Assembly (NCBI RefSeq): GCF_014653945.1
Contig: NZ_BNAU01000001.1
Location: forward strand, 1-64,000
Origin: Amycolatopsis deserti
GTDB lineage: Bacteria; Actinomycetota; Actinomycetes; Mycobacteriales; Pseudonocardiaceae
Reading direction: 5' to 3'
Length of the DNA stretch: 64,000 nt
This document shows, in pieces, positions 1 to 64,000 of the stretch (position 1 is the first letter of the stretch; the number at the start of each line of letters is the position of its first letter). Position numbers and translations under genes: made by a program. The notes under the pieces were generated by a model. The model did not search any database, was not told the DNA's origin, and saw only the letters and a list, made by a program, of their open reading frames with translations.

Positions 1-770
1 CCCAGCCGCACCAGCGGGACCCGGCGGGCGCGCTGGATGGCCAGGAAGATGCCCAGCAGCGCGATCCCGCCGGCCAGCGCGCCGAGGGTGGCCGCCGATC
101 CCCAGCCCTGCTCGGGGGCGCGCACGATGGCGAACACGGTCAGTGCCAGACCGGCGGTGACCGCCACCGCGCCCGCCACGTCCACCACGCCGCGCCGTGC
201 GGGGGTGGCGGGCATGAGGGCGGGGGTGGCCGCGATCGCGATCAGTGAGATGGGGACGTAGAGCCAGAAGATCCACGGCCAGGACAGCCATTCGGTGATC
301 ACGCCGCCCAGGAACACCCCGGCGGTGCCACCGGCCGGCGCGGCCGCCCCGTACAGCGCCAGTGCCTTGGTCAGCTCCTTCGGGCGGGCGCCGAACAGCA
401 CCATCAGCAGGGTCAGGGCCGACGGCGCGATCAACGCCGCTCCGGCGCCCTGCAACACGCGACCGGTCAGCTCCACCCCGGCGCTGCCCGCCAGCGCCGC
501 GACCACCGAGCCGCCCAGGGTGATCACCCAGCCGGCGGCGAACATCCGCCGCGCGCCGAGCAGGTCGGACAACCGCCCGCCGAGCAGCAGCAGCCCGCCG
601 AAGGCGACCACGTAGGCGTTGAACACCCAGGACAGGCCGTCGGGGGAGAAGCCGAGATCGGACTGCATCTTCGGCAGCGCGACCCCGATGATCGAGGTGT
701 CCATGATGACCATGAACTGGGCGAGCGCGAGGAACCCCAGCGCCCACCAGCGGCGGGAATCGGTTCTCAT
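1..770 (-). CDS. DHA2-family MFS efflux transporter (3' end outside window)
   Basis: The visible N-terminal 256 residues form a row of hydrophobic helices. The first ends in MDTSIIGVALP, and the loop after the second and third helices reads GRLSDLLGARR, which is MFS motif A. Together these point to the 14-helix DHA2 (EmrB/QacA) proton antiporters that export drugs or other toxic small molecules across the plasma membrane. The ATG at 770 is the first start, and the gene runs off the left edge. Two CsoR-like boxes lie just upstream, so expression is probably copper-linked. The substrate cannot be read from the sequence. Confidence 0.88.
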   Translation of the reverse strand, partial: MRTDSRRWWALGFLALAQFMVIMDTSIIGVALPKMQSDLGFSPDGLSWVFNAYVVAFGGLLLLGGRLSDLLGARRMFAAGWVITLGGSVVAALAGSAGVELTGRVLQGAGAALIAPSALTLLMVLFGARPKELTKALALYGAAAPAGGTAGVFLGGVITEWLSWPWIFWLYVPISLIAIAATPALMPATPARRGVVDVAGAVAVTAGLALTVFAIVRAPEQGWGSAATLGALAGGIALLGIFLAIQRARRVPLVRL

Positions 771-785
771 CACCGGTCCACTCCA

Positions 786-802
786 ATACCTATAGGGGGT
801 AT
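786..802. promoter_or_regulatory. CsoR-like operator box 1
   Basis: ATACCTATAGGGGGTAT is an imperfect palindrome matching the actinobacterial CsoR box (GTATACCC flanking a short AT spacer). It sits 16 bases upstream of the efflux pump start, so a bound repressor would block its promoter. It is assigned by motif similarity to the boxes around csoR in this window. Confidence 0.65.
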
Positions 803-845
803 CTGTATGACCGAGAAGTTAGCCGCGGTCGAGGTTGTCGCGCAA

Positions 846-862
846 GTACCCCTAGGGGGTAT
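846..862. promoter_or_regulatory. CsoR-like operator box 2
   Basis: GTACCCCTAGGGGGTAT is the most symmetrical CsoR-type box in the window. It lies 44 bases from box 1 in the same non-coding gap (771-903), between the efflux pump start and the 3' end of the VanW gene, so it can only serve the pump. Confidence 0.7.
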
Positions 863-903
863 TCATGTGATCCGGCTCCCGTCCCGTTCGGAGACGCGTT
901 CGG

Positions 904-2655
904 TCAGCCCACGCAGCGCACCGTGGGTTCCGGGTCGTAGTGGACGGTCCGCGTCGTGCGGCTGAGCTCCGTGCCGCTCAGGTCGCGGACGACCCGGGTG
1001 TCCGAAGTCGTGAAGCCCGGCTTGCCCCGGGCCGCTTTGCACGAGGGGCCGGCCGGTTTGGTGACCGTGTACGGGTTGACGTAGTCACCGCGCGGGCCGG
1101 TCACGGATTCGACCGCGACGTGCTTGGTGCCCCACAACCGCACGGTGATCGACTTCGGCGTCCAGATCGTCTGGATCGCCACCCCGGTGGGGTATTCGTT
1201 GCCGAACTTCAGGTCGATCACGCTGCTGCCGTCCGGGTTCTGGAACACCGTCGCGTCGCGTGCGACCGGGTAGCGGCTGATGTAGAAGCTGTGCTCCTTG
1301 TGCTCGACGTCGGTCATCCCGGCGAAGTACGCGGCGTTGTACAAGGTGGTCGCGAACTGCGAGATCCCGCCACCCACCTCACGGTCCGGCACGCCCTCCT
1401 CGATCACACCCGCTTCCACGTACCCCTGCGCGGCCTCGCGCGGGCCGGTGTATCCGTTGAGGCTGAACGTGTCCCCTGGCAGCACGATCGCGCCGGCCAC
1501 CTCCTCGGCGACCACCCGGATGTTCACCCCGGAATCGGGGGCGAAGCCGCTGGTGGTGAACTCGCCGATCACCTCGGTGATCCCGAGCTGCCCGGCCCGC
1601 TCGGTGGTGATCCGGGCCGGCACCGCCCTGTACCGCGCGTCGGTGGTCCGGCTGCCGCCGGGCCCGATGGCCTGCAGCAGCCCGGCCAGGGTCTGGTCCC
1701 AGTCGACCGCCCGGCCGTCAACGGACGGCACGACCATCGGCCGGTCGTTGTCGAACCGCATCCGCGCGTCCTGACCCGGCTTCTCCGTCGGTGCGAGCTG
1801 ATCGGCCAGGGCGCCGAGCTTCGCCCGGTCCAGGCGGGGGACGAGCGTGCCGGTGTCGCCGGGCTGGAACGTCAGCGCGGCCGCGATCTGCGGGGGCTCG
1901 ACCGTGGCGTCCCGGCCGTCGCCCCGGACCGTCGCGGGACCGGCCACGGCGGGCCGGGCGACCTGATCGAGTGCCGCCCGCACACCCTCCGGGGTGGTCT
2001 TCGGCGCCAGCGGCAGCACCGGAAGCGGCAGCCGCGGCGAGATGGCCCACCCGGTGCGCAGCACGTCCTCGGCCCGCGCGACGTCGAGTGTCTGCCCGGC
2101 CTGGGGATCAACGGGGACCGGGGTGGTGCCGTCGAACCGGATGCCGCCCTCCACGGCCGGGCGGTCGACCGCCGCCCTGGCCTGGTCGAGCGTGGTGGTC
2201 AGCGAGCCCGGGTCCGCCTCGGCCACGAGTGGGGCTTCGCGGTCGCGGAACAGCGACACCAGGCGGGTCCACGGGTTCAGCGGCTGCGATCCGGCTCCCG
2301 CGACGGTCGCCGCGAAATCGACGCGCACACCGGCGTCGGCGGGCACGAACGGGATCTCCCGGTCCCCGGCCAGCACCTGAACCGGCCGCTCGAGCCGGGG
2401 CGTCAGCTCGTCCCGCAGCTTCTGCTCGGCCGCGGACTCGCTCAGCCCGCCGATCGGCACACCCGCCACCGTCGTCCCCCGCGGCACGTCCCCCGAGCTG
2501 AGCGCGAGGTCGAGCACGTACAGGACGGCGAGCGCGAGCAGGACCGCCGCCACGGCGATCGTCCCGGGCCGCCGCCACCACGGCTTCGGCCGCGAGGGTT
2601 CCACCTCACCGACGCTCGGGAGGTACTCGGTGGGATCGGGCGTCGAGGAAACCAC
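904..2655 (-). CDS. VanW-domain, membrane-anchored cell-envelope protein
   Basis: About 583 residues. A short cytoplasmic tail is followed by one membrane helix (after PKPWWRRP), then an extracellular region with putative peptidoglycan-binding repeats. A VanW domain follows at about residues 355-490 (GDTFSLNGYTG, GGGISQFATTLYNAA, HSFYISRYPVARDA). VanW proteins are associated with the cell wall but their chemistry is unknown. The frame is open to a GTG at 2709, but that codon lies inside the perfect hairpin that follows copA. The GTG at 2655 (VSSTPDPTEYLPSVG) is therefore preferred; neither has a strong ribosome site. The link to copper is positional only. Confidence 0.8.
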   Translation of the reverse strand: MVSSTPDPTEYLPSVGEVEPSRPKPWWRRPGTIAVAAVLLALAVLYVLDLALSSGDVPRGTTVAGVPIGGLSESAAEQKLRDELTPRLERPVQVLAGDREIPFVPADAGVRVDFAATVAGAGSQPLNPWTRLVSLFRDREAPLVAEADPGSLTTTLDQARAAVDRPAVEGGIRFDGTTPVPVDPQAGQTLDVARAEDVLRTGWAISPRLPLPVLPLAPKTTPEGVRAALDQVARPAVAGPATVRGDGRDATVEPPQIAAALTFQPGDTGTLVPRLDRAKLGALADQLAPTEKPGQDARMRFDNDRPMVVPSVDGRAVDWDQTLAGLLQAIGPGGSRTTDARYRAVPARITTERAGQLGITEVIGEFTTSGFAPDSGVNIRVVAEEVAGAIVLPGDTFSLNGYTGPREAAQGYVEAGVIEEGVPDREVGGGISQFATTLYNAAYFAGMTDVEHKEHSFYISRYPVARDATVFQNPDGSSVIDLKFGNEYPTGVAIQTIWTPKSITVRLWGTKHVAVESVTGPRGDYVNPYTVTKPAGPSCKAARGKPGFTTSDTRVVRDLSGTELSRTTRTVHYDPEPTVRCVG

Positions 2656-2691
2656 CAGGTCGTAGTTGACCGAAACGGACGGTTCAAACCA

Positions 2692-2732
2692 GCGGCGGCC
2701 GGCGCTCACCTGCCGTGAGCGCCGGCCGCCGC
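2692..2732 (-). terminator. Strong hairpin after copA
   Basis: A perfect 17-bp inverted repeat: the left arm GCGGCGGCCGGCGCTCA is at 2692-2708, the loop is 7 nt, and the right arm is at 2716-2732. It begins 8 bases past the copA stop codon, where an operon terminator is expected. There is no clear U-tract, which is usual for actinomycete hairpin terminators. It overlaps the upstream-most possible start of the VanW gene. Confidence 0.75.
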
Positions 2733-2739
2733 CGGTGGA

Positions 2740-4995
<2,256 letters not shown>

Positions 4996-5015
4996 CGTGG
5001 TGTCCCTTTCCTGGA

Positions 5016-5948
5016 TCAGCCGTGGCTGTGGCCGTGGCCGTCGGCGGGCGCCGGCGGGGTGGCCGGCTGGGGCCCGGTGGGGACGGTGAATTCGGCGGTG
5101 CGGACGGTGCCGGCGTGCTGGAAGTCCAGGAACAGCCGGTAGGTGCCGGCCGAGGGGACCTCGGCGTAGAAGGTCACGGTCGGGCCCGGCCGGGTCACCC
5201 CGTCGCCGGGTGCGCCGACGGGGTGCACGTGCAGATAGGCCAGATCACCCTCGCGAAGGGCCACCAGGTGGCCGTAGGCGCCCAGGTAGGGCTGCAGGTC
5301 GGTGACCTCGTGGCCGTCCTTGCTGACGGTGAGCGTGAGCTTCGACGTCTGTCCCGGGGCGAGGTCGCCGTCCAGGCGCACCTGGTAGCCGTCCACTTCC
5401 GCCACCCGCGAGGGGGCGTAGGTGCGGGGCTGGAAGTCGCCGGCCGCGGCCAGGTCGACGCCCAGGGTGGTGGCCTGACCGCCGGTGGGCGTGAAGTCGG
5501 CGAAGGCGCGGTAACTGCCCGCGTCGGCGACGTCCAGCGGCACCGTCCAGGTGCCATCGGGCGCCATCTCCGGGTGCACGTGCTGGAATCCGGCGGTGTC
5601 GCGGCGCACCACGATCAGGTGCATGCGCTTGTCGTGCTCGACGTCGAACGCGGTGACCGCGTTGCCGTCGGGGCCGGTGATCCGGAAGGCGAACTGGTTG
5701 GTGGTCCCGGTGGTCAGCGTCGCGTGGGTGGGCGTGAGGGTGTAACCGCCCCTGGACGACGCCAGCCCCGCGGGCAGGCCGGTCTCCGCGACAGTGCCGC
5801 TGTGACCGTCCCCGTGCGCGGCGTCCTCGCCGCCGTGCGCGCCAGCTTCGCTGGTGACGGGACCGACAGCGGTGCCGATCGCCCAGGCGCCACCGGCGAC
5901 CAGGACGAGCGCCGCACCGTAGGCGGAGAGCTTCGTGGCAGTGTTCAT
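5016..5948 (-). CDS. Secreted or membrane-anchored His-rich protein of the copper operon
   Basis: This 310-residue protein has an N-terminal hydrophobic segment (about residues 8-28), then a His/Gly/Asp-rich stretch with several HG pairs. Two beta-rich modules each contain HVHP-type motifs ([15 protein letters not shown]), and the C-terminus is DGHGHSHG. I do not recognise a named enzyme family. Clustered histidines, export and position between copZ and copA suggest extracytoplasmic copper binding or buffering (inference). It starts 20 bases before copA with no promoter-sized gap, so it is co-transcribed. Confidence 0.85.
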
Positions 5949-5974
5949 GACAATCCTGTCCTCGGGCCGCCGCG

Positions 5975-6181
5975 CTACGCGGTCAGCTGGTATCCGGCTT
6001 CTTCGACGGCGGCGCGCACCGCGTCGGTGGTCAGCTCCTGCTCGCTGGTGACGGTGACCTTGCCGGTGGGCAGATCCACCGCGACGTCGGTGACGCCGGG
6101 GATCTCACCGACCTCTTCGGTCACCGAAGCCACGCAGTGCCCGCAGGTCATGCCGGTCACGGTGTAGGTCTGCTGAGTCAT
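5975..6181 (-). CDS. copZ: CopZ-type copper chaperone (heavy-metal-associated domain)
   Basis: Sixty-eight residues make up a single heavy-metal-associated domain with the Cu(I) site GMTCGHC near residue 10. Proteins of this kind carry Cu(I) in the cytosol to the N-terminal domain of CopA. The ATG at 6181 was chosen because the domain begins there and AAGGGA precedes it at good spacing; the longer open frame upstream overlaps csoR. It is the second gene of the operon, 22 bases after csoR. Confidence 0.93.
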   Translation of the reverse strand: MTQQTYTVTGMTCGHCVASVTEEVGEIPGVTDVAVDLPTGKVTVTSEQELTTDAVRAAVEEAGYQLTA

Positions 6182-6203
6182 CTCTGTCTTCCCTTTCTCC
6201 TGG

Positions 6204-6485
6204 TCAGGAACGCACCAGCCGGGCGATGGCCTCACTGGCCTCGCGCACCTTGGCGTCGGCGGTGTCGCCACCCACGGCGATCGCCTCGGCCACGCAGTGC
6301 TTGAGGTGCTCGTCCATCAGCCCCAGCGACACCGACTGCAGCGCCTTGGTCGCCGCCGCGATCTGCGTCAGCACGTCGATGCAATACTCGTCGTTCTCGA
6401 CCATCCGCTGCAGCCCGCGGATCTGCCCCTCGATCCGGCGCAGCCGCGTCAGGTAGCCGTCCTTGTCGCTGGCGTATCCCCGCAT
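6204..6485 (-). CDS. csoR: Copper-sensing repressor CsoR
   Basis: Ninety-three residues, all-helical CsoR/RcnR family. The Cu(I) ligand triad is present as Cys35 (EYCIDVL), His60 (DEHLKHC) and Cys64, the pattern of the mycobacterial copper sensor. The apo-protein binds GTATACCC-type boxes and releases DNA on Cu(I) binding. The ATG at 6485 follows GAGGAGAGGGA. It is the first gene of the copper operon and is preceded by a matching box at 6520, so it is autoregulated. Other boxes lie at 786, 846, 6577 and 6609. Confidence 0.95.
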   Translation of the reverse strand: MRGYASDKDGYLTRLRRIEGQIRGLQRMVENDEYCIDVLTQIAAATKALQSVSLGLMDEHLKHCVAEAIAVGGDTADAKVREASEAIARLVRS

Positions 6486-6519
6486 GTCCCTCTCCTCAAT
6501 CCGGTCGACGATTCCGACT

Positions 6520-6536
6520 ATACCCCCTACCCGTAT
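6520..6536. promoter_or_regulatory. CsoR-like operator of the csoR-copA operon
   Basis: ATACCCCCTACCCGTAT lies 35 bases upstream of the csoR start and is an imperfect palindrome of the CsoR type. It is placed to autoregulate the copper operon. Confidence 0.7.
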
Positions 6537-6576
6537 GCCTCGGGTCGAGGTCGCCGTCGCCGCCGATGAGGAATGT

Positions 6577-6593
6577 ATACCCAAGGGGGGTAT
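6577..6593. promoter_or_regulatory. CsoR-like operator, divergent side
   Basis: ATACCCAAGGGGGGTAT faces the plus-strand carboxymuconolactone decarboxylase remnant. Its 57-base offset from the 6520 box suggests that two promoters share this divergent region. Confidence 0.65.
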
Positions 6594-6608
6594 CCTTGGT
6601 CAAGGGGG

Positions 6609-6625
6609 ATACCCGCAAGGGGTAG
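6609..6625. promoter_or_regulatory. CsoR-like operator, third box of the divergent region
   Basis: ATACCCGCAAGGGGTAG is a weaker copy. It abuts AGGAGG (6624-6629), the ribosome site of the remnant gene that starts at 6636. Confidence 0.5.
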
Positions 6626-6635
6626 GAGGCATGTG

Positions 6636-6880
6636 ATGACGGCGGAGAAGTCCCGCGCGCTGAGTGAGAAGCTCGCGATCGCGGTGCGGGAATGGATCGG
6701 CTGCGCCGCCTGCCTGGAAGCGCACATCGAAGCCGCGACGGACCGGCGCGACGCGGCGCTCGAACCGGCGTCACTGACCGACGACGACGTCGCCGGACTC
6801 CGGGCGCACGGCTGGAGCGAGCGCGTCATCGCCGAGGCGTGCCCGGGCCGGTCCGCCAATCGGACCGGCCCGGGCAGGGC
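6636..6880 (+). pseudogene. Decayed carboxymuconolactone decarboxylase / AhpD-like gene
   Basis: A perfect AGGAGG precedes ATG 6636. The start of the peptide shows the family redox motif CxxCxxxH as IGCAACLEAHIEAA, then ASLTDDDVAGLRAHGWSERVI, which resembles the C-terminal half of peroxidase-related proteins of this family. The intervening segment and the C-terminal helix are missing. The frame has no stop: it runs through the 6841 hairpin and far into the antisense of the next gene. The natural-looking TGA at 6881 is out of frame. I read this as a gene shrunk by deletion plus a frameshift, formerly copper-regulated. Confidence 0.55.
6841..6875. terminator. Bidirectional hairpin terminator
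   Basis: A perfect 15-bp inverted repeat (GCCCGGGCCGGTCCG and its complement) with a CCAAT loop lies between the plus-strand remnant and the 3' end of the minus-strand amine oxidase gene. It is in the right place to end both transcripts. Confidence 0.8.
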
Positions 6881-6902
6881 TGACTCGCCGGGGCGGGGAG
6901 GG

Positions 6903-8273
6903 TCAGCCGCGGCGGGACAGGCTCGCCAGAACCTGCCGCGCGGCGCGCTCACCCGAGGCGGCCGCGTCGGCGAGGGAGGGCATGTCCAGCTGGTAGTCGC
7001 CGGCCAGGTGGACCGGGCCGAGGTGGTCGCGCAGCGTCGGCAGGGTCGCGCGTCCGCCGGGCGCCCAGAACGGCACGACCCGGGGGTGACGCCGCACGAA
7101 CGTTTCGCCGAGCTTTCCCTCGAGCTCGGGGTAGAGCGCGAGGAGGTCGGCGGTGAACCGGGCGAGGATCTCGGAGTCGCTGAGTTCGAACAGCCGGTCG
7201 GCCACCGCGCCGCCGGCGAAACAGGCCAGCGCGCCGCCCGGCTTCCGCGGGCCCGGACCGCGCAGGGCGGCGGCGTGGTTGAACATCGCCTGGAACGCCA
7301 TCCGGGGCGTCGACACGGCGATGAAGTCGTCCCACCGCTGCGGGCCTTCCTCGTGGGTGAAGAAGCCCACGACCACGTACCGTCCGTAGTGGATTTCGTC
7401 GAACGCCGCCCGGTACTCCGGCGGCAGGCCGGGCATGATCTTCACCGCGACGTCACCGGGCACGGTCACGATCGCCCGGCGGGCGCGGATCCGCGCCGGT
7501 CCGTTGTCGTCCTCGTAGTCCACGACCACGCTGTCGTCGGTCCACTCGACCGACCTCACCGGGGAGTTCAGCCGCAGGCGGTCACCGAGGTCGGCGGCCA
7601 GGATGTCGGTGAGGGTCTGGTTTCCGCCTTCGGGCAGGGTCAGGTTCGGCACCTTCGCCGGATCGGTCAGCAGGATCCCCATCGAGAGGGCGAACTGCGT
7701 CGCGGCCGTCTCCTCCGGCTCGCACCCCATCCACTGCCCGGACCAGGACCGGACCATGTCCCGGGCGACCTCGGAGCCGACTCCGCGGAGCACGTACGAC
7801 GCGGATCGGGCGTCCAGCTTGGCCCGGACCCGCTTCGCCAGGCGGTTGTCCGGGTTCATCGCCAGGAACGGCACCGCCGCGAGGATGCGGGCGCCGACCG
7901 CCGCCAGCCCGGCCCGGTCCGCCCAGCTCATCCCGGAGCGGAACATCAGGGCGAACGGGTTGGAGGTGTCGACCTGCTTGCCGTTCAGCGCCAGCGCCAC
8001 CTTCTTGCCCGCCAGGGACCCCATCGCGACCCGGTGGCGTTGGAGGGCTTCGATCAGCGGCCCGGTTCCCTCGGTGAACTGGGTGCCGAGGTTGATCCAG
8101 TATCCGCCCCGGCGAACCGACTCCACCCGGCCGCCGGCCCGGCCGGCGGCTTCGAGCACGACGACGTTCTGCTCGGCCAGGGTGGTGGCCGCCATCAACC
8201 CCGCCATGCCGGCGCCGACCACGACGACGTCCGCTTCGAACTCGTGCCGGGTGTTCTTGCGTGATGCGGTCAC
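6903..8273 (-). CDS. FAD-dependent amine oxidase family protein
   Basis: A 456-residue flavoprotein. The ADP-binding fold VVVVGAGMAGLMAA lies near residue 12, followed by the GRAGGRVES fingerprint of the flavin monoamine oxidase family. A C-terminal flavin segment reads GPVHLAGDYQLDMPSLADAAASGERAA. Such enzymes oxidise amines to imines and then aldehydes or ketones, using O2. The GTG at 8273 begins 5 bases after the hydrolase stop, so it is the last gene of the operon 12305 to 6903. With the permease, Baeyer-Villiger-type and hydrolase genes upstream, it probably acts in amine catabolism; the exact substrate is unknown. Confidence 0.85.
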   Translation of the reverse strand: MTASRKNTRHEFEADVVVVGAGMAGLMAATTLAEQNVVVLEAAGRAGGRVESVRRGGYWINLGTQFTEGTGPLIEALQRHRVAMGSLAGKKVALALNGKQVDTSNPFALMFRSGMSWADRAGLAAVGARILAAVPFLAMNPDNRLAKRVRAKLDARSASYVLRGVGSEVARDMVRSWSGQWMGCEPEETAATQFALSMGILLTDPAKVPNLTLPEGGNQTLTDILAADLGDRLRLNSPVRSVEWTDDSVVVDYEDDNGPARIRARRAIVTVPGDVAVKIMPGLPPEYRAAFDEIHYGRYVVVGFFTHEEGPQRWDDFIAVSTPRMAFQAMFNHAAALRGPGPRKPGGALACFAGGAVADRLFELSDSEILARFTADLLALYPELEGKLGETFVRRHPRVVPFWAPGGRATLPTLRDHLGPVHLAGDYQLDMPSLADAAASGERAARQVLASLSRRG

Positions 8274-8278
8274 GGCAC

Positions 8279-9343
8279 TCAGCCTGCTTTCGTGATGGTG
8301 GTGGAGTAGGAACGGTCGAGCGCGGCGGCGATGGCCCCGACCAGTCGCTCGGTCGCCTGCCGGCTGCTGGGGCTGATGCCCGTGTAGGAGAGGTATCCGT
8401 GCACTAAACCCGCCTCGCGCGTGACCTCGACCGGCACGCCGGCCTCGAGCAGCGCGGTCGCGTAGGCCAGCCCGTCGTCGTGGAGCGGGTCGAAGCCCGC
8501 CAGGTTGACGATCGCGGGCGGGAGCCCGGTCAGGCTCGGCGCGCGGTACGGGGAGACGCGGGGGTCCGCGGGGTCGGTCCCCTCGGGGAGGTAGTTCTGG
8601 GCGAACCAGGCGATCTGCTTGGCCGAGAGGGCGGGTGATCCCGCGAACTCGTCCTGGGAGGGACGGTGCTCCACGAGATCGGTCACCGGCTGGATCAGCA
8701 CCTGGAGCAGCGGCTGCACCGCCTCGCCCCGCACCTGCTGGCACAGGACGGCCGCGATGTTGCCCCCGGCGCTTTCCCCGGCCACGACGATCCGATGTGG
8801 ACTGATGCCCCAGCCGGCCGCGTGCTCGGCGGCGTACCGCCACGCGGCGAGCGCGTCGTCGTGCGCGGCCGGGAAGGGGTGCTCCGGAGCGAGGCGGTAC
8901 TCGACCGAGACGACGTCCGCACCGGTGCCGTGCGCGAGCATGCGCGCCGGCGCGGTGTAGCTGGCGCGGCTGCCGATCACGAAGCCGCCACCGTGGAAGA
9001 AGAGGATCAACCCCCGCGAGGGCGTGCCGGTGCTGTAGCGCGTGGCGAGCACGCCGTCCGCGACCTCGATCTCCTCCTCGATCGCGCAGGCCGGAACCCG
9101 GGCCGCGAAGAGGGCCAGGTCGCTTTCGGTGACCTCGCGGGCCTCGGCGGCCGGCAGGTCGCTGTAGTCGGGGCCGGACTCGCTCAGCTTCATCAGGAGC
9201 GCGACGTCGGGTGCCATGCCCTCGCCCGCGCTGTTGACCGGCGGCCGGGCGAGGAGCCGCTGGACCGCGGCCGGCAGGCGGCTCAGGCTGATCAGGAAGG
9301 CCCGCTGGAACCGCTGGGCCAGGGTGAACCGCGGGGCGCTCAT
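8279..9343 (-). CDS. HSL-type alpha/beta hydrolase (esterase/lactonase candidate)
   Basis: A 354-residue member of the hormone-sensitive-lipase family of esterases. The oxyanion motif HGGGFVIG lies near residue 117, the nucleophile elbow GESAGG near residue 188, and the acid and base are likely in DPLHDDG and HGYL near the C-terminus. It cleaves carboxyl esters or lactones in the cytoplasm. ATG 9343 overlaps the stop of the flavoprotein upstream by four bases (ATGA), so the two are translationally coupled. Following a Baeyer-Villiger-type enzyme, hydrolysis of the ester or lactone product is the natural role (inference). Confidence 0.9.
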   Translation of the reverse strand: MSAPRFTLAQRFQRAFLISLSRLPAAVQRLLARPPVNSAGEGMAPDVALLMKLSESGPDYSDLPAAEAREVTESDLALFAARVPACAIEEEIEVADGVLATRYSTGTPSRGLILFFHGGGFVIGSRASYTAPARMLAHGTGADVVSVEYRLAPEHPFPAAHDDALAAWRYAAEHAAGWGISPHRIVVAGESAGGNIAAVLCQQVRGEAVQPLLQVLIQPVTDLVEHRPSQDEFAGSPALSAKQIAWFAQNYLPEGTDPADPRVSPYRAPSLTGLPPAIVNLAGFDPLHDDGLAYATALLEAGVPVEVTREAGLVHGYLSYTGISPSSRQATERLVGAIAAALDRSYSTTITKAG

Positions 9344-10869
9344 GACGCGGCTTCCACGCTCGCGAGCCGGTCCGGGGTGGCGATCCGGGTCGAGAAACGA
9401 ATGTGGTCGTCGTCGACGAGCCGGCCCTTGAACAGCCGGTTGTCCTTGATGAACGTGGTGTGCATCTTCCACGGCAGTTCCGTGCCCTGGCGCGGAAGCT
9501 CGTGCTTGGCCCGCTGGATGTAGCCCGCGCTGAGGTCGAGCAGGTCCACTGTGGGCATGCCCTCCGGCGGGACCGGCACGGCGATGTCGTAACCCTTCGC
9601 GTCCATCGTGCGGATCACCTCCGCGGCGAGGCGGCACACGTTGCGGATGCGCAGGGTCCACGTCGCCTTGGTGTAGCCGAGCATCATGGCCCAGTTGGGC
9701 ACGCCCGAGATCAGGGCGCCGCGGTACAGCACCGTGTCGCCCAGGTTGACCGGGGTGCCGTCCACCGTCGGCTTGATGCCGCCCAGCATCTGCATGACGA
9801 GGCCGGTCGCGGTGACGATGACGTCGGCCTCGAGCGTCCGGCCCGACTTCAGCAGGATGCCTTCGCGGGTGAACCGCTCGATCTGGTCGGTCACCACGTC
9901 GGCTTTCCCCTCGCGGATCACCTGGAAGAACTCGTTGTCCGGCGTCGCGCACAGGCGCTGGTCCCAGGGGTTGTAGGGGGGTGCGAAGTGGGTGTCGACG
10001 TCGAATCCGGCCGGCAGCTGCTTGGCCGTCCACTTGCGCAGCAGGTTGCGGCCGAAGTTCGGGAACTTGCAGAGCACGCTCACGATCAGGTGGTCGGACC
10101 ACATGTTCTTGAACCGCGTGGCGGCGTACCCGCGCTCGACGCCGAAGAGCTTCATGAGCCGCTGGGCGAGCTTGTCCACCCTGGGGACCGACGCGACGTA
10201 GCTCGGCGTGCGCTGCAACATGGTGACGTGGGCTGCCGCGCCCTCGCCCGTCAGCATCGCGGGGAGCATGGTGACGGTGGTCGCGCCGCTGCCGATGATG
10301 ACCACGCGTTTGCCGCTGTAGTCGTAGTCCTCCGGCCAGTGCTGCGGGTGGAGGATGTCGCCCTGGAAGTCCTCCCGGCCCTCGAAGCGGGGCTCGTAGC
10401 CCTTGTCGTAGCGGTAGTAGCCGGTGCCGCTGACGACGAACCTGGCCCGGATGGACTTGTGGGTTTCGTTGCCCGCCTCGTCCGTCGCGGTGACCCGCAG
10501 CGTCCACCGCGCCTCCTCGCTGGACCAGTCGGCAGCGGTGACCCGGTGGCGTAGCCGCAGGATCTTGTCGAGACCGAACTCGGTGACGGTCTCGGCCACG
10601 TAGTCGCGGATCAACGGGCCGTCGGCGATCGCCTCCTTGTGCAGCCACGGCTTGAACTCGTACCCGTAGGTGTGCACCGAGTCGTCGGACCGGACGCCCG
10701 GGTACTTGAACAGGTCCCAGGTGCCGCCGACCGCGCCGCGGCCCTCCAGCAGGAGGATCTTCTTGTCGGGGAAGTCGCTGGTCAGGTACTTCGCCGCACC
10801 GATGCCGGACAACCCGGCGCCGATGACGACGATGTCCGCCGACTCCGTCCTGTGGTCGTGGTGCTGCAT
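9340..10869 (-). CDS. Baeyer-Villiger-type flavoprotein monooxygenase
   Basis: A 509-residue FAD/NADPH enzyme. It has a first dinucleotide fold GAGLSGIG near residue 18, the Baeyer-Villiger fingerprint FxGxxxHxxxWP (FQGDILHPQHWP) near residue 173, then a second fold GSGATTVT near residue 191. Enzymes with this signature insert oxygen next to a carbonyl, or oxidise N or S atoms. ATG 10869 is preferred to the ATG nine bases upstream because GAGAGGA then has normal spacing. It is flanked by the permease (14 bases upstream) and a coupled hydrolase, as expected for ketone-to-ester-to-alcohol conversion. Confidence 0.9.
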   Translation of the reverse strand: MQHHDHRTESADIVVIGAGLSGIGAAKYLTSDFPDKKILLLEGRGAVGGTWDLFKYPGVRSDDSVHTYGYEFKPWLHKEAIADGPLIRDYVAETVTEFGLDKILRLRHRVTAADWSSEEARWTLRVTATDEAGNETHKSIRARFVVSGTGYYRYDKGYEPRFEGREDFQGDILHPQHWPEDYDYSGKRVVIIGSGATTVTMLPAMLTGEGAAAHVTMLQRTPSYVASVPRVDKLAQRLMKLFGVERGYAATRFKNMWSDHLIVSVLCKFPNFGRNLLRKWTAKQLPAGFDVDTHFAPPYNPWDQRLCATPDNEFFQVIREGKADVVTDQIERFTREGILLKSGRTLEADVIVTATGLVMQMLGGIKPTVDGTPVNLGDTVLYRGALISGVPNWAMMLGYTKATWTLRIRNVCRLAAEVIRTMDAKGYDIAVPVPPEGMPTVDLLDLSAGYIQRAKHELPRQGTELPWKMHTTFIKDNRLFKGRLVDDDHIRFSTRIATPDRLASVEAAS

Positions 10870-10883
10870 GCTGCGCATTCCTC

Positions 10884-12305
10884 TCAGTGATGGGTGTCGT
10901 CCGAGGCCGGAGCGCTCGTCAGACGGTGGGTGATCAGGAAGACCGCGAAGACCGCGGCCAGGGCGACGAGAGCCACGTACGACATCGCGTCCAGCGGTGC
11001 GGCGGGCGGATTGATCAGGCCGTTCAGGTACATCCAGGCCATGGCCGCCGCACCGGCGACGGCGCTGACGACCGCGGTCACACCGAGCCGGCCCTCTCGC
11101 GCCAGCAGCTTCACGGCACCGGCGCAGATCAAGAGGTAGGGAATCACCCAGAAGTAGACGATGAGCGTCGCTACCGAGTTGTAGACGTCGACGATGTCGT
11201 CCGGGTTCGCGGCCGCCATGACGAGGATCGCGCCGAGACCGAGGACGCTGATCGTGACGACGGCTGTCGCGGGACTCCGGTGGCGCGGGTGGATCCGGCC
11301 GGTGCGCGCGGGCAGCAGCCGGTCGGTGGCGAGCGTGGCGACGAACCGGGAACCGTAGTTGACGAAACCGATCAACGCGGCGAACGTCGCGATCGCGAGG
11401 ACCAGGTCGGTGGCCGTGGCCACGGTGCTGCCGAGGCCGCCTTCGATGGCCAGTGCCGCCGCGGGGGAGGTTCCGGCCGCCAGCGCGTCGCTCGCGGCGG
11501 TCAGGGCAGGCACCTGGAGGAAGGTCGCGACCACGTACAGGGCGCCGAGGCCGGCCGGGACGCACATCACGGCGAGCGGAACCGCGCGCTTGGCGTCGCG
11601 GGTCTCCGCGGCGAGTGCGGTGCTGCTCTCGAATCCGACCAGGAAGACCGCGCCGGCGGCGACGCCCTGGAAGATGCCGCTGGTGGTGGCTCCCTCGAAC
11701 GACAGCTGCGCGCCGAGGTCGAGGCCGGAGTGCGCGGCGGCGGCCACGGTGACGACCACCATCAGCGGGACCGAGACGGTCGCGAGCGTGACCGCCGACC
11801 GCACGGACGTGCCGAGGCCGCGATAGGCGATCGCCGCCGCGATCAGCACGGCACCGCTGTAGATGATCATCTGGACGCCGATGTCGAAACCCGATCCGAC
11901 GCCCACGGAGAGCAGGAAGCTTCCGGAGAAGAGCCCGACGAGGAAGGCGATGGCCCCGACCTGGGCGACGTAGCCGAGGAACAGCGCGGCGCCGGTGAGG
12001 ATCCGCGCCCACGGGCCGAACACGTGGGAGATGTAGGAGTAGAGCGAACCGGTGACCACGTAGCGCCGGGCGAAGCTGATGATCGACAGGCCGACCAGGC
12101 TGGTCCCGAAGGCGGCGATCAGCGCGCCGAGCCAGCTTCCGTTGCCCGCCGTGGTCAGGATGAGGGCCGGGACGGCGGCCAGGCCGACCGGCGGGACGTA
12201 GGAGGCCAGCGCCAGGCCGACCAGCTGGCTCCGGCTGAGGTGGCCGGTCACCTCGGGAGGTTCGTCGGGTGCGGGGCGGCTGGTGGCCTCGAGGTGGTCG
12301 CTCAT
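10884..12305 (-). CDS. APC-superfamily amino acid/amine permease
   Basis: 473 residues with about twelve hydrophobic helices and the APC pattern GFESSTALAAETRDAKRAVP after helix 6. It imports amino acids, polyamines or related amines by cation symport. ATG 12305 follows AGAAGGG; a longer start at 12335 lacks this site. It is the first gene of the minus-strand operon and diverges from the gamma-glutamyl ligase operon. Its place beside PuuA-, PuuC- and PuuD-like genes makes it the PuuP counterpart, though the transported amine may not be putrescine. Confidence 0.9.
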   Translation of the reverse strand: MSDHLEATSRPAPDEPPEVTGHLSRSQLVGLALASYVPPVGLAAVPALILTTAGNGSWLGALIAAFGTSLVGLSIISFARRYVVTGSLYSYISHVFGPWARILTGAALFLGYVAQVGAIAFLVGLFSGSFLLSVGVGSGFDIGVQMIIYSGAVLIAAAIAYRGLGTSVRSAVTLATVSVPLMVVVTVAAAAHSGLDLGAQLSFEGATTSGIFQGVAAGAVFLVGFESSTALAAETRDAKRAVPLAVMCVPAGLGALYVVATFLQVPALTAASDALAAGTSPAAALAIEGGLGSTVATATDLVLAIATFAALIGFVNYGSRFVATLATDRLLPARTGRIHPRHRSPATAVVTISVLGLGAILVMAAANPDDIVDVYNSVATLIVYFWVIPYLLICAGAVKLLAREGRLGVTAVVSAVAGAAAMAWMYLNGLINPPAAPLDAMSYVALVALAAVFAVFLITHRLTSAPASDDTHH

Positions 12306-12347
12306 CGTTGGGGACCCTTCTGGCGGCACATGCATTAATCGGTCATC

Positions 12348-12371
12348 TGATTAAGTCAAGCGATTCAGTGA
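12348..12371. promoter_or_regulatory. Putative TetR operator, permease side of the amine island
   Basis: TGATTAAGTCAA (12348-12359) is repeated exactly at 21000-21011 in front of the TetR and membrane-protein genes. It runs into GTCAAGCGATTCAGTGA (12355-12371), a near copy of 12465-12481. Both are AT-rich islands in otherwise very GC-rich DNA and flank the divergent promoters. Confidence 0.6.
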
Positions 12372-12464
12372 GTGTGTGCGAAGTTGCCCGAGTCGTCAAG
12401 AGAGGGCCTCGCCTGCCGTCGGAGACCGGTGTTGACACGGGGCGACCCGGCACCCATCATCTTC

Positions 12465-12492
12465 GTCAAGCGATCGAGTCAACTGACTAACT
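12465..12492. promoter_or_regulatory. Putative TetR operator, ligase side of the amine island
   Basis: GTCAAGCGATCGAGTCA matches 14 of 17 bases with 12355-12371. It is followed by GACTAACT (12485-12492), which recurs exactly at 21068-21075. The site is 38 bases from the start of the first plus-strand gene, a good position for repression. The regulator is probably the TetR encoded at 20353-20961. Confidence 0.55.
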
Positions 12493-12529
12493 ACGGTCGC
12501 GCGATGCCACCTGGCCGAGAGGGTCAAGG

Positions 12530-13210
12530 ATGACCGAAATCATGACGTTCCCGGAGGTGCCCGCGAGGCGCCCCGGAGTGTCCGAACGGGACGGCTCGGC
12601 CTTCCCCATCACGATCGAGGACGATGCGACTCCGCTCGTCCGGCTGATCGGGCGCACGTTGCGTGACTCGTCGCGAACCGGGCACGCCCACGAGGTCCTG
12701 GGCCGGTCCGCCGGCACCGTGGCGGTCCGCTCCCACGACACGCCGCAGGCCGCGACGATCGTCTTCGGCGGCGACGCCGCTGCGGTGACCAGCGGAGTCC
12801 GGGCCGAGCCGGACGCGACGGTCGTCGTCGATCTGCACGCACGCTTCGCCCCGGTGGGGGAGCCGTCCGGTGATGCCGCCCTGGCCGCCGGCGCCTTGCG
12901 CGCGTTGCGGCCGCCGCTGCCCCACTGGCGCGAGGCCGCCCAGCGCTTCTGGGACGCGACCCGCGACATCCCGGGCGTCCCCGAGGTCCTGATCGTCGAC
13001 GCCGACGGCGCCGAAGGCCCGGAGCGTGGTCAGTTCGGCGCCGGTTCGACCGAGTACCTGATGGCCGGACCGGCCGACCTCCTCGCCGGTGTCTTCACCG
13101 GGGCCGACGACTTCCTCGCCTCCTTGGCGGCCGGCCTGCGGGTCAAGGGCACGTTGGCGCAGGCGTCGGTCATGACCGCCGCGTCCTGGAGGGTTCGTTA
13201 TGGGATCTGA
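12530..13210 (+). CDS. SCP2-like small protein opening the catabolic operon
   Basis: 226 residues, soluble, with no signal peptide. The C-terminal third (EYLMAGPADLLAGV, AAGLRVKGTLAQASVM) resembles the SCP2 sterol-carrier fold, in which a domain ends with a loading site and G-x-x-V-x-G. The N-terminal half may be a second diverged copy. This assignment is tentative. It is the first gene of the plus-strand operon, and its stop lies 11 bases inside the gamma-glutamyl ligase gene, so the two are coupled. Holding a hydrophobic substrate for the ligase would fit (inference). Confidence 0.75.
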   Translation: MTEIMTFPEVPARRPGVSERDGSAFPITIEDDATPLVRLIGRTLRDSSRTGHAHEVLGRSAGTVAVRSHDTPQAATIVFGGDAAAVTSGVRAEPDATVVVDLHARFAPVGEPSGDAALAAGALRALRPPLPHWREAAQRFWDATRDIPGVPEVLIVDADGAEGPERGQFGAGSTEYLMAGPADLLAGVFTGADDFLASLAAGLRVKGTLAQASVMTAASWRVRYGI

Positions 13211-14546
13211 CCTCACCCGGCCCGCCCGCGCCGTCCGCCTCGAAGCGACCAACCACGACGGCAGCTTCCTGGGCAAGACCGTGTCGGACGCGAAGTTCGC
13301 CGCGGGCAAGGATGCCGGGTTCGCCTTCGCCGACATCCTGTTCGCGATCGACCTGGGCACCGAGATCGTCTTCGGGGACGCCTACCCGGACTGGCGCGGC
13401 AACCTCTACGACATCCAGATGATCCCGGACCCCTCGACGCTCGTGGAGTGGAAGCCGGGCCTGGACTCGGTCATCGGCGACTACTGGCTCAAGGACGGCA
13501 CACCGGTGCCGATCTGTCCGCGGAACCTGGCGCGGAAGATGGTGGACCGGCTGGCGTCGCTGGGATACACCGCGACCACCGCCGTGGAGATCGAGGCGAC
13601 CCTGTTCGAGGAGTCCATCCAGGAGGCGCGCAAGCTCGGGTACCGGGATCTGACGCCGCTGGGCGGCAGCACGGGTGCCACCTACCACCTGGCGAGGTCC
13701 GCGGACTGGGGCGGGTACATGGAAGCGGTTGTCGAGCGCCTCGATCGCGTCGGCATCGCGTGGGAGGCCTGGACCGACGAGGCCGCCCCCGGGCAGACGG
13801 AGCTGAACCTGGCGCCGGCGGATCCCATCACCCTGGCCGACTCCTGGGCCCGCACCAAGCAGATCATGCGTGAGGTCGCGTTCGACCAGGGCCACACGGT
13901 CACCTTCATGGCCAAGCCGACGGCCGGCTTCGGACAGGGCGCCCACCTCAACCTGTCGCTCCACAGCGGTGGGGTGAACCAGTTCTTCGCCGCCGACGGC
14001 CCGTCCCCGCTCATGCGGCACGCGGTCGGCGGACTGCTGGCGACGATGCCGGGCAACACCTCGATCGCGTTGCCGCAGATCACGTCCTACCGGCGGCTGG
14101 TGGACCTGACCGGACCGCCCACCACCGTGACGTGGGGCGTCAACAACAAGACCGCCGCGGTGCGCGCCATCACCGGCCACCCGAAGTACTCGCGCCTGGA
14201 GTACCGGCTGCCCGGCGCCGACGTCAACCCCTACCTCGCTGTGGCCGGCGTCCTGGCCGGGGTGCTGGCCGGCATCGAGCGGAAGATCGAGCCACCGGAG
14301 CAGGTCACGGACATGGCGTGGTGCCTGCCCGACGGCCACGGCGTGACCCGGATCCCGGACACGATGTCGAAAGCGGCCGCGGCCCTGGACGCCGATCCGC
14401 TCCTGCGGGAGTACCTCGGTGACGAGTTCGTGGACTTCTGGGTCGCGTCCCGGCGCTGGGAGTGGATGGAGTTCCACACCAAAGGCGGCGATCCGTTCGC
14501 CGAACTCTCCCAGTGGGAGTCCACCCGCTACTTCGAGTTCCCGTGA
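13200..14546 (+). CDS. Glutamine-synthetase-like gamma-glutamyl amide ligase
   Basis: 448 residues of the glutamine synthetase fold. Metal-site glutamates lie in VEIEATLF (near residue 129) and GQTELNL, the histidine in GQGAHLNLSLH (near residue 248), and a conserved NPYLAVAGVLAG near the end. Relatives such as PuuA, IpuC and AtdA1 use ATP to join glutamate to an amine. A role other than ammonia assimilation is supported by the next gene, a gamma-glutamyl amidohydrolase, and by catabolic neighbours. It ends in a GTGA overlap with a possible start of that gene. The amine substrate is not known. Confidence 0.88.
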   Translation: MGSDLTRPARAVRLEATNHDGSFLGKTVSDAKFAAGKDAGFAFADILFAIDLGTEIVFGDAYPDWRGNLYDIQMIPDPSTLVEWKPGLDSVIGDYWLKDGTPVPICPRNLARKMVDRLASLGYTATTAVEIEATLFEESIQEARKLGYRDLTPLGGSTGATYHLARSADWGGYMEAVVERLDRVGIAWEAWTDEAAPGQTELNLAPADPITLADSWARTKQIMREVAFDQGHTVTFMAKPTAGFGQGAHLNLSLHSGGVNQFFAADGPSPLMRHAVGGLLATMPGNTSIALPQITSYRRLVDLTGPPTTVTWGVNNKTAAVRAITGHPKYSRLEYRLPGADVNPYLAVAGVLAGVLAGIERKIEPPEQVTDMAWCLPDGHGVTRIPDTMSKAAAALDADPLLREYLGDEFVDFWVASRRWEWMEFHTKGGDPFAELSQWESTRYFEFP

Positions 14547-14569
14547 GCACGCCCGAGGAGACCACGCTG

Positions 14570-15352
14570 ATGAAACCACTGATCGGCATCACCGGGCGGC
14601 GGTTCCGGCTGGCGCTGCTCCGGGGAGCCGACGAGCGGTACGGCGACCGCTGCATCGACACCGCCATGTCGGACTTCGCGACGCGGATCGCCGACGCCGG
14701 CGGGCTGCCGGTGCACCTGTCCTACGACACCGGCGCGACGGACGTGTGCCAGTGGCTGTCCGGGGTCGTGATCACCGGCGGACAGGACGTCCACCCGGCG
14801 TGCTGGGGACGCGAGGTGTCGGTGGTCCGCGAGGTCGATCCCCGCACCGACCCGATGGTGCACGACGCGGCCCGGGACACCTACGAGCTCGCGCTCGTGC
14901 GGGCCGCGCTGGAGCAGGGGATTCCCGTGCTCGGCGTGTGCCGGGGCCTGCAGGTGCTCAACGTCGCGCTCGGCGGCACGCTCGTCCCGGATCTCGCGCC
15001 CGGCTCCGTGCGGCACCTGTCGGCCGAGGCCGCGCCGACCGACGGCACCGCCGATCACGTGGTGACCTTCGAGCCCGGCTCGCTCGCCGCCGGCCTGTTC
15101 GGCGAGCAGGTGATGACCAACTCCTGGCACCACCAGGCCGTCGACCGCTGCGGCACCGGACTGGTGGTGACCGGGCGGACCGGTGACGGCGTGATCGAGT
15201 CGGTCGAGCTGCCCGGGGCGCCGGTGCTCGGCGTCCAGTGGCACCCGGAGTGGATGAAGAGCACGGACCCCACGCTGACGTGGATCGTCCGCGCCGCGGC
15301 GGAGCGGCTCGCCGCCGGCCGCGGCGACGAACAACAGAGGAGCTTGCGATGA
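14570..15352 (+). CDS. Class I glutamine amidotransferase-like gamma-glutamyl hydrolase (PuuD-like)
   Basis: 260 residues. The triad of peptidase family C26 is visible: Cys in LGVCRGLQVLN (near residue 123) and His/Glu in GVQWHPEW (near residue 224). The N-terminal KPLIGITG is typical of PuuD. It releases glutamate from gamma-glutamyl amides. ATG 14570 has GAGGAG nine bases upstream; an in-frame GTG at 14543 overlaps the ligase stop and is an alternative. The stop overlaps the next gene (ATGA). Confidence 0.9.
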   Translation: MKPLIGITGRRFRLALLRGADERYGDRCIDTAMSDFATRIADAGGLPVHLSYDTGATDVCQWLSGVVITGGQDVHPACWGREVSVVREVDPRTDPMVHDAARDTYELALVRAALEQGIPVLGVCRGLQVLNVALGGTLVPDLAPGSVRHLSAEAAPTDGTADHVVTFEPGSLAAGLFGEQVMTNSWHHQAVDRCGTGLVVTGRTGDGVIESVELPGAPVLGVQWHPEWMKSTDPTLTWIVRAAAERLAAGRGDEQQRSLR

Positions 15353-17715
15353 CCGCGAACGTGGCCCGCCCGGAACCGGTCGTGCCGGCCGGGCGGATCG
15401 GCGACGATCCCGCCATCCCGACGCTGACCGGACTGCTGGCGCGGCGCGCGCAGGACTCACCGGACCGCGAGTTCCTGCGCTTCGGCGAATGGTCGTGGAG
15501 TTTCGCCGACATCGACGCCTGGACCTCCCGGCTGGCGCACCGGATGATCGACACCGACGGCGTCCGGCCGGGGGACCGGGTGGCGATCATGCTGCCGAAC
15601 GTCGTGCACTGGCCGGTCGTGTGGCTCGCGGCCCTGAAGGCCGGGGCGATCGCGGTGCCGGTCAACTGCTCCTACCAGCGGGCCGATCTCGCCTTCGTCC
15701 TGCGGGATTCCGGTGCGCGCCTGGTGTTCACCGACGCCGAGCGGTCCGGGCTGGTCGCCGACGTCCGGGCGGCCGAGGCCGACCTCGCCGACGTTCGCGT
15801 CGTCGACGTGGCCGACGACGGGTCCGAACCGTTCCCGGCGACGGCGCCCGCGGTGCCGGTCGAGGCAGGTACGCTCGCGAACCTGCAGTACACCTCGGGA
15901 ACCACGGGCTTTCCGAAGGCGTGCATGCTCACCCACGACTACTGGGCCCGGCTGGGTTGGGTGTGCGCCGCGGCGGCCGGGCTTTCGCGCGAGGACGTGA
16001 TCCTGACCGCGCAGCCGTTCTCCTACATGGATCCACAGTGGAACGCCGCGCTCGCCCTCACGGTCGCCGCGCCGCTGGTCGTGCTGCCCCGGTTCTCCGC
16101 GTCGACCTTCGTGGCCGACGTCCGCCGCCACCGCGCGACCTTCTGCTACGTCCTCGGATCGATGCCGACGCTGCTGTTCAAGCAGCCACCCACCGACGAG
16201 GACCGCGACAACGACCTCCGGCTGGTGTTCTGCTCGGGCATCCCGGCCGGTCTGCACGCCCGGCTGGAGGAGCGGTGGGGCGCCCCGTGGCGGGAGATCT
16301 ACGGGATGACCGAGTCCGGAGTGGACCTGTTCAGCCCGCCGGGCGACACCGGCGCCGTGGGCAGCGGGAGCCTCGGACGGCCGTTGCCGTCCAAACAGGT
16401 CCGCATCGTCGGCCCCGACGGCACCGAGGTGCCCGACGGTGAGCCCGGCGAACTGATCACCGCGGGCAAGCCGATGATGAACGGCTACTGGAACCGGCCG
16501 GAGGACACCGCCCGGGTGCTGCGGAAAGGTTGGCTGCACACCGGCGATCTCGTCGTCCGCCACCCCGGCGGCGGCATCCAGCTGGTCGGGCGGATCAAGG
16601 ACATGGTGCGGCGCGGCGGTGAGAACGTCGCGAGCGTCGAGGTCGAGACCGTGCTGGAACGCGACGACAGGGTGGTCGCGGCCGCGGTCGTCGCCGAACC
16701 CGACGAGATCCTCGGCGAGGAGGTCAAGGCGTTCGTGCAGCTGGCGCCCGGGGTGCCGGCCGAGCGTGCGACGGCGGAGGAGATCGTCGAGCGGGCCGGC
16801 CGGGAACTCGCCCGCTTCAAGGTGCCGCGCTACATCGAGTTCGTCACCAGCTTCCCCCGCACGCCGTCCGAACGCATCTCCAAACCGGCCCTCAAGGCCC
16901 GCGCCGCGGCCGAGCCGGGCGTCACCTACGACTTCGGTAAGCGGCGCACCAGCACGGCCGCGTCCGGATTCCTCGACGCCGAGGTCGTCCGGGACGTCGC
17001 CGTGCTGACGTTCCGGCGTCCCGACAAGCTCAACGCCCTGGACGTGCCCACCCGGCTCAAGCTCGCCGCGGCCATCCGCGAGTACGGCACCGGCGAGCGC
17101 GTGCGCGGGATCGTGCTCACCGGCGCCGGCCGGGCCTTCTCCGCCGGGCAGGACCTGCAGAGTCCGATGTCCACCGATGCCGAGGTCGAAGAGGCGTTCG
17201 CGAGCTTCCACGACATCACCCGGGCCATCCTGCAGACCCGGGTTCCCGTGGTCGCGGCCGTCAACGGTCTCGCCGTCGGCGGAGCCTCGGAGATCACCCT
17301 GTGCTGCGACGCCCGCATCGGAACCCCGGCGACGGAGTACTACCAGCCGGAGAACATGCGGGGCCTCACGATCTCCAACGCCTCCAGCGTGCTGCTCAGG
17401 CGCCTCGTCGGCAACCACGCGATGCGCATGGTCCTCGGGTCCCCGCGGATCGGGTCCGCGGAGGCCCTGCGGATCGGGCTGCTGGACGAGATCGTCGAGC
17501 CCGGCACGTTGATCGACCGCGCGATCGACACGGTCCTCGAGTGGACCCCGGAGGGCAACACGACAGCCCTGCACCTGGAGCTCCTCCGGCCGGAGAGCGA
17601 GGAGATCGAGAAGGCGTTCGCCCGGGAGGACGCGGCCGCGAAGGCGGCGTGGGAGAGCGGAGCGCTCACCGCCGGCGTCCAGAGCTTCCTGGCGGCCAGG
17701 AGCGCCGGCGCGTAA
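15349..17715 (+). CDS. Fused acyl-CoA synthetase / enoyl-CoA hydratase
   Basis: 788 residues with two enzymes in one chain. Residues 1-525 are an ANL acyl-CoA ligase with the phosphate loop YTSGTTGFPKA near 181, YGMTESG, TGDLV and the hinge GRIKDMVRRGGENV. From about 535 there is a crotonase fold (VLTFRRPDKLNALD, oxyanion residues in AFSAGQDL and VNGLAVGGASEITL). Such a protein would activate a carboxylate with CoA and hydrate or otherwise process the enoyl-CoA product. The fusion is continuous with no frameshift. ATG 15349 overlaps the upstream stop, in a coupled operon. Confidence 0.9.
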   Translation: MTANVARPEPVVPAGRIGDDPAIPTLTGLLARRAQDSPDREFLRFGEWSWSFADIDAWTSRLAHRMIDTDGVRPGDRVAIMLPNVVHWPVVWLAALKAGAIAVPVNCSYQRADLAFVLRDSGARLVFTDAERSGLVADVRAAEADLADVRVVDVADDGSEPFPATAPAVPVEAGTLANLQYTSGTTGFPKACMLTHDYWARLGWVCAAAAGLSREDVILTAQPFSYMDPQWNAALALTVAAPLVVLPRFSASTFVADVRRHRATFCYVLGSMPTLLFKQPPTDEDRDNDLRLVFCSGIPAGLHARLEERWGAPWREIYGMTESGVDLFSPPGDTGAVGSGSLGRPLPSKQVRIVGPDGTEVPDGEPGELITAGKPMMNGYWNRPEDTARVLRKGWLHTGDLVVRHPGGGIQLVGRIKDMVRRGGENVASVEVETVLERDDRVVAAAVVAEPDEILGEEVKAFVQLAPGVPAERATAEEIVERAGRELARFKVPRYIEFVTSFPRTPSERISKPALKARAAAEPGVTYDFGKRRTSTAASGFLDAEVVRDVAVLTFRRPDKLNALDVPTRLKLAAAIREYGTGERVRGIVLTGAGRAFSAGQDLQSPMSTDAEVEEAFASFHDITRAILQTRVPVVAAVNGLAVGGASEITLCCDARIGTPATEYYQPENMRGLTISNASSVLLRRLVGNHAMRMVLGSPRIGSAEALRIGLLDEIVEPGTLIDRAIDTVLEWTPEGNTTALHLELLRPESEEIEKAFAREDAAAKAAWESGALTAGVQSFLAARSAGA

Positions 17716-17761
17716 CCCGGACTCGCACCACCCGCACCACAACGACGAGAGACGAGCCGAG

Positions 17762-18859
17762 ATGATCGACACCCAGGCCGCGGTACTGACCGCGTTCACC
17801 AAGCCACTCGAGCTGACCACCATCCGGGTGGACGACCCCGAACCGCACGAGGTGCGGGTCGCGGTCACGAACGTGGGGCTGTGCCACAGCGACCTGCACT
17901 ACCTGAACGGGGCGGTGCCGACCGGCCTGCCCGCCGTGCTCGGGCACGAGGTGGCCGGCGTGGTCGAGTCCGTCGGCTCCCAGGTGACCGGGCTGCGGCC
18001 CGGCGACCGCGTGGTCGGCGCGCTGACTCCGCCCTGCGGCAGCTGCACCAACTGCGACGCCGGATGGTCGACCCAGTGCCTGCGTCTCGAACAGGTGCGC
18101 CGCCGCCGGCGGCCCGCCTTCCAGAGCGCGGACGGGCGGCCGATCGAACGGCTCGCCGGCATCGGGGCGTTCTCCCAGCACATCCTCCTCCGCGAGAACG
18201 CGCTGGTGAAACTCCCGGACGACGTGCCGCTGCACGTCGGATGCCTGCTGGCCTGCTGCGTCATCACCGGCGTCGGCGCCGTCTTCCGCGGCGCACGCGT
18301 GCGGCCCGGCAGCACGGTCGCCGTCATCGGCTGCGGCGGCGTCGGATCGGCCATCATCCAGGGCGCCCGGCTCGCCGGCGCCTCGGCCATCGTCGCGATC
18401 GACCTCGACGAGGCGCGCCTGGAAGCCGCGCGCGGCTACGGCGCCACCCACGTCATCAACGGCGCGGACGGCGACCCGGTCACCGAACTCCACCGCCTGC
18501 TGGGTGACGGGGTGGACTACTCCTTCGAAGCGGTCGGCTCCGCCGGCACCGCGGAAACCGCCCTCGCGCTGGTGCGCCCGACGGGCACCGCGTGCCTGGT
18601 CGGGATCGCGCCCGATGGCGCCCGGCTCAGCATCCCGGCGTCGGACTTCTTCTTCGAGGAGAAGCGGCTCATCGGCTCCTACATGGGCTCGGGGCAGGCG
18701 CGGCAGGACATCGGCCAGCTCGCGCTGCTGTACCGGCAGGGACGCCTGCTGCTCGACGAGATGGTCACCCGCGTCATCCCGTTCGCCGAGATCAACGACG
18801 GCTTCACGGCGATGAAGTCCGGCGACGTGACCCGGATCGTCGCCGATCTCCGGTCCTGA
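17762..18859 (+). CDS. Zinc-dependent alcohol dehydrogenase (MDR family)
   Basis: 365 residues. The catalytic zinc ligands are Cys near 39 in GLCHSDLHY and the GHE motif near 60. A structural zinc loop with four cysteines (CGSCTNCDAGWSTQC) starts near residue 90. The cofactor fold is GCGGVGSA near residue 190, followed by an acidic residue (AIDLDE), which favours NAD+. It oxidises an alcohol to an aldehyde or ketone. It lies between the fused CoA ligase and an aldehyde dehydrogenase, a standard alcohol-to-acid pair. Confidence 0.92.
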   Translation: MIDTQAAVLTAFTKPLELTTIRVDDPEPHEVRVAVTNVGLCHSDLHYLNGAVPTGLPAVLGHEVAGVVESVGSQVTGLRPGDRVVGALTPPCGSCTNCDAGWSTQCLRLEQVRRRRRPAFQSADGRPIERLAGIGAFSQHILLRENALVKLPDDVPLHVGCLLACCVITGVGAVFRGARVRPGSTVAVIGCGGVGSAIIQGARLAGASAIVAIDLDEARLEAARGYGATHVINGADGDPVTELHRLLGDGVDYSFEAVGSAGTAETALALVRPTGTACLVGIAPDGARLSIPASDFFFEEKRLIGSYMGSGQARQDIGQLALLYRQGRLLLDEMVTRVIPFAEINDGFTAMKSGDVTRIVADLRS

Positions 18860-18884
18860 CCCCCTGAGCGCGGAGGGAATCCCC

Positions 18885-20348
18885 ATGGCGAGCAACGAGA
18901 TGACGATCCCGCGGCCGGTGAACTACATCGCCGACGAGTGGAGCGAATGCGCGGCGGTCGAGGACACCTGGAACCTCGACCCCAACACACGCGAACCCCT
19001 GCACCGCACGGTCACGACCGCACCCGCCGACCTGGAGCGCGCGCTGCGGCACGCCGAGCGCGTGTACGACATCGGCCGCTGGGACGACGACGCCCGGCGC
19101 GAGCGCGCCGAGATGCTCGACCGCGTCGCCGCGATCGTCGAGACCCGCGCCGAGGACATCGCCCGCACGGACTCGCTGACCAGCGGCACGCCCATCAGCG
19201 TCACCCGCGCGGTCGCGGCGTTCCTGCCGGCGCGGATCCGGGCCGCGGCGGCGGATCTGGTGACCATCCCGCGCGTCACCGCGCTGGCGGCCGGCGGCCG
19301 CGACGTCCGCCTGCACAAGGTGCCGTGGGGGCCGGCCGCGATCCTCACCCCGTGGAACGGCCCGAGCTTCATCCCCGCGGCCAAGGTCACCAGCGCGATC
19401 GCGGCGGGCTGTCCCGTCATCCTCAAGCCCTCGGAGCACGCGCCGAGCAGCGCGCAGATCATCGTCGAGTGCTTCGTCGAGGCCGGCCTGCCCAGCGGCG
19501 CGCTGCAGCTGGTGCACGGCGGCGGTGACGTGGGCGCCCGGCTGACGGCCGACCCGCGCGTCAAGATCGTGTCGTTCACCGGCGGACCGGGGGCCGGCCG
19601 GGCCATCGCGCGGGCCGCCGCCGAGGACTTCAAGGTCCTGCAACTGGAGCTGGGCGGCAACAACCCGGCGCTGGTGCTGGACGACGCCGACCTCGACGTC
19701 ACCGCCGACGGGATCCTCGACGGCATGACCAAGCTCAACGGCCAGTGGTGCGAGGGGCCGGGCAAGGTCCTCGTCCACCGCACGCTGGCCGACCCCCTCC
19801 TCGAGGCGCTGACCGTGCGGATCGCCAAGCTCGTGGTCGGTCACTCCCTGGACGAGGGCGCCGAGATCGGCCCGATCTCCAACGCGCCGCACTTCCAGAC
19901 CCTGCGGAGCCGGATCGAGGGGCTGCGTGCCCTCGGGGCGAGCATCCGGCAGCCCGCCCGGCTGCCCGGCCTCGGCGGTTTCTTCCTGTCGCCGACGATC
20001 GCCGCCGGCGCCGATCCCGCCCGGGCCACCGCGGAGCTGTTCGGTCCGATCGTCTCGCTGCACGCCGTGGACTCCGCCGAGGAGGCGTTGCGCATCGCCA
20101 ACGCTCATCCCTCGGGCCTGGACGCCTACGTGTTCGGCGCCGACACCGACCGCGCGATCGACATCGGCTCCCGCATCGTGGCCGGCGAGGTGCGCGTCAA
20201 CGGCGCCAAGCTCGCCGACCTCGGTGACGACTCGGCGCAGAGCTTCTGGGGTCCGGCCGGCATCGGCGGGCACGGACCGGCCGAATCGGTGCGGGTCTTC
20301 TGCGGCGACCGGGTCGTCGGCGTCGACTCGCCCGATCTGCCGCTGTGA
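18885..20348 (+). CDS. Aldehyde dehydrogenase
   Basis: 487 residues of the NAD(P)-dependent ALDH superfamily. The substrate-cofactor motif is TPWNGPSFIPAAKV, the general-base glutamate lies in LELGGNNP (near residue 255), and the catalytic cysteine in GQWCEGPG (near residue 288). The sequence is divergent, with GQWCEGP in place of GQxC(T/I)A. It oxidises an aldehyde to the carboxylate used by the CoA ligase, or acts like PuuC on a gamma-glutamyl amino-aldehyde. ATG 18885 follows GCGGAGGGAA. It is the last gene of the plus-strand operon and its end abuts the convergent TetR gene. Confidence 0.9.
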   Translation: MASNEMTIPRPVNYIADEWSECAAVEDTWNLDPNTREPLHRTVTTAPADLERALRHAERVYDIGRWDDDARRERAEMLDRVAAIVETRAEDIARTDSLTSGTPISVTRAVAAFLPARIRAAAADLVTIPRVTALAAGGRDVRLHKVPWGPAAILTPWNGPSFIPAAKVTSAIAAGCPVILKPSEHAPSSAQIIVECFVEAGLPSGALQLVHGGGDVGARLTADPRVKIVSFTGGPGAGRAIARAAAEDFKVLQLELGGNNPALVLDDADLDVTADGILDGMTKLNGQWCEGPGKVLVHRTLADPLLEALTVRIAKLVVGHSLDEGAEIGPISNAPHFQTLRSRIEGLRALGASIRQPARLPGLGGFFLSPTIAAGADPARATAELFGPIVSLHAVDSAEEALRIANAHPSGLDAYVFGADTDRAIDIGSRIVAGEVRVNGAKLADLGDDSAQSFWGPAGIGGHGPAESVRVFCGDRVVGVDSPDLPL

Positions 20349-20352
20349 CGGT

Positions 20353-20961
20353 TCAGGTGGCCGCGGGTGCGGTGCCGAGCCGGGCCGCGAGCCAGCTGTC
20401 GAGCACCGAGACGGTGACCTCCATCTGCTCCACCGCGACGGCGCGATCCCCGTAGGTGTACCAGTTCACGGCGAAACCGTCGGCCAAGGTGGCGATCACG
20501 TACGCGATCTGCTCGATCGTCTCCGGTTCGACCGGGTGGTCCGAGCGGGCGGCGCGGAGCGTGGCGCGCAGGGTGTCCAGTGCCTGGTCGTACACCGCGA
20601 TGCCGCGGCTTCCGTGCTGGCGCCGCGCCCAGGTGACCAGTTCCATCGCCGCCGCGGCGAAGTTGGGGGAGTCGAGGTAGAACTCCATGATCCCGCGCAG
20701 CACCCGGCGGGCGGTGTCCGTCAGGTCGCCGTGCGGGTCGTTGGCGATGATGACCTCGCGGTACTGGCCGGCCACGTAGTCGTAGACGTCGGCGAAGAGG
20801 TCTTCCTTGGAGTCGTAGCAGTAGTGCAGCATCGCCAGGTTCGCCTGGGCCTGCTCGGCGATCCGCCGGGTCGTCGCGCCCTCGATGCCGTGGGTCGCGA
20901 TGACTTCCACGGCGGCCTTGATGAAGTCGCTACGCCGTTGTGCGGCGGAGATCCGTGGCAC
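20353..20961 (-). CDS. TetR-family regulator of the amine island
   Basis: 202 residues from GTG 20961, chosen because GGGAGGG lies five bases upstream. An in-frame ATG at 20988 has no ribosome site. The N-terminal helix-turn-helix reads AAVEVIATHGIEGATTRRIAEQAQANLAMLHYCYDSKEDLF (given here as the domain at residues 13-53), followed by a helical ligand domain. It diverges from the membrane-protein gene. The gap between them carries TGATTAAGTCAA and GACTAACT, both also found upstream of the permease and ligase operons, so it probably represses all of them until an inducer binds. Confidence 0.92.
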   Translation of the reverse strand: MPRISAAQRRSDFIKAAVEVIATHGIEGATTRRIAEQAQANLAMLHYCYDSKEDLFADVYDYVAGQYREVIIANDPHGDLTDTARRVLRGIMEFYLDSPNFAAAAMELVTWARRQHGSRGIAVYDQALDTLRATLRAARSDHPVEPETIEQIAYVIATLADGFAVNWYTYGDRAVAVEQMEVTVSVLDSWLAARLGTAPAAT

Positions 20962-20999
20962 GAGGCCCTCCCAAGTGCGCGCCCACATAGTTGGACGTT

Positions 21000-21075
21000 T
21001 GATTAAGTCAACGCCAGCCTACCAGCCGCAGGGGCGGCACATTCTTAGTCAAACAACTTGATCGGACGACTAACT
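21000..21075. promoter_or_regulatory. Putative TetR operators between regulator and membrane-protein genes
   Basis: TGATTAAGTCAA at 21000-21011 and a bipartite element with TTAGTC (21045-21050) and GACTAACT (21068-21075) copy the elements at 12348 and 12485. They lie on both sides of the divergent promoter, consistent with autoregulation plus control of the downstream pair. Confidence 0.6.
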
Positions 21076-21147
21076 TCGTCTACCTTATGAGGTGGATCAC
21101 AAACCGCCTCGCGTACCCGAATTCACGAACCCGAAGGAATCACTGCC

Positions 21148-21834
21148 ATGAAGGACCTGCTCTTCATGCTGGCCGATCTCTGGATGATCTTCGCCGGCTT
21201 CTTCTTCGGCTGGAAGTTCATCCGGCGCTTCGGCAACTACCTGCTCGGTCTGGAGTGGATGGTCGTCGCCACGTCGGGCTCGAACTTCCTCCTCTGGGCG
21301 CTGCTGGGCGGACACGAAGACAGCGTGCTGTACGACATCGCGTACTTCTTCGACGCCTTCTCGCGATCCGTCGGCATCACGCTGATCCTCGTGATGGGCC
21401 TGATGCGGGTGACGCACCGGTACAAGCCGAGCGTCGCGGTCGATGTCGGTGTGTTCGCCCTGGCCGCCGTGGCCGGGCTGTACCTCCAGCAGTTCCGTCC
21501 TCCCGTGTTCCACGCCGGCCCGGCGACGTTCTACGTCGTGGTCAACGCCCTGACGACCCTCTTCCTGGCCTACTTCACGTGGCGGGTCTGGAAGGCCGGC
21601 GCCGCGGGGCACGCGTTCGCTCTCGGGCTGGTGTCCCTGGCCGGCTCGGCGATCGCGATCATCTACGACTTCTTCCCGCTCGCCGGCGACGACGCGCACC
21701 GGACGATCTTCTACACCGCCGCACTCGCCACGTGGGGCACGCAGATGTGCGTGTGCTACCTCGCTTACCGCGCCCTGCACGTCCGCACCGTGGCCACGGG
21801 CGTGGAACCGGCCGCGCACGCCGCCCGGGCCTGA
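21148..21834 (+). CDS. Uncharacterised multi-pass membrane protein
   Basis: 228 residues with about seven hydrophobic helices and short loops. Notable are an N-terminal amphipathic start (MKDLLFMLADLWMIFAGFFFGW) and aromatic-rich helices. I do not recognise a transporter signature or family. It is followed 11 bases later by a PuuB-like FAD oxidase and shares a promoter region with the TetR regulator, so it may be an uptake, export or electron-transfer partner of the oxidase (inference). Confidence 0.8.
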   Translation: MKDLLFMLADLWMIFAGFFFGWKFIRRFGNYLLGLEWMVVATSGSNFLLWALLGGHEDSVLYDIAYFFDAFSRSVGITLILVMGLMRVTHRYKPSVAVDVGVFALAAVAGLYLQQFRPPVFHAGPATFYVVVNALTTLFLAYFTWRVWKAGAAGHAFALGLVSLAGSAIAIIYDFFPLAGDDAHRTIFYTAALATWGTQMCVCYLAYRALHVRTVATGVEPAAHAARA

Positions 21835-21845
21835 GGAGCACCGAC

Positions 21846-23204
21846 ATGAAGACCGGCAACGTTTCCTACGCCACCTTCAGCGGCTGGGTCGATCCGCCCG
21901 CGGACGTCCGGCCCGCCCTGGCCGGTGATCTCTCCTGCCGGATCGCGGTCGTCGGCGGCGGCCTCGGCGGCATGTCGACCGCACTCCGGCTGACCGAACG
22001 CGGTCACGACGTGGTGCTGCTGGAGGGCGAGTTCTGCGGACACGGCTCCAGCTCCCGCAACGCCGGGCAACTGGCCGGCGCTCCGGGCGGCGACCTGCAA
22101 CTGCTCAACCTGCTCTTCCGGCGGAAGATGCCCGGCATGGTCCGGCTCGCCGAGCACGCCGCGCACCACGTGGAAGACCTCATCAAGACGCACGGCATCG
22201 ACTGCGACTACGAACCGGTCGGCAACTGCTTCGCGGCCGTGTCGCGCGGACAGCTGGGCCGGGTGCGCCGGGTGGCCCGGATCCTGGAGCGCGCCGGCGG
22301 TCACGTGGAACTGGGCACCAGCGAGGAACTCGGCATCCCGCGCGGGTTCCTCGGCGGGATGCGCGAGGTGGTCGGCGGGATGATGAACCCGGGCAAGTTC
22401 ACCCTGGGCGTGCGCCGGGCACTGCTCGCCTCGTCGGCGCGGGTCTTCGAGCAGACCAAGGTCACCGACGTGGCCCGCGACGACGGTCGGGTCGTCCTCA
22501 CCACCCCGCACGGGCGGGTCCGGGCGGAGAAGGTGGTGCTGGCGACCAACGCCTTCGCCGGCGAATGGGACATCACGCCGAAGCACCTGTCCGTGCCCAT
22601 CTGGGTCGCCGAGGCCGAGACCGAGCCGATCGACCGCGACCGCCTGGCCGCGCTGGGCTGGACCAGCCGGTCGGGACTGGTGACGCAGCACGCCATCATG
22701 GAGAACTACCGGCTGACACCGCGTAACACCATCGTGTTCGGCGTCCGGCGGCTCGAGCGGGGCACGACCTACCCGCTGCCGCGGAAGACGCCCGACCCGG
22801 CGCTGGTGGCGGAACTCGCCGAAGCGTTCGCGACGCGGTTCCCGGCACTGGCGGATGTCGCCGTGGAGCGCGCCTGGGGCGGGTGGATCGCGATCACCCC
22901 GACGATGCTCCCGGTCGCCGGGCAGATCGGCGACAGCGTCTTCTACTCGATCGCGTGCAACGGCCACGGCCTGGCGCAGGCGCCGTACGTCGGTTCCCTC
23001 CTCGCGGACCTGATCGTCGACGGAAAGCGGCCCGCGGACCTGGACGTCCTGTGGGCGCGGGAACCGAAGTTCCCGCGCCCGATGATGATGAGCCGCCTGG
23101 GACTGCGCGCCATCTGGGCCATCGACCGCTTCAACGACCGCATCAACGGAAGCCGCCGCAACGCCCGGCGCGGTGCGGCTCAGCTCACCAGCCCCTGGCG
23201 GTAG
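21846..23204 (+). CDS. FAD-dependent oxidoreductase (DAO/PuuB-like amine oxidase)
   Basis: 452 residues of the D-amino-acid-oxidase/PuuB fold: FAD motif VVGGGLGGMSTALRL near residue 33, EGEFCGHGSSSRNAGQ binding the flavin, and a C-terminal ITPTMLPVAGQIGDSVFYSIACNGHG segment (described as residues about 365-390). PuuB relatives oxidise gamma-glutamylputrescine or N-substituted amino acids to aldehydes plus H2O2. With the ligase, amidohydrolase and aldehyde dehydrogenase nearby it completes a gamma-glutamyl amine pathway. Its 3' end overlaps the convergent response regulator by 25 bases. Confidence 0.88.
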   Translation: MKTGNVSYATFSGWVDPPADVRPALAGDLSCRIAVVGGGLGGMSTALRLTERGHDVVLLEGEFCGHGSSSRNAGQLAGAPGGDLQLLNLLFRRKMPGMVRLAEHAAHHVEDLIKTHGIDCDYEPVGNCFAAVSRGQLGRVRRVARILERAGGHVELGTSEELGIPRGFLGGMREVVGGMMNPGKFTLGVRRALLASSARVFEQTKVTDVARDDGRVVLTTPHGRVRAEKVVLATNAFAGEWDITPKHLSVPIWVAEAETEPIDRDRLAALGWTSRSGLVTQHAIMENYRLTPRNTIVFGVRRLERGTTYPLPRKTPDPALVAELAEAFATRFPALADVAVERAWGGWIAITPTMLPVAGQIGDSVFYSIACNGHGLAQAPYVGSLLADLIVDGKRPADLDVLWAREPKFPRPMMMSRLGLRAIWAIDRFNDRINGSRRNARRGAAQLTSPWR

Positions 23205-23824
23205 GCGTGGACGACGGCCTGCAGGCCGAGTTTGGCGAGGATCCGCGACACGTAGGTCTTCACGGTTTCCGGGCTGATCACCAGCGCCGCGGCGATCTCG
23301 CTGTTGGACAGGCCCTCGGCGATCAGGCGCAGCACTTCCCGTCCGCGCGGGGTCAGCGGTGACTCGCCCGGTTCCTCCGCGGGCCGGATCCGCGCGGCGA
23401 ACCGGCCGACCAGCCGGCGCGTCACCTCGGGCGCCAGCAACGCCGCTCCCGAGGCCACGGTGCGGATGCCGTGCAGCAGCTGGCCCGGCGGGGCGTCCTT
23501 GAGCAGGAACCCGCTGGCGCCCGCGCGCAACGCCTCGTACACGTACTCGTCGAGGTTGAACGTGGTCACCACGAGCACCTTGACCGGGTGGGCCACGCCG
23601 GCCCCGGCCAGCAGCCGGGTCGCTTCGATACCGTCCAGCCCCGGCATCCGCACGTCCATCACCACCACGTCCGGGCGAAGCCGGCCGGCGAGGTCGACGG
23701 CGGTGCGCCCGTCGCCGCACTCGCCGGCCACCTCCAGGCCGGGCTGGGCGTCGATGATCGTGGTGAACCCGGTGCGGATCAGCGCCTGGTCGTCGCACAC
23801 CAGGACGCGGACCGGTGCGGTCAC
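23180..23824 (-). CDS. NarL/LuxR-type response regulator
   Basis: 214 residues. A receiver domain carries the acidic pocket VCDDQ, the phospho-acceptor Asp in VVVMDVRMPGLDG (near residue 54), and Lys in GFLLKDAPP. A C-terminal LuxR helix-turn-helix (LTPRGREVLRLIAEGLSN) follows. The GTG start at 23824 overlaps the stop of the upstream kinase (GTGA), a typical two-component pair. The kinase appears broken, so phosphorylation may come from another source. Targets are not evident here. Confidence 0.93.
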   Translation of the reverse strand: MTAPVRVLVCDDQALIRTGFTTIIDAQPGLEVAGECGDGRTAVDLAGRLRPDVVVMDVRMPGLDGIEATRLLAGAGVAHPVKVLVVTTFNLDEYVYEALRAGASGFLLKDAPPGQLLHGIRTVASGAALLAPEVTRRLVGRFAARIRPAEEPGESPLTPRGREVLRLIAEGLSNSEIAAALVISPETVKTYVSRILAKLGLQAVVHAYRQGLVS

Positions 23825-24631
23825 GACGCGCTGCCCACGGGAATGCGGGCCCGCACCACGAATCCGCCGTCGTCGCGCCCGCCGGCCGTGAACTCGCCGC
23901 CGAGCACGCCGACCCGTTCGCCGAGCCCGGCCAGACCGCGGCCGCTGCCGCCGACGGTGCCGGGTGACCCCGCCCCGTCCTCCACGGTGATCTCCCGGTC
24001 GCTGTGTCGCACGTGGACAGTGGTGCGGCTGCCGTGCGCGTACTTCAGCGCGTTCGTCAAGGCTTCCTGCACCACACGGTATGCCGTCGCGCCGGCGGCG
24101 CCGGTGGCCGGGCCGCCGTCTTCGGTGAACTCCACCGGCTGGCCGGCTCGCCGGGTCCGCTCGACGAGGGTGCGCAGATCGCCCGCGGTTCGAGGCTCGG
24201 GGTCGAGCACGTCGAGCAGCTGACGCAGGTCGGCGATGGCCCGCCGGCCCGAGCCGGTGACCGCGGACAGGGCTTGGTCGAGGCGCTCCGGCGAGCCGGT
24301 CAGGTACCGCGCCGCCTCGGTCTGCACGACCATCGCGGTCACGTGGTGGGTCACCACGTCGTGGAGTTCGCGGCCGATGCGCGTGCGTTCCGCGGCGCGG
24401 GTGGTCTCGGCGACGTGGCGGCGGCGCTCCGCCTCCGCGGCCCGGGACTGCCGCAGCCAGCTCCCGACGCCCCACGCGAGAACCAGGGCCAGGCACGTCC
24501 CCGAGCTGGGTGCCGTTGCTGTGCAGCGCCGGCAGCGAAGCCGCCGCCAGCAGCAGCGCGACGGGGGCGTCCCGGACCGTGACGTCGAACCGTCGCCACC
24601 GCTCGGTGCTGCGCCGAATTACGGGAGGAGG
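23821..24631 (-). pseudogene. Histidine kinase, frameshifted and internally deleted
   Basis: The 3' part encodes a HisKA_3 kinase: phospho-acceptor His in RIGRELHDVVTHH, HATPase motifs NALKYAHG and GRGLAGLGERV, ending at 23821. Reading upstream, the frame gives LALVLAWGVGSWLRQSRAA. Near 24495 the coding signal switches frame to RWRRFDVTVRDAPVALLLAAAS, the usual start of such sensors. Most membrane helices between these parts are missing, and the first frame meets a stop (24632-24634) without ATG, GTG or TTG. I infer a deletion with a frameshift; a truncated soluble kinase from GTG 24357 remains possible. Confidence 0.7.
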
Positions 24632-24796
24632 TTATCGGCCAGGGCGCCGCCCCCGGCGCCGGGTCGTCGTCCCCCGTGCGAGCTACCCGCGGATGTCCAC
24701 GCCGTGGTGACGACACCGGGCCCCGGAAGCCCTAGCTTTCCAGGCGCCCGCGGCGGTTCGCTGCGGCGCCTCGGACGAACCACCACGGAGTGACGC

Positions 24797-25599
24797 ATGT
24801 TCCGCACTGTCAAGGCATCCGCCGCCGTCGCCGTGTTGTGCGCCGTGGCCGGATCGGTGCTCGCCGGATGCGACGAGGCCCCGGATTCCGCGGAGCCGGC
24901 GCCGATCTCCGGCACCGTGAAGATCACCGTCGAGGGCCGGTCGGTGAACGTGTCGTGCTCGGGAACCGCGGCCGGGGACCGGCCGGTCGTCGTGCTGATG
25001 GCCGGGCTGGGCGATGGTCTGGACAAGATGGCCGGCCTCCAGCAGACGCTGAGCGCGCGGGGCCGGGTGTGTTCCTACGACCGGCTCGGGGAAGGCGCGA
25101 GCGACCAGCCGGCGGGCCCGCAGACCTTCGACAGTGCCGGGAAGGTGCTGACCGGGGTGCTGGAGCAGGTCGCCGGCGGGCAGCCGGCCGTGCTGGCCGG
25201 GCATTCCCTGGGCGGGCTGATCGCCGCCCGGTACGCCCCCGCGCACCGGGACCGGGTCGCCGGGCTGGTCCTGGTGGACGCCACCCCGTCGACCATCGTC
25301 GCCGACACCACGACGATCATCCCGGAGTCCGCCCGGGAGGTCGCCGGCGGAACCGACCGCCCCGTCCTGGATGGGCGGTGGAGGTGATCCAGCACGGGCA
25401 GCCGTACCTGGCCGCCGCCGTACCCGGCTACGGTCCCGCCCTGGAGCAGGCGTAGGCGGACGGGCAGCGCAAGTGGCTCGACCTGTCCACGAGCAGCAAC
25501 GCCACCACGGCGACCGGCAGCGGCCACTACGTCTACGTCGACCAGGCCGACGTGGTGGTGCAGGCGATCCAGCGCGTGACCGCGGAGACGCAGGGCTGA
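24797..25599 (+). pseudogene. Lipoprotein alpha/beta hydrolase, inactivated
   Basis: Starts well: a lipoprotein signal ending in VLAGC, then a hydrolase fold with VLMAGLGDG, SYDRLGEGASD and the nucleophile elbow AGHSLGG. The first frame ends at 25387. The rest of the family sequence continues in another frame from about 25375 (VIQHGQPYLAAAVPGYGP), is cut by TAG at 25453, and resumes to TGA at 25597 with the catalytic-His motif GSGHYVYVDQAD. The TAG sits where tryptophan (TGG) is expected before ADGQRKW. At least one frameshift and one nonsense change are therefore present. Confidence 0.75.
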
Positions 25600-25676
25600 A
25601 CCGCACCGCAGGACGCGCCACGGCAGCTTCCCCCGGGCGGGAGGTCACCGTCGGGACTCCCGCCCGGGGCGCGGGC

Positions 25677-26450
25677 TCACAGGCCGGAGCCGCCGGTCGC
25701 GTCGATCACCTTGCCGGTCACCCAGCGCGCGTCGTCCGAGGCGAGGAACGCCACCACGTCGGCCACGTCCTCCGGCCGGCCGACGCGGCCCAGTGCGGCC
25801 ACGGATGCCGCGTGGGCCTCGGCCTCCGGGTTGCCCCGCAGCCACCCCGCGTTGACGTCGGTGTCGATGATCCCGGGCGCGACCGAGTTCGCGGTGATGC
25901 CCCGGGGGCCCAGCTCCTTGGCGAGGTTGCGGGTGAAGTTGTCCAGGGCGCTCTTGGTCGCGCCGTAGGCGATGGCCTCCGGCATGGCGAGGTGAGCCGC
26001 GCCGCTGGAGATGTTGATGATCCGGCCGGCGTCGCGCAGCCGCTTCAGTCCTTCTTGGACGATGAAGAACGGCGCCCGCACGTTCACGGCGAAGACCTCG
26101 TCGAACCCGTCCTCGGTCAGCGATGCCAGGTCCGCGCTGCGTCCGATGCCGGCGTTGTTGACGATGATGTCGACGACCGGCTCGGGTGCGTGGTGGCGGA
26201 TCTGGGCGTCGAAGCCCGACCACAGGGCGGCGGCGTCGCCGCGACGGCCCAGCGGCGCGTGGAGGGCGAAGGCCTGGCCGCCGTCCTTGCGGATGCGCTC
26301 CACGATGTCGTGCGCCGCGGCCTCGTCGCGGGCGTAGGTCAGCGCGACGACGGCGCCGTCCTGGGCCAGCCGCTGCGCGATCGCCCGCCCGATGCCCCTG
26401 CTGCCCCCGGTGACCAGCGCGATCTTGCCCTCGAGCCGCTGCGTTCCCAT
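25677..26450 (-). CDS. Short-chain dehydrogenase/reductase
   Basis: 257 residues, classical SDR. The cofactor motif is TGGSRGIG near residue 14, then NNAG, catalytic Ser in INISSGAA and Tyr/Lys in YGATK, ending with VTGKVIDATGG. The basic residues after the glycine loop are compatible with NADPH. Substrate unknown. It diverges from a TetR gene, and an inverted repeat in the 86-base gap suggests direct control by that regulator. Confidence 0.92.
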   Translation of the reverse strand: MGTQRLEGKIALVTGGSRGIGRAIAQRLAQDGAVVALTYARDEAAAHDIVERIRKDGGQAFALHAPLGRRGDAAALWSGFDAQIRHHAPEPVVDIIVNNAGIGRSADLASLTEDGFDEVFAVNVRAPFFIVQEGLKRLRDAGRIINISSGAAHLAMPEAIAYGATKSALDNFTRNLAKELGPRGITANSVAPGIIDTDVNAGWLRGNPEAEAHAASVAALGRVGRPEDVADVVAFLASDDARWVTGKVIDATGGSGL

Positions 26451-26475
26451 GGTCGTTGACCGCCTTCCTTTGTTG

Positions 26476-26522
26476 AGTGATCGACCAACAAAGACGATAG
26501 CACGATTTTTTGGTCGGTCACT
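26476..26522. promoter_or_regulatory. Inverted-repeat operator between SDR and TetR genes
   Basis: AGTGATCGACCAA (26476-26488) and TTGGTCGGTCACT (26510-26522) form a 13-bp inverted repeat with one mismatch, separated by 21 AT-rich bases. It lies in the divergent promoter, as expected for a self-regulating TetR. Confidence 0.65.
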
Positions 26523-26536
26523 CTAAAATGTGACGC

Positions 26537-27151
26537 ATGGCTGAGAAACCGAAGCGCGGCCGCCCGCGCACCTTCGACCGCGCCGCCGCGGTCGGCGCCG
26601 CCATGCGCCTGTTCTGGGAGCGGGGCTACGAAGGCGTGTCCATCGGCGAGTTGACCGAGGCGATGGGCATCCGGTCGGGGAGCCTGTACGCGGCCTTCGG
26701 GGACAAGAAGTCCCTGTTCGAGGAGGTCGTCGAGGCCTACGGGCGGACAGCTGTCGGCGGCTTCGCGGGTGCGGCCCTGCGCGAGGAGCCCACCGCGTAC
26801 CGGGCGTTCGCGCGCATCCTCCGGGAGGCCGCGGTCATCTACCCCGACCCCGAACACCCGGCCGGCTGCCTGGCGATGAGCGCGGCGATCAACGTCACTC
26901 CCCAGGACACCGAAGTGCGCGCGTTCCTCCGCGATCTGCGCAACCGGAACGTGGCGGGGTTCGAGGCCCGGCTGCGGGAGGCGCAGCGGGCGGGGGAGCT
27001 GCCCGCCGAGGCGAGCCCGCGCGACCTGGCGGAGTACTTCGCGACCGTCCTCCAGGGACTCTCACAACGAGCCCAGGACGGCGCGACCGCGACCCAGCTG
27101 ACCGCGGTGGCCGAGCTGGCGCTGGCCGCCTGGCCGGCCGCGCCACGCTGA
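26537..27151 (+). CDS. TetR-family regulator (divergent to SDR)
   Basis: 204 residues. A basic N-terminus GRPRTFD leads into the helix-turn-helix (AAMRLFWERGYEGVSIGELTEAMGI and GSLYAAFGDKKSLF, residues about 20-62). A C-terminal domain of the kind seen in small-molecule-responsive TetR proteins follows (CLAMSAAINV). It likely represses the SDR gene and itself through the 26476 repeat. Confidence 0.92.
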   Translation: MAEKPKRGRPRTFDRAAAVGAAMRLFWERGYEGVSIGELTEAMGIRSGSLYAAFGDKKSLFEEVVEAYGRTAVGGFAGAALREEPTAYRAFARILREAAVIYPDPEHPAGCLAMSAAINVTPQDTEVRAFLRDLRNRNVAGFEARLREAQRAGELPAEASPRDLAEYFATVLQGLSQRAQDGATATQLTAVAELALAAWPAAPR

Positions 27152-27179
27152 GCAGCCCATCCGCACCGACTACGACCGC

Positions 27180-27330
27180 CGCTGTGCTCCGGGCCCGCTG
27201 GACCGGCGACGCCGAACAACCGGTGGTGATGCCTGGCACGAAGCCGAGCACGCCGACGAGGAGGAACACGGCGCCGACGGCGTGGCGCCCGGCCTGGAGT
27301 GCCGGCCGGGCGCCACGCGGTCGGTGCCGT
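27180..27330 (-). pseudogene. Possible DUF4383 membrane-protein remnant
   Basis: One minus-strand frame reads HAVGAVFLLVGVLGFVPGITT, characteristic of the first helix of DUF4383 proteins. About 10 residues later another frame gives HRLFGVAGPAG, resembling the later HLLFGVAGL helix. The parts are in different frames, with the intervening helix missing and no credible start. It looks like a deletion relic filling the gap between the TetR and fasciclin genes. Confidence 0.4.
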
Positions 27331-27332
27331 GA

Positions 27333-27968
27333 TCAGCTCGCGCTGGGCATCAGGACGCGGTCGATGATGTAGACGGTCGCGTTGGCGGTCCGCACGTTGC
27401 CGCAGACGACCTTGGCCGAGCCGTTGACGGTGAAGTCCTCGCCGCTGCCGGAGGTCTTGACCTGCTGCCCCTCCAGCGTGGTGAACTCGCCGCCCGCCAG
27501 CTGCTCGGGGCTGATGCGCTGCGCGACGACGTGGTACTGCAGCAGCTTGGCCAGCGCCGCGTTGTCGCTGAGCACCTTGTTCAGGTCGGCCTCCGGGATC
27601 TTGCCGAAGGCGGCGTTGGCCGGGGCGAACACGGTGATGTTCTGGGCGCTGTTGAGCGTGTCGACCAGGTTGGCCTTCTGCACCGCCGACACCAGGGTGG
27701 ACAGCACGGGGTTGTTGCCCGCCGCGGTGGCGACCGGGGCGGTGGACATGCCCTGGAAACTGCCCGGGCCGGTGGCCGGGACCTGGCCGCAAGCCGGCCC
27801 GAACTCCCCGCTCATCGCCGCGGCGGGGGCGCTGCTGCTGGGCATCGGCGCGGCCGGGGCGGACGTGCCGCCGCCGCTGCCGCTGGAGTCGTCCGAGCTG
27901 CCGCAGGCGGCCAGACCGGTGGCGGTGCCGGCGATCACGACGGCGGCCAGGGTGCGCTTGAACTGCAT
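27333..27968 (-). CDS. Fasciclin-domain lipoprotein
   Basis: 211 residues. A lipoprotein signal ends in GLAACGSS (lipid-modified Cys near residue 22). A low-complexity Ser/Gly/Ala/Pro linker is followed by one FAS1 domain (NITVFAPANAAFGKIP, LLQYHVVAQRI, ATVYIIDRVLMP; residues about 75-208). It resembles the mycobacterial MPT83-type surface antigens, which mediate adhesion. It lies 14 bases downstream of a SorA-like membrane protein gene, a pairing common in actinomycetes, so they are probably one operon. Confidence 0.93.
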   Translation of the reverse strand: MQFKRTLAAVVIAGTATGLAACGSSDDSSGSGGGTSAPAAPMPSSSAPAAAMSGEFGPACGQVPATGPGSFQGMSTAPVATAAGNNPVLSTLVSAVQKANLVDTLNSAQNITVFAPANAAFGKIPEADLNKVLSDNAALAKLLQYHVVAQRISPEQLAGGEFTTLEGQQVKTSGSGEDFTVNGSAKVVCGNVRTANATVYIIDRVLMPSAS

Positions 27969-27982
27969 GGGGTGTTCCTTTC

Positions 27983-29566
27983 TCAGGTGGTGACGGTCAC
28001 CACGATCGATTCCCAGCCGTCTGCTCCGCTGGGAAAAACCGGCGCCCGGGTTTCGGGCTGGAGCCGGCCGGCGCCGTCGGCGGCGCGGACCTGGATGCGG
28101 TGGGTGCCGGGCGCGGCGCTCCACCGGTAGCGCCACTGGCGCCACGTGTCGGGCGTGACCTGCGTGGTGAGGTCGGCGTCCTGCCACGGGCCGCCGTCGA
28201 AGCTCAGCTGGACCGCGCTGATGCCGCGGTGCTGGGCGTAGGCGACCCCGGCCACGACCACCTCGCCCGCCCGGACGCGGGACAGCGGTTTCGGAACGTC
28301 GATGCGGGATCCGGTCTTGGCGGGCCCGGTCCGGTCGTAGCCGCGCTGGATCCAGTAGGGCTGGGTGGCGTAGGTGGTCAGGTTCAGGTCGGTGACCCAC
28401 TTGGTCGCCGAGGCGTACCCGAACAGGCCGGGCACGATCAGCCGGGCGGGAAAGCCGTGTTCGACCGGCAGCGGCTCGCCGTTCATCGCCACCGCCAGCA
28501 GCGCGTTCCGGCCGTCCAGGATCAGTTCGGTGGGGCTGCCGATCGTCATGCCGTCCGCGCCGGTGGACACCAGCTGTTCCGCACCGGGCCGGATGCCGGC
28601 CTCGCGCAGCAGCGACGCCAGCGGCACGCCCACGAACCGGGCCGTGCTCACGTAGGGCCCGCCGACCTCGTTGGACACGCAGGACAGGGTCAGGTCGCGT
28701 TCCACCAGGGGCCGGGCCAGCAGGTCGTCGAAGGAGAGTTCGATCTCCCGGGCGGCCATGCCGTGGATGCGCAGGGACCACTGCTCGGCCGGGACCCGCG
28801 GCAGCACGAGCGCGGTGTCCACCCGGTAGAACCCGGCGTTGGGGGTGAAGAACGGGACCAGGCCGGGGTCCCGGAACTGGTAGCCGGCCGGCAGGGCCGG
28901 GGCCGGGCTCGCCGGCGCCGGGATCCGGACGCGGGCCCGGGACCGCGCGAGGGAACCGCCGCCCTGCAGCAGCCGGCCCGCCCCGCCGGACAGGACGGCG
29001 AACCCGGCCACCGCACCGCCCGCGAGCAGTACGGTCCGGCGCCCGGTTGTCTGGTGTGGACTGTCTGTAGTGGACGGCTCCGTGCGGCCGTTGCGAAGGC
29101 GGACCAGCACGACGAGCGTGGCGACGCCGGCCAGCAGCGCGGCCAGCGACGGCAGCACCGACGTCGGGCCGGCGACCGGCGCGGTGGCCGCGGCGACCAT
29201 CCCGGCCACACCGAGCGCGACCACGACGGCGATTCCCGCCCACAGACGGCGCAGGGCCAGCACGCCGGCGGCCATGCCGAGCAGCACGAGGGCGAGCAGC
29301 ACACCGCCGACCAGGACGACCTTGTCGTTGGTACCGAACCGCTGGACGGCGAAGTCCTTGAGCTCGTGCGGGGCGAGGTTGATCAGCGCGGTGCCGACGG
29401 CCGTCCCGGGGGCGGTGGCCGCCCCGGTGAACGCGGCGACCAGCTCGCCGACGCCGAGCGCGGCGGCCGTGGCGAGGAGCCCGAGCAGCGCCCCGGACCC
29501 GATGCGGGCCAGCCGCCCGGTCCAGCCGCGCGGCCGCGGTTCCTTGGTGGTGGTCACGCCGGGCAT
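27983..29566 (-). CDS. Membrane-anchored sulfite-oxidase-family molybdopterin protein
   Basis: 527 residues. Five or so N-terminal membrane helices (to about residue 190) precede an exported oxidoreductase domain. It has the molybdenum-ligand cysteine in LTLSCVSNEVGG (near residue 295), the cofactor segment GFPARLIVPGLFGYASATKWV, and a C-terminal Mo-co dimerisation domain (AVQLSFDGGPWQDADL). The N-terminal membrane block distinguishes it from soluble SorA; electron partner and substrate are unknown. It starts near 29566, divergent from a hydrolase gene, with a fasciclin lipoprotein downstream. Confidence 0.9.
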   Translation of the reverse strand: MPGVTTTKEPRPRGWTGRLARIGSGALLGLLATAAALGVGELVAAFTGAATAPGTAVGTALINLAPHELKDFAVQRFGTNDKVVLVGGVLLALVLLGMAAGVLALRRLWAGIAVVVALGVAGMVAAATAPVAGPTSVLPSLAALLAGVATLVVLVRLRNGRTEPSTTDSPHQTTGRRTVLLAGGAVAGFAVLSGGAGRLLQGGGSLARSRARVRIPAPASPAPALPAGYQFRDPGLVPFFTPNAGFYRVDTALVLPRVPAEQWSLRIHGMAAREIELSFDDLLARPLVERDLTLSCVSNEVGGPYVSTARFVGVPLASLLREAGIRPGAEQLVSTGADGMTIGSPTELILDGRNALLAVAMNGEPLPVEHGFPARLIVPGLFGYASATKWVTDLNLTTYATQPYWIQRGYDRTGPAKTGSRIDVPKPLSRVRAGEVVVAGVAYAQHRGISAVQLSFDGGPWQDADLTTQVTPDTWRQWRYRWSAAPGTHRIQVRAADGAGRLQPETRAPVFPSGADGWESIVVTVTT

Positions 29567-29682
29567 TCGGGCCCGTCGCCGGAGCGGATTGGGCGGATGT
29601 GGATTTTTTCGCTCGCCAGGTGGCCGGACAGACTAGCGTCGCCGATGTTCCAGGCGATCGGATCGACAGAGGGGTGCCCGAC

Positions 29683-30252
29683 ATGGCCGAGGTCGTGCTG
29701 TACCACCACATCCAGGGCTTGACCGAGGGCGTGCGCAGCGTCGCCGACGGCCTGCGCCAGGCGGGGCACACGGTGCATACCCCGGATCTGTTCGGGGGCC
29801 GGACGTTCGGCAGCATCGAGGAGGGATTCGCCTTCGCGCGACAGGCCGGGTTCGACCAGCTGCGGGAGCGCGGGATCACCGAGGCCGAGGCGCTGGGGGT
29901 GGAGCTGGTGTACGCCGGGTTCTCCTTCGGGGTCACCATCGCGCAGCGGCTCGCGCAGACCCGCCCCGGCGCGCGCGGCGCGGTGCTCATCGACTCCTGC
30001 CTGCCGGTCACGGAGTTCGGCGAGACGTGGCCGGCCGGCGTGCCGGTGCAGATCCACGGCAAGCAGGAGGACGAGTTCTTCGGCGAAGACCTCCCGGCGG
30101 CCCGGGACCTGGTCGGCTCCACGCCGAACGCGGAGCTGTTCCTCTACCCCGGCGACCAGCACCTCTTCGCCGACGCCTCACTCCCCGCCTACGACGCCGA
30201 GGCAGCCGGGCTGCTCTTGGAACGGGTGCGCTCGTTCCTCGCTTCGGTGTGA
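29683..30252 (+). CDS. Dienelactone-hydrolase-family protein with Ser nucleophile
   Basis: 189 residues, a compact alpha/beta hydrolase. The nucleophile elbow is AGFSFGV (near residue 80), with serine where true dienelactone hydrolases have cysteine. The acid/base lies in GDQHLFAD. It is probably a small esterase of unknown substrate. ATG 29683 has AGAGGGG eight bases upstream; earlier in-frame starts lack one. It is divergent from the SorA-like gene. Confidence 0.88.
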   Translation: MAEVVLYHHIQGLTEGVRSVADGLRQAGHTVHTPDLFGGRTFGSIEEGFAFARQAGFDQLRERGITEAEALGVELVYAGFSFGVTIAQRLAQTRPGARGAVLIDSCLPVTEFGETWPAGVPVQIHGKQEDEFFGEDLPAARDLVGSTPNAELFLYPGDQHLFADASLPAYDAEAAGLLLERVRSFLASV

Positions 30253-30391
30253 CTGGTGCGAGCATTGACCGCATTCGAGGTGGCAGCGTGGCGACGTTGA
30301 CGACCAGGCCCTCCGCCGGGAGGAGCCGGGGCCCGCCGCCGACTCCACCACCGTGCGTTGAGCGAACGGCGCGGGTGGGACAATCGGGCCC

Positions 30392-31366
30392 GTGACGGCG
30401 AGTACCAGTGACATCGACAAGGCGGCCGGCCTGCTGCGTGCCGGGCGCTTGGTGGCCTTTCCGACCGAGACGGTCTACGGCCTGGGCGCCAACGCCGAGG
30501 ACGCGGCCGCCGTCGGGCGGGTGTACCAGGCCAAGGGGCGCCCGTCGTCGCATCCGTTGATCGTTCACCTCGGTGGTGCGGGGCAGCTGGGGGACTGGGT
30601 CGAGGACGTGCCCGAGACGGCGCGCCTGCTGGCCGAGCGCTTCTGGCCCGGGCCGCTGACGCTGGTGCTGCGCCGCGCTCGCCGGGTGCCGCTGGAAGCG
30701 ACCGGTGGCCTGGAGACCGTCGCGGTGCGCGTGCCCGATCACCCCGTCGCGCTGGCGCTGCTGTCGGCGTTCGGTGGCGGTGTCGTGGCGCCGTCGGCGA
30801 ACCGGTTCGGCTCCGTCAGCCCCACGACGGCCGAGCACGTGCGCACCGAACTCGGTGACGCCGTCGACTTCGTGCTCGACGGCGGCCCCTGCCACGTCGG
30901 GGTGGAGTCGACCATCGTCGACGTCACCGGGGACGAGCCGAGCGTGCTGCGGCCGGGCGGGGTCACGCGCGAAGACCTCGAAGCCGTGCTGCAGCGCCCG
31001 CTCGCGGTCCCCACCACCAGCCACATCCGCGTCCCGGGCCAGCACCCTTCGCACTACGCGCCGCGGGCGCGGGTCGTGCTCGTCGAGCCGGAGAAGGTCG
31101 TCACCGAAGCCGAGCTGGCGGGGGAGCAGGGGCACCGGGTGGGCGTCCTGCTGCCCCCTGCCGCAAGCGACGGCCCGGTGAACGCACACGCCGTGGTGGA
31201 GATCCCCGGCTCGATGGCCGCCTACGCGCGCAGCCTCTACGGCTTCCTGCGCGAGCTGGACCAGCGCGGCTGCGACCTCATCGTCGCGTCCCTGCCGCCG
31301 GAGGAGGGGCTCGGGCTCGCGATCGCCAACCGGCTGCGCCGCGCGGCCGGGCCCCGCGCGGACTGA
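30392..31366 (+). CDS. L-threonylcarbamoyladenylate synthase (Sua5/YwlC type)
   Basis: 324 residues from GTG 30392. The YrdC domain has FPTETVYGLGANA (near residue 23), KGRPSSHPL and APSANRFGSVSPTTAEHV. The C-terminal Sua5 domain follows after HIRVPGQHPSHYAP. It makes threonylcarbamoyl-AMP from threonine, bicarbonate and ATP for the t6A37 modification of ANN-decoding tRNAs. This is the most housekeeping-like gene of the window. Confidence 0.93.
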   Translation: MTASTSDIDKAAGLLRAGRLVAFPTETVYGLGANAEDAAAVGRVYQAKGRPSSHPLIVHLGGAGQLGDWVEDVPETARLLAERFWPGPLTLVLRRARRVPLEATGGLETVAVRVPDHPVALALLSAFGGGVVAPSANRFGSVSPTTAEHVRTELGDAVDFVLDGGPCHVGVESTIVDVTGDEPSVLRPGGVTREDLEAVLQRPLAVPTTSHIRVPGQHPSHYAPRARVVLVEPEKVVTEAELAGEQGHRVGVLLPPAASDGPVNAHAVVEIPGSMAAYARSLYGFLRELDQRGCDLIVASLPPEEGLGLAIANRLRRAAGPRAD

Positions 31367-31380
31367 TCAGCACAGCCGGC

Positions 31381-32010
31381 GTGACCAGTGTCATCGCCCG
31401 CGACGGGGTGCACGAAGTCGAGATCAAGCGGTCCCGGTTCCGGTGCACCGTCGCGCGGGTCGGGGACGCCGAGGCCGCGGCGGCGGTGATCGCGCGGGTG
31501 CGCAAGGCCGGGCCGGGCGCGAACCACCATTGCACCGCGATGCGGATCGGCGACCCGGAAACCGGCGAGATGACCGTGCGCAGCAATGACGATGGTGAGC
31601 CCTCGGGCACGGCGGGCGTCCCGATGCTCGAGGTGCTGGCGCGCCGCGACCTGACCGATGTCGTCGCTGTGGTGTCCCGGTGGTTCGGCGGGACCAAGCT
31701 CGGGGCGGGCGGGCTGGTCCGCGCCTACTCCGGCGCGCTGGCCGAAACGCTCGACGCCGTCGGGACGCTGCGCCGGGTGCGGCACCGCGAACTGCTGCTC
31801 GCTGTGCCGCACGACCTGGCCGGCCGCCTCGAGCACGACCTGCGCAACTCGCCCTACCGGCTGCTGGGCATCGACTACGGCGCGGACGTCACGCTGACCG
31901 TCGCCGTCACCGAGGACAGCCGGGAGGCGTTCGGGGCGTGGCTCGCCGAACGATCCGGCGGCGCGGTCGAGGCGCTGGACGCGGGACCCCGGGACCTCTA
32001 CCTACCCTGA
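31381..32010 (+). CDS. YigZ/IMPACT-family protein
   Basis: 209 residues from GTG 31381. It has the IMPACT signature (RSRFRCTVARV, NHHCTAMRIG, SNDDGEPSGTAGVPML and RWFGGTKLGAGGLVRAY) followed by a ferredoxin-like C-terminal domain. The function of bacterial members is unsettled; a nucleic-acid or ribosome-associated role is suspected. It lies 14 bases after the Sua5 gene, so co-transcription is likely. Confidence 0.93.
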   Translation: MTSVIARDGVHEVEIKRSRFRCTVARVGDAEAAAAVIARVRKAGPGANHHCTAMRIGDPETGEMTVRSNDDGEPSGTAGVPMLEVLARRDLTDVVAVVSRWFGGTKLGAGGLVRAYSGALAETLDAVGTLRRVRHRELLLAVPHDLAGRLEHDLRNSPYRLLGIDYGADVTLTVAVTEDSREAFGAWLAERSGGAVEALDAGPRDLYLP

Positions 32011-32028
32011 GCGGAACCAGAACCAAGG

Positions 32029-32050
32029 TTGACCAACCCTGGTTGGTCAA
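32029..32050. promoter_or_regulatory. Toxin-antitoxin operator palindrome
   Basis: TTGACCAAC and GTTGGTCAA form a perfect 9-bp inverted repeat around CCTG, 14 bases upstream of the preferred antitoxin start. Phd-type antitoxins bind such repeats to repress their own operon. Its presence argues against a TTG start at 32029. Confidence 0.65.
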
Positions 32051-32064
32051 GTACTGTCGACCCT

Positions 32065-32292
32065 GTGGAGCGGACGGTGAAGGTGCAGGAGGCCAAGACG
32101 CGGTTGTCCGCGATCTTGGCCGACGTCGAGCGCGGCGAGGAGGTCGTCATCGCGCGCGGAGACGTCCCCGTCGCCCGGCTGGTTCCGATCCAGGAGCCGT
32201 CGGAACGGGAGCTGGGCTTCGTGCCCTACCGCGTTCCGGACTCGTTCTCCGAGCCGCTCCCCGACGATGAGCTGGCGACGTGGGAGGCGTGA
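32065..32292 (+). CDS. Phd/YefM-family antitoxin
   Basis: 75 residues from GTG 32065. The N-terminal domain MERTVKVQEAKTRLSAIL, then ADVERGEEVVIARGDVPVARLVP, is the Phd/YefM DNA-binding fold, and the acidic C-terminal tail (SEPLPDDELATWEA) would wrap the toxin. The open frame extends to TTG 32029, but that lies in the operator. The stop overlaps the toxin GTG by four bases. Confidence 0.85.
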   Translation: MERTVKVQEAKTRLSAILADVERGEEVVIARGDVPVARLVPIQEPSERELGFVPYRVPDSFSEPLPDDELATWEA

Positions 32293-32687
32293 CTCCGCGA
32301 AGGCTGATGCTCGACACGCACGTGCTGCTGTGGGCGTTGACCGAGCCCGCCAGGCTGTCCGAACCAATTCGCGCCGCCGTCGCCGATCGTCGCACCGAGC
32401 TGTTCGTCTCCGCGGCCTCGGCGTGGGAAATCGCGACGAAGCAACGTCTGGGGAAGCTGCCGCAGGCCGAGGTGCTGACGCGGGCGTATCGCCAGCACCT
32501 CGCGCGGCTGGCGGTGGACAGCATCCCCGTGACGGACGAACACGCTCTCCTCGCCGGCTCCCTGGAATGGCAGCACCGGGATCCCTTCGACCGGATGATC
32601 GCCGCGCAGTGCATGACCGAGTCACTGCCCCTCGCCACCGCCGATGAGGCGTTCCGCACCGTGTCCGGAGTGCAGGTGCTGTGGTGA
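32289..32687 (+). CDS. PIN-domain (VapC-type) toxin
   Basis: 132 residues, PIN ribonuclease fold. Acidic metal ligands are visible: Asp in LMLDTHVLLW (near residue 9), Glu in SAWEIATKQ, and Asp in HRDPFDRMIAAQ. VapC toxins cut RNA, often initiator tRNA or rRNA, when free of antitoxin. GTG 32289 overlaps the antitoxin stop (GTGA), so expression is coupled. All key residues are present, so the module looks functional. Confidence 0.92.
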   Translation: MTPRRLMLDTHVLLWALTEPARLSEPIRAAVADRRTELFVSAASAWEIATKQRLGKLPQAEVLTRAYRQHLARLAVDSIPVTDEHALLAGSLEWQHRDPFDRMIAAQCMTESLPLATADEAFRTVSGVQVLW

Positions 32688-32742
32688 CCGCCCCGGCCGG
32701 CCGCGCGTGACCAAGCTCCACCGCGGACGGTAGGTTCACCCC

Positions 32743-33687
32743 ATGCCGGTCGCTGCGCACGAGGTCGAGGTGTTCGAGCGGGCCAGGGCCCGGCTGGAGG
32801 CCATCGCCTACCGCCTCCTCTCCTCGGCCAGCGACGCCGAGGACGTGGTGCAGGACACGTACTTGCGCTGGCAGTCCGCCGACCGGGAGCGCATCGAGAC
32901 GCCCGAGGCGTGGCTGACGAAGGTGCTCACCAACCTCTGCCTCAACCGGCTCACCGCGGCGCGCGCCAAGCGGGAGACCTACGTCGGCCAGTGGCTGCCC
33001 GAGCCGGTCTTCGCCGGGGACCCGATGGCCGGTCCGTCCGAGACCGTCGAGCAGCGGGAATCCGTCTCGATCGCGATGCTCACGCTGATGGAGCGGCTCT
33101 CCGGCAAGGAACGCGTCGTCTACGTGCTGCGCGAGGCGTTCGGTTACTCGCACGGCGAGATCGCCGAGGTTCTCGACCTCACCGAGTCCAACTGCCAGCA
33201 GATCTACCGGCGTGCCAAGCAGCACCTGGCCGCCGACCGGCGCCGGGTGGCGGTCGACGCGGCCGCTGCCCGCAAGATCGTCGAGGAGTTCCTCGCCGCG
33301 GCGCTCAGCGGCCGGACCGACTCCCTGGTGCGGATGCTCACCGACGACGTGATCAGCGTGGGTGACGGTGGCGGCGTGGTCTTCTCGCTGCCGTGGCCGG
33401 TCACCGGCGTGGTGCGGGTGGCGAGGTTCCTGCGCGGGCTGGTCGAGCCCAGCGAGGCCAAGTGGAAGATGATCGGCGGCCGGCCCACCCAGTTCGCCGC
33501 GGTCGCCAACGGCCTGCCCGCGCTGGTGCTGATCGTCGGGGACCGGGTCGCCGCCGTCGCCTCCCTGGACGTGACCACCGACGGCATCGCGGCCGTCCAC
33601 ATCCAGGCCAACCCCGCCAAACTCGAACGCGCGACGCGCCAGTGGGCCACCTTCGACCACGGGGAACCGCTCGCCGACCGCCAGTGA
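32743..33687 (+). CDS. ECF41-group (SigJ-like) sigma factor
   Basis: 314 residues. Sigma region 2 (ARLEAIAYRLLSSASDAEDVVQDTYLRW) and region 4 (KERVVYVLREAFGYSHGEIAEVLDL) are fused to a C-terminal SnoaL-like domain. Three marks of the ECF41 group are present: WLPEP in the linker (near residue 83), DGGG (near 207) and NPAKL (near 289). In this group the C-terminal domain controls activity without an anti-sigma factor. The next gene, a flavoprotein, is the usual ECF41 partner and target. Confidence 0.92.
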   Translation: MPVAAHEVEVFERARARLEAIAYRLLSSASDAEDVVQDTYLRWQSADRERIETPEAWLTKVLTNLCLNRLTAARAKRETYVGQWLPEPVFAGDPMAGPSETVEQRESVSIAMLTLMERLSGKERVVYVLREAFGYSHGEIAEVLDLTESNCQQIYRRAKQHLAADRRRVAVDAAAARKIVEEFLAAALSGRTDSLVRMLTDDVISVGDGGGVVFSLPWPVTGVVRVARFLRGLVEPSEAKWKMIGGRPTQFAAVANGLPALVLIVGDRVAAVASLDVTTDGIAAVHIQANPAKLERATRQWATFDHGEPLADRQ

Positions 33688-33707
33688 CCCGGATCACAAC
33701 TCTCTCC

Positions 33708-33714
33708 TGTCAGG
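33708..33714 (+). promoter_or_regulatory. Possible ECF41-type -35 element
   Basis: TGTCAGG lies in the 85-base gap between the sigma gene and its flavoprotein partner and resembles the TGTCACA -35 element described for ECF41 promoters. I could not find a convincing CGTC -10 at the expected distance, so this is weak. Confidence 0.25.
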
Positions 33715-33772
33715 TTTCGCGCCGCTGCCCGGTTCAGGAAGCGCCACCAGCCAAACCGGAGTGGGAGAGACC

Positions 33773-34954
33773 ATGAAGCACCAGATCGTCGTTCTCGGAG
33801 CCGGATACGCCGGAGCCAACGCCGCCGCGCGCCTGGCCAAGCGGCTGCACCCCGCCGACACCGAGATCACGCTCGTCAACGCCGACGCCGAGTTCGTCGA
33901 GCGCGTCCGCATGCACCAGCTCGCGACCGGCCAGGACCTCAAGCCCCGCGCGCTGACCGACGTCTTCGCCGGTACCGGCGTGCGGGTGCGGCTGGCGCGG
34001 GTCACCGCCGTCGACGCCGACCGCAAGACCGTCGACGTCATCGGCGCCGACGGCCCCGGCGAGATCGCCTACGACACGCTCGTCTACGCGCTCGGCAGCA
34101 CCGCCGCCGACTGCGGCGTCCCCGGCGTCGCCGAGCACGCCCACGACATCGCCGGCAAGCAGTCCGCGTTGCGGCTGCGCGGGCGTCTGGACGACCTCGC
34201 CGGCGGGACCGTGCTGGTCGTCGGAGGTGGCCTCACCGCCATCGAAGCCGCCACCGAGATCGCCGAAGCCCGGCCGGACCTCGACGTCGCACTCGCCGCC
34301 CGCGGCGGCGTCGGCGACTGGCTGAGCGAGAAGGCCCAGCAGCACCTGCGCAAGGCCTTCGGCCGGCTCGGCATCACCCTGCACGAGGACACCGACATCG
34401 TGCGCGTCGAACCGGCCGGCGCGGTCACCGCCGACGGTCGCACCATCCCGGCCCAGGTGACCGTCTGGACGGCCGGGTTCGCCGTCCACCCCATCGCCGC
34501 GGCCACGACCCTGCGGGTTTCGGCGACGGGGCAGATCGTCGTCGACGAGACGATGCGGTCGGTCTCGCACCCCGACGTCTACGCCGTCGGTGATGCCGCG
34601 CTGGCGCCGGGCGGGAACGGTGCGCCACTGCGGATGTCCTGCGCCTCGGGAGTTCCTTCGGCCCACCTGGCGGCCGATGTGATCGCCGCCCGCCTGACCG
34701 GACGCGAGATCCCCGAGAACAAGATCGGCTACACCGCCCAGTGCATCAGCCTCGGCCGCCGCGACGCCGTCATCCAGTGGGTGACCCCGGACGACCAGCC
34801 CAAACCGTCTGCCGTCACCGGGAGGATGGGCGCCCGCCTCAAGGAGATGATCTGCAAGAGCGCGGCCTGGAGCATCAGCCACCCGACCGGGATGATGCCG
34901 AGCCGTCGTCGGCACACCGTCCGGGCCGGGGATTCGCACGCGGTCACGGCGTGA
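33773..34954 (+). CDS. NDH-2-like FAD-dependent oxidoreductase
   Basis: 393 residues. FAD fold VVLGAGYAGANAA near residue 6, VYALGSTAAD, a second NAD(H) fold VVGGGLTAIEAA near residue 149, and the family motif VYAVGDAALAPG toward the end. Such pyridine-nucleotide oxidoreductases pass electrons to quinones or small acceptors. ATG 33773 follows GGGAGAGA. Pairing with an ECF41 sigma factor is a conserved arrangement, so it is likely a target of that sigma factor. Confidence 0.9.
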   Translation: MKHQIVVLGAGYAGANAAARLAKRLHPADTEITLVNADAEFVERVRMHQLATGQDLKPRALTDVFAGTGVRVRLARVTAVDADRKTVDVIGADGPGEIAYDTLVYALGSTAADCGVPGVAEHAHDIAGKQSALRLRGRLDDLAGGTVLVVGGGLTAIEAATEIAEARPDLDVALAARGGVGDWLSEKAQQHLRKAFGRLGITLHEDTDIVRVEPAGAVTADGRTIPAQVTVWTAGFAVHPIAAATTLRVSATGQIVVDETMRSVSHPDVYAVGDAALAPGGNGAPLRMSCASGVPSAHLAADVIAARLTGREIPENKIGYTAQCISLGRRDAVIQWVTPDDQPKPSAVTGRMGARLKEMICKSAAWSISHPTGMMPSRRRHTVRAGDSHAVTA

Positions 34955-35118
34955 CACCGGACGCGATGACGACGCCGTTCCTCGGGGGCGTTCTCCGGAG
35001 CGTCCCCGAGGACGAGGTCCCTCGCCGCCTGCGCCTGAGCGATCCGGCCCTCGAGGGCGGCTACGTGACGGCGGAGCGCCCGGAAAGCGCGGCCTGCACT
35101 GAGCGGGCGCAAGGAGAC

Positions 35119-35709
35119 CTAGCTCCGGGCCGACAACGCCTGCGCGAGCGCGCTCACGCTAACCTCGACGATCGCGCGGAGCTGCTCCGGCCCCGCCCCG
35201 GCCCGGCTCATCACCGCCAGCGACTGGTTGACCGCCGCGAGGTGGACGGCGAAGTCGTCGGCGTCGCGGTCGGGCAGCTTCGCCGCGGTCAAGGCGGTCC
35301 GCAGCCGCGCCCGCTGACGGTCCAGAGCTTCGATCGCGCGCGCGGCGATGCCCGGGCTCAGCGCCGGTATCGCCAGCGCGGTCTGGGCGACCAGGCATCC
35401 GTCCGGCACGTCCGGGTCGGCGATGCGCCGCAGGGTGACGTCGAAGAACTCCCGTACCGCCCGCAGTGGCTCCGTGGACGCGCGGGACAGGGCCTGGTCG
35501 TACTTGTCCCCGTAGCGCGTGGCGTAGCGGTCCAGGCAGCGCAGGTAGAGCGACTCCTTGTCGCCGAGCGAGGAGTAGATGGAACTGCGGTTCAGCCCGG
35601 TCGCCCTGGACAGGTCGTCGACAGACGTGTCGGCGTACCCGGCTCGCCAGAACTGGACCATCGCCGCGTCGAGCGCGATGTCCACATCGAACTGTATCTT
35701 CCCGGCCAT
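35119..35709 (-). CDS. TetR-family regulator (divergent to epoxide-hydrolase-like gene)
   Basis: 196 residues. The helix-turn-helix is at residues about 10-50 (VQFWRAGYADTSVDDLSRATGL, SSIYSSLGDKESLY), followed by a helical ligand domain with CLVAQTALAI, as in TetR proteins that sense small molecules. It is separated from the hydrolase by 56 bases holding a long palindrome, so mutual control is likely. Confidence 0.92.
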   Translation of the reverse strand: MAGKIQFDVDIALDAAMVQFWRAGYADTSVDDLSRATGLNRSSIYSSLGDKESLYLRCLDRYATRYGDKYDQALSRASTEPLRAVREFFDVTLRRIADPDVPDGCLVAQTALAIPALSPGIAARAIEALDRQRARLRTALTAAKLPDRDADDFAVHLAAVNQSLAVMSRAGAGPEQLRAIVEVSVSALAQALSARS

Positions 35710-35724
35710 CTCATGACCCTACCC

Positions 35725-35750
35725 CATCTTGAACTGAACAGTCCAAGATG
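35725..35750. promoter_or_regulatory. Palindromic operator between TetR and hydrolase genes
   Basis: The 26-base element starts CATCTTGAACTGA and ends ACAGTCCAAGATG. Eleven of thirteen positions pair symmetrically, centred in the divergent promoter. Size and position fit a TetR dimer-pair site. Confidence 0.7.
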
Positions 35751-35765
35751 CGTTAGGGTCGTGAG

Positions 35766-36707
35766 ATGACTGACGCTGCCCACCGCGCTCGCGACCAGAA
35801 CCCGATCTCCGGGTTACCGCTGCACGACCTCGCCGGATTCACCCACCGCTGGGTCGACGCGGACGGCATCCGGCTGCACGCCGTGGACGGCGGTCAGCCG
35901 GCCGGTCCGGCCGTCGTGCTGCTCGCCGGTTTCCCGCAGACCTGGTGGGCCTGGCGCAAAGTGATGCCGGGCCTCGCCCGGCGATTCCGCGTGATCGCAC
36001 TCGACCTGCCCGGACAAGGCCACTCCGAGCGCCCGCACGACAGCTACGACACGCACACCGTCGCCGCGCGCGTCCAGGCCGCGGTGACCGCGCTCGACGT
36101 GCCGGAGTACTGGCTCGTCGCCCACGACATCGGCGCCTGGGTCGCCTTCTCGCTGGCCCTGACCTACGAGGAGCACCTGCACGGTGTCGCCCTGCTGGAC
36201 GCCGGCATCCCGGGGATCACGCTCCCGGACGCCATCCCGACCGATCCCGACCGGGCCTGGAAGACCTGGCACTTCGCGTTCCACCTGGTGCCCGATCTCC
36301 CCGAGACACTGCTCGCCGGACGCGAGCGGGACTACGTCGACTGGTTCCTGACGGTCAAAGCGCTGTCCCCCAACACGTTCCACAGTGCCGAGATCGACCA
36401 TTACGCCGCCGCCATCGCCGCCGAAGGAGGTTTGCGCGCGTCTCTCGCCTACTACCGCGACACCGCGGAATCCGCGCGCAAGAACCACGACGCACTCGGC
36501 CGAGGGCACTTGACCGTTCCGGTCCTGGGGATCTCCAGCTCCCACGGCTCCATCCCGGACATGGCCGCTTCGATCAGCCCGTGGGCGGACAACGCGACCG
36601 GCGTCGTCATCCCGGACGCCGGGCACTTCATCCCCGACGAACAGCCCGGCGCGGTCGTGGACGCGGTGACCGCCTTCATCGACCGCGAACGCGGCGGCGT
36701 GGTCTGA
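35766..36707 (+). CDS. Epoxide-hydrolase-like alpha/beta hydrolase
   Basis: 313 residues. It has the oxyanion motif LLAGFPQTWWAW, where HG is replaced by AG before FPQTW, then DLPGQGHSERP. The nucleophile elbow is AHDIGAWVA, with Asp as nucleophile as in epoxide hydrolases and haloalkane dehalogenases, and the catalytic His is in DAGHFIPDEQP. It probably opens an epoxide or a related electrophile. It is under the divergent TetR. Confidence 0.9.
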   Translation: MTDAAHRARDQNPISGLPLHDLAGFTHRWVDADGIRLHAVDGGQPAGPAVVLLAGFPQTWWAWRKVMPGLARRFRVIALDLPGQGHSERPHDSYDTHTVAARVQAAVTALDVPEYWLVAHDIGAWVAFSLALTYEEHLHGVALLDAGIPGITLPDAIPTDPDRAWKTWHFAFHLVPDLPETLLAGRERDYVDWFLTVKALSPNTFHSAEIDHYAAAIAAEGGLRASLAYYRDTAESARKNHDALGRGHLTVPVLGISSSHGSIPDMAASISPWADNATGVVIPDAGHFIPDEQPGAVVDAVTAFIDRERGGVV

Positions 36708-36765
36708 CCCCCGCATCGACATCGGCTTCCCCGGACTGCGTACCGCACCAGTGCGGGCCCCGGGA

Positions 36766-36990
36766 TCACGTCTCGTCGTCGAGGAGCGTGCCGAGCTTCG
36801 CTTCGGCGATCGCGAACAGGGCGTCCAGCGCCTGGGGTTCCACCCGCAACCGCGCGGCGATCCGTGCGTGGGGCACGCCCGCGTCGCGCAGTCGCAGTGC
36901 CCGGGCGTAGGCCCGCGGCAGCCGCGCGATCGCCGCGTCCCGTGCGGACGACCGGCCGTCCGCACGGGAGCCCCTCGCGGCGTTGTTCAC
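36766..36990 (-). CDS. Mini sigma-region-4-like helix-turn-helix protein
   Basis: 74 residues from GTG 36990, overlapping the cupin stop by four bases (GTGA). The C-terminal part, RALRLRDAGVPHARIAARLRVEPQALDAL (described as residues about 27-55), looks like a sigma-70 region 4 helix-turn-helix followed by FAIAEAKLGTLLDDE. No region 2 is present. It could be a small DNA-binding regulator coupled to the cupin gene; the family assignment is tentative. Confidence 0.6.
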   Translation of the reverse strand: MNNAARGSRADGRSSARDAAIARLPRAYARALRLRDAGVPHARIAARLRVEPQALDALFAIAEAKLGTLLDDET

Positions 36991-37445
36991 CTGCCCGGCT
37001 CGGCGACGCTCACGCCGTGCCGGCGGGTCACCTCCAGCAGCCGCGGCAGGACCTCGTCGAGCGGCCGGTCGGCCGGGACAGCCGCGGCGAAGTCGGCGAA
37101 GAACCGGCCCGCTCCGTCGCCGCTGGTGACGGCCAGCATCCGCGCGGACTCGCTGGTCACCTCGAAGGTGAAGGCGCACTGCGCGGGGATCGTGATGGCC
37201 GCGCCCGGACCGAGGTCGTGCTTCTCGTCATCGACGTGCACCAGGACCGTGCCGTCGAGGACGTACAATGTCCCCGCCCACGGCGACCGGTGCGGCGGCG
37301 CCGCCGGGGCCCGAGGGGCGTCGACCTCGAACACTTCGTACGCGCCGCCGGTGTGCTCGGCCCCGGCTTTGACCGTGTGGATTCCGTCGGTCATGGCGTG
37401 GGGCCGGCCCTCGCCGGGCCGGGCGAGGTGGATCTTGCCGGTCAT
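36987..37445 (-). CDS. Cupin-domain protein
   Basis: 152 residues with a single beta-barrel cupin: HRSPWAGTLYVLDGTVLVHVDD, then LGPGAAITIPAQCAFTF (residues about 52-95). Metal-ligand histidines are sparse (PPHRSPWAG), so it may be a sensor rather than an enzyme. ATG 37445 overlaps the stop of the membrane protein upstream (ATGA). It is the middle gene of a coupled three-gene operon. Confidence 0.88.
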   Translation of the reverse strand: MTGKIHLARPGEGRPHAMTDGIHTVKAGAEHTGGAYEVFEVDAPRAPAAPPHRSPWAGTLYVLDGTVLVHVDDEKHDLGPGAAITIPAQCAFTFEVTSESARMLAVTSGDGAGRFFADFAAAVPADRPLDEVLPRLLEVTRRHGVSVAEPGR

Positions 37446-38107
37446 CACGCCTCCCGGTGGGTGATCAACGCCTGCGCGCACCCGGCGAACCCCGCGGCGA
37501 GCACGAGCCAGGAGACCAGCACCGCGATCCCGGAACCGGCGAACCACGAGACCGGCACGGCCACCGCGGCCAGGATCAGCGCGACACCCGCCCACGGCGG
37601 CGCCGCGTGCCCGCGCAGGATGGCGACGCCGAGCAGGATCAGCCCGATGAGCCCGGCGAAGAAGACGAAAAAGACGCTCCAGTGCGGGGTGTTGTCCGCG
37701 GTGTCCATCATGGCCACCGTGACGGGCATCGGCACGCCGTTCTTCAGCGCGACGTAGGCCAGTGCCTCGGTGTCCAGTCCGATCGGGATCGCCATGCCGA
37801 ACGCCAGCACCGTGCCCGTCAGGCCGAGCCGCGGCGAGTTCCACCGGGCCACCCGGCCCGCGGTGAGCACGGCGGGCACCCACAGCAGCGCTGACACCGC
37901 GGTCAGCCACGCCTGCGTCCGGTAGTCGCCGAGGTTGTCGGCCACCTGCTGGGCGATCGCGGTGTTGGTGGTGCCGGCGATGTCCAGGTTCAGCGCCACG
38001 CCGACGGCGACGAGCAGCGGGGCCAGCACGGCGCCCGCACCCATCAGGTATCTCGCCACCGGCGGCAGGTAGAGGCCGGACCGTGGCTCGGTGTTCACAG
38101 CAACCAT
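37445..38107 (-). CDS. Multi-pass membrane protein of unknown function
   Basis: 220 residues with about six hydrophobic helices (for example GAGAVLAPLLVAVGVAL, FFVFFAGLIGLILLGVAIL, GIAVLVSWLVLAAGFAG). An extracytoplasmic stretch between helices 1 and 2 reads DIAGTTNTAIAQQVADNLGD. No family recognised with confidence. It is the first gene of the operon with cupin and mini-HTH genes, divergent from a large LuxR regulator. Confidence 0.85.
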   Translation of the reverse strand: MVAVNTEPRSGLYLPPVARYLMGAGAVLAPLLVAVGVALNLDIAGTTNTAIAQQVADNLGDYRTQAWLTAVSALLWVPAVLTAGRVARWNSPRLGLTGTVLAFGMAIPIGLDTEALAYVALKNGVPMPVTVAMMDTADNTPHWSVFFVFFAGLIGLILLGVAILRGHAAPPWAGVALILAAVAVPVSWFAGSGIAVLVSWLVLAAGFAGCAQALITHREA

Positions 38108-38173
38108 GACGTCCCTCCTTCGGAACGGCGGAACCTTTGCCGCTCAGCGTCATCCCGGCCCCGGCGAAGCACA

Positions 38174-38191
38174 CGAGTAGTGCGCTACTCG
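38174..38191. promoter_or_regulatory. Palindrome between membrane-protein operon and LuxR gene
   Basis: CGAGTAG and CTACTCG form a perfect inverted repeat around TGCG. It covers the first possible GTG of the LuxR gene (38180), which favours the GTG at 38249 and suggests an operator, perhaps of the LuxR protein itself. Confidence 0.5.
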
Positions 38192-38248
38192 GATATCGCC
38201 CGCCGGGTGGAAGACGCCGGGGGCGGTGAGCGTCTACCGTCCCGTGTC

Positions 38249-40852
38249 GTGGGCCTGAACTGGCCGTTGACCGGCCGGGTGGAAGAGCTGCGGTTCGTCG
38301 ACGCCGTGGTGCGGCGCGGCGCCGGGAACGGCGTGGTGCTGGCCGGCGCGGCCGGGGTCGGCAAGACCCGACTGGCGCGCGAGGCGCTGGCGGCCGCCGC
38401 CCGTCGGCACGCCGGGACGGTGTGGATCGCGGCGACCGCGTCGGCCCGTGCCGTTCCGCTCGGGGCGTTCGCCACCGTGCTGACCGAGGTCAGCGGCGAC
38501 GTGACCCAGCTGCTCCGCCGGGCCACGGAAGTGCTCACCGGCGCCGGCCGCGGCGGTGTCGTGGTGGGCGTGGACGACGCGCACCTCCTGGACGCGCTGT
38601 CCGCGTCGCTGGTGCACCAGTTCGCGCTGCGCCGGATCGCCACCCTGGTGCTCACGGTGCGCAGCGGGGAGCCGGCGCCGGACGCGGTGACCGCGCTGTG
38701 GAAGGACGGCCACCTGGACCGGCTGGAGGTCCAGCCGCTGTCCGAGGCCGAGACCGTGGCCCTGCTGGAGGCGGTGCTCGGCGGCCCGGTGGACAGCGCC
38801 AGCGCGGCCCGGCTGTGGACGCTGTGCCGCGGCAACGCGCTCTACCTGCGTCAGCTCGTCGACGGCGAGGTGGCCGGCGGTGGTCTGCGCGAGGTGCGCG
38901 GGGTGTGGCGCTGGTCGGGCCACCCCGCCCTGTCGCCGGGCCTGGCCGACCTGGTCACCACCCGCATGGGACGGCTGTCCGGCGCGGTCCGCGACGTGGT
39001 GGACGTCCTCGCGCTGGGCGAGCCGCTCGGCGTACCCCTGCTCGGCGCGCTGACCAGCGCCGCGGGCGTGGAGCGGGCGGAAGCGGAGGGCCTGGTCGTC
39101 GTCGAGCCGGACGGGCGCCGGCTGGAGGCCCGGCTGGCGCACCCGCTCTACGGCGAGGTGCGTCGCGAGGCGCTGGGGGTGCTGCGGGCGCGGCGGCTGC
39201 GGGGCCGGATCGCCCGCGCGCTCGAGGACACCGGCGCCCGGCGCGCCGACGACACGATGCGGCGGGCGGTGCTCGTCCTGGAGTCCGACCTCGATCCGGA
39301 TCCCCGGCTGCACACGCTCGCCGCGCAGCGGGCCATCGCGCTGCTCGACGTCCCGCTCGCCGCCCGGCTGGCCCAGGCGGCCGTCGACGCCGGCGGCGGG
39401 TTCGAGGCGCAGCTGACGCTCGGCTTCGCGCTGTCCTGGATGACCCGCGGGGACGAGGCGGAGGCCCAGTTGTCCGCACTCGCCCCGCTCGCTACCGACG
39501 ACTTCCAGCGCAGCCTGGTTGCCGTGCCCCGCGCCGGGAACCTGTTCTTCTCCTGCCGCCGCCCGGCCGACGCCGAGGCCGTGCTGGACCGGGCGGAGGC
39601 CGGCATCGACCGGCCGGAGGCCCTGGCGCCGATCCTGGCGATCCGCGCGCTCTTCCGCGCCCTCGGGGGACGATCGCGGGAGGCGGTCGAAGTCGCGGCC
39701 GCGGCGCAGTCGGGCGCGCTGCCGCCGCACGCGATCCTGCTGGTGGCGTGGGCGGTGGTCGGCGCGCTGGGGCCGCTCGGCCGGGCCGGTGAGCTGGAAC
39801 GTGCCGCCGCGCCCGGTTACGCCGCCGCCGAGCGGTCCTTCGACGCGGTCGTCCCGTCGTTCGGGCTGTGCTCGGCGCACCTGCTCGGGCTGCGGCTCGC
39901 CGGGGACCTCCGCGGCGTGGAGGACATCGCGCGGACCCGGTACCGGCAGGGCGCCGAGATCCCCGGGCCGCTGCAACTGCTCGGCGTGGCGCTGCTGGGC
40001 TATGCCGCGCTCTACCGGGGCCGGCTGGGCACGGCCATTCGCAGGCTCCGGGAGGCGGAGGCCGGTCTGGGGCCGGTGCGGCAGCAGGGGCCGGGGTACA
40101 GCAACCTCGTCGCGCTGACCCAGGCGCTGGCCATGTCGGGGGAGGCCGGCGAGGCGGCGGTGGCGCTGGCCGCCGCGGAGGAGGAGCGGCACCCGTCGGC
40201 GGCGCTGTTCGACCCCGAGCTCGTGCTCGCCCGGGCGTGGGTGCGGGCGGCCGAAGGCTCGGTCAGCTCGGCGATCCAGGTGGCCCGCGAAGCCGCCGAC
40301 CTCGCGGCCGCGCGCGGTCAGCCCGCGTTCGAGGTCTTCGCGCTGCACGTCGCGGTGTGCTTCGGGGACCGGACCGCCGCACCCCGGCTCACCGAACTCG
40401 CGGAGCAGGTGGACGGACCCCGCGCGGCGGCCGCCGCCACCCAGGCGACCGCACTCGCCGGCGACGACGCCGATGCGCTGCTGGCGGTGTCCCGGGCGCT
40501 GGAGGACATGGGGGAGGTGTTGGCCGCCGCCGACGCCGCCGCCCAGGCCGCCGCCACGCACTGGCGGGCCGGCCGTACGGCGGCGGCCCGTGCCGCCGCC
40601 ACGCGCGCGCACCAGCTGGCCGAAGCCTGCGAAGGCGCGCGAACGCCGGCCCTGGCGGCGGCGGAGCAACCGTTGCCGCTCACCGACCGCGAGCGGGAGA
40701 TCGTGACGCTGGCCGCGCGGGGGCTGTCCAACCGCGAGATCGCCGACCGGCTGGTCGTCTCGGTCCGTACGGTGGAGGGACACCTGTACCGGGCGAGCAC
40801 GAAACTGGGCGTCACCGAGCGGACAGCGTTCGCCGCGCTGCTCGGCATCTGA
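38249..40852 (+). CDS. Large ATP-binding LuxR-family (LAL) regulator
   Basis: About 867 residues. An AAA/STAND ATPase at the N-terminus has Walker A GAAGVGKT near residue 33 and Walker [13 protein letters not shown] long helical repeat region follows, then a C-terminal LuxR helix-turn-helix ([25 protein letters not shown], with RTVEGHLYR). LAL proteins activate catabolic or secondary-metabolite operons in response to a ligand. The frame is open to GTG 38180, but that codon is inside the palindrome; GTG 38249 begins the conserved [11 protein letters not shown]. It may control the divergent operon. Confidence 0.92.
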
Positions 40853-40979
40853 GCGCCGTACCCGTGGCCAGTGTGGTGGTTCCGCAAGCCCGCCAGGAGA
40901 GCTCCCCGATCGATTCTTGACCCCCGGCACGGGCGGCGATGTACTGGGCGTGGTGATGGATCCCGCGGGAGGCGATCCA

Positions 40980-41354
40980 GTGAAGAGTTCCGGCCGGGCG
41001 CTCCGCTTGTCGATCTTCATCGGAGAGAGCGACCACTGGCATCACAAGCCCCTCTACACCGAGATCGTGCGCCGCGCCCATGACGCCGGCCTGGCCGGTG
41101 CCACCGTCATCCGCGGCATCGAAGGGTACGGCGCGAACTCCCGCATCCACACCGCACACGTGTTCCGGCTCAGCGACGACCTCCCGCTGGTGATCGTCAT
41201 CGCCGACACCGAGGACCGCATCCGCGGCTTCCTGCCGCAGCTGGACGACCTGGACATCAGCGGGCTGGTCACGCTCGACGAGGTCGAGACCGTCCACTAC
41301 ACACAGTCCGAGCACAAGCGCGCACACTGGTGGTCCACCGGTGGGGCCGGGTGA
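40980..41354 (+). CDS. DUF190 protein, copy 1
   Basis: 124 residues from GTG 40980, which has GGGAGG seven bases upstream; ATG 40956 lacks one. Family marks are [26 protein letters not shown] and [12 protein letters not shown] (residues about 7-45), then [14 protein letters not shown]. The ferredoxin-like fold resembles PII signalling proteins. DUF190 genes usually sit next to crcB fluoride channels, but none is nearby. GTGA overlaps copy 2. Confidence 0.9.
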
Positions 41355-41704
41355 GCAGCGAGATGCAAATGACCGGGAACGCCCTCCGCCTGTCGATCTT
41401 CATCGGCGAAGACGACACCTGGCACCGCAAACCCCTGTACCACGAGATCGTCAACCGCGCCCGGGAAGCGGGCCTGGCCGGCGCCACCGTCCTCCACGGC
41501 TGCGAAGGATTCGGTACGTCCTCGCTGATCCACACCGACCGCATCCTCGACCTCACCGAGGACCTGCCCATCGTCGTGATCATCATCGACACCGAGGACC
41601 GCGTCCGCACGTTCCTGCCCGAACTCGACGAACTCGTCGGGGAAGGCACCGCGCTGATCGACGAAGTCGAGGTCCACCGCTACCGGGGAAAGCCAACCGC
41701 ATGA
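41351..41704 (+). CDS. DUF190 protein, copy 2
   Basis: 117 residues. It shares LRLSIFIGE, [24 protein letters not shown], IHT and IxDTEDRxRxFLPxLDxL with copy 1, so the pair arose by tandem duplication. GTG 41351 overlaps the stop of copy 1 (GTGA); ATG 41363 is an alternative. Two related subunits made at a fixed ratio could form a hetero-oligomer (inference). Molecular function unknown. Confidence 0.9.
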
Positions 41705-41740
41705 CGGTTGCGCTCGCACACGATCAACGAGGGAGAAGTT

Positions 41741-41776
41741 ATGACGGACATGCGACATGGGTGCGCCCCAGCATGA
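41741..41776 (+). CDS. Possible 11-residue mini-ORF before a terminator
   Basis: GGGAGAAGTT precedes an ATG giving MTDMRHGCAPA and then TGA, 15 bases before the 41792 hairpin. The ribosome site is as good as that of neighbouring genes. It could be a leader peptide or a chance reading at the end of the DUF190 transcript; there is no codon pile-up that would show attenuation. Confidence 0.25.
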   Translation: MTDMRHGCAPA

Positions 41777-41791
41777 CGTCGTGACGAGGGC

Positions 41792-41826
41792 GCCGCCCAT
41801 CGGGAAACCCGATCCGGGCGGCTTTC
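41792..41826 (+). terminator. Hairpin terminator after the DUF190 pair
   Basis: GCCGCCC (41792-41798) pairs with GGGCGGC (41816-41822) outside an inner ATCGGG-AAA-CCCGAT stem, followed by TTTCGC. It is a good intrinsic terminator for the operon starting at 40980. Confidence 0.75.
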
Positions 41827-41913
41827 GCTATTTCGCGCACCCTTGAAAACATCTCTGCGAATCGGCGAGCTTGTGGAAGTGCTGGCCCATTTTCCGGCGC
41901 GGCGTGGTTCTTT

Positions 41914-41942
41914 GACATCTACACCGCGGAGCAGACATTTCC
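41914..41942 (+). promoter_or_regulatory. Possible sigma-A promoter facing the tRNA-like region
   Basis: A perfect TTGACA (41914-41919) is followed by a 17-base spacer and ACATTT. The -10 match is poor. It points toward the tRNA-like elements at 42023 and may be the remains of a stable-RNA promoter. Confidence 0.3.
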
Positions 41943-42022
41943 TTCGCTCGCTCCGGCCGCTCGTGTGCGGTCGAGGCGAACAGGGGCCCGGCCCGCGGCA
42001 GGTGGGTGGCCGGGCCCGTCGG

Positions 42023-42095
42023 ACCCCTGTAGCTCAGAAGGACAGAGCGCCGCGCTACGAACGCGGAGGTCCCAGGTTCGAGTCCCCGGAACCGC
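42023..42095 (+). tRNA. Degenerate tRNA-Arg(ACG)-like element
   Basis: The D arm (GCTC/GAGC), anticodon stem (CCGCG/CGCGG) with loop CTACGAA (anticodon ACG at 42057-42059) and T loop TTCGAGT are intact. The T stem has two mismatches (CCAGG against CCCCG), and the acceptor arms (ACCCCTG and GAACCGC) do not pair. A 14-base palindrome AACCGCATGCGGTT overlaps the 3' end. It is probably a non-functional copy, perhaps truncated by recombination. Confidence 0.45.
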
Positions 42096-42115
42096 ATGCG
42101 GTTCACCGCAGGTGG

Positions 42116-42190
42116 CGAGACCCTGTGGTGTAGTCGGCAGCACGGCGATTTGGATCCGAACGGCCAGATCCGACCCCTTGGTCGGGCAGC
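42116..42190 (+). tRNA. tRNA-like remnant (Gln/Glu-type D arm)
   Basis: TGGTGTAGTCGGCAGCACG matches the D-arm region of actinomycete glutamine or glutamate tRNAs. Downstream, no 5-bp anticodon stem and no TTCRA T loop can be built in the expected positions, so this is at best a relic. Confidence 0.3.
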
Positions 42191-42215
42191 CCCGTGGAGA
42201 AACCCTGCTGTGCCG

Positions 42216-42275
42216 AGGAGGATTGGCCGAGTCCGGATTGAGCGACGGGTGAGGGGTTCGAGTCCCAGCGCCTTA
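42216..42275 (+). tRNA. tRNA-like remnant (class II type)
   Basis: GGAGGATTGGCCGAGTC resembles the acceptor and D arm of class II (Ser/Leu) tRNAs, and GAGGGGTTCGAGTCCC resembles a T arm. Only about 25 bases separate them, too few for an anticodon arm and long variable arm. Likely an internal deletion. Confidence 0.3.
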
Positions 42276-42543
42276 CCTTGCCGCTGTGGTTAGCTCCAGT
42301 CCGGGCCCCCGCGGCGGGGTGGATACCGGGCCTCGGGTTCTCCCCGCAACGGCGGCGGCGATCGGTGACCCCCCATCCCCGCTTGCCCGCGCGCGCTCGG
42401 ACTGGTAGTCCCGAGCGGATTGCCGACAGTGGCCGGCGGACGGACGATGAACGGCGGGTCTCCGGCGGCGGCGACACGACGTCGCTGCTGCGGTTCGCCT
42501 GACGTGTGCCCTCCCGCCGGCCGGACCGAGGAGGAGGACCGCC

Positions 42544-43668
42544 GTGGCGGGACCGTTGTACGGGTTGCGCGTTCTGGAGCTGGGAGGGATCGGCCCGGGA
42601 CCGCACGCGGCCATGCTCCTGGCCGATCTGGGCGCCGAGGTGGTGCGCATCGAGCGGCCCAGGGGTGGCCTGCGGGTGGTGCCCGAGGACGCCGCTGACT
42701 GGCTGATGCGCGGTCGGCGCTCGATCTCGGCCGATTTGAAGCAGCCGGAGGGTCGCGAACTCGTGCTCGCGCTGGTCGAGAAGGCCGACGTGCTGATCGA
42801 GGGATTCCGCCCGGGGGTCACCGAGCGGCTGGGCATCGGCCCCAAGGAGTGCCTGGACCGCAACCCCGGCCTGGTCTACGGCCGCATGACCGGTTGGGGT
42901 CAGGACGGGCCGCGCGCCACCCAGGCCGGGCACGACATCAACTACCTCGCCGTGACCGGCGTGTTGCACGCGATCGGCACGGCGGGCGCGCGCCCGACGC
43001 CGCCGCTGAACCTGGTCGGGGACTTCGGCGGCGGATCGCTGTACCTCGTCCTGGGTCTGCTGTCGGCGCTGTGGGAACGCGGGCGCTCGGGCCTCGGGCA
43101 GGTGGTCGACGCGGCGATCGTGGACGGCGTGACGTCCCTGGCCCAGGGCGTGTGGGCGCTGCGCGGGGCCGGCCAGTGGCGGGACGAGCCGGCGTCGAAC
43201 CTCGTCGACAGTGGCGCGCCCTTCTACGACACCTACCGGTGCCGCGACGGCCGGCACGTCGCGGTGGGCGCGATCGAGCCGCAGTTCTACGCCCAGCTCG
43301 TCGGCGGTCTCGGCCTGCACGACGCCGATCTTCCGGACCAGCTCGACCGTTCCGGGTGGCCGCGTCTGCGGCAAGCGTTCCAGCAGGTGTTCCGGACGCG
43401 GAGCCGCGACGAGTGGGCCGAGCGGTTCGCCGGCACCGACGCGTGCGTCACCCCGGTGCTCGATTTCGCGGAAGCGGTCCAAGAACCACAGCTAGCCGGG
43501 CGCGACACGATCGTCGAGCTGGGCGGGGTCCGCCAGGCCGCTCCGGCGCCGCGGTTCTCCCGCAGCGCACCCGATCTGCCGGCCGCGCCACGAGAGCCCG
43601 GTGCCGACACCGAGGCCGTGTTGCGTGATTGGGGCGTGCGTTCACCCGGCTGGGTGAAACCCTGCTAG
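42544..43668 (+). CDS. CaiB/BaiF-type CoA-transferase or racemase
   Basis: 374 residues from GTG 42544 behind GGAGGAGG. Class III CoA-transferase pattern: [31 protein letters not shown] at the start, the likely catalytic Asp in [11 protein letters not shown] (near residue 130), and [18 protein letters not shown]. The length fits alpha-methylacyl-CoA racemases, and GHDINYLA is typical of them. It would epimerise a 2-methylacyl-CoA or transfer CoA. It sits just upstream of the second catabolic regulon but has no TATGAACG box of its own. Confidence 0.9.
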
Positions 43669-43728
43669 GACGGCCGAGCGCCGTCACCTGATCGAGCGGA
43701 CGTCATTGCCGCTATCTGCCAGGTTCGT

Positions 43729-43742
43729 TATGAACGTTCATA
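43729..43742. promoter_or_regulatory. Regulon palindrome 1
   Basis: TATGAACGTTCATA is a perfect 14-bp palindrome upstream of the exported serine hydrolase gene. It is the best copy of a motif repeated at 43821, 46771, 48531, 51750 and 51843. Confidence 0.75.
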
Positions 43743-43820
43743 CAGCTAAGACCTGTCGCGTGCCTCGATGCGCGTCCAGTGCGGCATTGCACGTGCCGGT
43801 CTTTGTCTGCATCCTTGTAT

Positions 43821-43832
43821 ATGAACGATCAT
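43821..43832. promoter_or_regulatory. Regulon palindrome 2
   Basis: ATGAACGATCAT shares the 43729 core, closer to the serine hydrolase start (ATG 43900). Two sites in one promoter suggest tight repression. Confidence 0.6.
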
Positions 43833-43899
43833 TGACATGGTCGGCCTGGTCCGGTTGAGTACCGGCCAGACCGACCTGTCAGGAACCGGAGAGGCATCG

Positions 43900-45444
43900 A
43901 TGAAGCTGTCACTCGCACGCCGGTGGGCCGCGCTCGCCGGCGTGTTGTCCGTCGCGCTGCTCGCGACCGCGCTCCGAGCGCCGGATCCCGCAACGGCGAC
44001 CGCCGGAACCGTCTGCGCGGACGCCGGGGACCGGTACGAGACCGCGCGCCCCGAGCAGGTGGGGCTCGACCCCGCCACGCTCGGCCACGCGCTCAACCTC
44101 ATGTCGGTGAACGGGTCCGAGACCGTGCAGGTCTACCGGCACAACTGTCTCGTCGGGACGGGGATCTTCGACCCGCTGCTCGGTAACGTCCCGGGCAACA
44201 ACTGGAGCCAGACCAAGACGATCACCGCCCTGCTCGCCGGCCGGGCCGTCACCCTCGGCCGCCTCTCCGTGGACGATCCGATCGGGAAGTACCTGCCAGC
44301 GGGCCTCGGGGACGCGGCGCATCGCGGGGTCACCGTTCGCCAGCTGCTGACCCAGACCAGCGGCGTCCGGGCGAACTGGACGCGCGAGCTGAACCTGGCG
44401 ATGCCCGACCGCGTCCAGGAGTTCCTGTCCCTGCCGTTCGACCACGAGCCGGGCACCTTCTACCGATACTCGCAGACGGGGCCGTCCGTGGTGGCCTATG
44501 TGGTGCAGCGCGCCGTCGGCGAGGACCTCCAGGAGTTCGCCCAGCGCGAGCTCTTCGAGCCGCTCGGCATCCCGCGGGACCGCTGGTTCTGGCTCCGCGA
44601 CCGCAGCGGCAACACCGACGGCTGGTCGAACCTGTTCCTGCCGGGCAACGAGTTCGGGCGCATCGGCCAGCTGCTGGCCAACGACGGCACCTTCCGCGGC
44701 GAGCGGCTGATCGCCGAGAGCTACCTCCGTGAACTGCGCACGCCGAGCCCGGCCAACCCCGGCTACGGCTACCTCACCTGGCTCAACGCCGGCCCGTACT
44801 GGATCACCCCGTCCGCGTTCGCCGCCACCCGCAACCCGGCGCCGATGATCGCCAGCGCACCGGCCGACATGTACTTCTCGTACGGGTTCTTCGGCCAGCA
44901 CGTCTTCGTGATCCCCGGCCTGGACATGGTGGTGACCCGCTCCAGCGGGACGCTCAACTGGCCACCCAGCCGGCTCGACGCGGGCGATCCGCTCACCGCG
45001 GTCGCCCCGGGCCAGACCACTCGCATCGAGTACGAATTCTTCCGCCTGCTGATGCAGTCCGTCGTCACGCCCCGGCAACCCGCCGCGCCACCCTACGTCG
45101 CGCCGAAGCCGGGTGCGGTCGACCCGAGCCTGTTCGTCAGCGTGCCCGACAACCTCGCCGTGGCACAGGTCGGTCCGAACGCGCCAAAGGGCTGCACGAT
45201 CTTCGGGTGCGGCGGAAATCTGGCCGCCGCCGGCACCATCCGGTCCCTGATGGACGTTCCGCGCACCGGATTCCCCGCGCTGACCGCGCTTCCGGCCGGG
45301 ACCACGCAACTGGCACAGCAGGTGCCCGATCTGCTGCCGCGCCTGCTGGACGGCTGGCAGCAGACGGCCCGCATCACGGGTGAGCAGCTTCCGGCCGCGC
45401 TTCCGGCGCTGCTGGCGTCCCTCCAGCAGTCGGTTGGGGGATGA
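43900..45444 (+). CDS. Exported serine hydrolase of the beta-lactamase/PBP-like family
   Basis: 514 residues. A signal peptide (LAGVLSVALLATALRAP) precedes a class C beta-lactamase-type fold with nucleophile motif SxxK as WSQTKT (near residue 102), base motif YSQTG (near residue 188) and a long C-terminal extension. ATG 43900 has GGAGAGG upstream. It is likely an extracellular esterase or amidase acting on the regulon substrate rather than an antibiotic-resistance enzyme (inference from context). Controlled by two TATGAACG-type sites. Confidence 0.88.
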   Translation: MKLSLARRWAALAGVLSVALLATALRAPDPATATAGTVCADAGDRYETARPEQVGLDPATLGHALNLMSVNGSETVQVYRHNCLVGTGIFDPLLGNVPGNNWSQTKTITALLAGRAVTLGRLSVDDPIGKYLPAGLGDAAHRGVTVRQLLTQTSGVRANWTRELNLAMPDRVQEFLSLPFDHEPGTFYRYSQTGPSVVAYVVQRAVGEDLQEFAQRELFEPLGIPRDRWFWLRDRSGNTDGWSNLFLPGNEFGRIGQLLANDGTFRGERLIAESYLRELRTPSPANPGYGYLTWLNAGPYWITPSAFAATRNPAPMIASAPADMYFSYGFFGQHVFVIPGLDMVVTRSSGTLNWPPSRLDAGDPLTAVAPGQTTRIEYEFFRLLMQSVVTPRQPAAPPYVAPKPGAVDPSLFVSVPDNLAVAQVGPNAPKGCTIFGCGGNLAAAGTIRSLMDVPRTGFPALTALPAGTTQLAQQVPDLLPRLLDGWQQTARITGEQLPAALPALLASLQQSVGG

Positions 45445-45487
45445 ACACGGGGCGCACGACGAAGTGCGTGCGAGGAAAGGAAGTCCG

Positions 45488-46705
45488 ATGATCGGTGGTA
45501 GCTGTGCGGAAGAGTTCTCGCGCGTCCGGCAGGAGTTCGAGCGGAACTTCGCCGACCGCGGCGAGGTAGGCGCGTCGGTTTGCGTCATGATCGACGGTGA
45601 ACCGGTGGTGGACCTGTGGGGCGGTGTCGCCGACCGGGAGACCGGCCGCCCGTGGGAGAAGGACACCGCGAGCGTGGTCTTCTCCTGCACCAAGGGGGCG
45701 ACCGCGTTGTGCGCCCACGTGCTCGCCTCCCGCGGGCAGCTGGACCTGGCCGCACCGGTCACGCGCTACTGGCCGGAGTTCGGCCAGTCGGGCAAGGAGG
45801 ACATCACCGTCGGGATGCTCCTGAACCACCAAAGTGGACTTCCGGTGATCAGTGCGCCGTTGCCCGACAGCGCCTTCTTCGACTGGGAGCGGATGATCGC
45901 CGCGCTCGAGGTCGAGAAGCCGTTGTGGGAGCCGGGCAGCAGGCACGGCTACCACGCCCTCACCTTCGGCTGGCTCGTCGGCGAGGTCGTTCACCGCGCG
46001 TCCGGGAAATCACTCGGCGAGTTCTTCCGGGACGAGGTCGCCGGCCCGCTGGGCCTGGACTTCTGGATCGGGTGCCCGGAGGAGGTCGAGCCGCGGCTCG
46101 CACCGATGATCTTCCCCGAGCCCCGCGAGGGCGACGAACCATCGCTCTTCATGACGATGGCGGCCACCGAGCCCGAATCCATCCCCGGCCGGATCTTCGC
46201 CAACTCCGGTGGGTACATGCTGCCCGGACCGACCGGGTTCGACTCGCGGAACGCGCACGCGGCCGAGATCGGCGCCGCGGGCGGGATCAGCAACGCCCGC
46301 GGTCTGGCCGGCATGTACGCGCCGCTCGCCTGCGGTGGCCGTCTCGGCGGGGTGGAGCTGGTGGACCGGCGCGCCCTGGCACGGATGTCGACCACGATGT
46401 CGGCAGGCCACGACGCGACCTTGCTGATCGGCAGCCGGTTCTCCGCCGGCTACTTCCGGTCGATCGACAACCGGCACCGGCCCTACGGTCTGCGCGACAG
46501 CGTCATCCTGTCCCCGGACGCGTTCGGCCACCCCGGTTTCGGCGGCAGCATCGGGTTCGCCTCACCGGCCAACCGCATGTCGTTCGGCTACACGATGAAC
46601 AACATGGGGCCGGGCACCCTTCTCAACGACCGGGGGCAGAGTCTTGTCGACGCCGTGTACCGCTCGCTCGGCTACACCGACGACAGCACCGAGGTGTGGT
46701 GCTGA
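45488..46705 (+). CDS. Cytoplasmic serine hydrolase (class C beta-lactamase/EstB family)
   Basis: 405 residues with no signal peptide. SxxK is SCTK (VVFSCTKGATAL, near residue 65), the second motif is YHALTFG, and GHPGFGGSIGFA takes the place of the KTG motif. These features fit the family VIII esterases. ATG 45488 lies 43 bases after the exported homologue, so they are co-transcribed. It probably hydrolyses the imported ester. Confidence 0.9.
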   Translation: MIGGSCAEEFSRVRQEFERNFADRGEVGASVCVMIDGEPVVDLWGGVADRETGRPWEKDTASVVFSCTKGATALCAHVLASRGQLDLAAPVTRYWPEFGQSGKEDITVGMLLNHQSGLPVISAPLPDSAFFDWERMIAALEVEKPLWEPGSRHGYHALTFGWLVGEVVHRASGKSLGEFFRDEVAGPLGLDFWIGCPEEVEPRLAPMIFPEPREGDEPSLFMTMAATEPESIPGRIFANSGGYMLPGPTGFDSRNAHAAEIGAAGGISNARGLAGMYAPLACGGRLGGVELVDRRALARMSTTMSAGHDATLLIGSRFSAGYFRSIDNRHRPYGLRDSVILSPDAFGHPGFGGSIGFASPANRMSFGYTMNNMGPGTLLNDRGQSLVDAVYRSLGYTDDSTEVWC

Positions 46706-46770
46706 TCGCCGTGCGCCAGGCCACAGATCGCCGCGCCGGCCGGTTCCGGTAAGGTGGGCGACACGGTCAA

Positions 46771-46788
46771 TGTATGAACGATCATACA
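46771..46788. promoter_or_regulatory. Regulon palindrome 3 (TetR autoregulation)
   Basis: TGTATGAACGATCATACA has arms TGTATGA and TCATACA around ACGA. It lies 72 bases upstream of the TetR start, the expected place for self-regulation. Confidence 0.75.
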
Positions 46789-46860
46789 TCCCGGTGGCCG
46801 GGCTCGACGGGCGCGACCACCGGGCGCACGGCCCGAACGCATGGAAGTCGGTGGGAAGCG

Positions 46861-47478
46861 ATGGGGACGCCGGTCAGGTCGCGGAACAGGAACGGGCAGC
46901 ACCCGCGGGTCCGGCTGCAGGAGGCCGGCACGCGCCTGTTCTACAACAAGGGCTTTCACGCGACCTCGGTGCGGGACATCACGGAGGCCTGCGGCCTGAC
47001 CCCCGGCGCGCTCTACAACCACTTCGGCTCCAAGGAAGAGCTGCTGTACTCGATCATCATGGACGGGCACGCCGCGCTCGACCGCTTGCTCGACGCGGTC
47101 CGCACGGACGCGCCCGCGCCGGAGCGGCTGCACGGGTTGATCGAGGCCTTCGTGCTGCACCACACGCGCTACCGCAAGGAAGCCGTCGTGGGCGACGAGT
47201 GGCGCGCGCTCGGCGAGGAGCACCGCGACGAGGTGCGCCGGCTTCGCCTCGGCATTCGGGCCAGGGTTCAGGACGTGATCCGGGACGGTGCCGCCACCGG
47301 GGCGTTCGAACTGCCCAAGGTGCCCAACGGGGACCCCGTGCGGATGGCCGCCACGGCCGCGCTGGACATGTCCTTCCGGGTGGCCGGCTGGTTCAGCCCG
47401 GACGGCCCGGTCTCGGACACCGCGTTCGCGAGTTTCTACGCCGATCTCGTCCTCCGTTCCATCAGCAAGGTTCGCTGA
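46861..47478 (+). CDS. TetR-family regulator of the second catabolic regulon
   Basis: 205 residues from ATG 46861. The helix-turn-helix is at residues about 16-58 (GTRLFYNKGFHATSVRDITEACGL, GALYNHFGSKEELLY), followed by a helical domain of the KstR2/FadR-like length. Its own promoter and four others in 43.7-51.9 kb carry TATGAACGTTCATA-like palindromes. It likely represses them until an acyl-CoA or related intermediate binds (inference). Confidence 0.92.
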   Translation: MGTPVRSRNRNGQHPRVRLQEAGTRLFYNKGFHATSVRDITEACGLTPGALYNHFGSKEELLYSIIMDGHAALDRLLDAVRTDAPAPERLHGLIEAFVLHHTRYRKEAVVGDEWRALGEEHRDEVRRLRLGIRARVQDVIRDGAATGAFELPKVPNGDPVRMAATAALDMSFRVAGWFSPDGPVSDTAFASFYADLVLRSISKVR

Positions 47479-47518
47479 GACCGGTCCCCGGCCTCTTCGC
47501 GAACCGGAGAGGTGATGC

Positions 47519-48484
47519 ATGGCCGTCCACCCGCACCCGATCGTCGACATGTCGGGCATGGTGCTCGACCGCGACTGCTGGCGTGCCTACCTCGGCGGGT
47601 TCGCCGAGTACGCGCCGGACTACTTCCGCCTGTTCGGCCAGCGGCTCGCCTCCACCGCGGGCATCGATCCGCGGGACTTCGCCGCGGCGAGCAAGGATCC
47701 CGGCGCCGCGCTCGACCTGCTCCTGGCGAGCCCGGCGTTCGACTTCGACCTGGACGCCTACGTCGCCCGGCTGGCGGAGGAAGGCGTGCGGTACCAGGTC
47801 CTCCACTCGAGCATGCGGCCGCTGCCGGACGGCCGGATGGTGAGCGACCGGATCGCCGAGTTCGCCGCGCGCCACCCCGACCGCCTGCAGGCGTGGGGGA
47901 GCGTGAACCTCGCCGATCCCGGTGCCGCCATCGCCGAGGTGCGGCGCTGCGTGCTCGAACTCGGCATGCGCGGGGTGTCGGTGACCCACTTCCTGGACGT
48001 CGCCGACCCGTTGTCGGAGGGGGCGCACGAGTTCTACCGGACGGTGAGCGAGCTGGGCGTTCCGCTGTGGCTGCACACCGGGCACAACCTGTCCACGCGG
48101 GTGCCGATGAACTGGTGCACGTGGCGGGAGCTGGACGAGATCGCGCGGCGGCACCCGGACCTGGTGGTGATCGCCGGGCACGGCGGCTGGCCGTGGGTGC
48201 TGGAGATGATGGCGCTGTGCCAGCGGCACCGCAACGTCTACCTGGAGTTCTCCACGCACCGTCCGCGCCACATGGCCCGGCCCGGATCCGGGTGGGAGCC
48301 GTTGCTGCTGCACGGGGCTTCCGCGGTCCGGCACAAGATCCTCTTCGGCGGGATCGAGTGGGTGCACGGCATGACCACCGGCGCGCTCGCCGCGGAAGTC
48401 TCCATGCTGGCGCTCGACGAGCGCACCAAGTGCGCGTGGCTGCACGACAACGGCGCGCGCCTGCTCGACCTGGACCGGAGCTAG
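47519..48484 (+). CDS. Amidohydrolase-2 family protein lacking the usual metal motif
   Basis: 321 residues, TIM-barrel of the ACMSD/amidohydrolase-2 family by HTGHN and GHGGWPWVLEMM. The strand-1 metal motif HxH is replaced by IVDMSGM, and the strand-8 Asp region reads FGGIEWVHG instead of FGSD. It may therefore be metal-free, bind metal differently or be catalytically altered. ATG 47519 follows GAGAGGTG, 40 bases after the TetR gene. Related proteins decarboxylate or hydrolyse cyclic intermediates. Confidence 0.85.
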   Translation: MAVHPHPIVDMSGMVLDRDCWRAYLGGFAEYAPDYFRLFGQRLASTAGIDPRDFAAASKDPGAALDLLLASPAFDFDLDAYVARLAEEGVRYQVLHSSMRPLPDGRMVSDRIAEFAARHPDRLQAWGSVNLADPGAAIAEVRRCVLELGMRGVSVTHFLDVADPLSEGAHEFYRTVSELGVPLWLHTGHNLSTRVPMNWCTWRELDEIARRHPDLVVIAGHGGWPWVLEMMALCQRHRNVYLEFSTHRPRHMARPGSGWEPLLLHGASAVRHKILFGGIEWVHGMTTGALAAEVSMLALDERTKCAWLHDNGARLLDLDRS

Positions 48485-48530
48485 TCCCACCGGGTGTCGC
48501 GGCTTGACCCCGCGGTCCGCCGTCATAAAA

Positions 48531-48542
48531 ATGAACGTTCAT
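48531..48542. promoter_or_regulatory. Regulon palindrome 4
   Basis: ATGAACGTTCAT, a perfect 12-bp palindrome, lies 22 bases before the ATG of the first SDR gene. It is probably an operator for the 48565-50198 pair. Confidence 0.7.
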
Positions 48543-48564
48543 ATATAAGGAAGTGGAGCAACCC

Positions 48565-49308
48565 ATGAACCTCGCAGGACGTGCCGCGCTCGTGACCGGC
48601 GCCGGACGCGGCATCGGCGCGGCGATCGCCGAACGCCTCGCCGCGGACGGGGCCAGCGTCGCGGTGAACGATCTGGACGCCGAGGCCGCCCAGGCCACGG
48701 TCAAGCGCATCCAGGCGGCGGGCGGTGACGGGGTGGCGCTGGCCGGCGACATCGCGGACACCTCCTTCGCCCGTGAGCTGGTCGCCACCGCCGCGGACCG
48801 GTTGGACGGCCTGGCGATCCTGGTCAACAACGCGGGCACCATCCACCGCCTGCCGCTGCGCGAGCAGACCGAACAGCACTGGGACCGGGTCATCGACGTC
48901 AACCTCAAGGCGCCGTTCGTGCTCAGCCAGGCCGCGGCCGACCACCTCGCCGGCTCCGGGCACGGTGCGATCGTCAACATCTGCTCGGTCGCGGTGATCG
49001 GCTTCTTCCGCCAGATCGCCTACGACGCCTCGAAAGGCGGCCTGCTCACGATGACGCGGTCGCTGGCCGTCGAACTCGGCCGGGAAGGGATCCGGGCCAA
49101 CGCGATCGCGCCGGGCTTCATCGACACCGACACCGGGCACGCCGCCGACCTCGGCCGCATCGGGGAGAAGACCGTGGCCACCCTGCCGCTGAGCCGGACC
49201 GGGCAGCCGGACGAGGTCGCGGGCGCCGCGGTCTGGCTGGCCTCGGACGAGGCGCGGTACGTCACGGGCCAGGTGCTGTTCGTCGACGGCGGCTGGGTGC
49301 GGAACTAG
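48565..49308 (+). CDS. Short-chain dehydrogenase/reductase 1 of the regulon
   Basis: 247 residues. TGAGRGIG near residue 11, Asp after strand 2 (VNDLDAE, NAD+-like), NNAG, catalytic YDASK, and a C-terminal FVDGGWVRN. It would oxidise a secondary alcohol or act as a 3-hydroxyacyl-CoA dehydrogenase. ATG 48565 lies right behind the operator. Confidence 0.92.
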   Translation: MNLAGRAALVTGAGRGIGAAIAERLAADGASVAVNDLDAEAAQATVKRIQAAGGDGVALAGDIADTSFARELVATAADRLDGLAILVNNAGTIHRLPLREQTEQHWDRVIDVNLKAPFVLSQAAADHLAGSGHGAIVNICSVAVIGFFRQIAYDASKGGLLTMTRSLAVELGREGIRANAIAPGFIDTDTGHAADLGRIGEKTVATLPLSRTGQPDEVAGAAVWLASDEARYVTGQVLFVDGGWVRN

Positions 49309-49337
49309 ACACGGCAACGGGAAGGGAACCGACGAAC

Positions 49338-50198
49338 ATGGGAAACGCTGACGCTGCACGGCTGGACGGCCGGGTCGCACTGGTGACCGGCGGCGCGTCC
49401 GGCATCGGGCAGGCGACCGCACGGCGCCTGAGCCGGGACGGCGCGACCGTCGTCATCGCCGACATCCACGGCGAGGGCGCCGAAGCCGTCGCCGAGGACA
49501 TCCAGAACGCCGGCGGCCGGGCCGAGGCGGTGCCGTGCGATCAAACCGACCCGGACCAGGTGGCGGCGTTGTTCGACCGGCTGGACCGGTACGACCGGCT
49601 CGACATCTGCGTGGCCAACGCCGGCTGGGGACGGTTCGGGCCGTTCCTGGAGATCCCGGAGAAGACCTGGCGCCGCACGTTCGACATCAACGTGACCGGG
49701 ACGTTCCTCGTGTGCCAGGCCGCGGCGCGCCGGATGGCCGACCTGGGCGACGGGGGAGCGGTGGTGGTGACCTCGTCGTCCGGCGCCGTCGAACCGGTCG
49801 CGCTGTTCAGCGCCTACTGCTCGGCCAAGGCGGCGCTCAACATGATGGTGAAGATCATGGCCTACGAACTGGGCCAGTTCGACATCCGCGTCAACGCGGT
49901 GATGCCGGGCGTGACGGAGACGGCGATGACCGGTGGGCTGCTGGCCACCGGGGCGCGCAGCTACAACGAGGCCGAGTCGCCGCTGGGCAGGCTTGCCAAA
50001 CCCGAGGACATCGCCAGCGCGATCGCCTACCTCGTGTCCGACGACAGCGGTTACGTCAACGGCGCCGCGCTGCTCGTCGATGGCGGTGGCAGCGCGTACA
50101 ACCCGGGCTGGTTCGGCACCGACTTCCGCCGGCGGGGCGAGGCCTCCTGGACACTCCGGCACGAGCAGACGCCCGTCCAGGTCGCCGGAAAAGCCTGA
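49338..50198 (+). CDS. Short-chain dehydrogenase/reductase 2 of the regulon
   Basis: 286 residues, classical SDR: TGGASGIG near residue 16, IADIHGE (NAD+-like), catalytic Ser in TSSSGAV and YCSAK. In the last, the usual Y-x-x-x-K is spread as AYCSAK. The C-terminal extension after LVDGGGSAYN is longer than usual. It lies 29 bases behind SDR 1 in the same operon; the two probably act on successive intermediates. Confidence 0.92.
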   Translation: MGNADAARLDGRVALVTGGASGIGQATARRLSRDGATVVIADIHGEGAEAVAEDIQNAGGRAEAVPCDQTDPDQVAALFDRLDRYDRLDICVANAGWGRFGPFLEIPEKTWRRTFDINVTGTFLVCQAAARRMADLGDGGAVVVTSSSGAVEPVALFSAYCSAKAALNMMVKIMAYELGQFDIRVNAVMPGVTETAMTGGLLATGARSYNEAESPLGRLAKPEDIASAIAYLVSDDSGYVNGAALLVDGGGSAYNPGWFGTDFRRRGEASWTLRHEQTPVQVAGKA

Positions 50199-50263
50199 CG
50201 CAGCAGTAATTCCCGACACGGCCACCCGGGTGCTCGCGGCCCGGCGGCTCCCCAACTGGAGGG

Positions 50264-50593
50264 GTGGCCGCCGCGATCCGCGAGCACCTGGACCGCCCGG
50301 GTGCCGGTGATGAGCTGGTCGACGACGCGCAGCTGAGCGCCGATCCGGCGTTCGTCACCGCGTCGCTGCGGAGGGATCCCGGCCGGCGGTTGTGCGATCC
50401 CGAGGGCATCGCCGCGGCGGTGGCGAACCTGATCAGCCCGGCGTCCGCGATGGTGGACGCCGGGCTGCGGGCCGGCCAAGCCGCCCCGGTGGTGGGCGTG
50501 CCTGCTCAGCCGGTGACCACGAAGCTCACCGCCGTGCTGCAGCTGCCGCCGACGTTGAGGGTCGCGGCGGTGCGCGCCCCCGGCACCTGGTAG
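50264..50593 (+). pseudogene. Possible SDR C-terminal remnant
   Basis: This 307-base gap between convergent genes encodes a plus-strand frame with LCDPEGIAAAVANLISPASAMVDAG, which resembles the PEDIAxAVxxLxSxxS-xVxG end of SDR proteins. It has no cofactor domain, and its tail runs into the antisense of the thiolase gene. It could be a relic of a third SDR or chance coding. Confidence 0.3.
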
Positions 50594-51726
50594 TCGCCGG
50601 CGGTCCCGGTCACCTGCCGGTGGGCGTCCAGCAGCATCCGGACCCCGGTGGCTCCCACCGGGTGCCCGGCGCCGATCAGGCCGCCCGACGGGTTCACCGG
50701 CAGCCGTCCGTCGAAGTCGATGTACCCGCTCTCGACGGCCCGCCAGGCTTCCCCGGGCGCGGTCAGTCCGAAGTGGTCGATCGCCACGTACTCGGTGATC
50801 GTGAAGCAGTCGTGGGTCTCGATCACGTCGAGGTCCTCCGGCCCGCGCACCCCGGCCCGGCCGTAGGCGTCGGTGATCGCCTGCCGGATGTTGGGGAAGA
50901 GGTAGCGCCCCTCGTGCGCGAACTTGGCGCTCAGCGGTAGTGGTGCGGTGTGGTGGCCCCATCCGCTGATCCGGCTGGCCGTGCGATCCGGCGAGCCACG
51001 CAGCCAGGACTCGGTGAACCGGCTGCCGGCCAGCACGATCGCGCTCGCCCCGTCGGTGATCCGGCCGCAGTCGCTCTTGCGGGTGCGGCCGGTCACGATC
51101 GGGTTGGCGATGTCGTCGGCCTCGAAGTGGCCGGGGCCGGCCGTCCAGCCGCGGGTCTGCGCCAGCGGGTTGCGGCGGGCGTTGGTGCGGTTGAGCTCGG
51201 CGATGCGGTTGAGGTGGGTCTGGTCGAGCCCGTACCGGCGGTCCACCTCCTGGCTGATGCGGTCGAAGAGGTGGGGCCAGGGCAGCTCGTCGGCGTCCAG
51301 TTCCTCGGGCGTCCACGCCGCCGATCCGAGGTTGCGCGCCGCCTCCTCGCCCGCGACGTTGCGCATCAGCTCGACTCCGGCGACCAGGACGACGTCGTAC
51401 CGGCCGGCCTCGATCTCCGCCATCGCGGCCAGCGCGGCGGCGCTGCCGGACGCGCAGGCGGCTTCGTGCCGGCTGGTGGGCAGCGTGGCCCAAGCCGGGT
51501 CCAGCATCGGGATCATCGCGCCGAGGTGCGACTGTCCGGCGAAGCGTTCCCCGCCGAAGTTGCCGACGTGGGCGGTCGCGATGTCGGACGGTTCGAGCCC
51601 GGTCGCGCCGAGGCAGTCCCGCACGGCCTGTTCCAGCATGTCGAAGAGCGGGTTGTCGCTCTGTTTGGACCAGTTGACGGCGAAGTCGGTCTGCGCGCCG
51701 CCCAGGACGTGGACTGCGTCGGCCAT
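50506..51726 (-). CDS. Thiolase-superfamily protein (Ltp/SCPx type)
   Basis: 406 residues. The nucleophile is Cys in HEAACASGSAAALAAM (near residue 86), with HDCFTITEY and GGLIGAGHPVGATG, and a second Cys in NVGGSCST. The arrangement is that of lipid-transfer-protein-like thiolases, which thiolytically cleave 3-ketoacyl-CoA or act as retro-aldolases with a DUF35 partner. No DUF35 gene is visible here. ATG 51726 is followed upstream by the 51750 palindrome. Confidence 0.9.
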   Translation of the reverse strand: MADAVHVLGGAQTDFAVNWSKQSDNPLFDMLEQAVRDCLGATGLEPSDIATAHVGNFGGERFAGQSHLGAMIPMLDPAWATLPTSRHEAACASGSAAALAAMAEIEAGRYDVVLVAGVELMRNVAGEEAARNLGSAAWTPEELDADELPWPHLFDRISQEVDRRYGLDQTHLNRIAELNRTNARRNPLAQTRGWTAGPGHFEADDIANPIVTGRTRKSDCGRITDGASAIVLAGSRFTESWLRGSPDRTASRISGWGHHTAPLPLSAKFAHEGRYLFPNIRQAITDAYGRAGVRGPEDLDVIETHDCFTITEYVAIDHFGLTAPGEAWRAVESGYIDFDGRLPVNPSGGLIGAGHPVGATGVRMLLDAHRQVTGTAGDYQVPGARTAATLNVGGSCSTAVSFVVTG

Positions 51727-51749
51727 GGCTTCACTCCTCCTTGATGTGA

Positions 51750-51761
51750 ATGAACGTACAT
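51750..51761. promoter_or_regulatory. Regulon palindrome 5
   Basis: ATGAACGTACAT lies 23 bases upstream of the thiolase start on the minus side of the divergent promoter. It matches the TATGAACGTTCATA core with one change. Confidence 0.65.
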
Positions 51762-51842
51762 GCAATATGACCCTTGTCAGCACGAGAGGCAAGGGCTCCG
51801 GCCTGTTCCGCTCGTCTCTTGACGCACGGGAGGAAAGATGTA

Positions 51843-51856
51843 TATAAACGCTCATA
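51843..51856. promoter_or_regulatory. Regulon palindrome 6
   Basis: TATAAACGCTCATA, inside a longer symmetrical ATGTAT...ATACACAT context, lies upstream of the ABC-importer operon. It differs from the core at two positions. An upstream ATG (51838) lies in it, so the importer gene starts at 51898. Confidence 0.55.
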
Positions 51857-51897
51857 CACATCCTGATTCGGGTGATCCGACGCCAACGGAGGCGCAC

Positions 51898-53133
51898 ATG
51901 GAGACCAGCCTGAGCCGCGGCCGACCCGGCTTGTCCCGCCGGACCGCCCTGTCGGGGGCACTGGCCCTGGGAACCGCACTCCTTGGTGGCGGGCTGTCGG
52001 CCTGTGCCGGCCGCGGCGCGGGCAGCCCGGACGGACAGGCCGAGCTCGGCTGGATCCAGCCCAAGACCGGGCGCCTGGCCAGCGCCTACGCGCCGACCTT
52101 CATCGGCGCCCAGCTGGCGTTGCAGGAGATCAACGCCGCGGGCGGTCTGCTCGGGGCCGCGATCCAGGTGCACGAAGAGGACGACGAGGGCTCACCGGCC
52201 ACGCAGTCGACGGTCGCCCAGCGGCTGCTCAGCGCACGACCGGACTTCGTGGTCGGCCCGACCGGCAGCTCCCAGGCGGTCGCGTCGGTCACCGCGCTCG
52301 CCCGCGGCAACGCGATCCAGTCCGCCTGGGGCGGCGCGGACATCCTGGGCGACGGGAACCGGTTCCCCGCGCACTACCAGCTCGTCTTCAACACCAGCAG
52401 GCAGGGCGCGGCCGCCGCGAGGTTCCTCTTCGAGACCCGCGGTATCCGCCGGATCGGCCTGCTCACCGAGAACTCCGAGTTCGGCAAGTCCATGCAGGAG
52501 TCGTTCACCCGCACCCTGCGCGACCGCTACCGCACCGAACTCGCGGGCGTGCAGGTCTTCGAGCCGAACGCACCCGACATGGCGCCCTACCTCAACCAGC
52601 TGGCGCGCGCCGGGGGCGAGGGCCTCGGTATGTTCAGCGGGCAGCCGCAGGCGGCTGTGCTGTCCCTGCGCGCGATGGCCAACAGCGGCTTCGCGCCGGT
52701 GATCGTGGCGCACGACCTCAACTACATCGACGCCTACAACGAAATCCCGGTGGAGCTGCTGCGGAACTTCTACGGCACCGCCTACCGCTCGCTGACCTAC
52801 CCCAAGGGCAGCGCGCCGTCCGGCCCCGCCCTGGAGTACGCCACCAAGATCCGTACCCAGGCCGGGCAACTGGCGTTCTCGGCCGCCAACAGCCCGTACT
52901 ACGACTTCCTGAAGCTTCTCGCGGTGGTCGTCGAGCAGGAACGGACGACCGACCCGGAGCGGCTGCGGGCGGCGCTCAACGGAGTGCGCGGGTACCAGGG
53001 CGTGCGTGCGCCCATTTCGTTCACCGCGACCGACCACTGTGGAATCGGTGACGACGCCATCGCGATCGCGACGCTGCTCTCCGCCAAGGACGAGACGTCC
53101 GCGGGCGGCATCTTCCGGGAGCTCGCGTCGTGA
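51898..53133 (+). CDS. Liv-type ABC importer, substrate-binding lipoprotein
   Basis: 411 residues with a twin-arginine-like signal (GLSRRTALSG) and a possible lipobox LSACAG, then a type I periplasmic-binding fold (GWIQPKTG, GAQLALQEINAAGG, IGLLTENSEFGKSM). It captures a carboxylate or amino-acid-like substrate outside the membrane. ATG 51898 follows CGGAGG. GTGA couples it to the permease. Context suggests the substrate feeds the catabolic regulon. Confidence 0.93.
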   Translation: METSLSRGRPGLSRRTALSGALALGTALLGGGLSACAGRGAGSPDGQAELGWIQPKTGRLASAYAPTFIGAQLALQEINAAGGLLGAAIQVHEEDDEGSPATQSTVAQRLLSARPDFVVGPTGSSQAVASVTALARGNAIQSAWGGADILGDGNRFPAHYQLVFNTSRQGAAAARFLFETRGIRRIGLLTENSEFGKSMQESFTRTLRDRYRTELAGVQVFEPNAPDMAPYLNQLARAGGEGLGMFSGQPQAAVLSLRAMANSGFAPVIVAHDLNYIDAYNEIPVELLRNFYGTAYRSLTYPKGSAPSGPALEYATKIRTQAGQLAFSAANSPYYDFLKLLAVVVEQERTTDPERLRAALNGVRGYQGVRAPISFTATDHCGIGDDAIAIATLLSAKDETSAGGIFRELAS

Positions 53134-54014
53134 CACCGGTCAGCGAGATCCTCGTTCCCGGGCTGACGTTCGGGAGCCTGTACGCGCTCGTCGCGATCGG
53201 CTTCAACGTGCTCTACCGCCCGACGAACGTGCTCAACTTCGCCCAGGGCGACCTGGTGATGGTGGGCGCGATGCTGATGGCCGCGAGCGGCCTGGGCGCC
53301 CTGCCGTGGCCGATCGCCCTGGCCTGCGTGGTGGTGGTCGTCGGCCTGGTCGCGCTGCTCGAGGAACGGCTCGCGGTGACACCCGTGCTGCGCCGGTCCA
53401 GCCACGCCGCCGGCTGGGTCATCACCACCCTCGCCTTCTCGCTGATCCTGAGCCAGGTCGCGGGCCGGATCTGGACCGCGGAACCCCGGTCGGTGGCGCC
53501 TCCCGCGCCGCTGTCGCTGCGGCCGATGGACCTGTGGGGGCTGCAGATCAGCAGCTACCAGCTCGTGGTGATCGGCGTGGTCGTGGCCCTCGTCATCGCG
53601 CTCGAGCTCGTCGACCGGACGCGGTTCGGGTGTGCGGTGCGGGCGGTCGCCGCGGACCGGGACGCCGCCCGCCTGCAGGGCATCCGGCCGGACCGGATCG
53701 GCCGCATCTCGTTCCTGATCGGGGGAGCGCTGGCCGGGCTCGCCGGAGTGCTCGCCGCCCCGCTCCTGCTGGCCTCGGTGACCATGGGGTTCGGCCTGCT
53801 CATCCGCGGGTTCTTCGCCGCCATCGCGGGCGGGGTCGGCGACCACCGGGGCGCACTGGTGGCGGGGTGGCTGCTCGGCATCGTGGAAGCGGTGGGGGCG
53901 CGGTACATGTCGCCGGGCCTGCAGACCGCGGTCCTCTTCGCGGTCGTCGTGGTCGTGCTGATGGTCCGGCCCACCGGGCTGCGGCGCTCGGGAGGGGTGC
54001 TGCGGCATGTCTGA
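53130..54014 (+). CDS. Liv-type ABC permease (LivH-like)
   Basis: 294 residues, about eight helices, branched-chain amino-acid permease family (LTFGSLYALVAIGFNVLYRPTNVLNFAQGD, GIRPDRIGRISFLIGGALAG). GTG 53130 overlaps the binding-protein stop, and its own stop overlaps the next start by eight bases. Confidence 0.93.
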   Translation: MTPVSEILVPGLTFGSLYALVAIGFNVLYRPTNVLNFAQGDLVMVGAMLMAASGLGALPWPIALACVVVVVGLVALLEERLAVTPVLRRSSHAAGWVITTLAFSLILSQVAGRIWTAEPRSVAPPAPLSLRPMDLWGLQISSYQLVVIGVVVALVIALELVDRTRFGCAVRAVAADRDAARLQGIRPDRIGRISFLIGGALAGLAGVLAAPLLLASVTMGFGLLIRGFFAAIAGGVGDHRGALVAGWLLGIVEAVGARYMSPGLQTAVLFAVVVVVLMVRPTGLRRSGGVLRHV

Positions 54015-55794
54015 GGCCACGCTGACCGCACGCCGCCCGTGGGCCGTCGGCGGACCGCGGACCCGGGCGGCCGGCATCGTGCTCGCCGCGGCGGCCGCGG
54101 CCGCGCTGCCACTGGTCGCCGGCGACCCGTACGTCGTCTACCTGGCGACCCTGGTGGGTATCTACATCCTGGTCGCGATGGGTCTGAACCTGCTGTTCGG
54201 CTACACCGGGCAGGTCTCGCTCGGCCACGGTGCGCTGGTCGCCGTCGGCGCCTACGTCGCGGCGGTGCTGACCACGGCGCACGGGTGGTCGTTCTGGGCC
54301 GCGCTGCCGGTCGCGATGCTCGGCGCGGGGCTGGTCGGCAGCCTGATGGCGTTGCCCGCGCTGCGCCTGACCGCCTGGTACCTCGCCCTCATCACGCTGG
54401 CGTTCGGGATGGTGGTCAACGGCCTGCTGGTCGAGATGCGGGAGATCACCGGCGGCTTTTCCGGGATCTTCGGCGTGCCCCGCCCGGAGTTCGGCGGCCT
54501 GCCGTTGGACGATGCGGGCTTCTTCTGGCTGGTGCTCGTCTTCGTCGTCGTCACGTACGTGGTGATGCGGAACCTGGTGCGCTCGCGGATCGGCCGCGCG
54601 ATGATCAGCGTGCGCGACGCGGAGGAGGCGGCCCGCTCGGCGGGGGCGGACACAGTGCGGCTCAAGGTGTTCGCGTTCTTCCTCAGCGCGGTCCTCGCCG
54701 GGGCGGCGGGGGCGTTGCTCGCTGGGCTCAAGGGCATGGTGACGCCGGACGACTTCACGATCGACTTCTCGGTGTTCTTCCTGCTCGTGGTGATCGTCGG
54801 CGGCGCCGGCCGGCTGGGCGGCCCGATCGTCGGCGTGCTGGCGTTCTTCGTGCTGCCTGAGCTGCTCGGGGCGCTGGCGGAATGGCGCCTGCTCGTCTAC
54901 GGCGCGGTGCTCCTCGTGGTGGCCGTCTACGCCCCGCACGGCATCGCCGGCGCCTGGTCGCGCTGGTGGCGCTCCCGCCGGCCGTCAGTTCCGGTCGACG
55001 AGCGCCTGCCGCAACCATCCGAGCCACCGCACCGGGACGCCCTGAGCCTGTCGGCGCGCGGCCTGGCCAAGAGCTTCGGCGGGGTGAGTGCGCTGCGATC
55101 AGCCGATCTGGACGTCCCCGCGGACACCATCCACGCGGTGGTCGGCCCCAACGGGTCCGGCAAGACCACGCTGCTCAACACCATCACCGGCTACGTCCGT
55201 GTGGACAGCGGCACGGTCCACCTGGGCGGGCGCGGCACCGGCCGCCGCTCACCCCATCGGGTGGCGCGCGCCGGCGTCGGCCGGACCTTCCAGACCCCGC
55301 GCCTGCTCCCGGACCTGAGCGTGCTGGACAACGTCCTCCTCGGCGCCTACGCGCGGGAGCGCTCACCAGCCGTGGCGATCGCGGCCGGCTTGCCCCGGGC
55401 CCGCCGGGAGTCCGCCGCGCTCACCGCCGAAGCCATGGCCTACCTGCGGTTCGTCGGGCTGAGCGACGTCGCCGGACAGCAGGCGGGTGCGCTCCCGCAC
55501 GGCAAGCAGCGGCTGCTGGAGATCGGCCGGGCGCTGATGGCGCGTCCGCGTCTGCTGCTCCTCGACGAGCCGGCGGCGGGTCTGTCGATGACCGAGCTCG
55601 AAGCGCTGGGACGGCTGCTGCGGGAGATCCGCGCGCAAGGCGTCACCGTCGTGCTCATCGAACACCACATCGAACTCGTGGTCGAGGTGGCCGACGCGGT
55701 CACGGTGCTGCACGAGGGCGCGACGCTGCTGTCCGCGCCGCCGGCGACGGCTCTGTCCGACGACCGTGTTCTCGACGTCTACCTGGGGCGCTGA
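54007..55794 (+). CDS. Fused LivM permease / LivG ATPase
   Basis: 595 residues. The first ~310 form the second permease (GLNLLFGYTGQVSLGHGALVAVGAY, GGAGRLGGPIVG). From ~340 an ABC ATPase follows with Walker A GPNGSGKTT near 380, signature LPHGKQRLLEIGRAL and Walker B LLLLDEPAAGL. The join is a short proline-rich linker (VPVDERLPQPSEPP) with no frameshift. LivM-LivG fusions are known in actinobacteria. It makes one half of the importer core in a single chain. Confidence 0.93.
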   Translation: MSEATLTARRPWAVGGPRTRAAGIVLAAAAAAALPLVAGDPYVVYLATLVGIYILVAMGLNLLFGYTGQVSLGHGALVAVGAYVAAVLTTAHGWSFWAALPVAMLGAGLVGSLMALPALRLTAWYLALITLAFGMVVNGLLVEMREITGGFSGIFGVPRPEFGGLPLDDAGFFWLVLVFVVVTYVVMRNLVRSRIGRAMISVRDAEEAARSAGADTVRLKVFAFFLSAVLAGAAGALLAGLKGMVTPDDFTIDFSVFFLLVVIVGGAGRLGGPIVGVLAFFVLPELLGALAEWRLLVYGAVLLVVAVYAPHGIAGAWSRWWRSRRPSVPVDERLPQPSEPPHRDALSLSARGLAKSFGGVSALRSADLDVPADTIHAVVGPNGSGKTTLLNTITGYVRVDSGTVHLGGRGTGRRSPHRVARAGVGRTFQTPRLLPDLSVLDNVLLGAYARERSPAVAIAAGLPRARRESAALTAEAMAYLRFVGLSDVAGQQAGALPHGKQRLLEIGRALMARPRLLLLDEPAAGLSMTELEALGRLLREIRAQGVTVVLIEHHIELVVEVADAVTVLHEGATLLSAPPATALSDDRVLDVYLGR

Positions 55795-56555
55795 TGACTT
55801 CTCTCCTCGAACTGTCCGAGGTCACCGCGGGCTACGGCTCGGCGCCGGTGGTCGAGGACGTCACGCTGGCCGTCGGGCCGGGTCAGGTCTGCGCGCTCGT
55901 CGGGGCGAACGGCGCGGGCAAGAGCACGCTGCTCGGCACGATCTCCGGGTTGCGGCACCCCAGCCGCGGGCGGATCACCTTCGACGGGACCGACCTCAGC
56001 CGCGCGGCACCCGAGATCGTCGTGCGACGAGGACTCGTCCACGTCGCGGAGGGACGGCGGATCTTCCGCGGCCTGACCGTGCGCGAGAACCTCGACCTCG
56101 GGCTGTGGCGATCCGGGCTCGGCAAGACCGAGCAGCGGGACCGGCTGGACCGGGTACTCGGGCTGTTCCCGTTCCTGCGCGCCCGGATGTCCGCGCAGGC
56201 GGAGGTGCTGAGCGGCGGCGAGCAACAGATGCTGGTCATCGGGCAGGCGCTCATGCGCGAGCCGCGGATGCTGCTGCTCGACGAACCCTCCCTGGGGTTG
56301 GCTCCGGTCATGGTCGACCGCGTCTTCGACACGATCGAGGTGCTGCGTGGCGAGGGGCTGAGCATCCTGCTGGTGGAACAGGTGGTCGAGCGGGCGCTGA
56401 GCATCGCCGACCGGGGGTTCGTTCTGCAGAACGGCCGCATCGTGGCCGAGGGACCCGGGCCGGACCTGCTCCGGGGACCCGCCTTGCGCCAGGCGTACCT
56501 GGGCGCGTTCGCTGGGGGAGCCCGTCCAGCCACCCCGCTGATTCGACGGAAGTGA
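55794..56555 (+). CDS. Liv-type ABC ATPase (LivF-like)
   Basis: 253 residues. Walker A GANGAGKST near residue 38, signature LSGGEQQMLVIGQAL, Walker B LLLDEPSLGLAP, and the LivF-type HVAEGRRIFRGLTV. ATG 55794 overlaps the stop of the fused gene (TGATG). It completes the importer: one binding protein, two permease parts and two ATPase parts. Confidence 0.94.
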   Translation: MTSLLELSEVTAGYGSAPVVEDVTLAVGPGQVCALVGANGAGKSTLLGTISGLRHPSRGRITFDGTDLSRAAPEIVVRRGLVHVAEGRRIFRGLTVRENLDLGLWRSGLGKTEQRDRLDRVLGLFPFLRARMSAQAEVLSGGEQQMLVIGQALMREPRMLLLDEPSLGLAPVMVDRVFDTIEVLRGEGLSILLVEQVVERALSIADRGFVLQNGRIVAEGPGPDLLRGPALRQAYLGAFAGGARPATPLIRRK

Positions 56556-56564
56556 GGCAGTGAC

Positions 56565-58154
56565 ATGGATTGGTGGAGTGCGACCGTGCCCTCGCCGGAG
56601 GAGTGCGTGCTGGGACCGCTGTTGCGCCGGCACGCGCGGGAGCGAGGGGACGCTGTCCACGCGGTGTTCCAGGACGGCAGCCGTTGGACCTACGCCGAAA
56701 CCTGGCGTGCGGCGAACGCGGTGGCCCGCCGGCTGGCCGCACTCGGCGTCCAGCCCGGCGACCGGGTGTTGTCCTGGCTCCCGAACGGCCCGGACGCGCT
56801 GCGCGTCTGGTACGGCGCCAACCTGCTCGGCGCGATCTACATGCCGCTCAACCCCGCCTACCGCGGCGGCCTGCTCCAGCACGCGATCCGGTTGTCCGGG
56901 GCCCGCGTGATGGTCGCCCACCCCGACCTGGTCCCGCGTCTGGCCACGCTGGACGGTGGTCAGCTGGACCACGTCGTACCGCTGACCAGTCGCGAATGGA
57001 CGGACGACGGGCCGGAGGTGGTCCCCGAAGCGCCGGTCCAGCCGTGGGATCCCTACGCGATCATCCTGACGTCGGGCACCACCGGCCCGTCGAAGGGTGT
57101 GGTGTGTTCCTACACGCACGTCGCGACGACCGCGGCCGCGGCGTTCGACGAGCGGTTCGGCGAGCAAGACCGCTACATGATCAACCTGCCGCTGTTCCAC
57201 GCCGGCGGCACGATCGGCTGCTACGCCGCGCTGCTGAAGGGCGCGTCGATCGCGGTCGTCGACCGGTTCGACACCGCCCGGTTCTGGGACGTGGTGCGCA
57301 CCACCGGGACCACGCACGTGACCCTGCTCGGCGTGATGGCGACGTTCCTCGCCAAACAGCCGTCCGCCCCCGGCGACCGGGACCACCCGCTGCGGCACGT
57401 GTTCATGGTGCCGCTCAACGACGACGTGGCCGGTTTCGCCGCTCGCTTCGGGGTGCGCGTGACCGCCCTGTTCAACATGACCGAGACCTCGATCCCGATC
57501 ATCTCCGAGGACGATCCGAAGACCCCGGCGACCTGTGGCCGGGTCCGCCGGGGCGTGCAGGCGCGGCTCGTCGACCAGTTCGACCGCGAGGTCCCCGACG
57601 GCGAGACCGGCGAGCTGGTGCTGCGCACCGACCGGCCCTGGGCGATGAACTCCGGCTACTGGGGCATGCCGGAGGCGACGGCTCGGGCCTGGCGGAACGG
57701 GTGGTTCCACACCGGCGACGCCTTCCGCCGCAGCCCCGACGGCGAGTACTTCTTCGTCGACCGGGTCAAGGACGCGATCCGGAGGCGTGGAGAGAACATC
57801 TCCTCCTTCGACGTGGAGGCGGAGATCGTGGCTCATCCGGCGGTGCGGGAGGCGGCGGTCGTCGCGGTGCCCAGCCCGCACGGGGAGGACGACGTGCTGG
57901 CCGTGGTGGCGCCGGTGGACGGGGCCACCATTGATCCGGCCGAGCTGCTGGGGTTCCTGTCCGACCGGATGGCGCACTTCATGGTGCCGCGCTACATCCG
58001 GCTGCTCGACGAGCTGCCCAAGACGCCGACGAGCAAGATCGAGAAGCACCGCCTGCGAGCGGCCGGAGTCACTGCCGACACCTGGGACCGGGAAGCGGCC
58101 GGAGTGCGTGTCAGGCAGGAGCGAATCGGGGGGCATCAGACCGCGGCCTCGTGA
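56565..58154 (+). CDS. Acyl-CoA synthetase (ANL family)
   Basis: 529 residues. The phosphate loop is TSGTTGPSKG near 169, followed by FNMTETS, TGDAFRRSPDGEYFFVDRVKD and the hinge RRRGENISS, with C-terminal Lys in PKTPTSKIEKH. It resembles CaiC/FadD13-like ligases that load carboxylates onto CoA. It starts 9 bases after LivF, so the imported acid is probably activated directly on entry. Confidence 0.92.
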   Translation: MDWWSATVPSPEECVLGPLLRRHARERGDAVHAVFQDGSRWTYAETWRAANAVARRLAALGVQPGDRVLSWLPNGPDALRVWYGANLLGAIYMPLNPAYRGGLLQHAIRLSGARVMVAHPDLVPRLATLDGGQLDHVVPLTSREWTDDGPEVVPEAPVQPWDPYAIILTSGTTGPSKGVVCSYTHVATTAAAAFDERFGEQDRYMINLPLFHAGGTIGCYAALLKGASIAVVDRFDTARFWDVVRTTGTTHVTLLGVMATFLAKQPSAPGDRDHPLRHVFMVPLNDDVAGFAARFGVRVTALFNMTETSIPIISEDDPKTPATCGRVRRGVQARLVDQFDREVPDGETGELVLRTDRPWAMNSGYWGMPEATARAWRNGWFHTGDAFRRSPDGEYFFVDRVKDAIRRRGENISSFDVEAEIVAHPAVREAAVVAVPSPHGEDDVLAVVAPVDGATIDPAELLGFLSDRMAHFMVPRYIRLLDELPKTPTSKIEKHRLRAAGVTADTWDREAAGVRVRQERIGGHQTAAS

Positions 58155-58256
58155 GCGCTTCGGGGCGGTACTCCATGACCTCGAGGCCGTGTCCGTTCGA
58201 CCGGGAGTTCCCCGGCCGCGGTCAGTGTCGCGCCCTGCGAACCGCATTTCGGTTCC

Positions 58257-58284
58257 TTGACGGGCGTCATCGCTGCGATATTCT
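58257..58284 (+). promoter_or_regulatory. Possible sigma-A promoter of the acyl-CoA dehydrogenase operon
   Basis: TTGACG (58257-58262), a 16-base spacer and TATTCT (58279-58284) lie 29 bases upstream of the GTG at 58314. The surrounding gap has no other feature. Confidence 0.4.
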
Positions 58285-58313
58285 GGCCCGGAGGTCCGTG
58301 GAGGGAGTTCCGG

Positions 58314-59456
58314 GTGAGCGGCTTCCGGCTCAGTGGCGAGCAGCGCGAGTACGTGCGCTGGGTGCGCGAAGTCGCCGGGGGGCTGCCCTCGGCGGGGGGC
58401 CGGCCCGGCCGGGTGGACCGGGCCCTCATCCGATCCCTCGGGGAGCGCGGCCTGCTCCGCGGGCTGTTCGGGCCCGGTGAGCCGCCGGCCGATGCCGCGG
58501 CCATGCGGTTGTGCCTGCTGCGCGAGACGATCGCCCAGCTCAGCACCGACGCGGAGACCGCGCTCGCGCTGCAGGGGCTCGGCAGCTACCCGATCCTGCA
58601 GTCCGGGTCACCCGAACTGGTGCGCCGCTGGATCCCCGCGGTGATCTCCGGGGAGGCGGTCGCCGCGTTCGCCCTCACCGAGGCGGGCGCCGGATCGGAC
58701 GCCGCGGCGCTTCAGCTGCGTGCCGAGCGCGACGGCGACGCGTGGGTGCTCACCGGCGAGAAGCTGTGGATCTCCAACGCCCCGGACGCCGACATCTACA
58801 CCGTGTTCGCGCGCACCACGCCCGACGCCGGCGCGCGCGGCGTCACCGCGTTCGCTGTCGCGGGTGCGAGCGCTGGGCTGTCCGGGGAACCGCTGGACAT
58901 GCTGTCCCCGCACCCGATCGGGCGCCTGGTGTTCGACGGGGTGCGCGTCGGCGCGGAGGCGGTGCTGGGCGAGGTCGACCGCGGGTTCGCCGTCGCCATG
59001 CGCACGCTCGACCTGTTCCGCCCCAGCGTCGGCGCCTTCGCCGTGGGCATGGCCCAGGCCGCGCTCGACGCGACGCTGACCCACGTGCGCGAACGTCAGG
59101 TGTACGGGGCGCCGCTGGCAGCACAGCAAGCCGTGGCACACCGCGTCGCCGACATGGCGACCGAGCTGGAAGCGGCCCGGCTGCTCGTCTACACCGCGGC
59201 CACCGCCTACGACGACGGCGCCGAACCGGACCAGCAGCCGCGGCGCTCAGCGATGGCGAAGCTGTACGCCACCGAAGCCGCGCAGAGGATCATCGACGGG
59301 TGCGTCCAGCTGCACGGCGCGGCGGCCCTGCGGCGGGGACATCCGCTGGAACACCTCTACCGCGACGTGCGGGCGCTGCGCATCTACGAAGGCGCCTCCG
59401 AAGTGCAGCGTTCCATCATCGCCCGCAACCTGATCGGCAGGGAGTACACCCGATGA
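58314..59456 (+). CDS. Acyl-CoA dehydrogenase
   Basis: 380 residues from GTG 58314, which has GAGGGA seven bases upstream; earlier starts overlap the promoter. Family motifs are AFALTEAGAGSDAAAL, GEKLWISNAPDAD and the C-terminal RIYEGASEVQRSIIARNL with Glu as likely base (near 358). It forms an enoyl-CoA from an acyl-CoA and passes electrons to ETF. ATGA overlap with the enoyl-CoA hydratase gene. Confidence 0.93.
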   Translation: MSGFRLSGEQREYVRWVREVAGGLPSAGGRPGRVDRALIRSLGERGLLRGLFGPGEPPADAAAMRLCLLRETIAQLSTDAETALALQGLGSYPILQSGSPELVRRWIPAVISGEAVAAFALTEAGAGSDAAALQLRAERDGDAWVLTGEKLWISNAPDADIYTVFARTTPDAGARGVTAFAVAGASAGLSGEPLDMLSPHPIGRLVFDGVRVGAEAVLGEVDRGFAVAMRTLDLFRPSVGAFAVGMAQAALDATLTHVRERQVYGAPLAAQQAVAHRVADMATELEAARLLVYTAATAYDDGAEPDQQPRRSAMAKLYATEAAQRIIDGCVQLHGAAALRRGHPLEHLYRDVRALRIYEGASEVQRSIIARNLIGREYTR

Positions 59457-60283
59457 CCTACCGCTTCCACGCCTCCCCGCGGCTCACCGAGCACTGGCGG
59501 CACTTCCGGTTCGCCAAGGCCGACGGTGTGGCCACCGTGACCCTGGACCGGCCGGAAAAGCTCAACCCGCTGACCTTCGAAAGCTACGCCGACCTGCGCG
59601 ACCTGCTCGCCGAGCTGCCGCACCACCAGGACGTGCGCGCGCTGGTCATCCGCGGTGAGGGCAAGGGGTTCTGCGGCGGTGGCGACGTCAACGAGATCAT
59701 CGGCGAACTGATCAAAATGGAGCCGCGTGACCTGATGCGGTTCACGAAGATGACCGGCGCGGTCATCCGCGCGATGCGGGAGTGCCCGATTCCGATCATC
59801 ACCGCGATCCACGGCATCGCGGCCGGCGCGGGCGCGGTGGTGGCACTGGCGTCGGACTTCCGGATCGTGAGCCGCTCCGGGCGCTTCGCCTTCCTGTTCA
59901 CCAAGGTCGGCCTGTCCGGCGGGGACATGGGCGCGGCGTACCTGCTCCCGCGCGTGGTCGGGCTCGGGCGGGCCACGGAGCTGCTCATGCTCGGCGACAC
60001 GATCGACGCCGAAACCGCGGACCGCTACGGGCTGGTGTCGCGGCTGGTCGCCGACGACGAGCTGGACACCACGGTCGCCGACCTGGCCCGCCGGCTCGCC
60101 GACGGCCCCACGCTCGCTCTCGCCCAGACGAAGTCGTTGCTCACGGCCGAACTGGACATGTCCATGCCGGCGTCGATGGAACTGGACGCGATGACCCAGG
60201 CCCTGCTCATGACCACGCGCGACCACGCCGAGTTCCACGCCGCGTTCACCGAACGCCGCGCGCCGCGCTGGGAGGGCCGTTGA
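59453..60283 (+). CDS. Enoyl-CoA hydratase/isomerase family protein
   Basis: 276 residues, crotonase fold: GVATVTLDRPEKLNPLTF, oxyanion-hole GFCGGGDVNEI near residue 72 and IHGIAAGAGAVVALASD, then KVGLSGGDMGAAYLLPRVVG. The GGD in the active site is unlike the usual PxxG-Glu of true hydratases, so isomerase or hydrolase activity is possible. Coupled to genes on both sides by overlaps. Confidence 0.92.
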   Translation: MTYRFHASPRLTEHWRHFRFAKADGVATVTLDRPEKLNPLTFESYADLRDLLAELPHHQDVRALVIRGEGKGFCGGGDVNEIIGELIKMEPRDLMRFTKMTGAVIRAMRECPIPIITAIHGIAAGAGAVVALASDFRIVSRSGRFAFLFTKVGLSGGDMGAAYLLPRVVGLGRATELLMLGDTIDAETADRYGLVSRLVADDELDTTVADLARRLADGPTLALAQTKSLLTAELDMSMPASMELDAMTQALLMTTRDHAEFHAAFTERRAPRWEGR

Positions 60284-61032
60284 CCGCGCGGGTCGCGCTG
60301 GTGACCGGAGCGGGCCGCGGCATCGGCCGCGAGATCGCCCGGCGGCTCAGCGGCGAGGGTATGCGTGTGGCCCTGGTGGCCCGCGACCGCGACCAGCTCG
60401 ACGAGACGGCGAGCGGCTGCGCCGGGGCGACGATGGTGCTGCCGGCCGACGTCACCGAGCCGGAGGCGGCCGAGCGCGTGCACACCGAGATCGAGCGGAC
60501 GTGGGGGCCGGTCGAGGTCCTCGTCGCGAACGCCGGCGCCGGCCATTCGGCGCGCCTGGAGCGCACGACCGACGCGGACTGGCAGCGCATGCTCGACCTG
60601 AACCTGACCGCGCCGTTCCGTTTCGTGCGGCGCGCGGTGCCGGCGATGCGGGACGCCGGCTGGGGACGGATCGTGGTGACGGCGTCCAGCGCCGCGCACA
60701 TCGGCGATCCCTACATCGCCGCCTACACCGCGAGCAAGCACGGGGTGCTGGGCCTGGTCCGGTCCGCGGCGGCGGAGCTGGCGCGCACCGGCGTGACGGT
60801 CAACGCGGTGTGCCCGGGCTATGTGGACACCCCGATGACGGAGGCCACGATCGCGAACATCGTCGCCACCTCGGGGCGCAGCCCGGAACAGGCCCGGGAG
60901 GCGCTGGAACGCAAGCAGCCGATTGGCCGGCTGATCACGCCCGCCGAGGTCGCCGACGCGGTGTGGTTCTGCGTCGTCAACGGCGCGGTGACCGGGCAGG
61001 CGATCAATGTGGACGGAGGTGCCGTGCAGTGA
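60280..61032 (+). CDS. Short-chain dehydrogenase/reductase of the acyl-CoA operon
   Basis: 250 residues from TTG 60280, which overlaps the upstream stop (TTGA) and has GGGAGGG five bases before it. TGAGRGIG near residue 9, ASSAAHIGDPY, catalytic YTASK and the C-terminal INVDGGAVQ. Likely a 3-hydroxyacyl-CoA dehydrogenase for the product of the hydratase-like enzyme. The use of TTG in a fully overlapping operon may set a lower expression level. Confidence 0.9.
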   Translation: MTARVALVTGAGRGIGREIARRLSGEGMRVALVARDRDQLDETASGCAGATMVLPADVTEPEAAERVHTEIERTWGPVEVLVANAGAGHSARLERTTDADWQRMLDLNLTAPFRFVRRAVPAMRDAGWGRIVVTASSAAHIGDPYIAAYTASKHGVLGLVRSAAAELARTGVTVNAVCPGYVDTPMTEATIANIVATSGRSPEQAREALERKQPIGRLITPAEVADAVWFCVVNGAVTGQAINVDGGAVQ

Positions 61033-61421
61033 GCGTCGAACGGGTCAACCCGCCGGAACTGGCTCAGCCACGGGGTTTCTCGCACGCGGTGGTCGGCACC
61101 GGGACGACGATCTTCCTGGCCGGGCAGACCGCGTTGGACCACAGTGGACGGATCGTCGGCGGGGACGTCGTGGCGCAGTTCGAGCAGGCGTTGTCCAACC
61201 TGCTCACCGCGCTGCGAGCGGCCGGCGGCGAGCCGCGGCAGCTGGCGAGCCTGACGGTGTACGTCACCGACATGGACGAATACCGGGCGCACGCGGCGGA
61301 GATCGGCCGCGTCTGGAGGCGCCTGGCCGGCCGCGACTACCCGGCGATGGCCGGCATCGGCGTGGCGCGGCTGTGGGATGCCGAGGCGCTGGTCGAGGTG
61401 CAGGGTTTCGCCGTGGTGTGA
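61029..61421 (+). CDS. RidA-family protein lacking the catalytic arginine
   Basis: 130 residues from GTG 61029 (GTGA overlap). The fold is clear: GTTIFLAGQTALDHSG, VAQFEQALSNLLTALRAAGG and TVYVTDMDEYRAHA. The usual PARS/T segment, whose Arg binds the imine-acid carboxylate, reads YPAMAGIGV, so it is not a canonical RidA deaminase. RidA-like proteins in aminobenzoyl-CoA operons may handle ring-derived enamines (inference). Confidence 0.9.
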   Translation: MSVERVNPPELAQPRGFSHAVVGTGTTIFLAGQTALDHSGRIVGGDVVAQFEQALSNLLTALRAAGGEPRQLASLTVYVTDMDEYRAHAAEIGRVWRRLAGRDYPAMAGIGVARLWDAEALVEVQGFAVV

Positions 61422-61477
61422 CCACCCGGCGGCGCGGCGGGCCACGTGCAGCCGGTCCGGTCTGCCACGATGACTCC

Positions 61478-61810
61478 GTGGACGAAGAAGTCATTCCCAT
61501 TCTGCGCGTCGAGGACGCCGCGGCGGCGGTCGCCTGGTATGAGCGGCTGGGCTTCGCCAAGCAGTGGGAACACCGCTTCGAGCCGGGACTTCCGGCGTTC
61601 GTCGAGGTCGCCCGCGGCGGAATGCGGTTGTTCTTGTCCGAGCACACGGGCGATGCCCGTCCGGACACGCTGGTCTACCTGCGCGTCCGGGATGTCGACG
61701 CCATCGCCGCCGAGTTCGGCGTGCGGGCGGAGGACGTTCCGTGGGCGCGGGAAATCGAGCTGCGCGACCCGGACGGCAACCGGCTGCGGATCGGCACCCC
61801 GGTGGAGTGA
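61478..61810 (+). CDS. VOC-superfamily (glyoxalase/bleomycin-resistance-like) protein
   Basis: 110 residues from GTG 61478. Paired beta-alpha-beta-beta-beta modules: PILRVEDAAAAVAWYERLGF and FVEVARGGMRLFLSEH, then DTLVYLRVRDVDAI and REIELRDPDGNRLRIGTP. It resembles small bleomycin-resistance/dihydroxybiphenyl-dioxygenase-fold proteins whose substrate is often unknown. It lies 56 bases past RidA and converges with PaaX. Confidence 0.88.
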   Translation: MDEEVIPILRVEDAAAAVAWYERLGFAKQWEHRFEPGLPAFVEVARGGMRLFLSEHTGDARPDTLVYLRVRDVDAIAAEFGVRAEDVPWAREIELRDPDGNRLRIGTPVE

Positions 61811-61840
61811 CCGGAGAAGAACCGCCCCGGCTCACCACGA

Positions 61841-62689
61841 CTACCGCGCGAGCAGGGGCTCCACGTAGTCGTGCGCCGGTCCGGCTAGCCGGCGTCGTAG
61901 CTCGAAGAACGTGTCCGCCGCGCGGAGGCCGATCCAGCCGGCCGGAAGCACCTCCAGCGGGAGCCCCGGCTCGAGGTAGGGCAGCCGCCGCCAGTCGGTC
62001 AGCGCGTGGACGTAGTCGGCGAACGCCTGGGCCCCGTCGAGGCGGCGGCGTCGCCGGTAGCGGGCCAGCACCGGCTCGTGGCGGGCCAGGAACGTCTCGT
62101 ACAGCTCGTGCAGCCGCCGCAGGTCCCACCACTCCCGCACCCGCTCCGCGGTCCCGGCGAACCCCACGTGGTCGGCGTGGAACAGCTCGACGTAGGGATC
62201 CAGGCCCTGCCGCACCAGCGCCTCCCGCGTCTCGCCGAGCAGGTGCGCCGGCGCGATCCACACCCCCGACGACACCGTGCCGAACCCGAGCCAGGACAGC
62301 CGCGAGCGCAGCTGGTGCCGTTTGTCGCGCTCGGACTCCGGCACGCTGAACACCGCCATCAGCCAGCCCTCACCGGCGTCGGCCCGGCGGCGCTCGAAGA
62401 TGCGGCGGTCGCCCTCGTCCAGGATCTCGCGCGCGGTGGCGGACAGCTCGTACCCGGCGGCCCCGCCGACCTTCGCCGCCGTCAGCAGCCCGCGCCGCTT
62501 GAGCCGGAAGACCGCGGACCGCACGGCCGGCTCGTCCACCCCGCAGTGCGCCAGCAGCTGGATCAGCGCGGCGACGCTCATCCAGCCGCCCGCCTCGCGG
62601 GCGTAGAGCCCGTAGACGGTGACGATCAGCGCGCGCGGCTGCTGCCCACGCCCGTTGTTCTCGTCCGCACCGGTGGCCACGGCAGTCAC
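61841..62689 (-). CDS. PaaX-family transcriptional repressor
   Basis: 282 residues from GTG 62689. The N-terminal winged helix (RALIVTVYGLYAREAGGWMSVAALIQLLAHCGVDEPAVRSAVFRLKRRGLL, residues about 14-65) and the PaaX C-terminal domain (GWLMAVFSVPESERDKRHQLRSRLSWLGFG) are both visible. PaaX proteins repress aromatic-acid operons until the CoA thioester binds. It is divergent from the aryl-CoA-ligase-like gene, which it probably controls. Confidence 0.93.
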   Translation of the reverse strand: MTAVATGADENNGRGQQPRALIVTVYGLYAREAGGWMSVAALIQLLAHCGVDEPAVRSAVFRLKRRGLLTAAKVGGAAGYELSATAREILDEGDRRIFERRRADAGEGWLMAVFSVPESERDKRHQLRSRLSWLGFGTVSSGVWIAPAHLLGETREALVRQGLDPYVELFHADHVGFAGTAERVREWWDLRRLHELYETFLARHEPVLARYRRRRRLDGAQAFADYVHALTDWRRLPYLEPGLPLEVLPAGWIGLRAADTFFELRRRLAGPAHDYVEPLLAR

Positions 62690-62774
62690 TTTAACCTGCA
62701 CCGCGGCGGCCTCCCCGGCTACATCATTTCTATCGCTGTCTTGACTACCGTCACCAAAAGAGAATGATTGGGGT

Positions 62775-64000
62775 ATGACTCTCCAGGGTTCCGCGCACGC
62801 CGACACGTTCTGCCGGGACAACCTGCCGCCCCGGCACCTGTGGCCGGAGTTCCTGGAGGAACTGCCCGAGCTGCGTTACCCGCCGCGGCTCAACTGCGGC
62901 GTCGAACTCCTCGACGCGGTCATCGAGCGGTTCGGGCCGGACCGCCCGTGCCTGCTCACGCCGGACGGCGAAACCTGGACCTACGGCCAGTTGCGGGACC
63001 AGGTCGATCGCCTCGCGTGGGTGCTCACCGAGCAGCTCGGCGTGATCCCCGGGCACCGGGTCCTGCTGCGCGGCCCGAACACCCCTGCGCTGGCCGCCTG
63101 CTGGCTGGCCGTGATGAAGGCCGGCGCCGTCGCGGTGGCGACGATGCCCCTGCTGCGGGCCGGGGAGCTGACCGCGATCGCCCGGATCGGCGCGATCAAC
63201 CTCGCGCTGTGCGACGCGCGGTTCGACGACGAACTCGCCGCGGCCGACCTGGGTGGCGCGCCGGTGGTCCGCTACGGGGGAGCGGGACCGGACGACCTGA
63301 TGGCCCGCGCGCGGGCCGTGCCGGGCGGGTTCACCGCGGTCGACACCGCCGCCGACGACGTCGCGCTGCTGGCGTTCACGTCGGGCACCACGGGACGGCC
63401 GAAGGCGACCATGCATTTCCACCGCGACGTCCTCGCCATCACCGACACCTTCTCCCGGCACGTCCTGCGGCCGCGCCCGGACGACGTCTTCACCGGAACC
63501 CCGCCGCTGGCCTTCACCTTCGGCCTCGGCGGCCTGCTGGTGTTCCCGCTGCGCGCCGGCGCCGCCACGCTCCTGATCGAAAAGGCGACCCCGGACCAGC
63601 TCGCCGACGCCATCGAGGCCCACGACGTGTCCGTGTGCTTCACCGCCCCCACCGCTTACCGCGCGATGCTGCGGTCGAACCGGGTCCGCGCACTGGGCAA
63701 GCTGCGCCGCGCGGTGTCGGCGGGGGAGCACCTGCCGGAGGCGACGTGGCGCGCGGTGCACGAGGCGACCGGCCTGCGCCTGATCGACGGCATCGGTTCG
63801 ACCGAGATGCTGCACATCTTCGTCTCCGCCGCCGACGACGACATCCGGCCCGGCGCCACCGGCCGCGCCGTGCCCGGATACCGCGCCGCCGTGCTCGGCG
63901 AACACGGCGAACCGCTGCCGCCCGGCACCCCGGGGCGGCTGGCGGTGAAAGGACCCACCGGCTGCCGGTACCTCGCCGACGACCGCCAGGCCGCCTACGT
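62775..64000 (+). CDS. Aminobenzoate/benzoate-CoA-ligase-like enzyme (3' end outside window)
   Basis: Visible are 408 codons of an ANL ligase: phosphate loop FTSGTTGRPKA, HFHRDVLAITDTFSRHVL, GIGSTEMLHIFVS and ATGRAVPGYRAAV, all typical of 2-aminobenzoate/benzoate-CoA ligases. N-terminal DTFCRDNLPPRHLWP is also common there. With PaaX, RidA, acyl-CoA dehydrogenase and hydratase upstream it suggests aerobic degradation of an aromatic acid as its CoA ester. The A-loop motif TGD and the hinge are beyond the window. Confidence 0.9.
   Translation, partial: MTLQGSAHADTFCRDNLPPRHLWPEFLEELPELRYPPRLNCGVELLDAVIERFGPDRPCLLTPDGETWTYGQLRDQVDRLAWVLTEQLGVIPGHRVLLRGPNTPALAACWLAVMKAGAVAVATMPLLRAGELTAIARIGAINLALCDARFDDELAAADLGGAPVVRYGGAGPDDLMARARAVPGGFTAVDTAADDVALLAFTSGTTGRPKATMHFHRDVLAITDTFSRHVLRPRPDDVFTGTPPLAFTFGLGGLLVFPLRAGAATLLIEKATPDQLADAIEAHDVSVCFTAPTAYRAMLRSNRVRALGKLRRAVSAGEHLPEATWRAVHEATGLRLIDGIGSTEMLHIFVSAADDDIRPGATGRAVPGYRAAVLGEHGEPLPPGTPGRLAVKGPTGCRYLADDRQAAY

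Follow-up and report, generated by a model that had tools for sequence, protein, structure and literature searches.

What would an actinobacterium do with a gene block that appears to join glutamyl capping of amines to Baeyer-Villiger-type oxygenation and CoA activation? The block comprises 13 genes in four divergent units at positions 6903-23204 of the window, which is the whole 64-kb stretch of DNA that was analyzed. The original prediction named eleven functions here, and all were found at the stated coordinates, by Pfam homology, via the fingerprint for the Baeyer-Villiger-type monooxygenase (BVMO), and at the level of a modeled fold for the SCP2-like protein. It overlooked a TetR-family regulator (20353..20988, minus strand; PF00440, 9.6e-10) and a seven-helix membrane protein (21148..21834, plus strand). 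We judge it nearly an even call that the block is a catabolic regulon under TetR control, acting on an amine that already is an amino-ketone or becomes one.

For the regulation of these genes, we built a position weight matrix of the TetR operator (18-bp sites) from 79 sites of other loci. When all 64 kb are scored, its seven top hits (12.7-21.4 bits) all fall within two divergent promoter regions. Four are between the genes for an amino acid/polyamine-type (APC) permease and a small protein, SCP (region 12338..12491; 20.4 bits at 12338, 19.5 at 12351, 12.7 at 12461, and 20.4 at 12474), and three between those for TetR and the membrane protein (region 20990..21074; 21.4 bits at 20990, 17.7 at 21044, and 19.3 at 21057). 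The top score elsewhere in the 64 kb is 8.6 bits. Because the best sites occupy both divergent promoters, the 13 genes are predicted to constitute one TetR-controlled regulon, in line with the earlier view that they belong together. The TetR itself is BetI-like, below the model cut-off. The permease gene (10884..12305, minus strand; PF13520, 1.6e-20) may have an alternative longer start at 12335.

The block recurs in soil actinobacteria. As relatives we took the 53 loci found with the glutamine synthetase-like (GS) gene, with 10-kb flanks. A complete core of six genes, for the SCP2-fold protein, GS-like ligase, C26 hydrolase, CoA ligase, alcohol dehydrogenase (ADH), and aldehyde dehydrogenase (ALDH), is present in 50 of the 53. 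BVMOs of either of two families occur in 50/53 and alpha/beta hydrolases of either family in 51/53, and the SCP, GS, and CoA ligase genes share the same 8 of 150 genomes of the window's family. Homologues scattered and never together were to count against the original prediction; the genes instead co-occur in other genomes. Conservation, co-occurrence, and the shared operator put the grouping far beyond chance. No single oxidase is universal, since the FAD amine oxidase (AOX) or its counterpart c17 is present in 36 of the 53 loci and the PuuB-like oxidase in 42, several of the misses being located where the 10-kb flanks run out. BVMO was not found in L053 and L058, though both have the core, and is absent from the 15.7 kb of L114, which includes GS and stops at a contig end. 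Nonhomologous proteins are exchanged: the window-type BVMO for the phenylacetone monooxygenase (PAMO)-like family c14, the HSL esterase for the c22 hydrolase, and AOX for c17. L103 has a third BVMO subfamily and a 2,4-diaminopentanoate-dehydrogenase homologue. The kinds of reaction thus persist across loci even where different proteins carry them out. Imine chemistry is suggested by an imine-reductase homologue (c25) in 5/53 loci and a RidA-family protein in L091.

A module of BVMO, hydrolase, amine oxidase, seven-helix protein, and PuuB-like oxidase also occurs in other genomes without SCP, GS, C26 hydrolase, and CoA ligase, standing alone in L073, L074, and L075 and in part in L090-L092. This would fit two adjoining pathways that share a regulator. 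One, with SCP-GS, C26 hydrolase, ADH, ALDH, and CoA ligase, would process an amino alcohol or diamine by gamma-glutamylation; the other, with AOX, PuuB-like oxidase, membrane protein, BVMO, and esterase, would be an amine/ketone route for a second compound from the same food. We consider such a division unlikely, given that the operators are shared, that a GS core with no BVMO found is confined to 3 of the 53 loci, one of which is truncated at a contig end, and that three BVMO subfamilies have been recruited beside the same GS core. For the single amino-ketone route that we prefer, the module bears on the order of steps. Glutamylation followed by oxidation to a carbonyl, as first proposed, is doubtful: because the module occurs without GS, ketone formation need not follow glutamylation and the substrate of the PuuB-like oxidase need not be glutamylated. 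In L075, an ADH, an ALDH, and a class III aminotransferase beside the module replace the glutamyl arm; an aminotransferase 58% identical to it adjoins the GS and C26 hydrolase genes in L103. Such enzymes would be expected in both loci were an amino acid set free.

Residue conservation supports the proposal that the GS-like protein (13200..14546, plus strand; PF00120, 3.6e-81) is an amine ligase. In GlnA numbering, the metal, ATP, and glutamate residues E212, E220, H269, R321, R344, E357, and R359 are kept in 51/51 relatives; E129 and E131 are present in the window protein, in a stretch not aligned in the 51-relative comparison. Position R339 is Lys and H271 is Asn in all 51. Of the GlnA ammonium-site residues, E327 is replaced by Gly and Y179 by Thr or Ala in 51/51, and position 50, where the alignment is weak, is not Asp in any of the 51 (one has a gap). 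Loss of ammonium-site residues with retention of those for metal, ATP, and glutamate makes an amine ligase likely. Directly 5' of GS in 51 of the 52 relatives with SCP called is the gene for SCP (12530..13210, plus strand; 226 aa), with an 8-nt overlap in 42, and the two are predicted to be translationally coupled. No Pfam family matches SCP significantly (best 0.083). Its AlphaFold model (pLDDT 91.4) has as its 23 best Foldseek matches SCP2/UbiJ or putative SCP2 chains (best E 1.8e-3, none ≤1e-3), so the earlier label "SCP2-like" would apply at the level of the modeled fold only.

The Puu pathway has five functions: a permease, a GS-like ligase, a DAO-type oxidase, an ALDH, and a C26 gamma-glutamyl hydrolase. 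All five are present, as originally noted, and are together in the block as in E. coli. The block proteins are, however, only 26-31% identical to those of E. coli and score below curated cut-offs. GS reaches 181.9 bits on the gamma-glutamylputrescine synthetase model NF045547 (cut-off 650; 30% identity to PuuA). The C26 hydrolase, GAT (14570..15352, plus strand; PF07722, 1.3e-51), reaches 81.1 bits on the PuuD equivalog NF008471 (cut-off 266; 31% identity), and the ALDH (18885..20348, plus strand; PF00171, 2.7e-100) 172.7 bits on the PuuC equivalog NF007352 (cut-off 850; 30% identity). The DAO-type FAD oxidase (21846..23204, plus strand; PF01266, E 6.5e-56 to 2.8e-55), whose gene also occurs in loci without GS, is 28% identical to PuuB over 421 aa (E 1.5e-37), and the permease 26% identical to PuuP over 221 aa. 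No PuuE-type 4-aminobutyrate aminotransferase, or any other aminotransferase, was found among the 13 genes. The regulator is a TetR rather than PuuR, and the block adds a BVMO, an esterase, an amine oxidase, an ADH, a CoA ligase/hydratase, and the SCP2-fold and seven-helix proteins. With GS, GAT, and ALDH at 30-31% identity and far under the cut-offs, we rejected the Puu pathway itself.

Signatures of a BVMO, esterase, ADH, ALDH, glutamyl hydrolase, CoA ligase, hydratase, and amine-type GS are recognizable in the predicted proteins. The type I BVMO fingerprint is FxGxxxHxxxW(P/D); the window monooxygenase (9340..10878, minus strand) carries FxGxxxHxxxWP and GGxWxxxxYPGxxxD in its translation and is assigned by these motifs to the type I BVMO type. 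The fingerprint is present in 25/25 relatives of this type, and the nearest solved proteins are BVMO/CHMO enzymes (5.6e-29 and 7.4e-27, residues 14-230 only). The best solved relative of c14 is phenylacetone monooxygenase (4.3e-156), yet the fingerprint His is Ser in 23/23, so c14 may not be a true Baeyer-Villiger enzyme. The esterase (8279..9343, minus strand; PF07859, 3.2e-68), which overlaps the BVMO stop by 4 nt, is an HSL-family hydrolase with HGGGF and GESAG motifs in its translation; it reaches 253.7 bits on the LipP1 model, below the 350 cut-off. The zinc ADH (17762..18859, plus strand; PF00107, 1.1e-28) is of the NDMA/mycothiol-type branch (TIGR03989, 283 bits, below the 440 cut-off). 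The acyl-CoA ligase fused to an enoyl-CoA hydratase (15349..17715, plus strand; PF00501, 1.5e-73, and PF00378, 2.1e-34) is fused in 33 and split in 18 of 51 relatives, and a pattern search detected the hydratase Glu-Glu motif in 49/51. AOX (6903..8273, minus strand; PF01593, 2.4e-39) is a MAO-superfamily protein with MAO-A (4.4e-13) and putrescine oxidase (9.4e-12) as best solved relatives; c17 matches cyclohexylamine oxidase at 1.5e-64 and MAO better, at 3.1e-86. The PuuB-like oxidase matches aminophosphonate-oxidoreductase and pipecolate-oxidase models, both below cut-off. The membrane protein has no Pfam match, and its seven-helix AlphaFold model (pLDDT 85.4) no PDB match at E≤0.001.

The fate of the nitrogen is indicated by a beta-aminoacyl-CoA ammonia-lyase homologue (c9), encoded in 29/53 loci and also in L115. 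Its closest solved protein is beta-alanyl-CoA:ammonia-lyase (4mtu, 1.2e-17), and one member (L018) reaches 145.2 bits on the 3-aminobutyryl-CoA ammonia-lyase model NF052388, below the 160 cut-off. Its presence in relatives suggests that a second nitrogen is retained up to the CoA stage, and a beta-amino acid is the probable end point of the capped nitrogen. In a search of the window genome, run without a positive control, nothing matched an ammonia-lyase at E≤1e-5.

We propose the following route. The permease would import the amine. The flavin oxidases (AOX and PuuB-like), which the seven-helix protein may tether to the membrane, would convert a C-N bond to an imine or ketone while another nitrogen remains, as when a cyclic amine is opened or a diamine is oxidized at one end. 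SCP-GS would then place glutamate on the remaining amine, preventing its re-closure onto the ketone. Oxygen would be inserted beside the ketone by the BVMO, the resulting ester hydrolyzed by the esterase, and the alcohol taken to an acid via ADH and ALDH. GAT would remove the glutamate, and the free beta-amino (or similar) acid could be activated by the CoA ligase. A counterpoint is that this ligase may act on the non-amino fragment. In many relatives, the ammonia-lyase would next take the nitrogen and the hydratase add water, so that the product could enter beta-oxidation. In the window genome, where no ammonia-lyase was found, the free amino acid may instead undergo transamination, or it may be the other fragment that the CoA ligase activates. 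More tentatively, gamma-glutamylation could be an enzymatic protecting group that keeps the amino-ketone open and masks its nitrogen for the cut by BVMO and esterase, before deglutamylation and CoA activation, deamination, and hydration of the beta-amino acid, in a modular, actinobacterial pathway.

The original prediction favored a cyclic or long-chain monoamine, glutamylated, oxidized to a ketone, made into a lactone or ester, opened, and oxidized to a (di)acid that is joined to CoA, by analogy with the degradation of cyclohexylamine. The co-regulated BVMO, hydrolase, ADH, ALDH, and CoA ligase fit this chemistry, AOX and c17 belong to the MAO/putrescine/cyclohexylamine-oxidase superfamily, and a hydrophobic ligand would suit the SCP2 fold. 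We nonetheless regard it as quite unlikely: nitrogen would be lost before the ketone, leaving GAT only glutamate to release; no beta-aminoacyl-CoA would form for the lyase; the BVMO module is found without GS; and the window AOX resembles cyclohexylamine oxidase only distantly (2.5e-7). Cyclohexylamine is disfavored because a glutamyl arm would be superfluous in a lactone route and c9 in relatives points to a second nitrogen. Detoxification or biosynthesis, with toxic amines or aldehydes capped and removed, is very improbable, as ADH, ALDH, CoA ligase, and hydratase feed central metabolism and the 13 genes include no biosynthetic assembly enzymes, even if SCP2-fold and seven-helix proteins are uncommon in simple catabolic routes. 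The regulon, co-occurrence, and amine ligase of the original prediction are thus supported, its step order is doubtful, and cyclohexylamine is not favored.

The amino-ketone route shares parts with several known systems. Glutamyl-capping enzymes are part of the isopropylamine route (IpuA/C). For aniline (AtdA1) and 1-naphthylamine (NpaA1), a GS-like enzyme caps the xenobiotic amine with glutamate and a Rieske dioxygenase introduces oxygen (PMC11335346). GS-like capping with a GAT-like hydrolase is common to the block and to gamma-glutamyl organic amide synthetase routes so described; oxygen entry differs, with a BVMO-type monooxygenase, esterase, and CoA steps in the block. The single enzymes of the cyclohexylamine route are an amine oxidase, BVMO, hydrolase, ADH, and ALDH, the chemistry order of which is shared with the block; that route is not known to include a glutamyl arm or a beta-aminoacyl-CoA step. 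It proceeds via cyclohexanone to adipate (PMC7206491). Homologues of the lysine-fermentation KAL and the ornithine-fermentation diaminopentanoate dehydrogenase occur in block relatives, both below equivalog cut-offs; in lysine fermentation a keto-acid cleavage enzyme, as its model is named, breaks the C-C bond, and here BVMO and hydrolase probably do so. To our knowledge, the mycobacterial mymA operon has no GS/GAT arm and no amine oxidase. Like the block, it combines a BVMO, an esterase, and an ADH (adhD) in one locus, and it has been linked to mycolate and cell-envelope functions (PMC10272862, PMC13234193).

No published pathway with this gene set was found in the PubMed Central open-licence literature, as the original prediction had supposed. 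If our reading is right, the capping of amines with glutamate is joined here to Baeyer-Villiger cleavage, a combination likewise not found in that literature. Were the protecting-group reading true, amine catabolism would gain two new components, the SCP2-fold partner of GS and the seven-helix partner of the PuuB-like oxidase. The proposed route would give testable functions to these two orphan proteins and to several BVMO, imine-reductase, and amine-oxidase relatives that are of interest for biocatalysis, with a single operator common to all.

The block at 6903-23204 encodes 13 proteins. The minus-strand unit comprises an APC permease, a Baeyer-Villiger-type monooxygenase (BVMO), an HSL esterase and an amine oxidase, with spacings of only a few bases between stop and start codons. 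The plus-strand unit comprises an SCP2-fold protein (SCP), a glutamine-synthetase-like ligase (GS), a C26 gamma-glutamyl hydrolase (GAT), a CoA ligase-hydratase fusion, an alcohol dehydrogenase (ADH) and an aldehyde dehydrogenase (ALDH); the SCP and GS genes overlap, as do those for GAT and the ligase. Beyond this unit lie a minus-strand TetR gene and then a plus-strand pair encoding a seven-helix membrane protein (7-TM) and a PuuB-like oxidase. The original prediction named its genes correctly and overlooked TetR and the 7-TM protein. For the latter, Foldseek comparison of a structure model returned only GPCR-like matches, all above E 0.001, which we regard as uninformative.

Other features of the window include, at 2740-6485, a heavy-metal P-type ATPase gene whose neighbours encode a His-rich protein and, at 6204-6485, a small protein resembling a CsoR-type regulator. 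Two adjacent small genes at 40980-41704 have closely similar N-terminal sequences and are likely a tandem duplication. A second catabolic-looking cluster (47519-61421) encodes an amidohydrolase, SDRs, a thiolase, a branched-chain-type ABC transporter, a CoA ligase, an acyl-CoA dehydrogenase, an enoyl-CoA hydratase and a RidA-family protein.

One search of genome contigs with the GS protein yielded 53 loci, partly non-independent in that L065 and L069 overlap on one contig, so that the matches of L069 to a PAMO-like monooxygenase (family c14), ammonia-lyase and amine oxidase belong to the L065 cluster. The loci derive from Amycolatopsis, Haloechinothrix, Prauserella, Saccharopolyspora, Nocardioides, Pimelobacter, Aeromicrobium, Streptomyces, Rhodococcus, Nocardia, Gordonia, Tsukamurella, Skermania and an unclassified Nocardiaceae bin. 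Five further locus numbers are repeats (L086 of L038, L087 of L040, L089 of L032, L093 of L025 and L094 of L024). With presence called by tblastn at ≥45% identity over ≥40% of the query, SCP occurs in all 53, GS and the CoA ligase in 52 each, and GAT, ADH and ALDH in 51 each. The complete six-gene core recurs together in 50/53 loci; the exceptions are L030 and L070, at contig ends, and L053, which lacks GAT. SCP lies immediately 5' of GS in 51/52 loci, with an 8-nt overlap in 42, and the CoA ligase and hydratase are fused in 33/51 and encoded by two adjacent genes in 18/51.

Around this core the partners vary. A BVMO is present in 50/53 loci (the three without are L053, L058 and L031, the last at a contig end), being of the window type in 25 and of the c14 type in 26. 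A hydrolase is present in 51 (missing in L031 and L053), with the esterase in 42 and a second family, c22, in 9. The window's amine oxidase family was detected in 27 loci and another, c17, in 13; 7-TM in 46, the PuuB-like oxidase in 42, TetR in 41, a PucR regulator in 10, an ammonia-lyase (c9) in 29 and an imine-reductase homologue (c25) in 5. Four genomes each carry two cluster versions (L023/L036, L025/L040, L035/L058 and L065/L069), and in Amycolatopsis sp. NBRC 101858 two versions lie ~14 kb apart on a single contig.

Within the window's family, GS (E≤1e-100), the CoA ligase-hydratase (E≤1e-200) and SCP (E≤1e-15) occur in the same 8 of 150 genomes, the window's own included, which makes the cluster an accessory unit gained or lost as a whole. 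All three are absent from the six other genomes of the window's genus in this set. The 7-TM protein occurs in ten of the family's genomes, with G001 and G117 joining the eight above.

Co-regulation is indicated by an imperfect palindrome, CTTAGTCAnnTGACTAAG, that the relatives repeatedly carry ahead of both SCP and TetR. Allowing ≤4 mismatches, it occurs in 38/52 SCP upstream regions (versus 3/1040 shuffles) and 37/42 TetR upstream regions (versus 1/840). The palindrome came from k-mer counts over 94 upstream regions, including the window's two. A weight matrix was built from 79 sites in TetR-carrying loci and used to scan both strands of the 64 kb; the matrix excluded the window, yet the palindrome that chose its sites derived partly from it. 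The seven top sites (21.4, 20.4, 20.4, 19.5, 19.3, 17.7 and 12.7 bits) all fall within 12338-12491 and 20990-21074, the divergent promoters serving all four units, and the next scores are 8.6 and 4.2. The block genes are thus, by operator prediction, one regulon. A site precedes SCP in 35/40 TetR-positive versus 0/9 TetR-negative loci, a weak control because in most of the latter the gene preceding SCP, a permease or another, is on the same strand, so the upstream region may hold no promoter. Predicted sites also form overlapping pairs with a 13-bp offset (12338/12351, 12461/12474 and 21044/21057); two TetR dimers may bind per operator.

GS is predicted to be an amine-type ligase. Residues E212, E220, H269, R321, R344, E357 and R359 are retained in 51/51 relatives and E129/E131 are present in the window protein, while in the relatives' alignment the ammonium site is altered (E327 to Gly, Y179 to Thr/Ala, position 50 not Asp). 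Membership in the Puu pathway was rejected. Identity of GS to PuuA is 30% and to GlnA 28%. In the hydratase half, both catalytic Glu were found by pattern in 49/51, and one miss (L021) has both by eye. Family c9 is nearest to beta-alanyl-CoA:ammonia-lyase (1.2e-17) and to 3-aminobutyryl-CoA ammonia-lyase (145.2 bits for its L018 member, under the model's cut-off of 160). The c14 proteins are closest to phenylacetone monooxygenase, yet the fingerprint His is Ser in 23/23 members (including that of L041), a possible change of function.

The BVMO module also occurs without the glutamyl arm. Extra 7-TM genes in L073, L074 and L075 (a second copy in genome G054) are flanked by a BVMO, c22 hydrolase, c17-like amine oxidase, PuuB-like oxidase and PucR-type regulator, and no SCP, GS, GAT or CoA ligase was found around them; in L075, ADH, ALDH and a class III aminotransferase adjoin the module. 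A class-wide 7-TM profile search matched 9/394 genomes. Among stretches then fetched, L090 and L091 have a BVMO without GS; in the 20 kb of L092, 7-TM and PuuB-like genes are present and a BVMO is absent. Saccharopine-dehydrogenase-like genes occur in L091 and L092, and a RidA-family gene in L091. The PuuB-like oxidase and 7-TM thus travel with the BVMO module.

Further relatives were identified on the GS side. An SCP profile search matched 7/394 genomes. In L103 (genome G530), SCP (40% identity), GS (60%), GAT (54%), ADH (44%), a window-type permease (53%) and an ALDH accompany a BVMO of a third subfamily with its fingerprint His intact. This stretch also encodes a 2,4-diaminopentanoate-dehydrogenase homologue (PF19328, 1.5e-37; NF040740, 254 bits, under the cut-off of 400) and a CoA transferase, together with an aminotransferase that shares 58% identity with the L075 one, and has no CoA-ligase/hydratase, 7-TM or PuuB-like gene. 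A genus search of 198 genomes added two GS relatives: L115, a mixed type with window-type BVMO, c22, amine oxidase, ammonia-lyase, and both TetR and PucR; and L114, with GS, an imine-reductase homologue and no BVMO within its 15.7 kb.

The partners that vary between loci (amine oxidases, diaminopentanoate-dehydrogenase homologue, imine reductase, ammonia-lyase and aminotransferase) probably all handle nitrogen beside a chain with a second carbonyl or amine. Beyond one regulon and an amine-type GS we infer the steps; the simplest pathway using every kept gene would probably begin with oxidation of one C-N bond to a ketone. Glutamate would then cap the remaining nitrogen, which would block ring closure between the amine and the ketone. 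Baeyer-Villiger oxidation and hydrolysis would follow, ADH and ALDH would finish the alcohol, and GAT would uncap an amino acid destined for CoA ligase, lyase and hydratase, or for an aminotransferase. These last steps may differ in the window, where a search run without a positive control found no ammonia-lyase. For a described pathway with this full set we found nothing relevant in open-licence PubMed Central papers. Cyclohexylamine, whose degradation the original prediction gave as a parallel, was dropped as over-specific. Candidate substrates are a polyamine or 1,3-diamine, a 2-substituted pyrrolidine or piperidine ring, or an amino alcohol.
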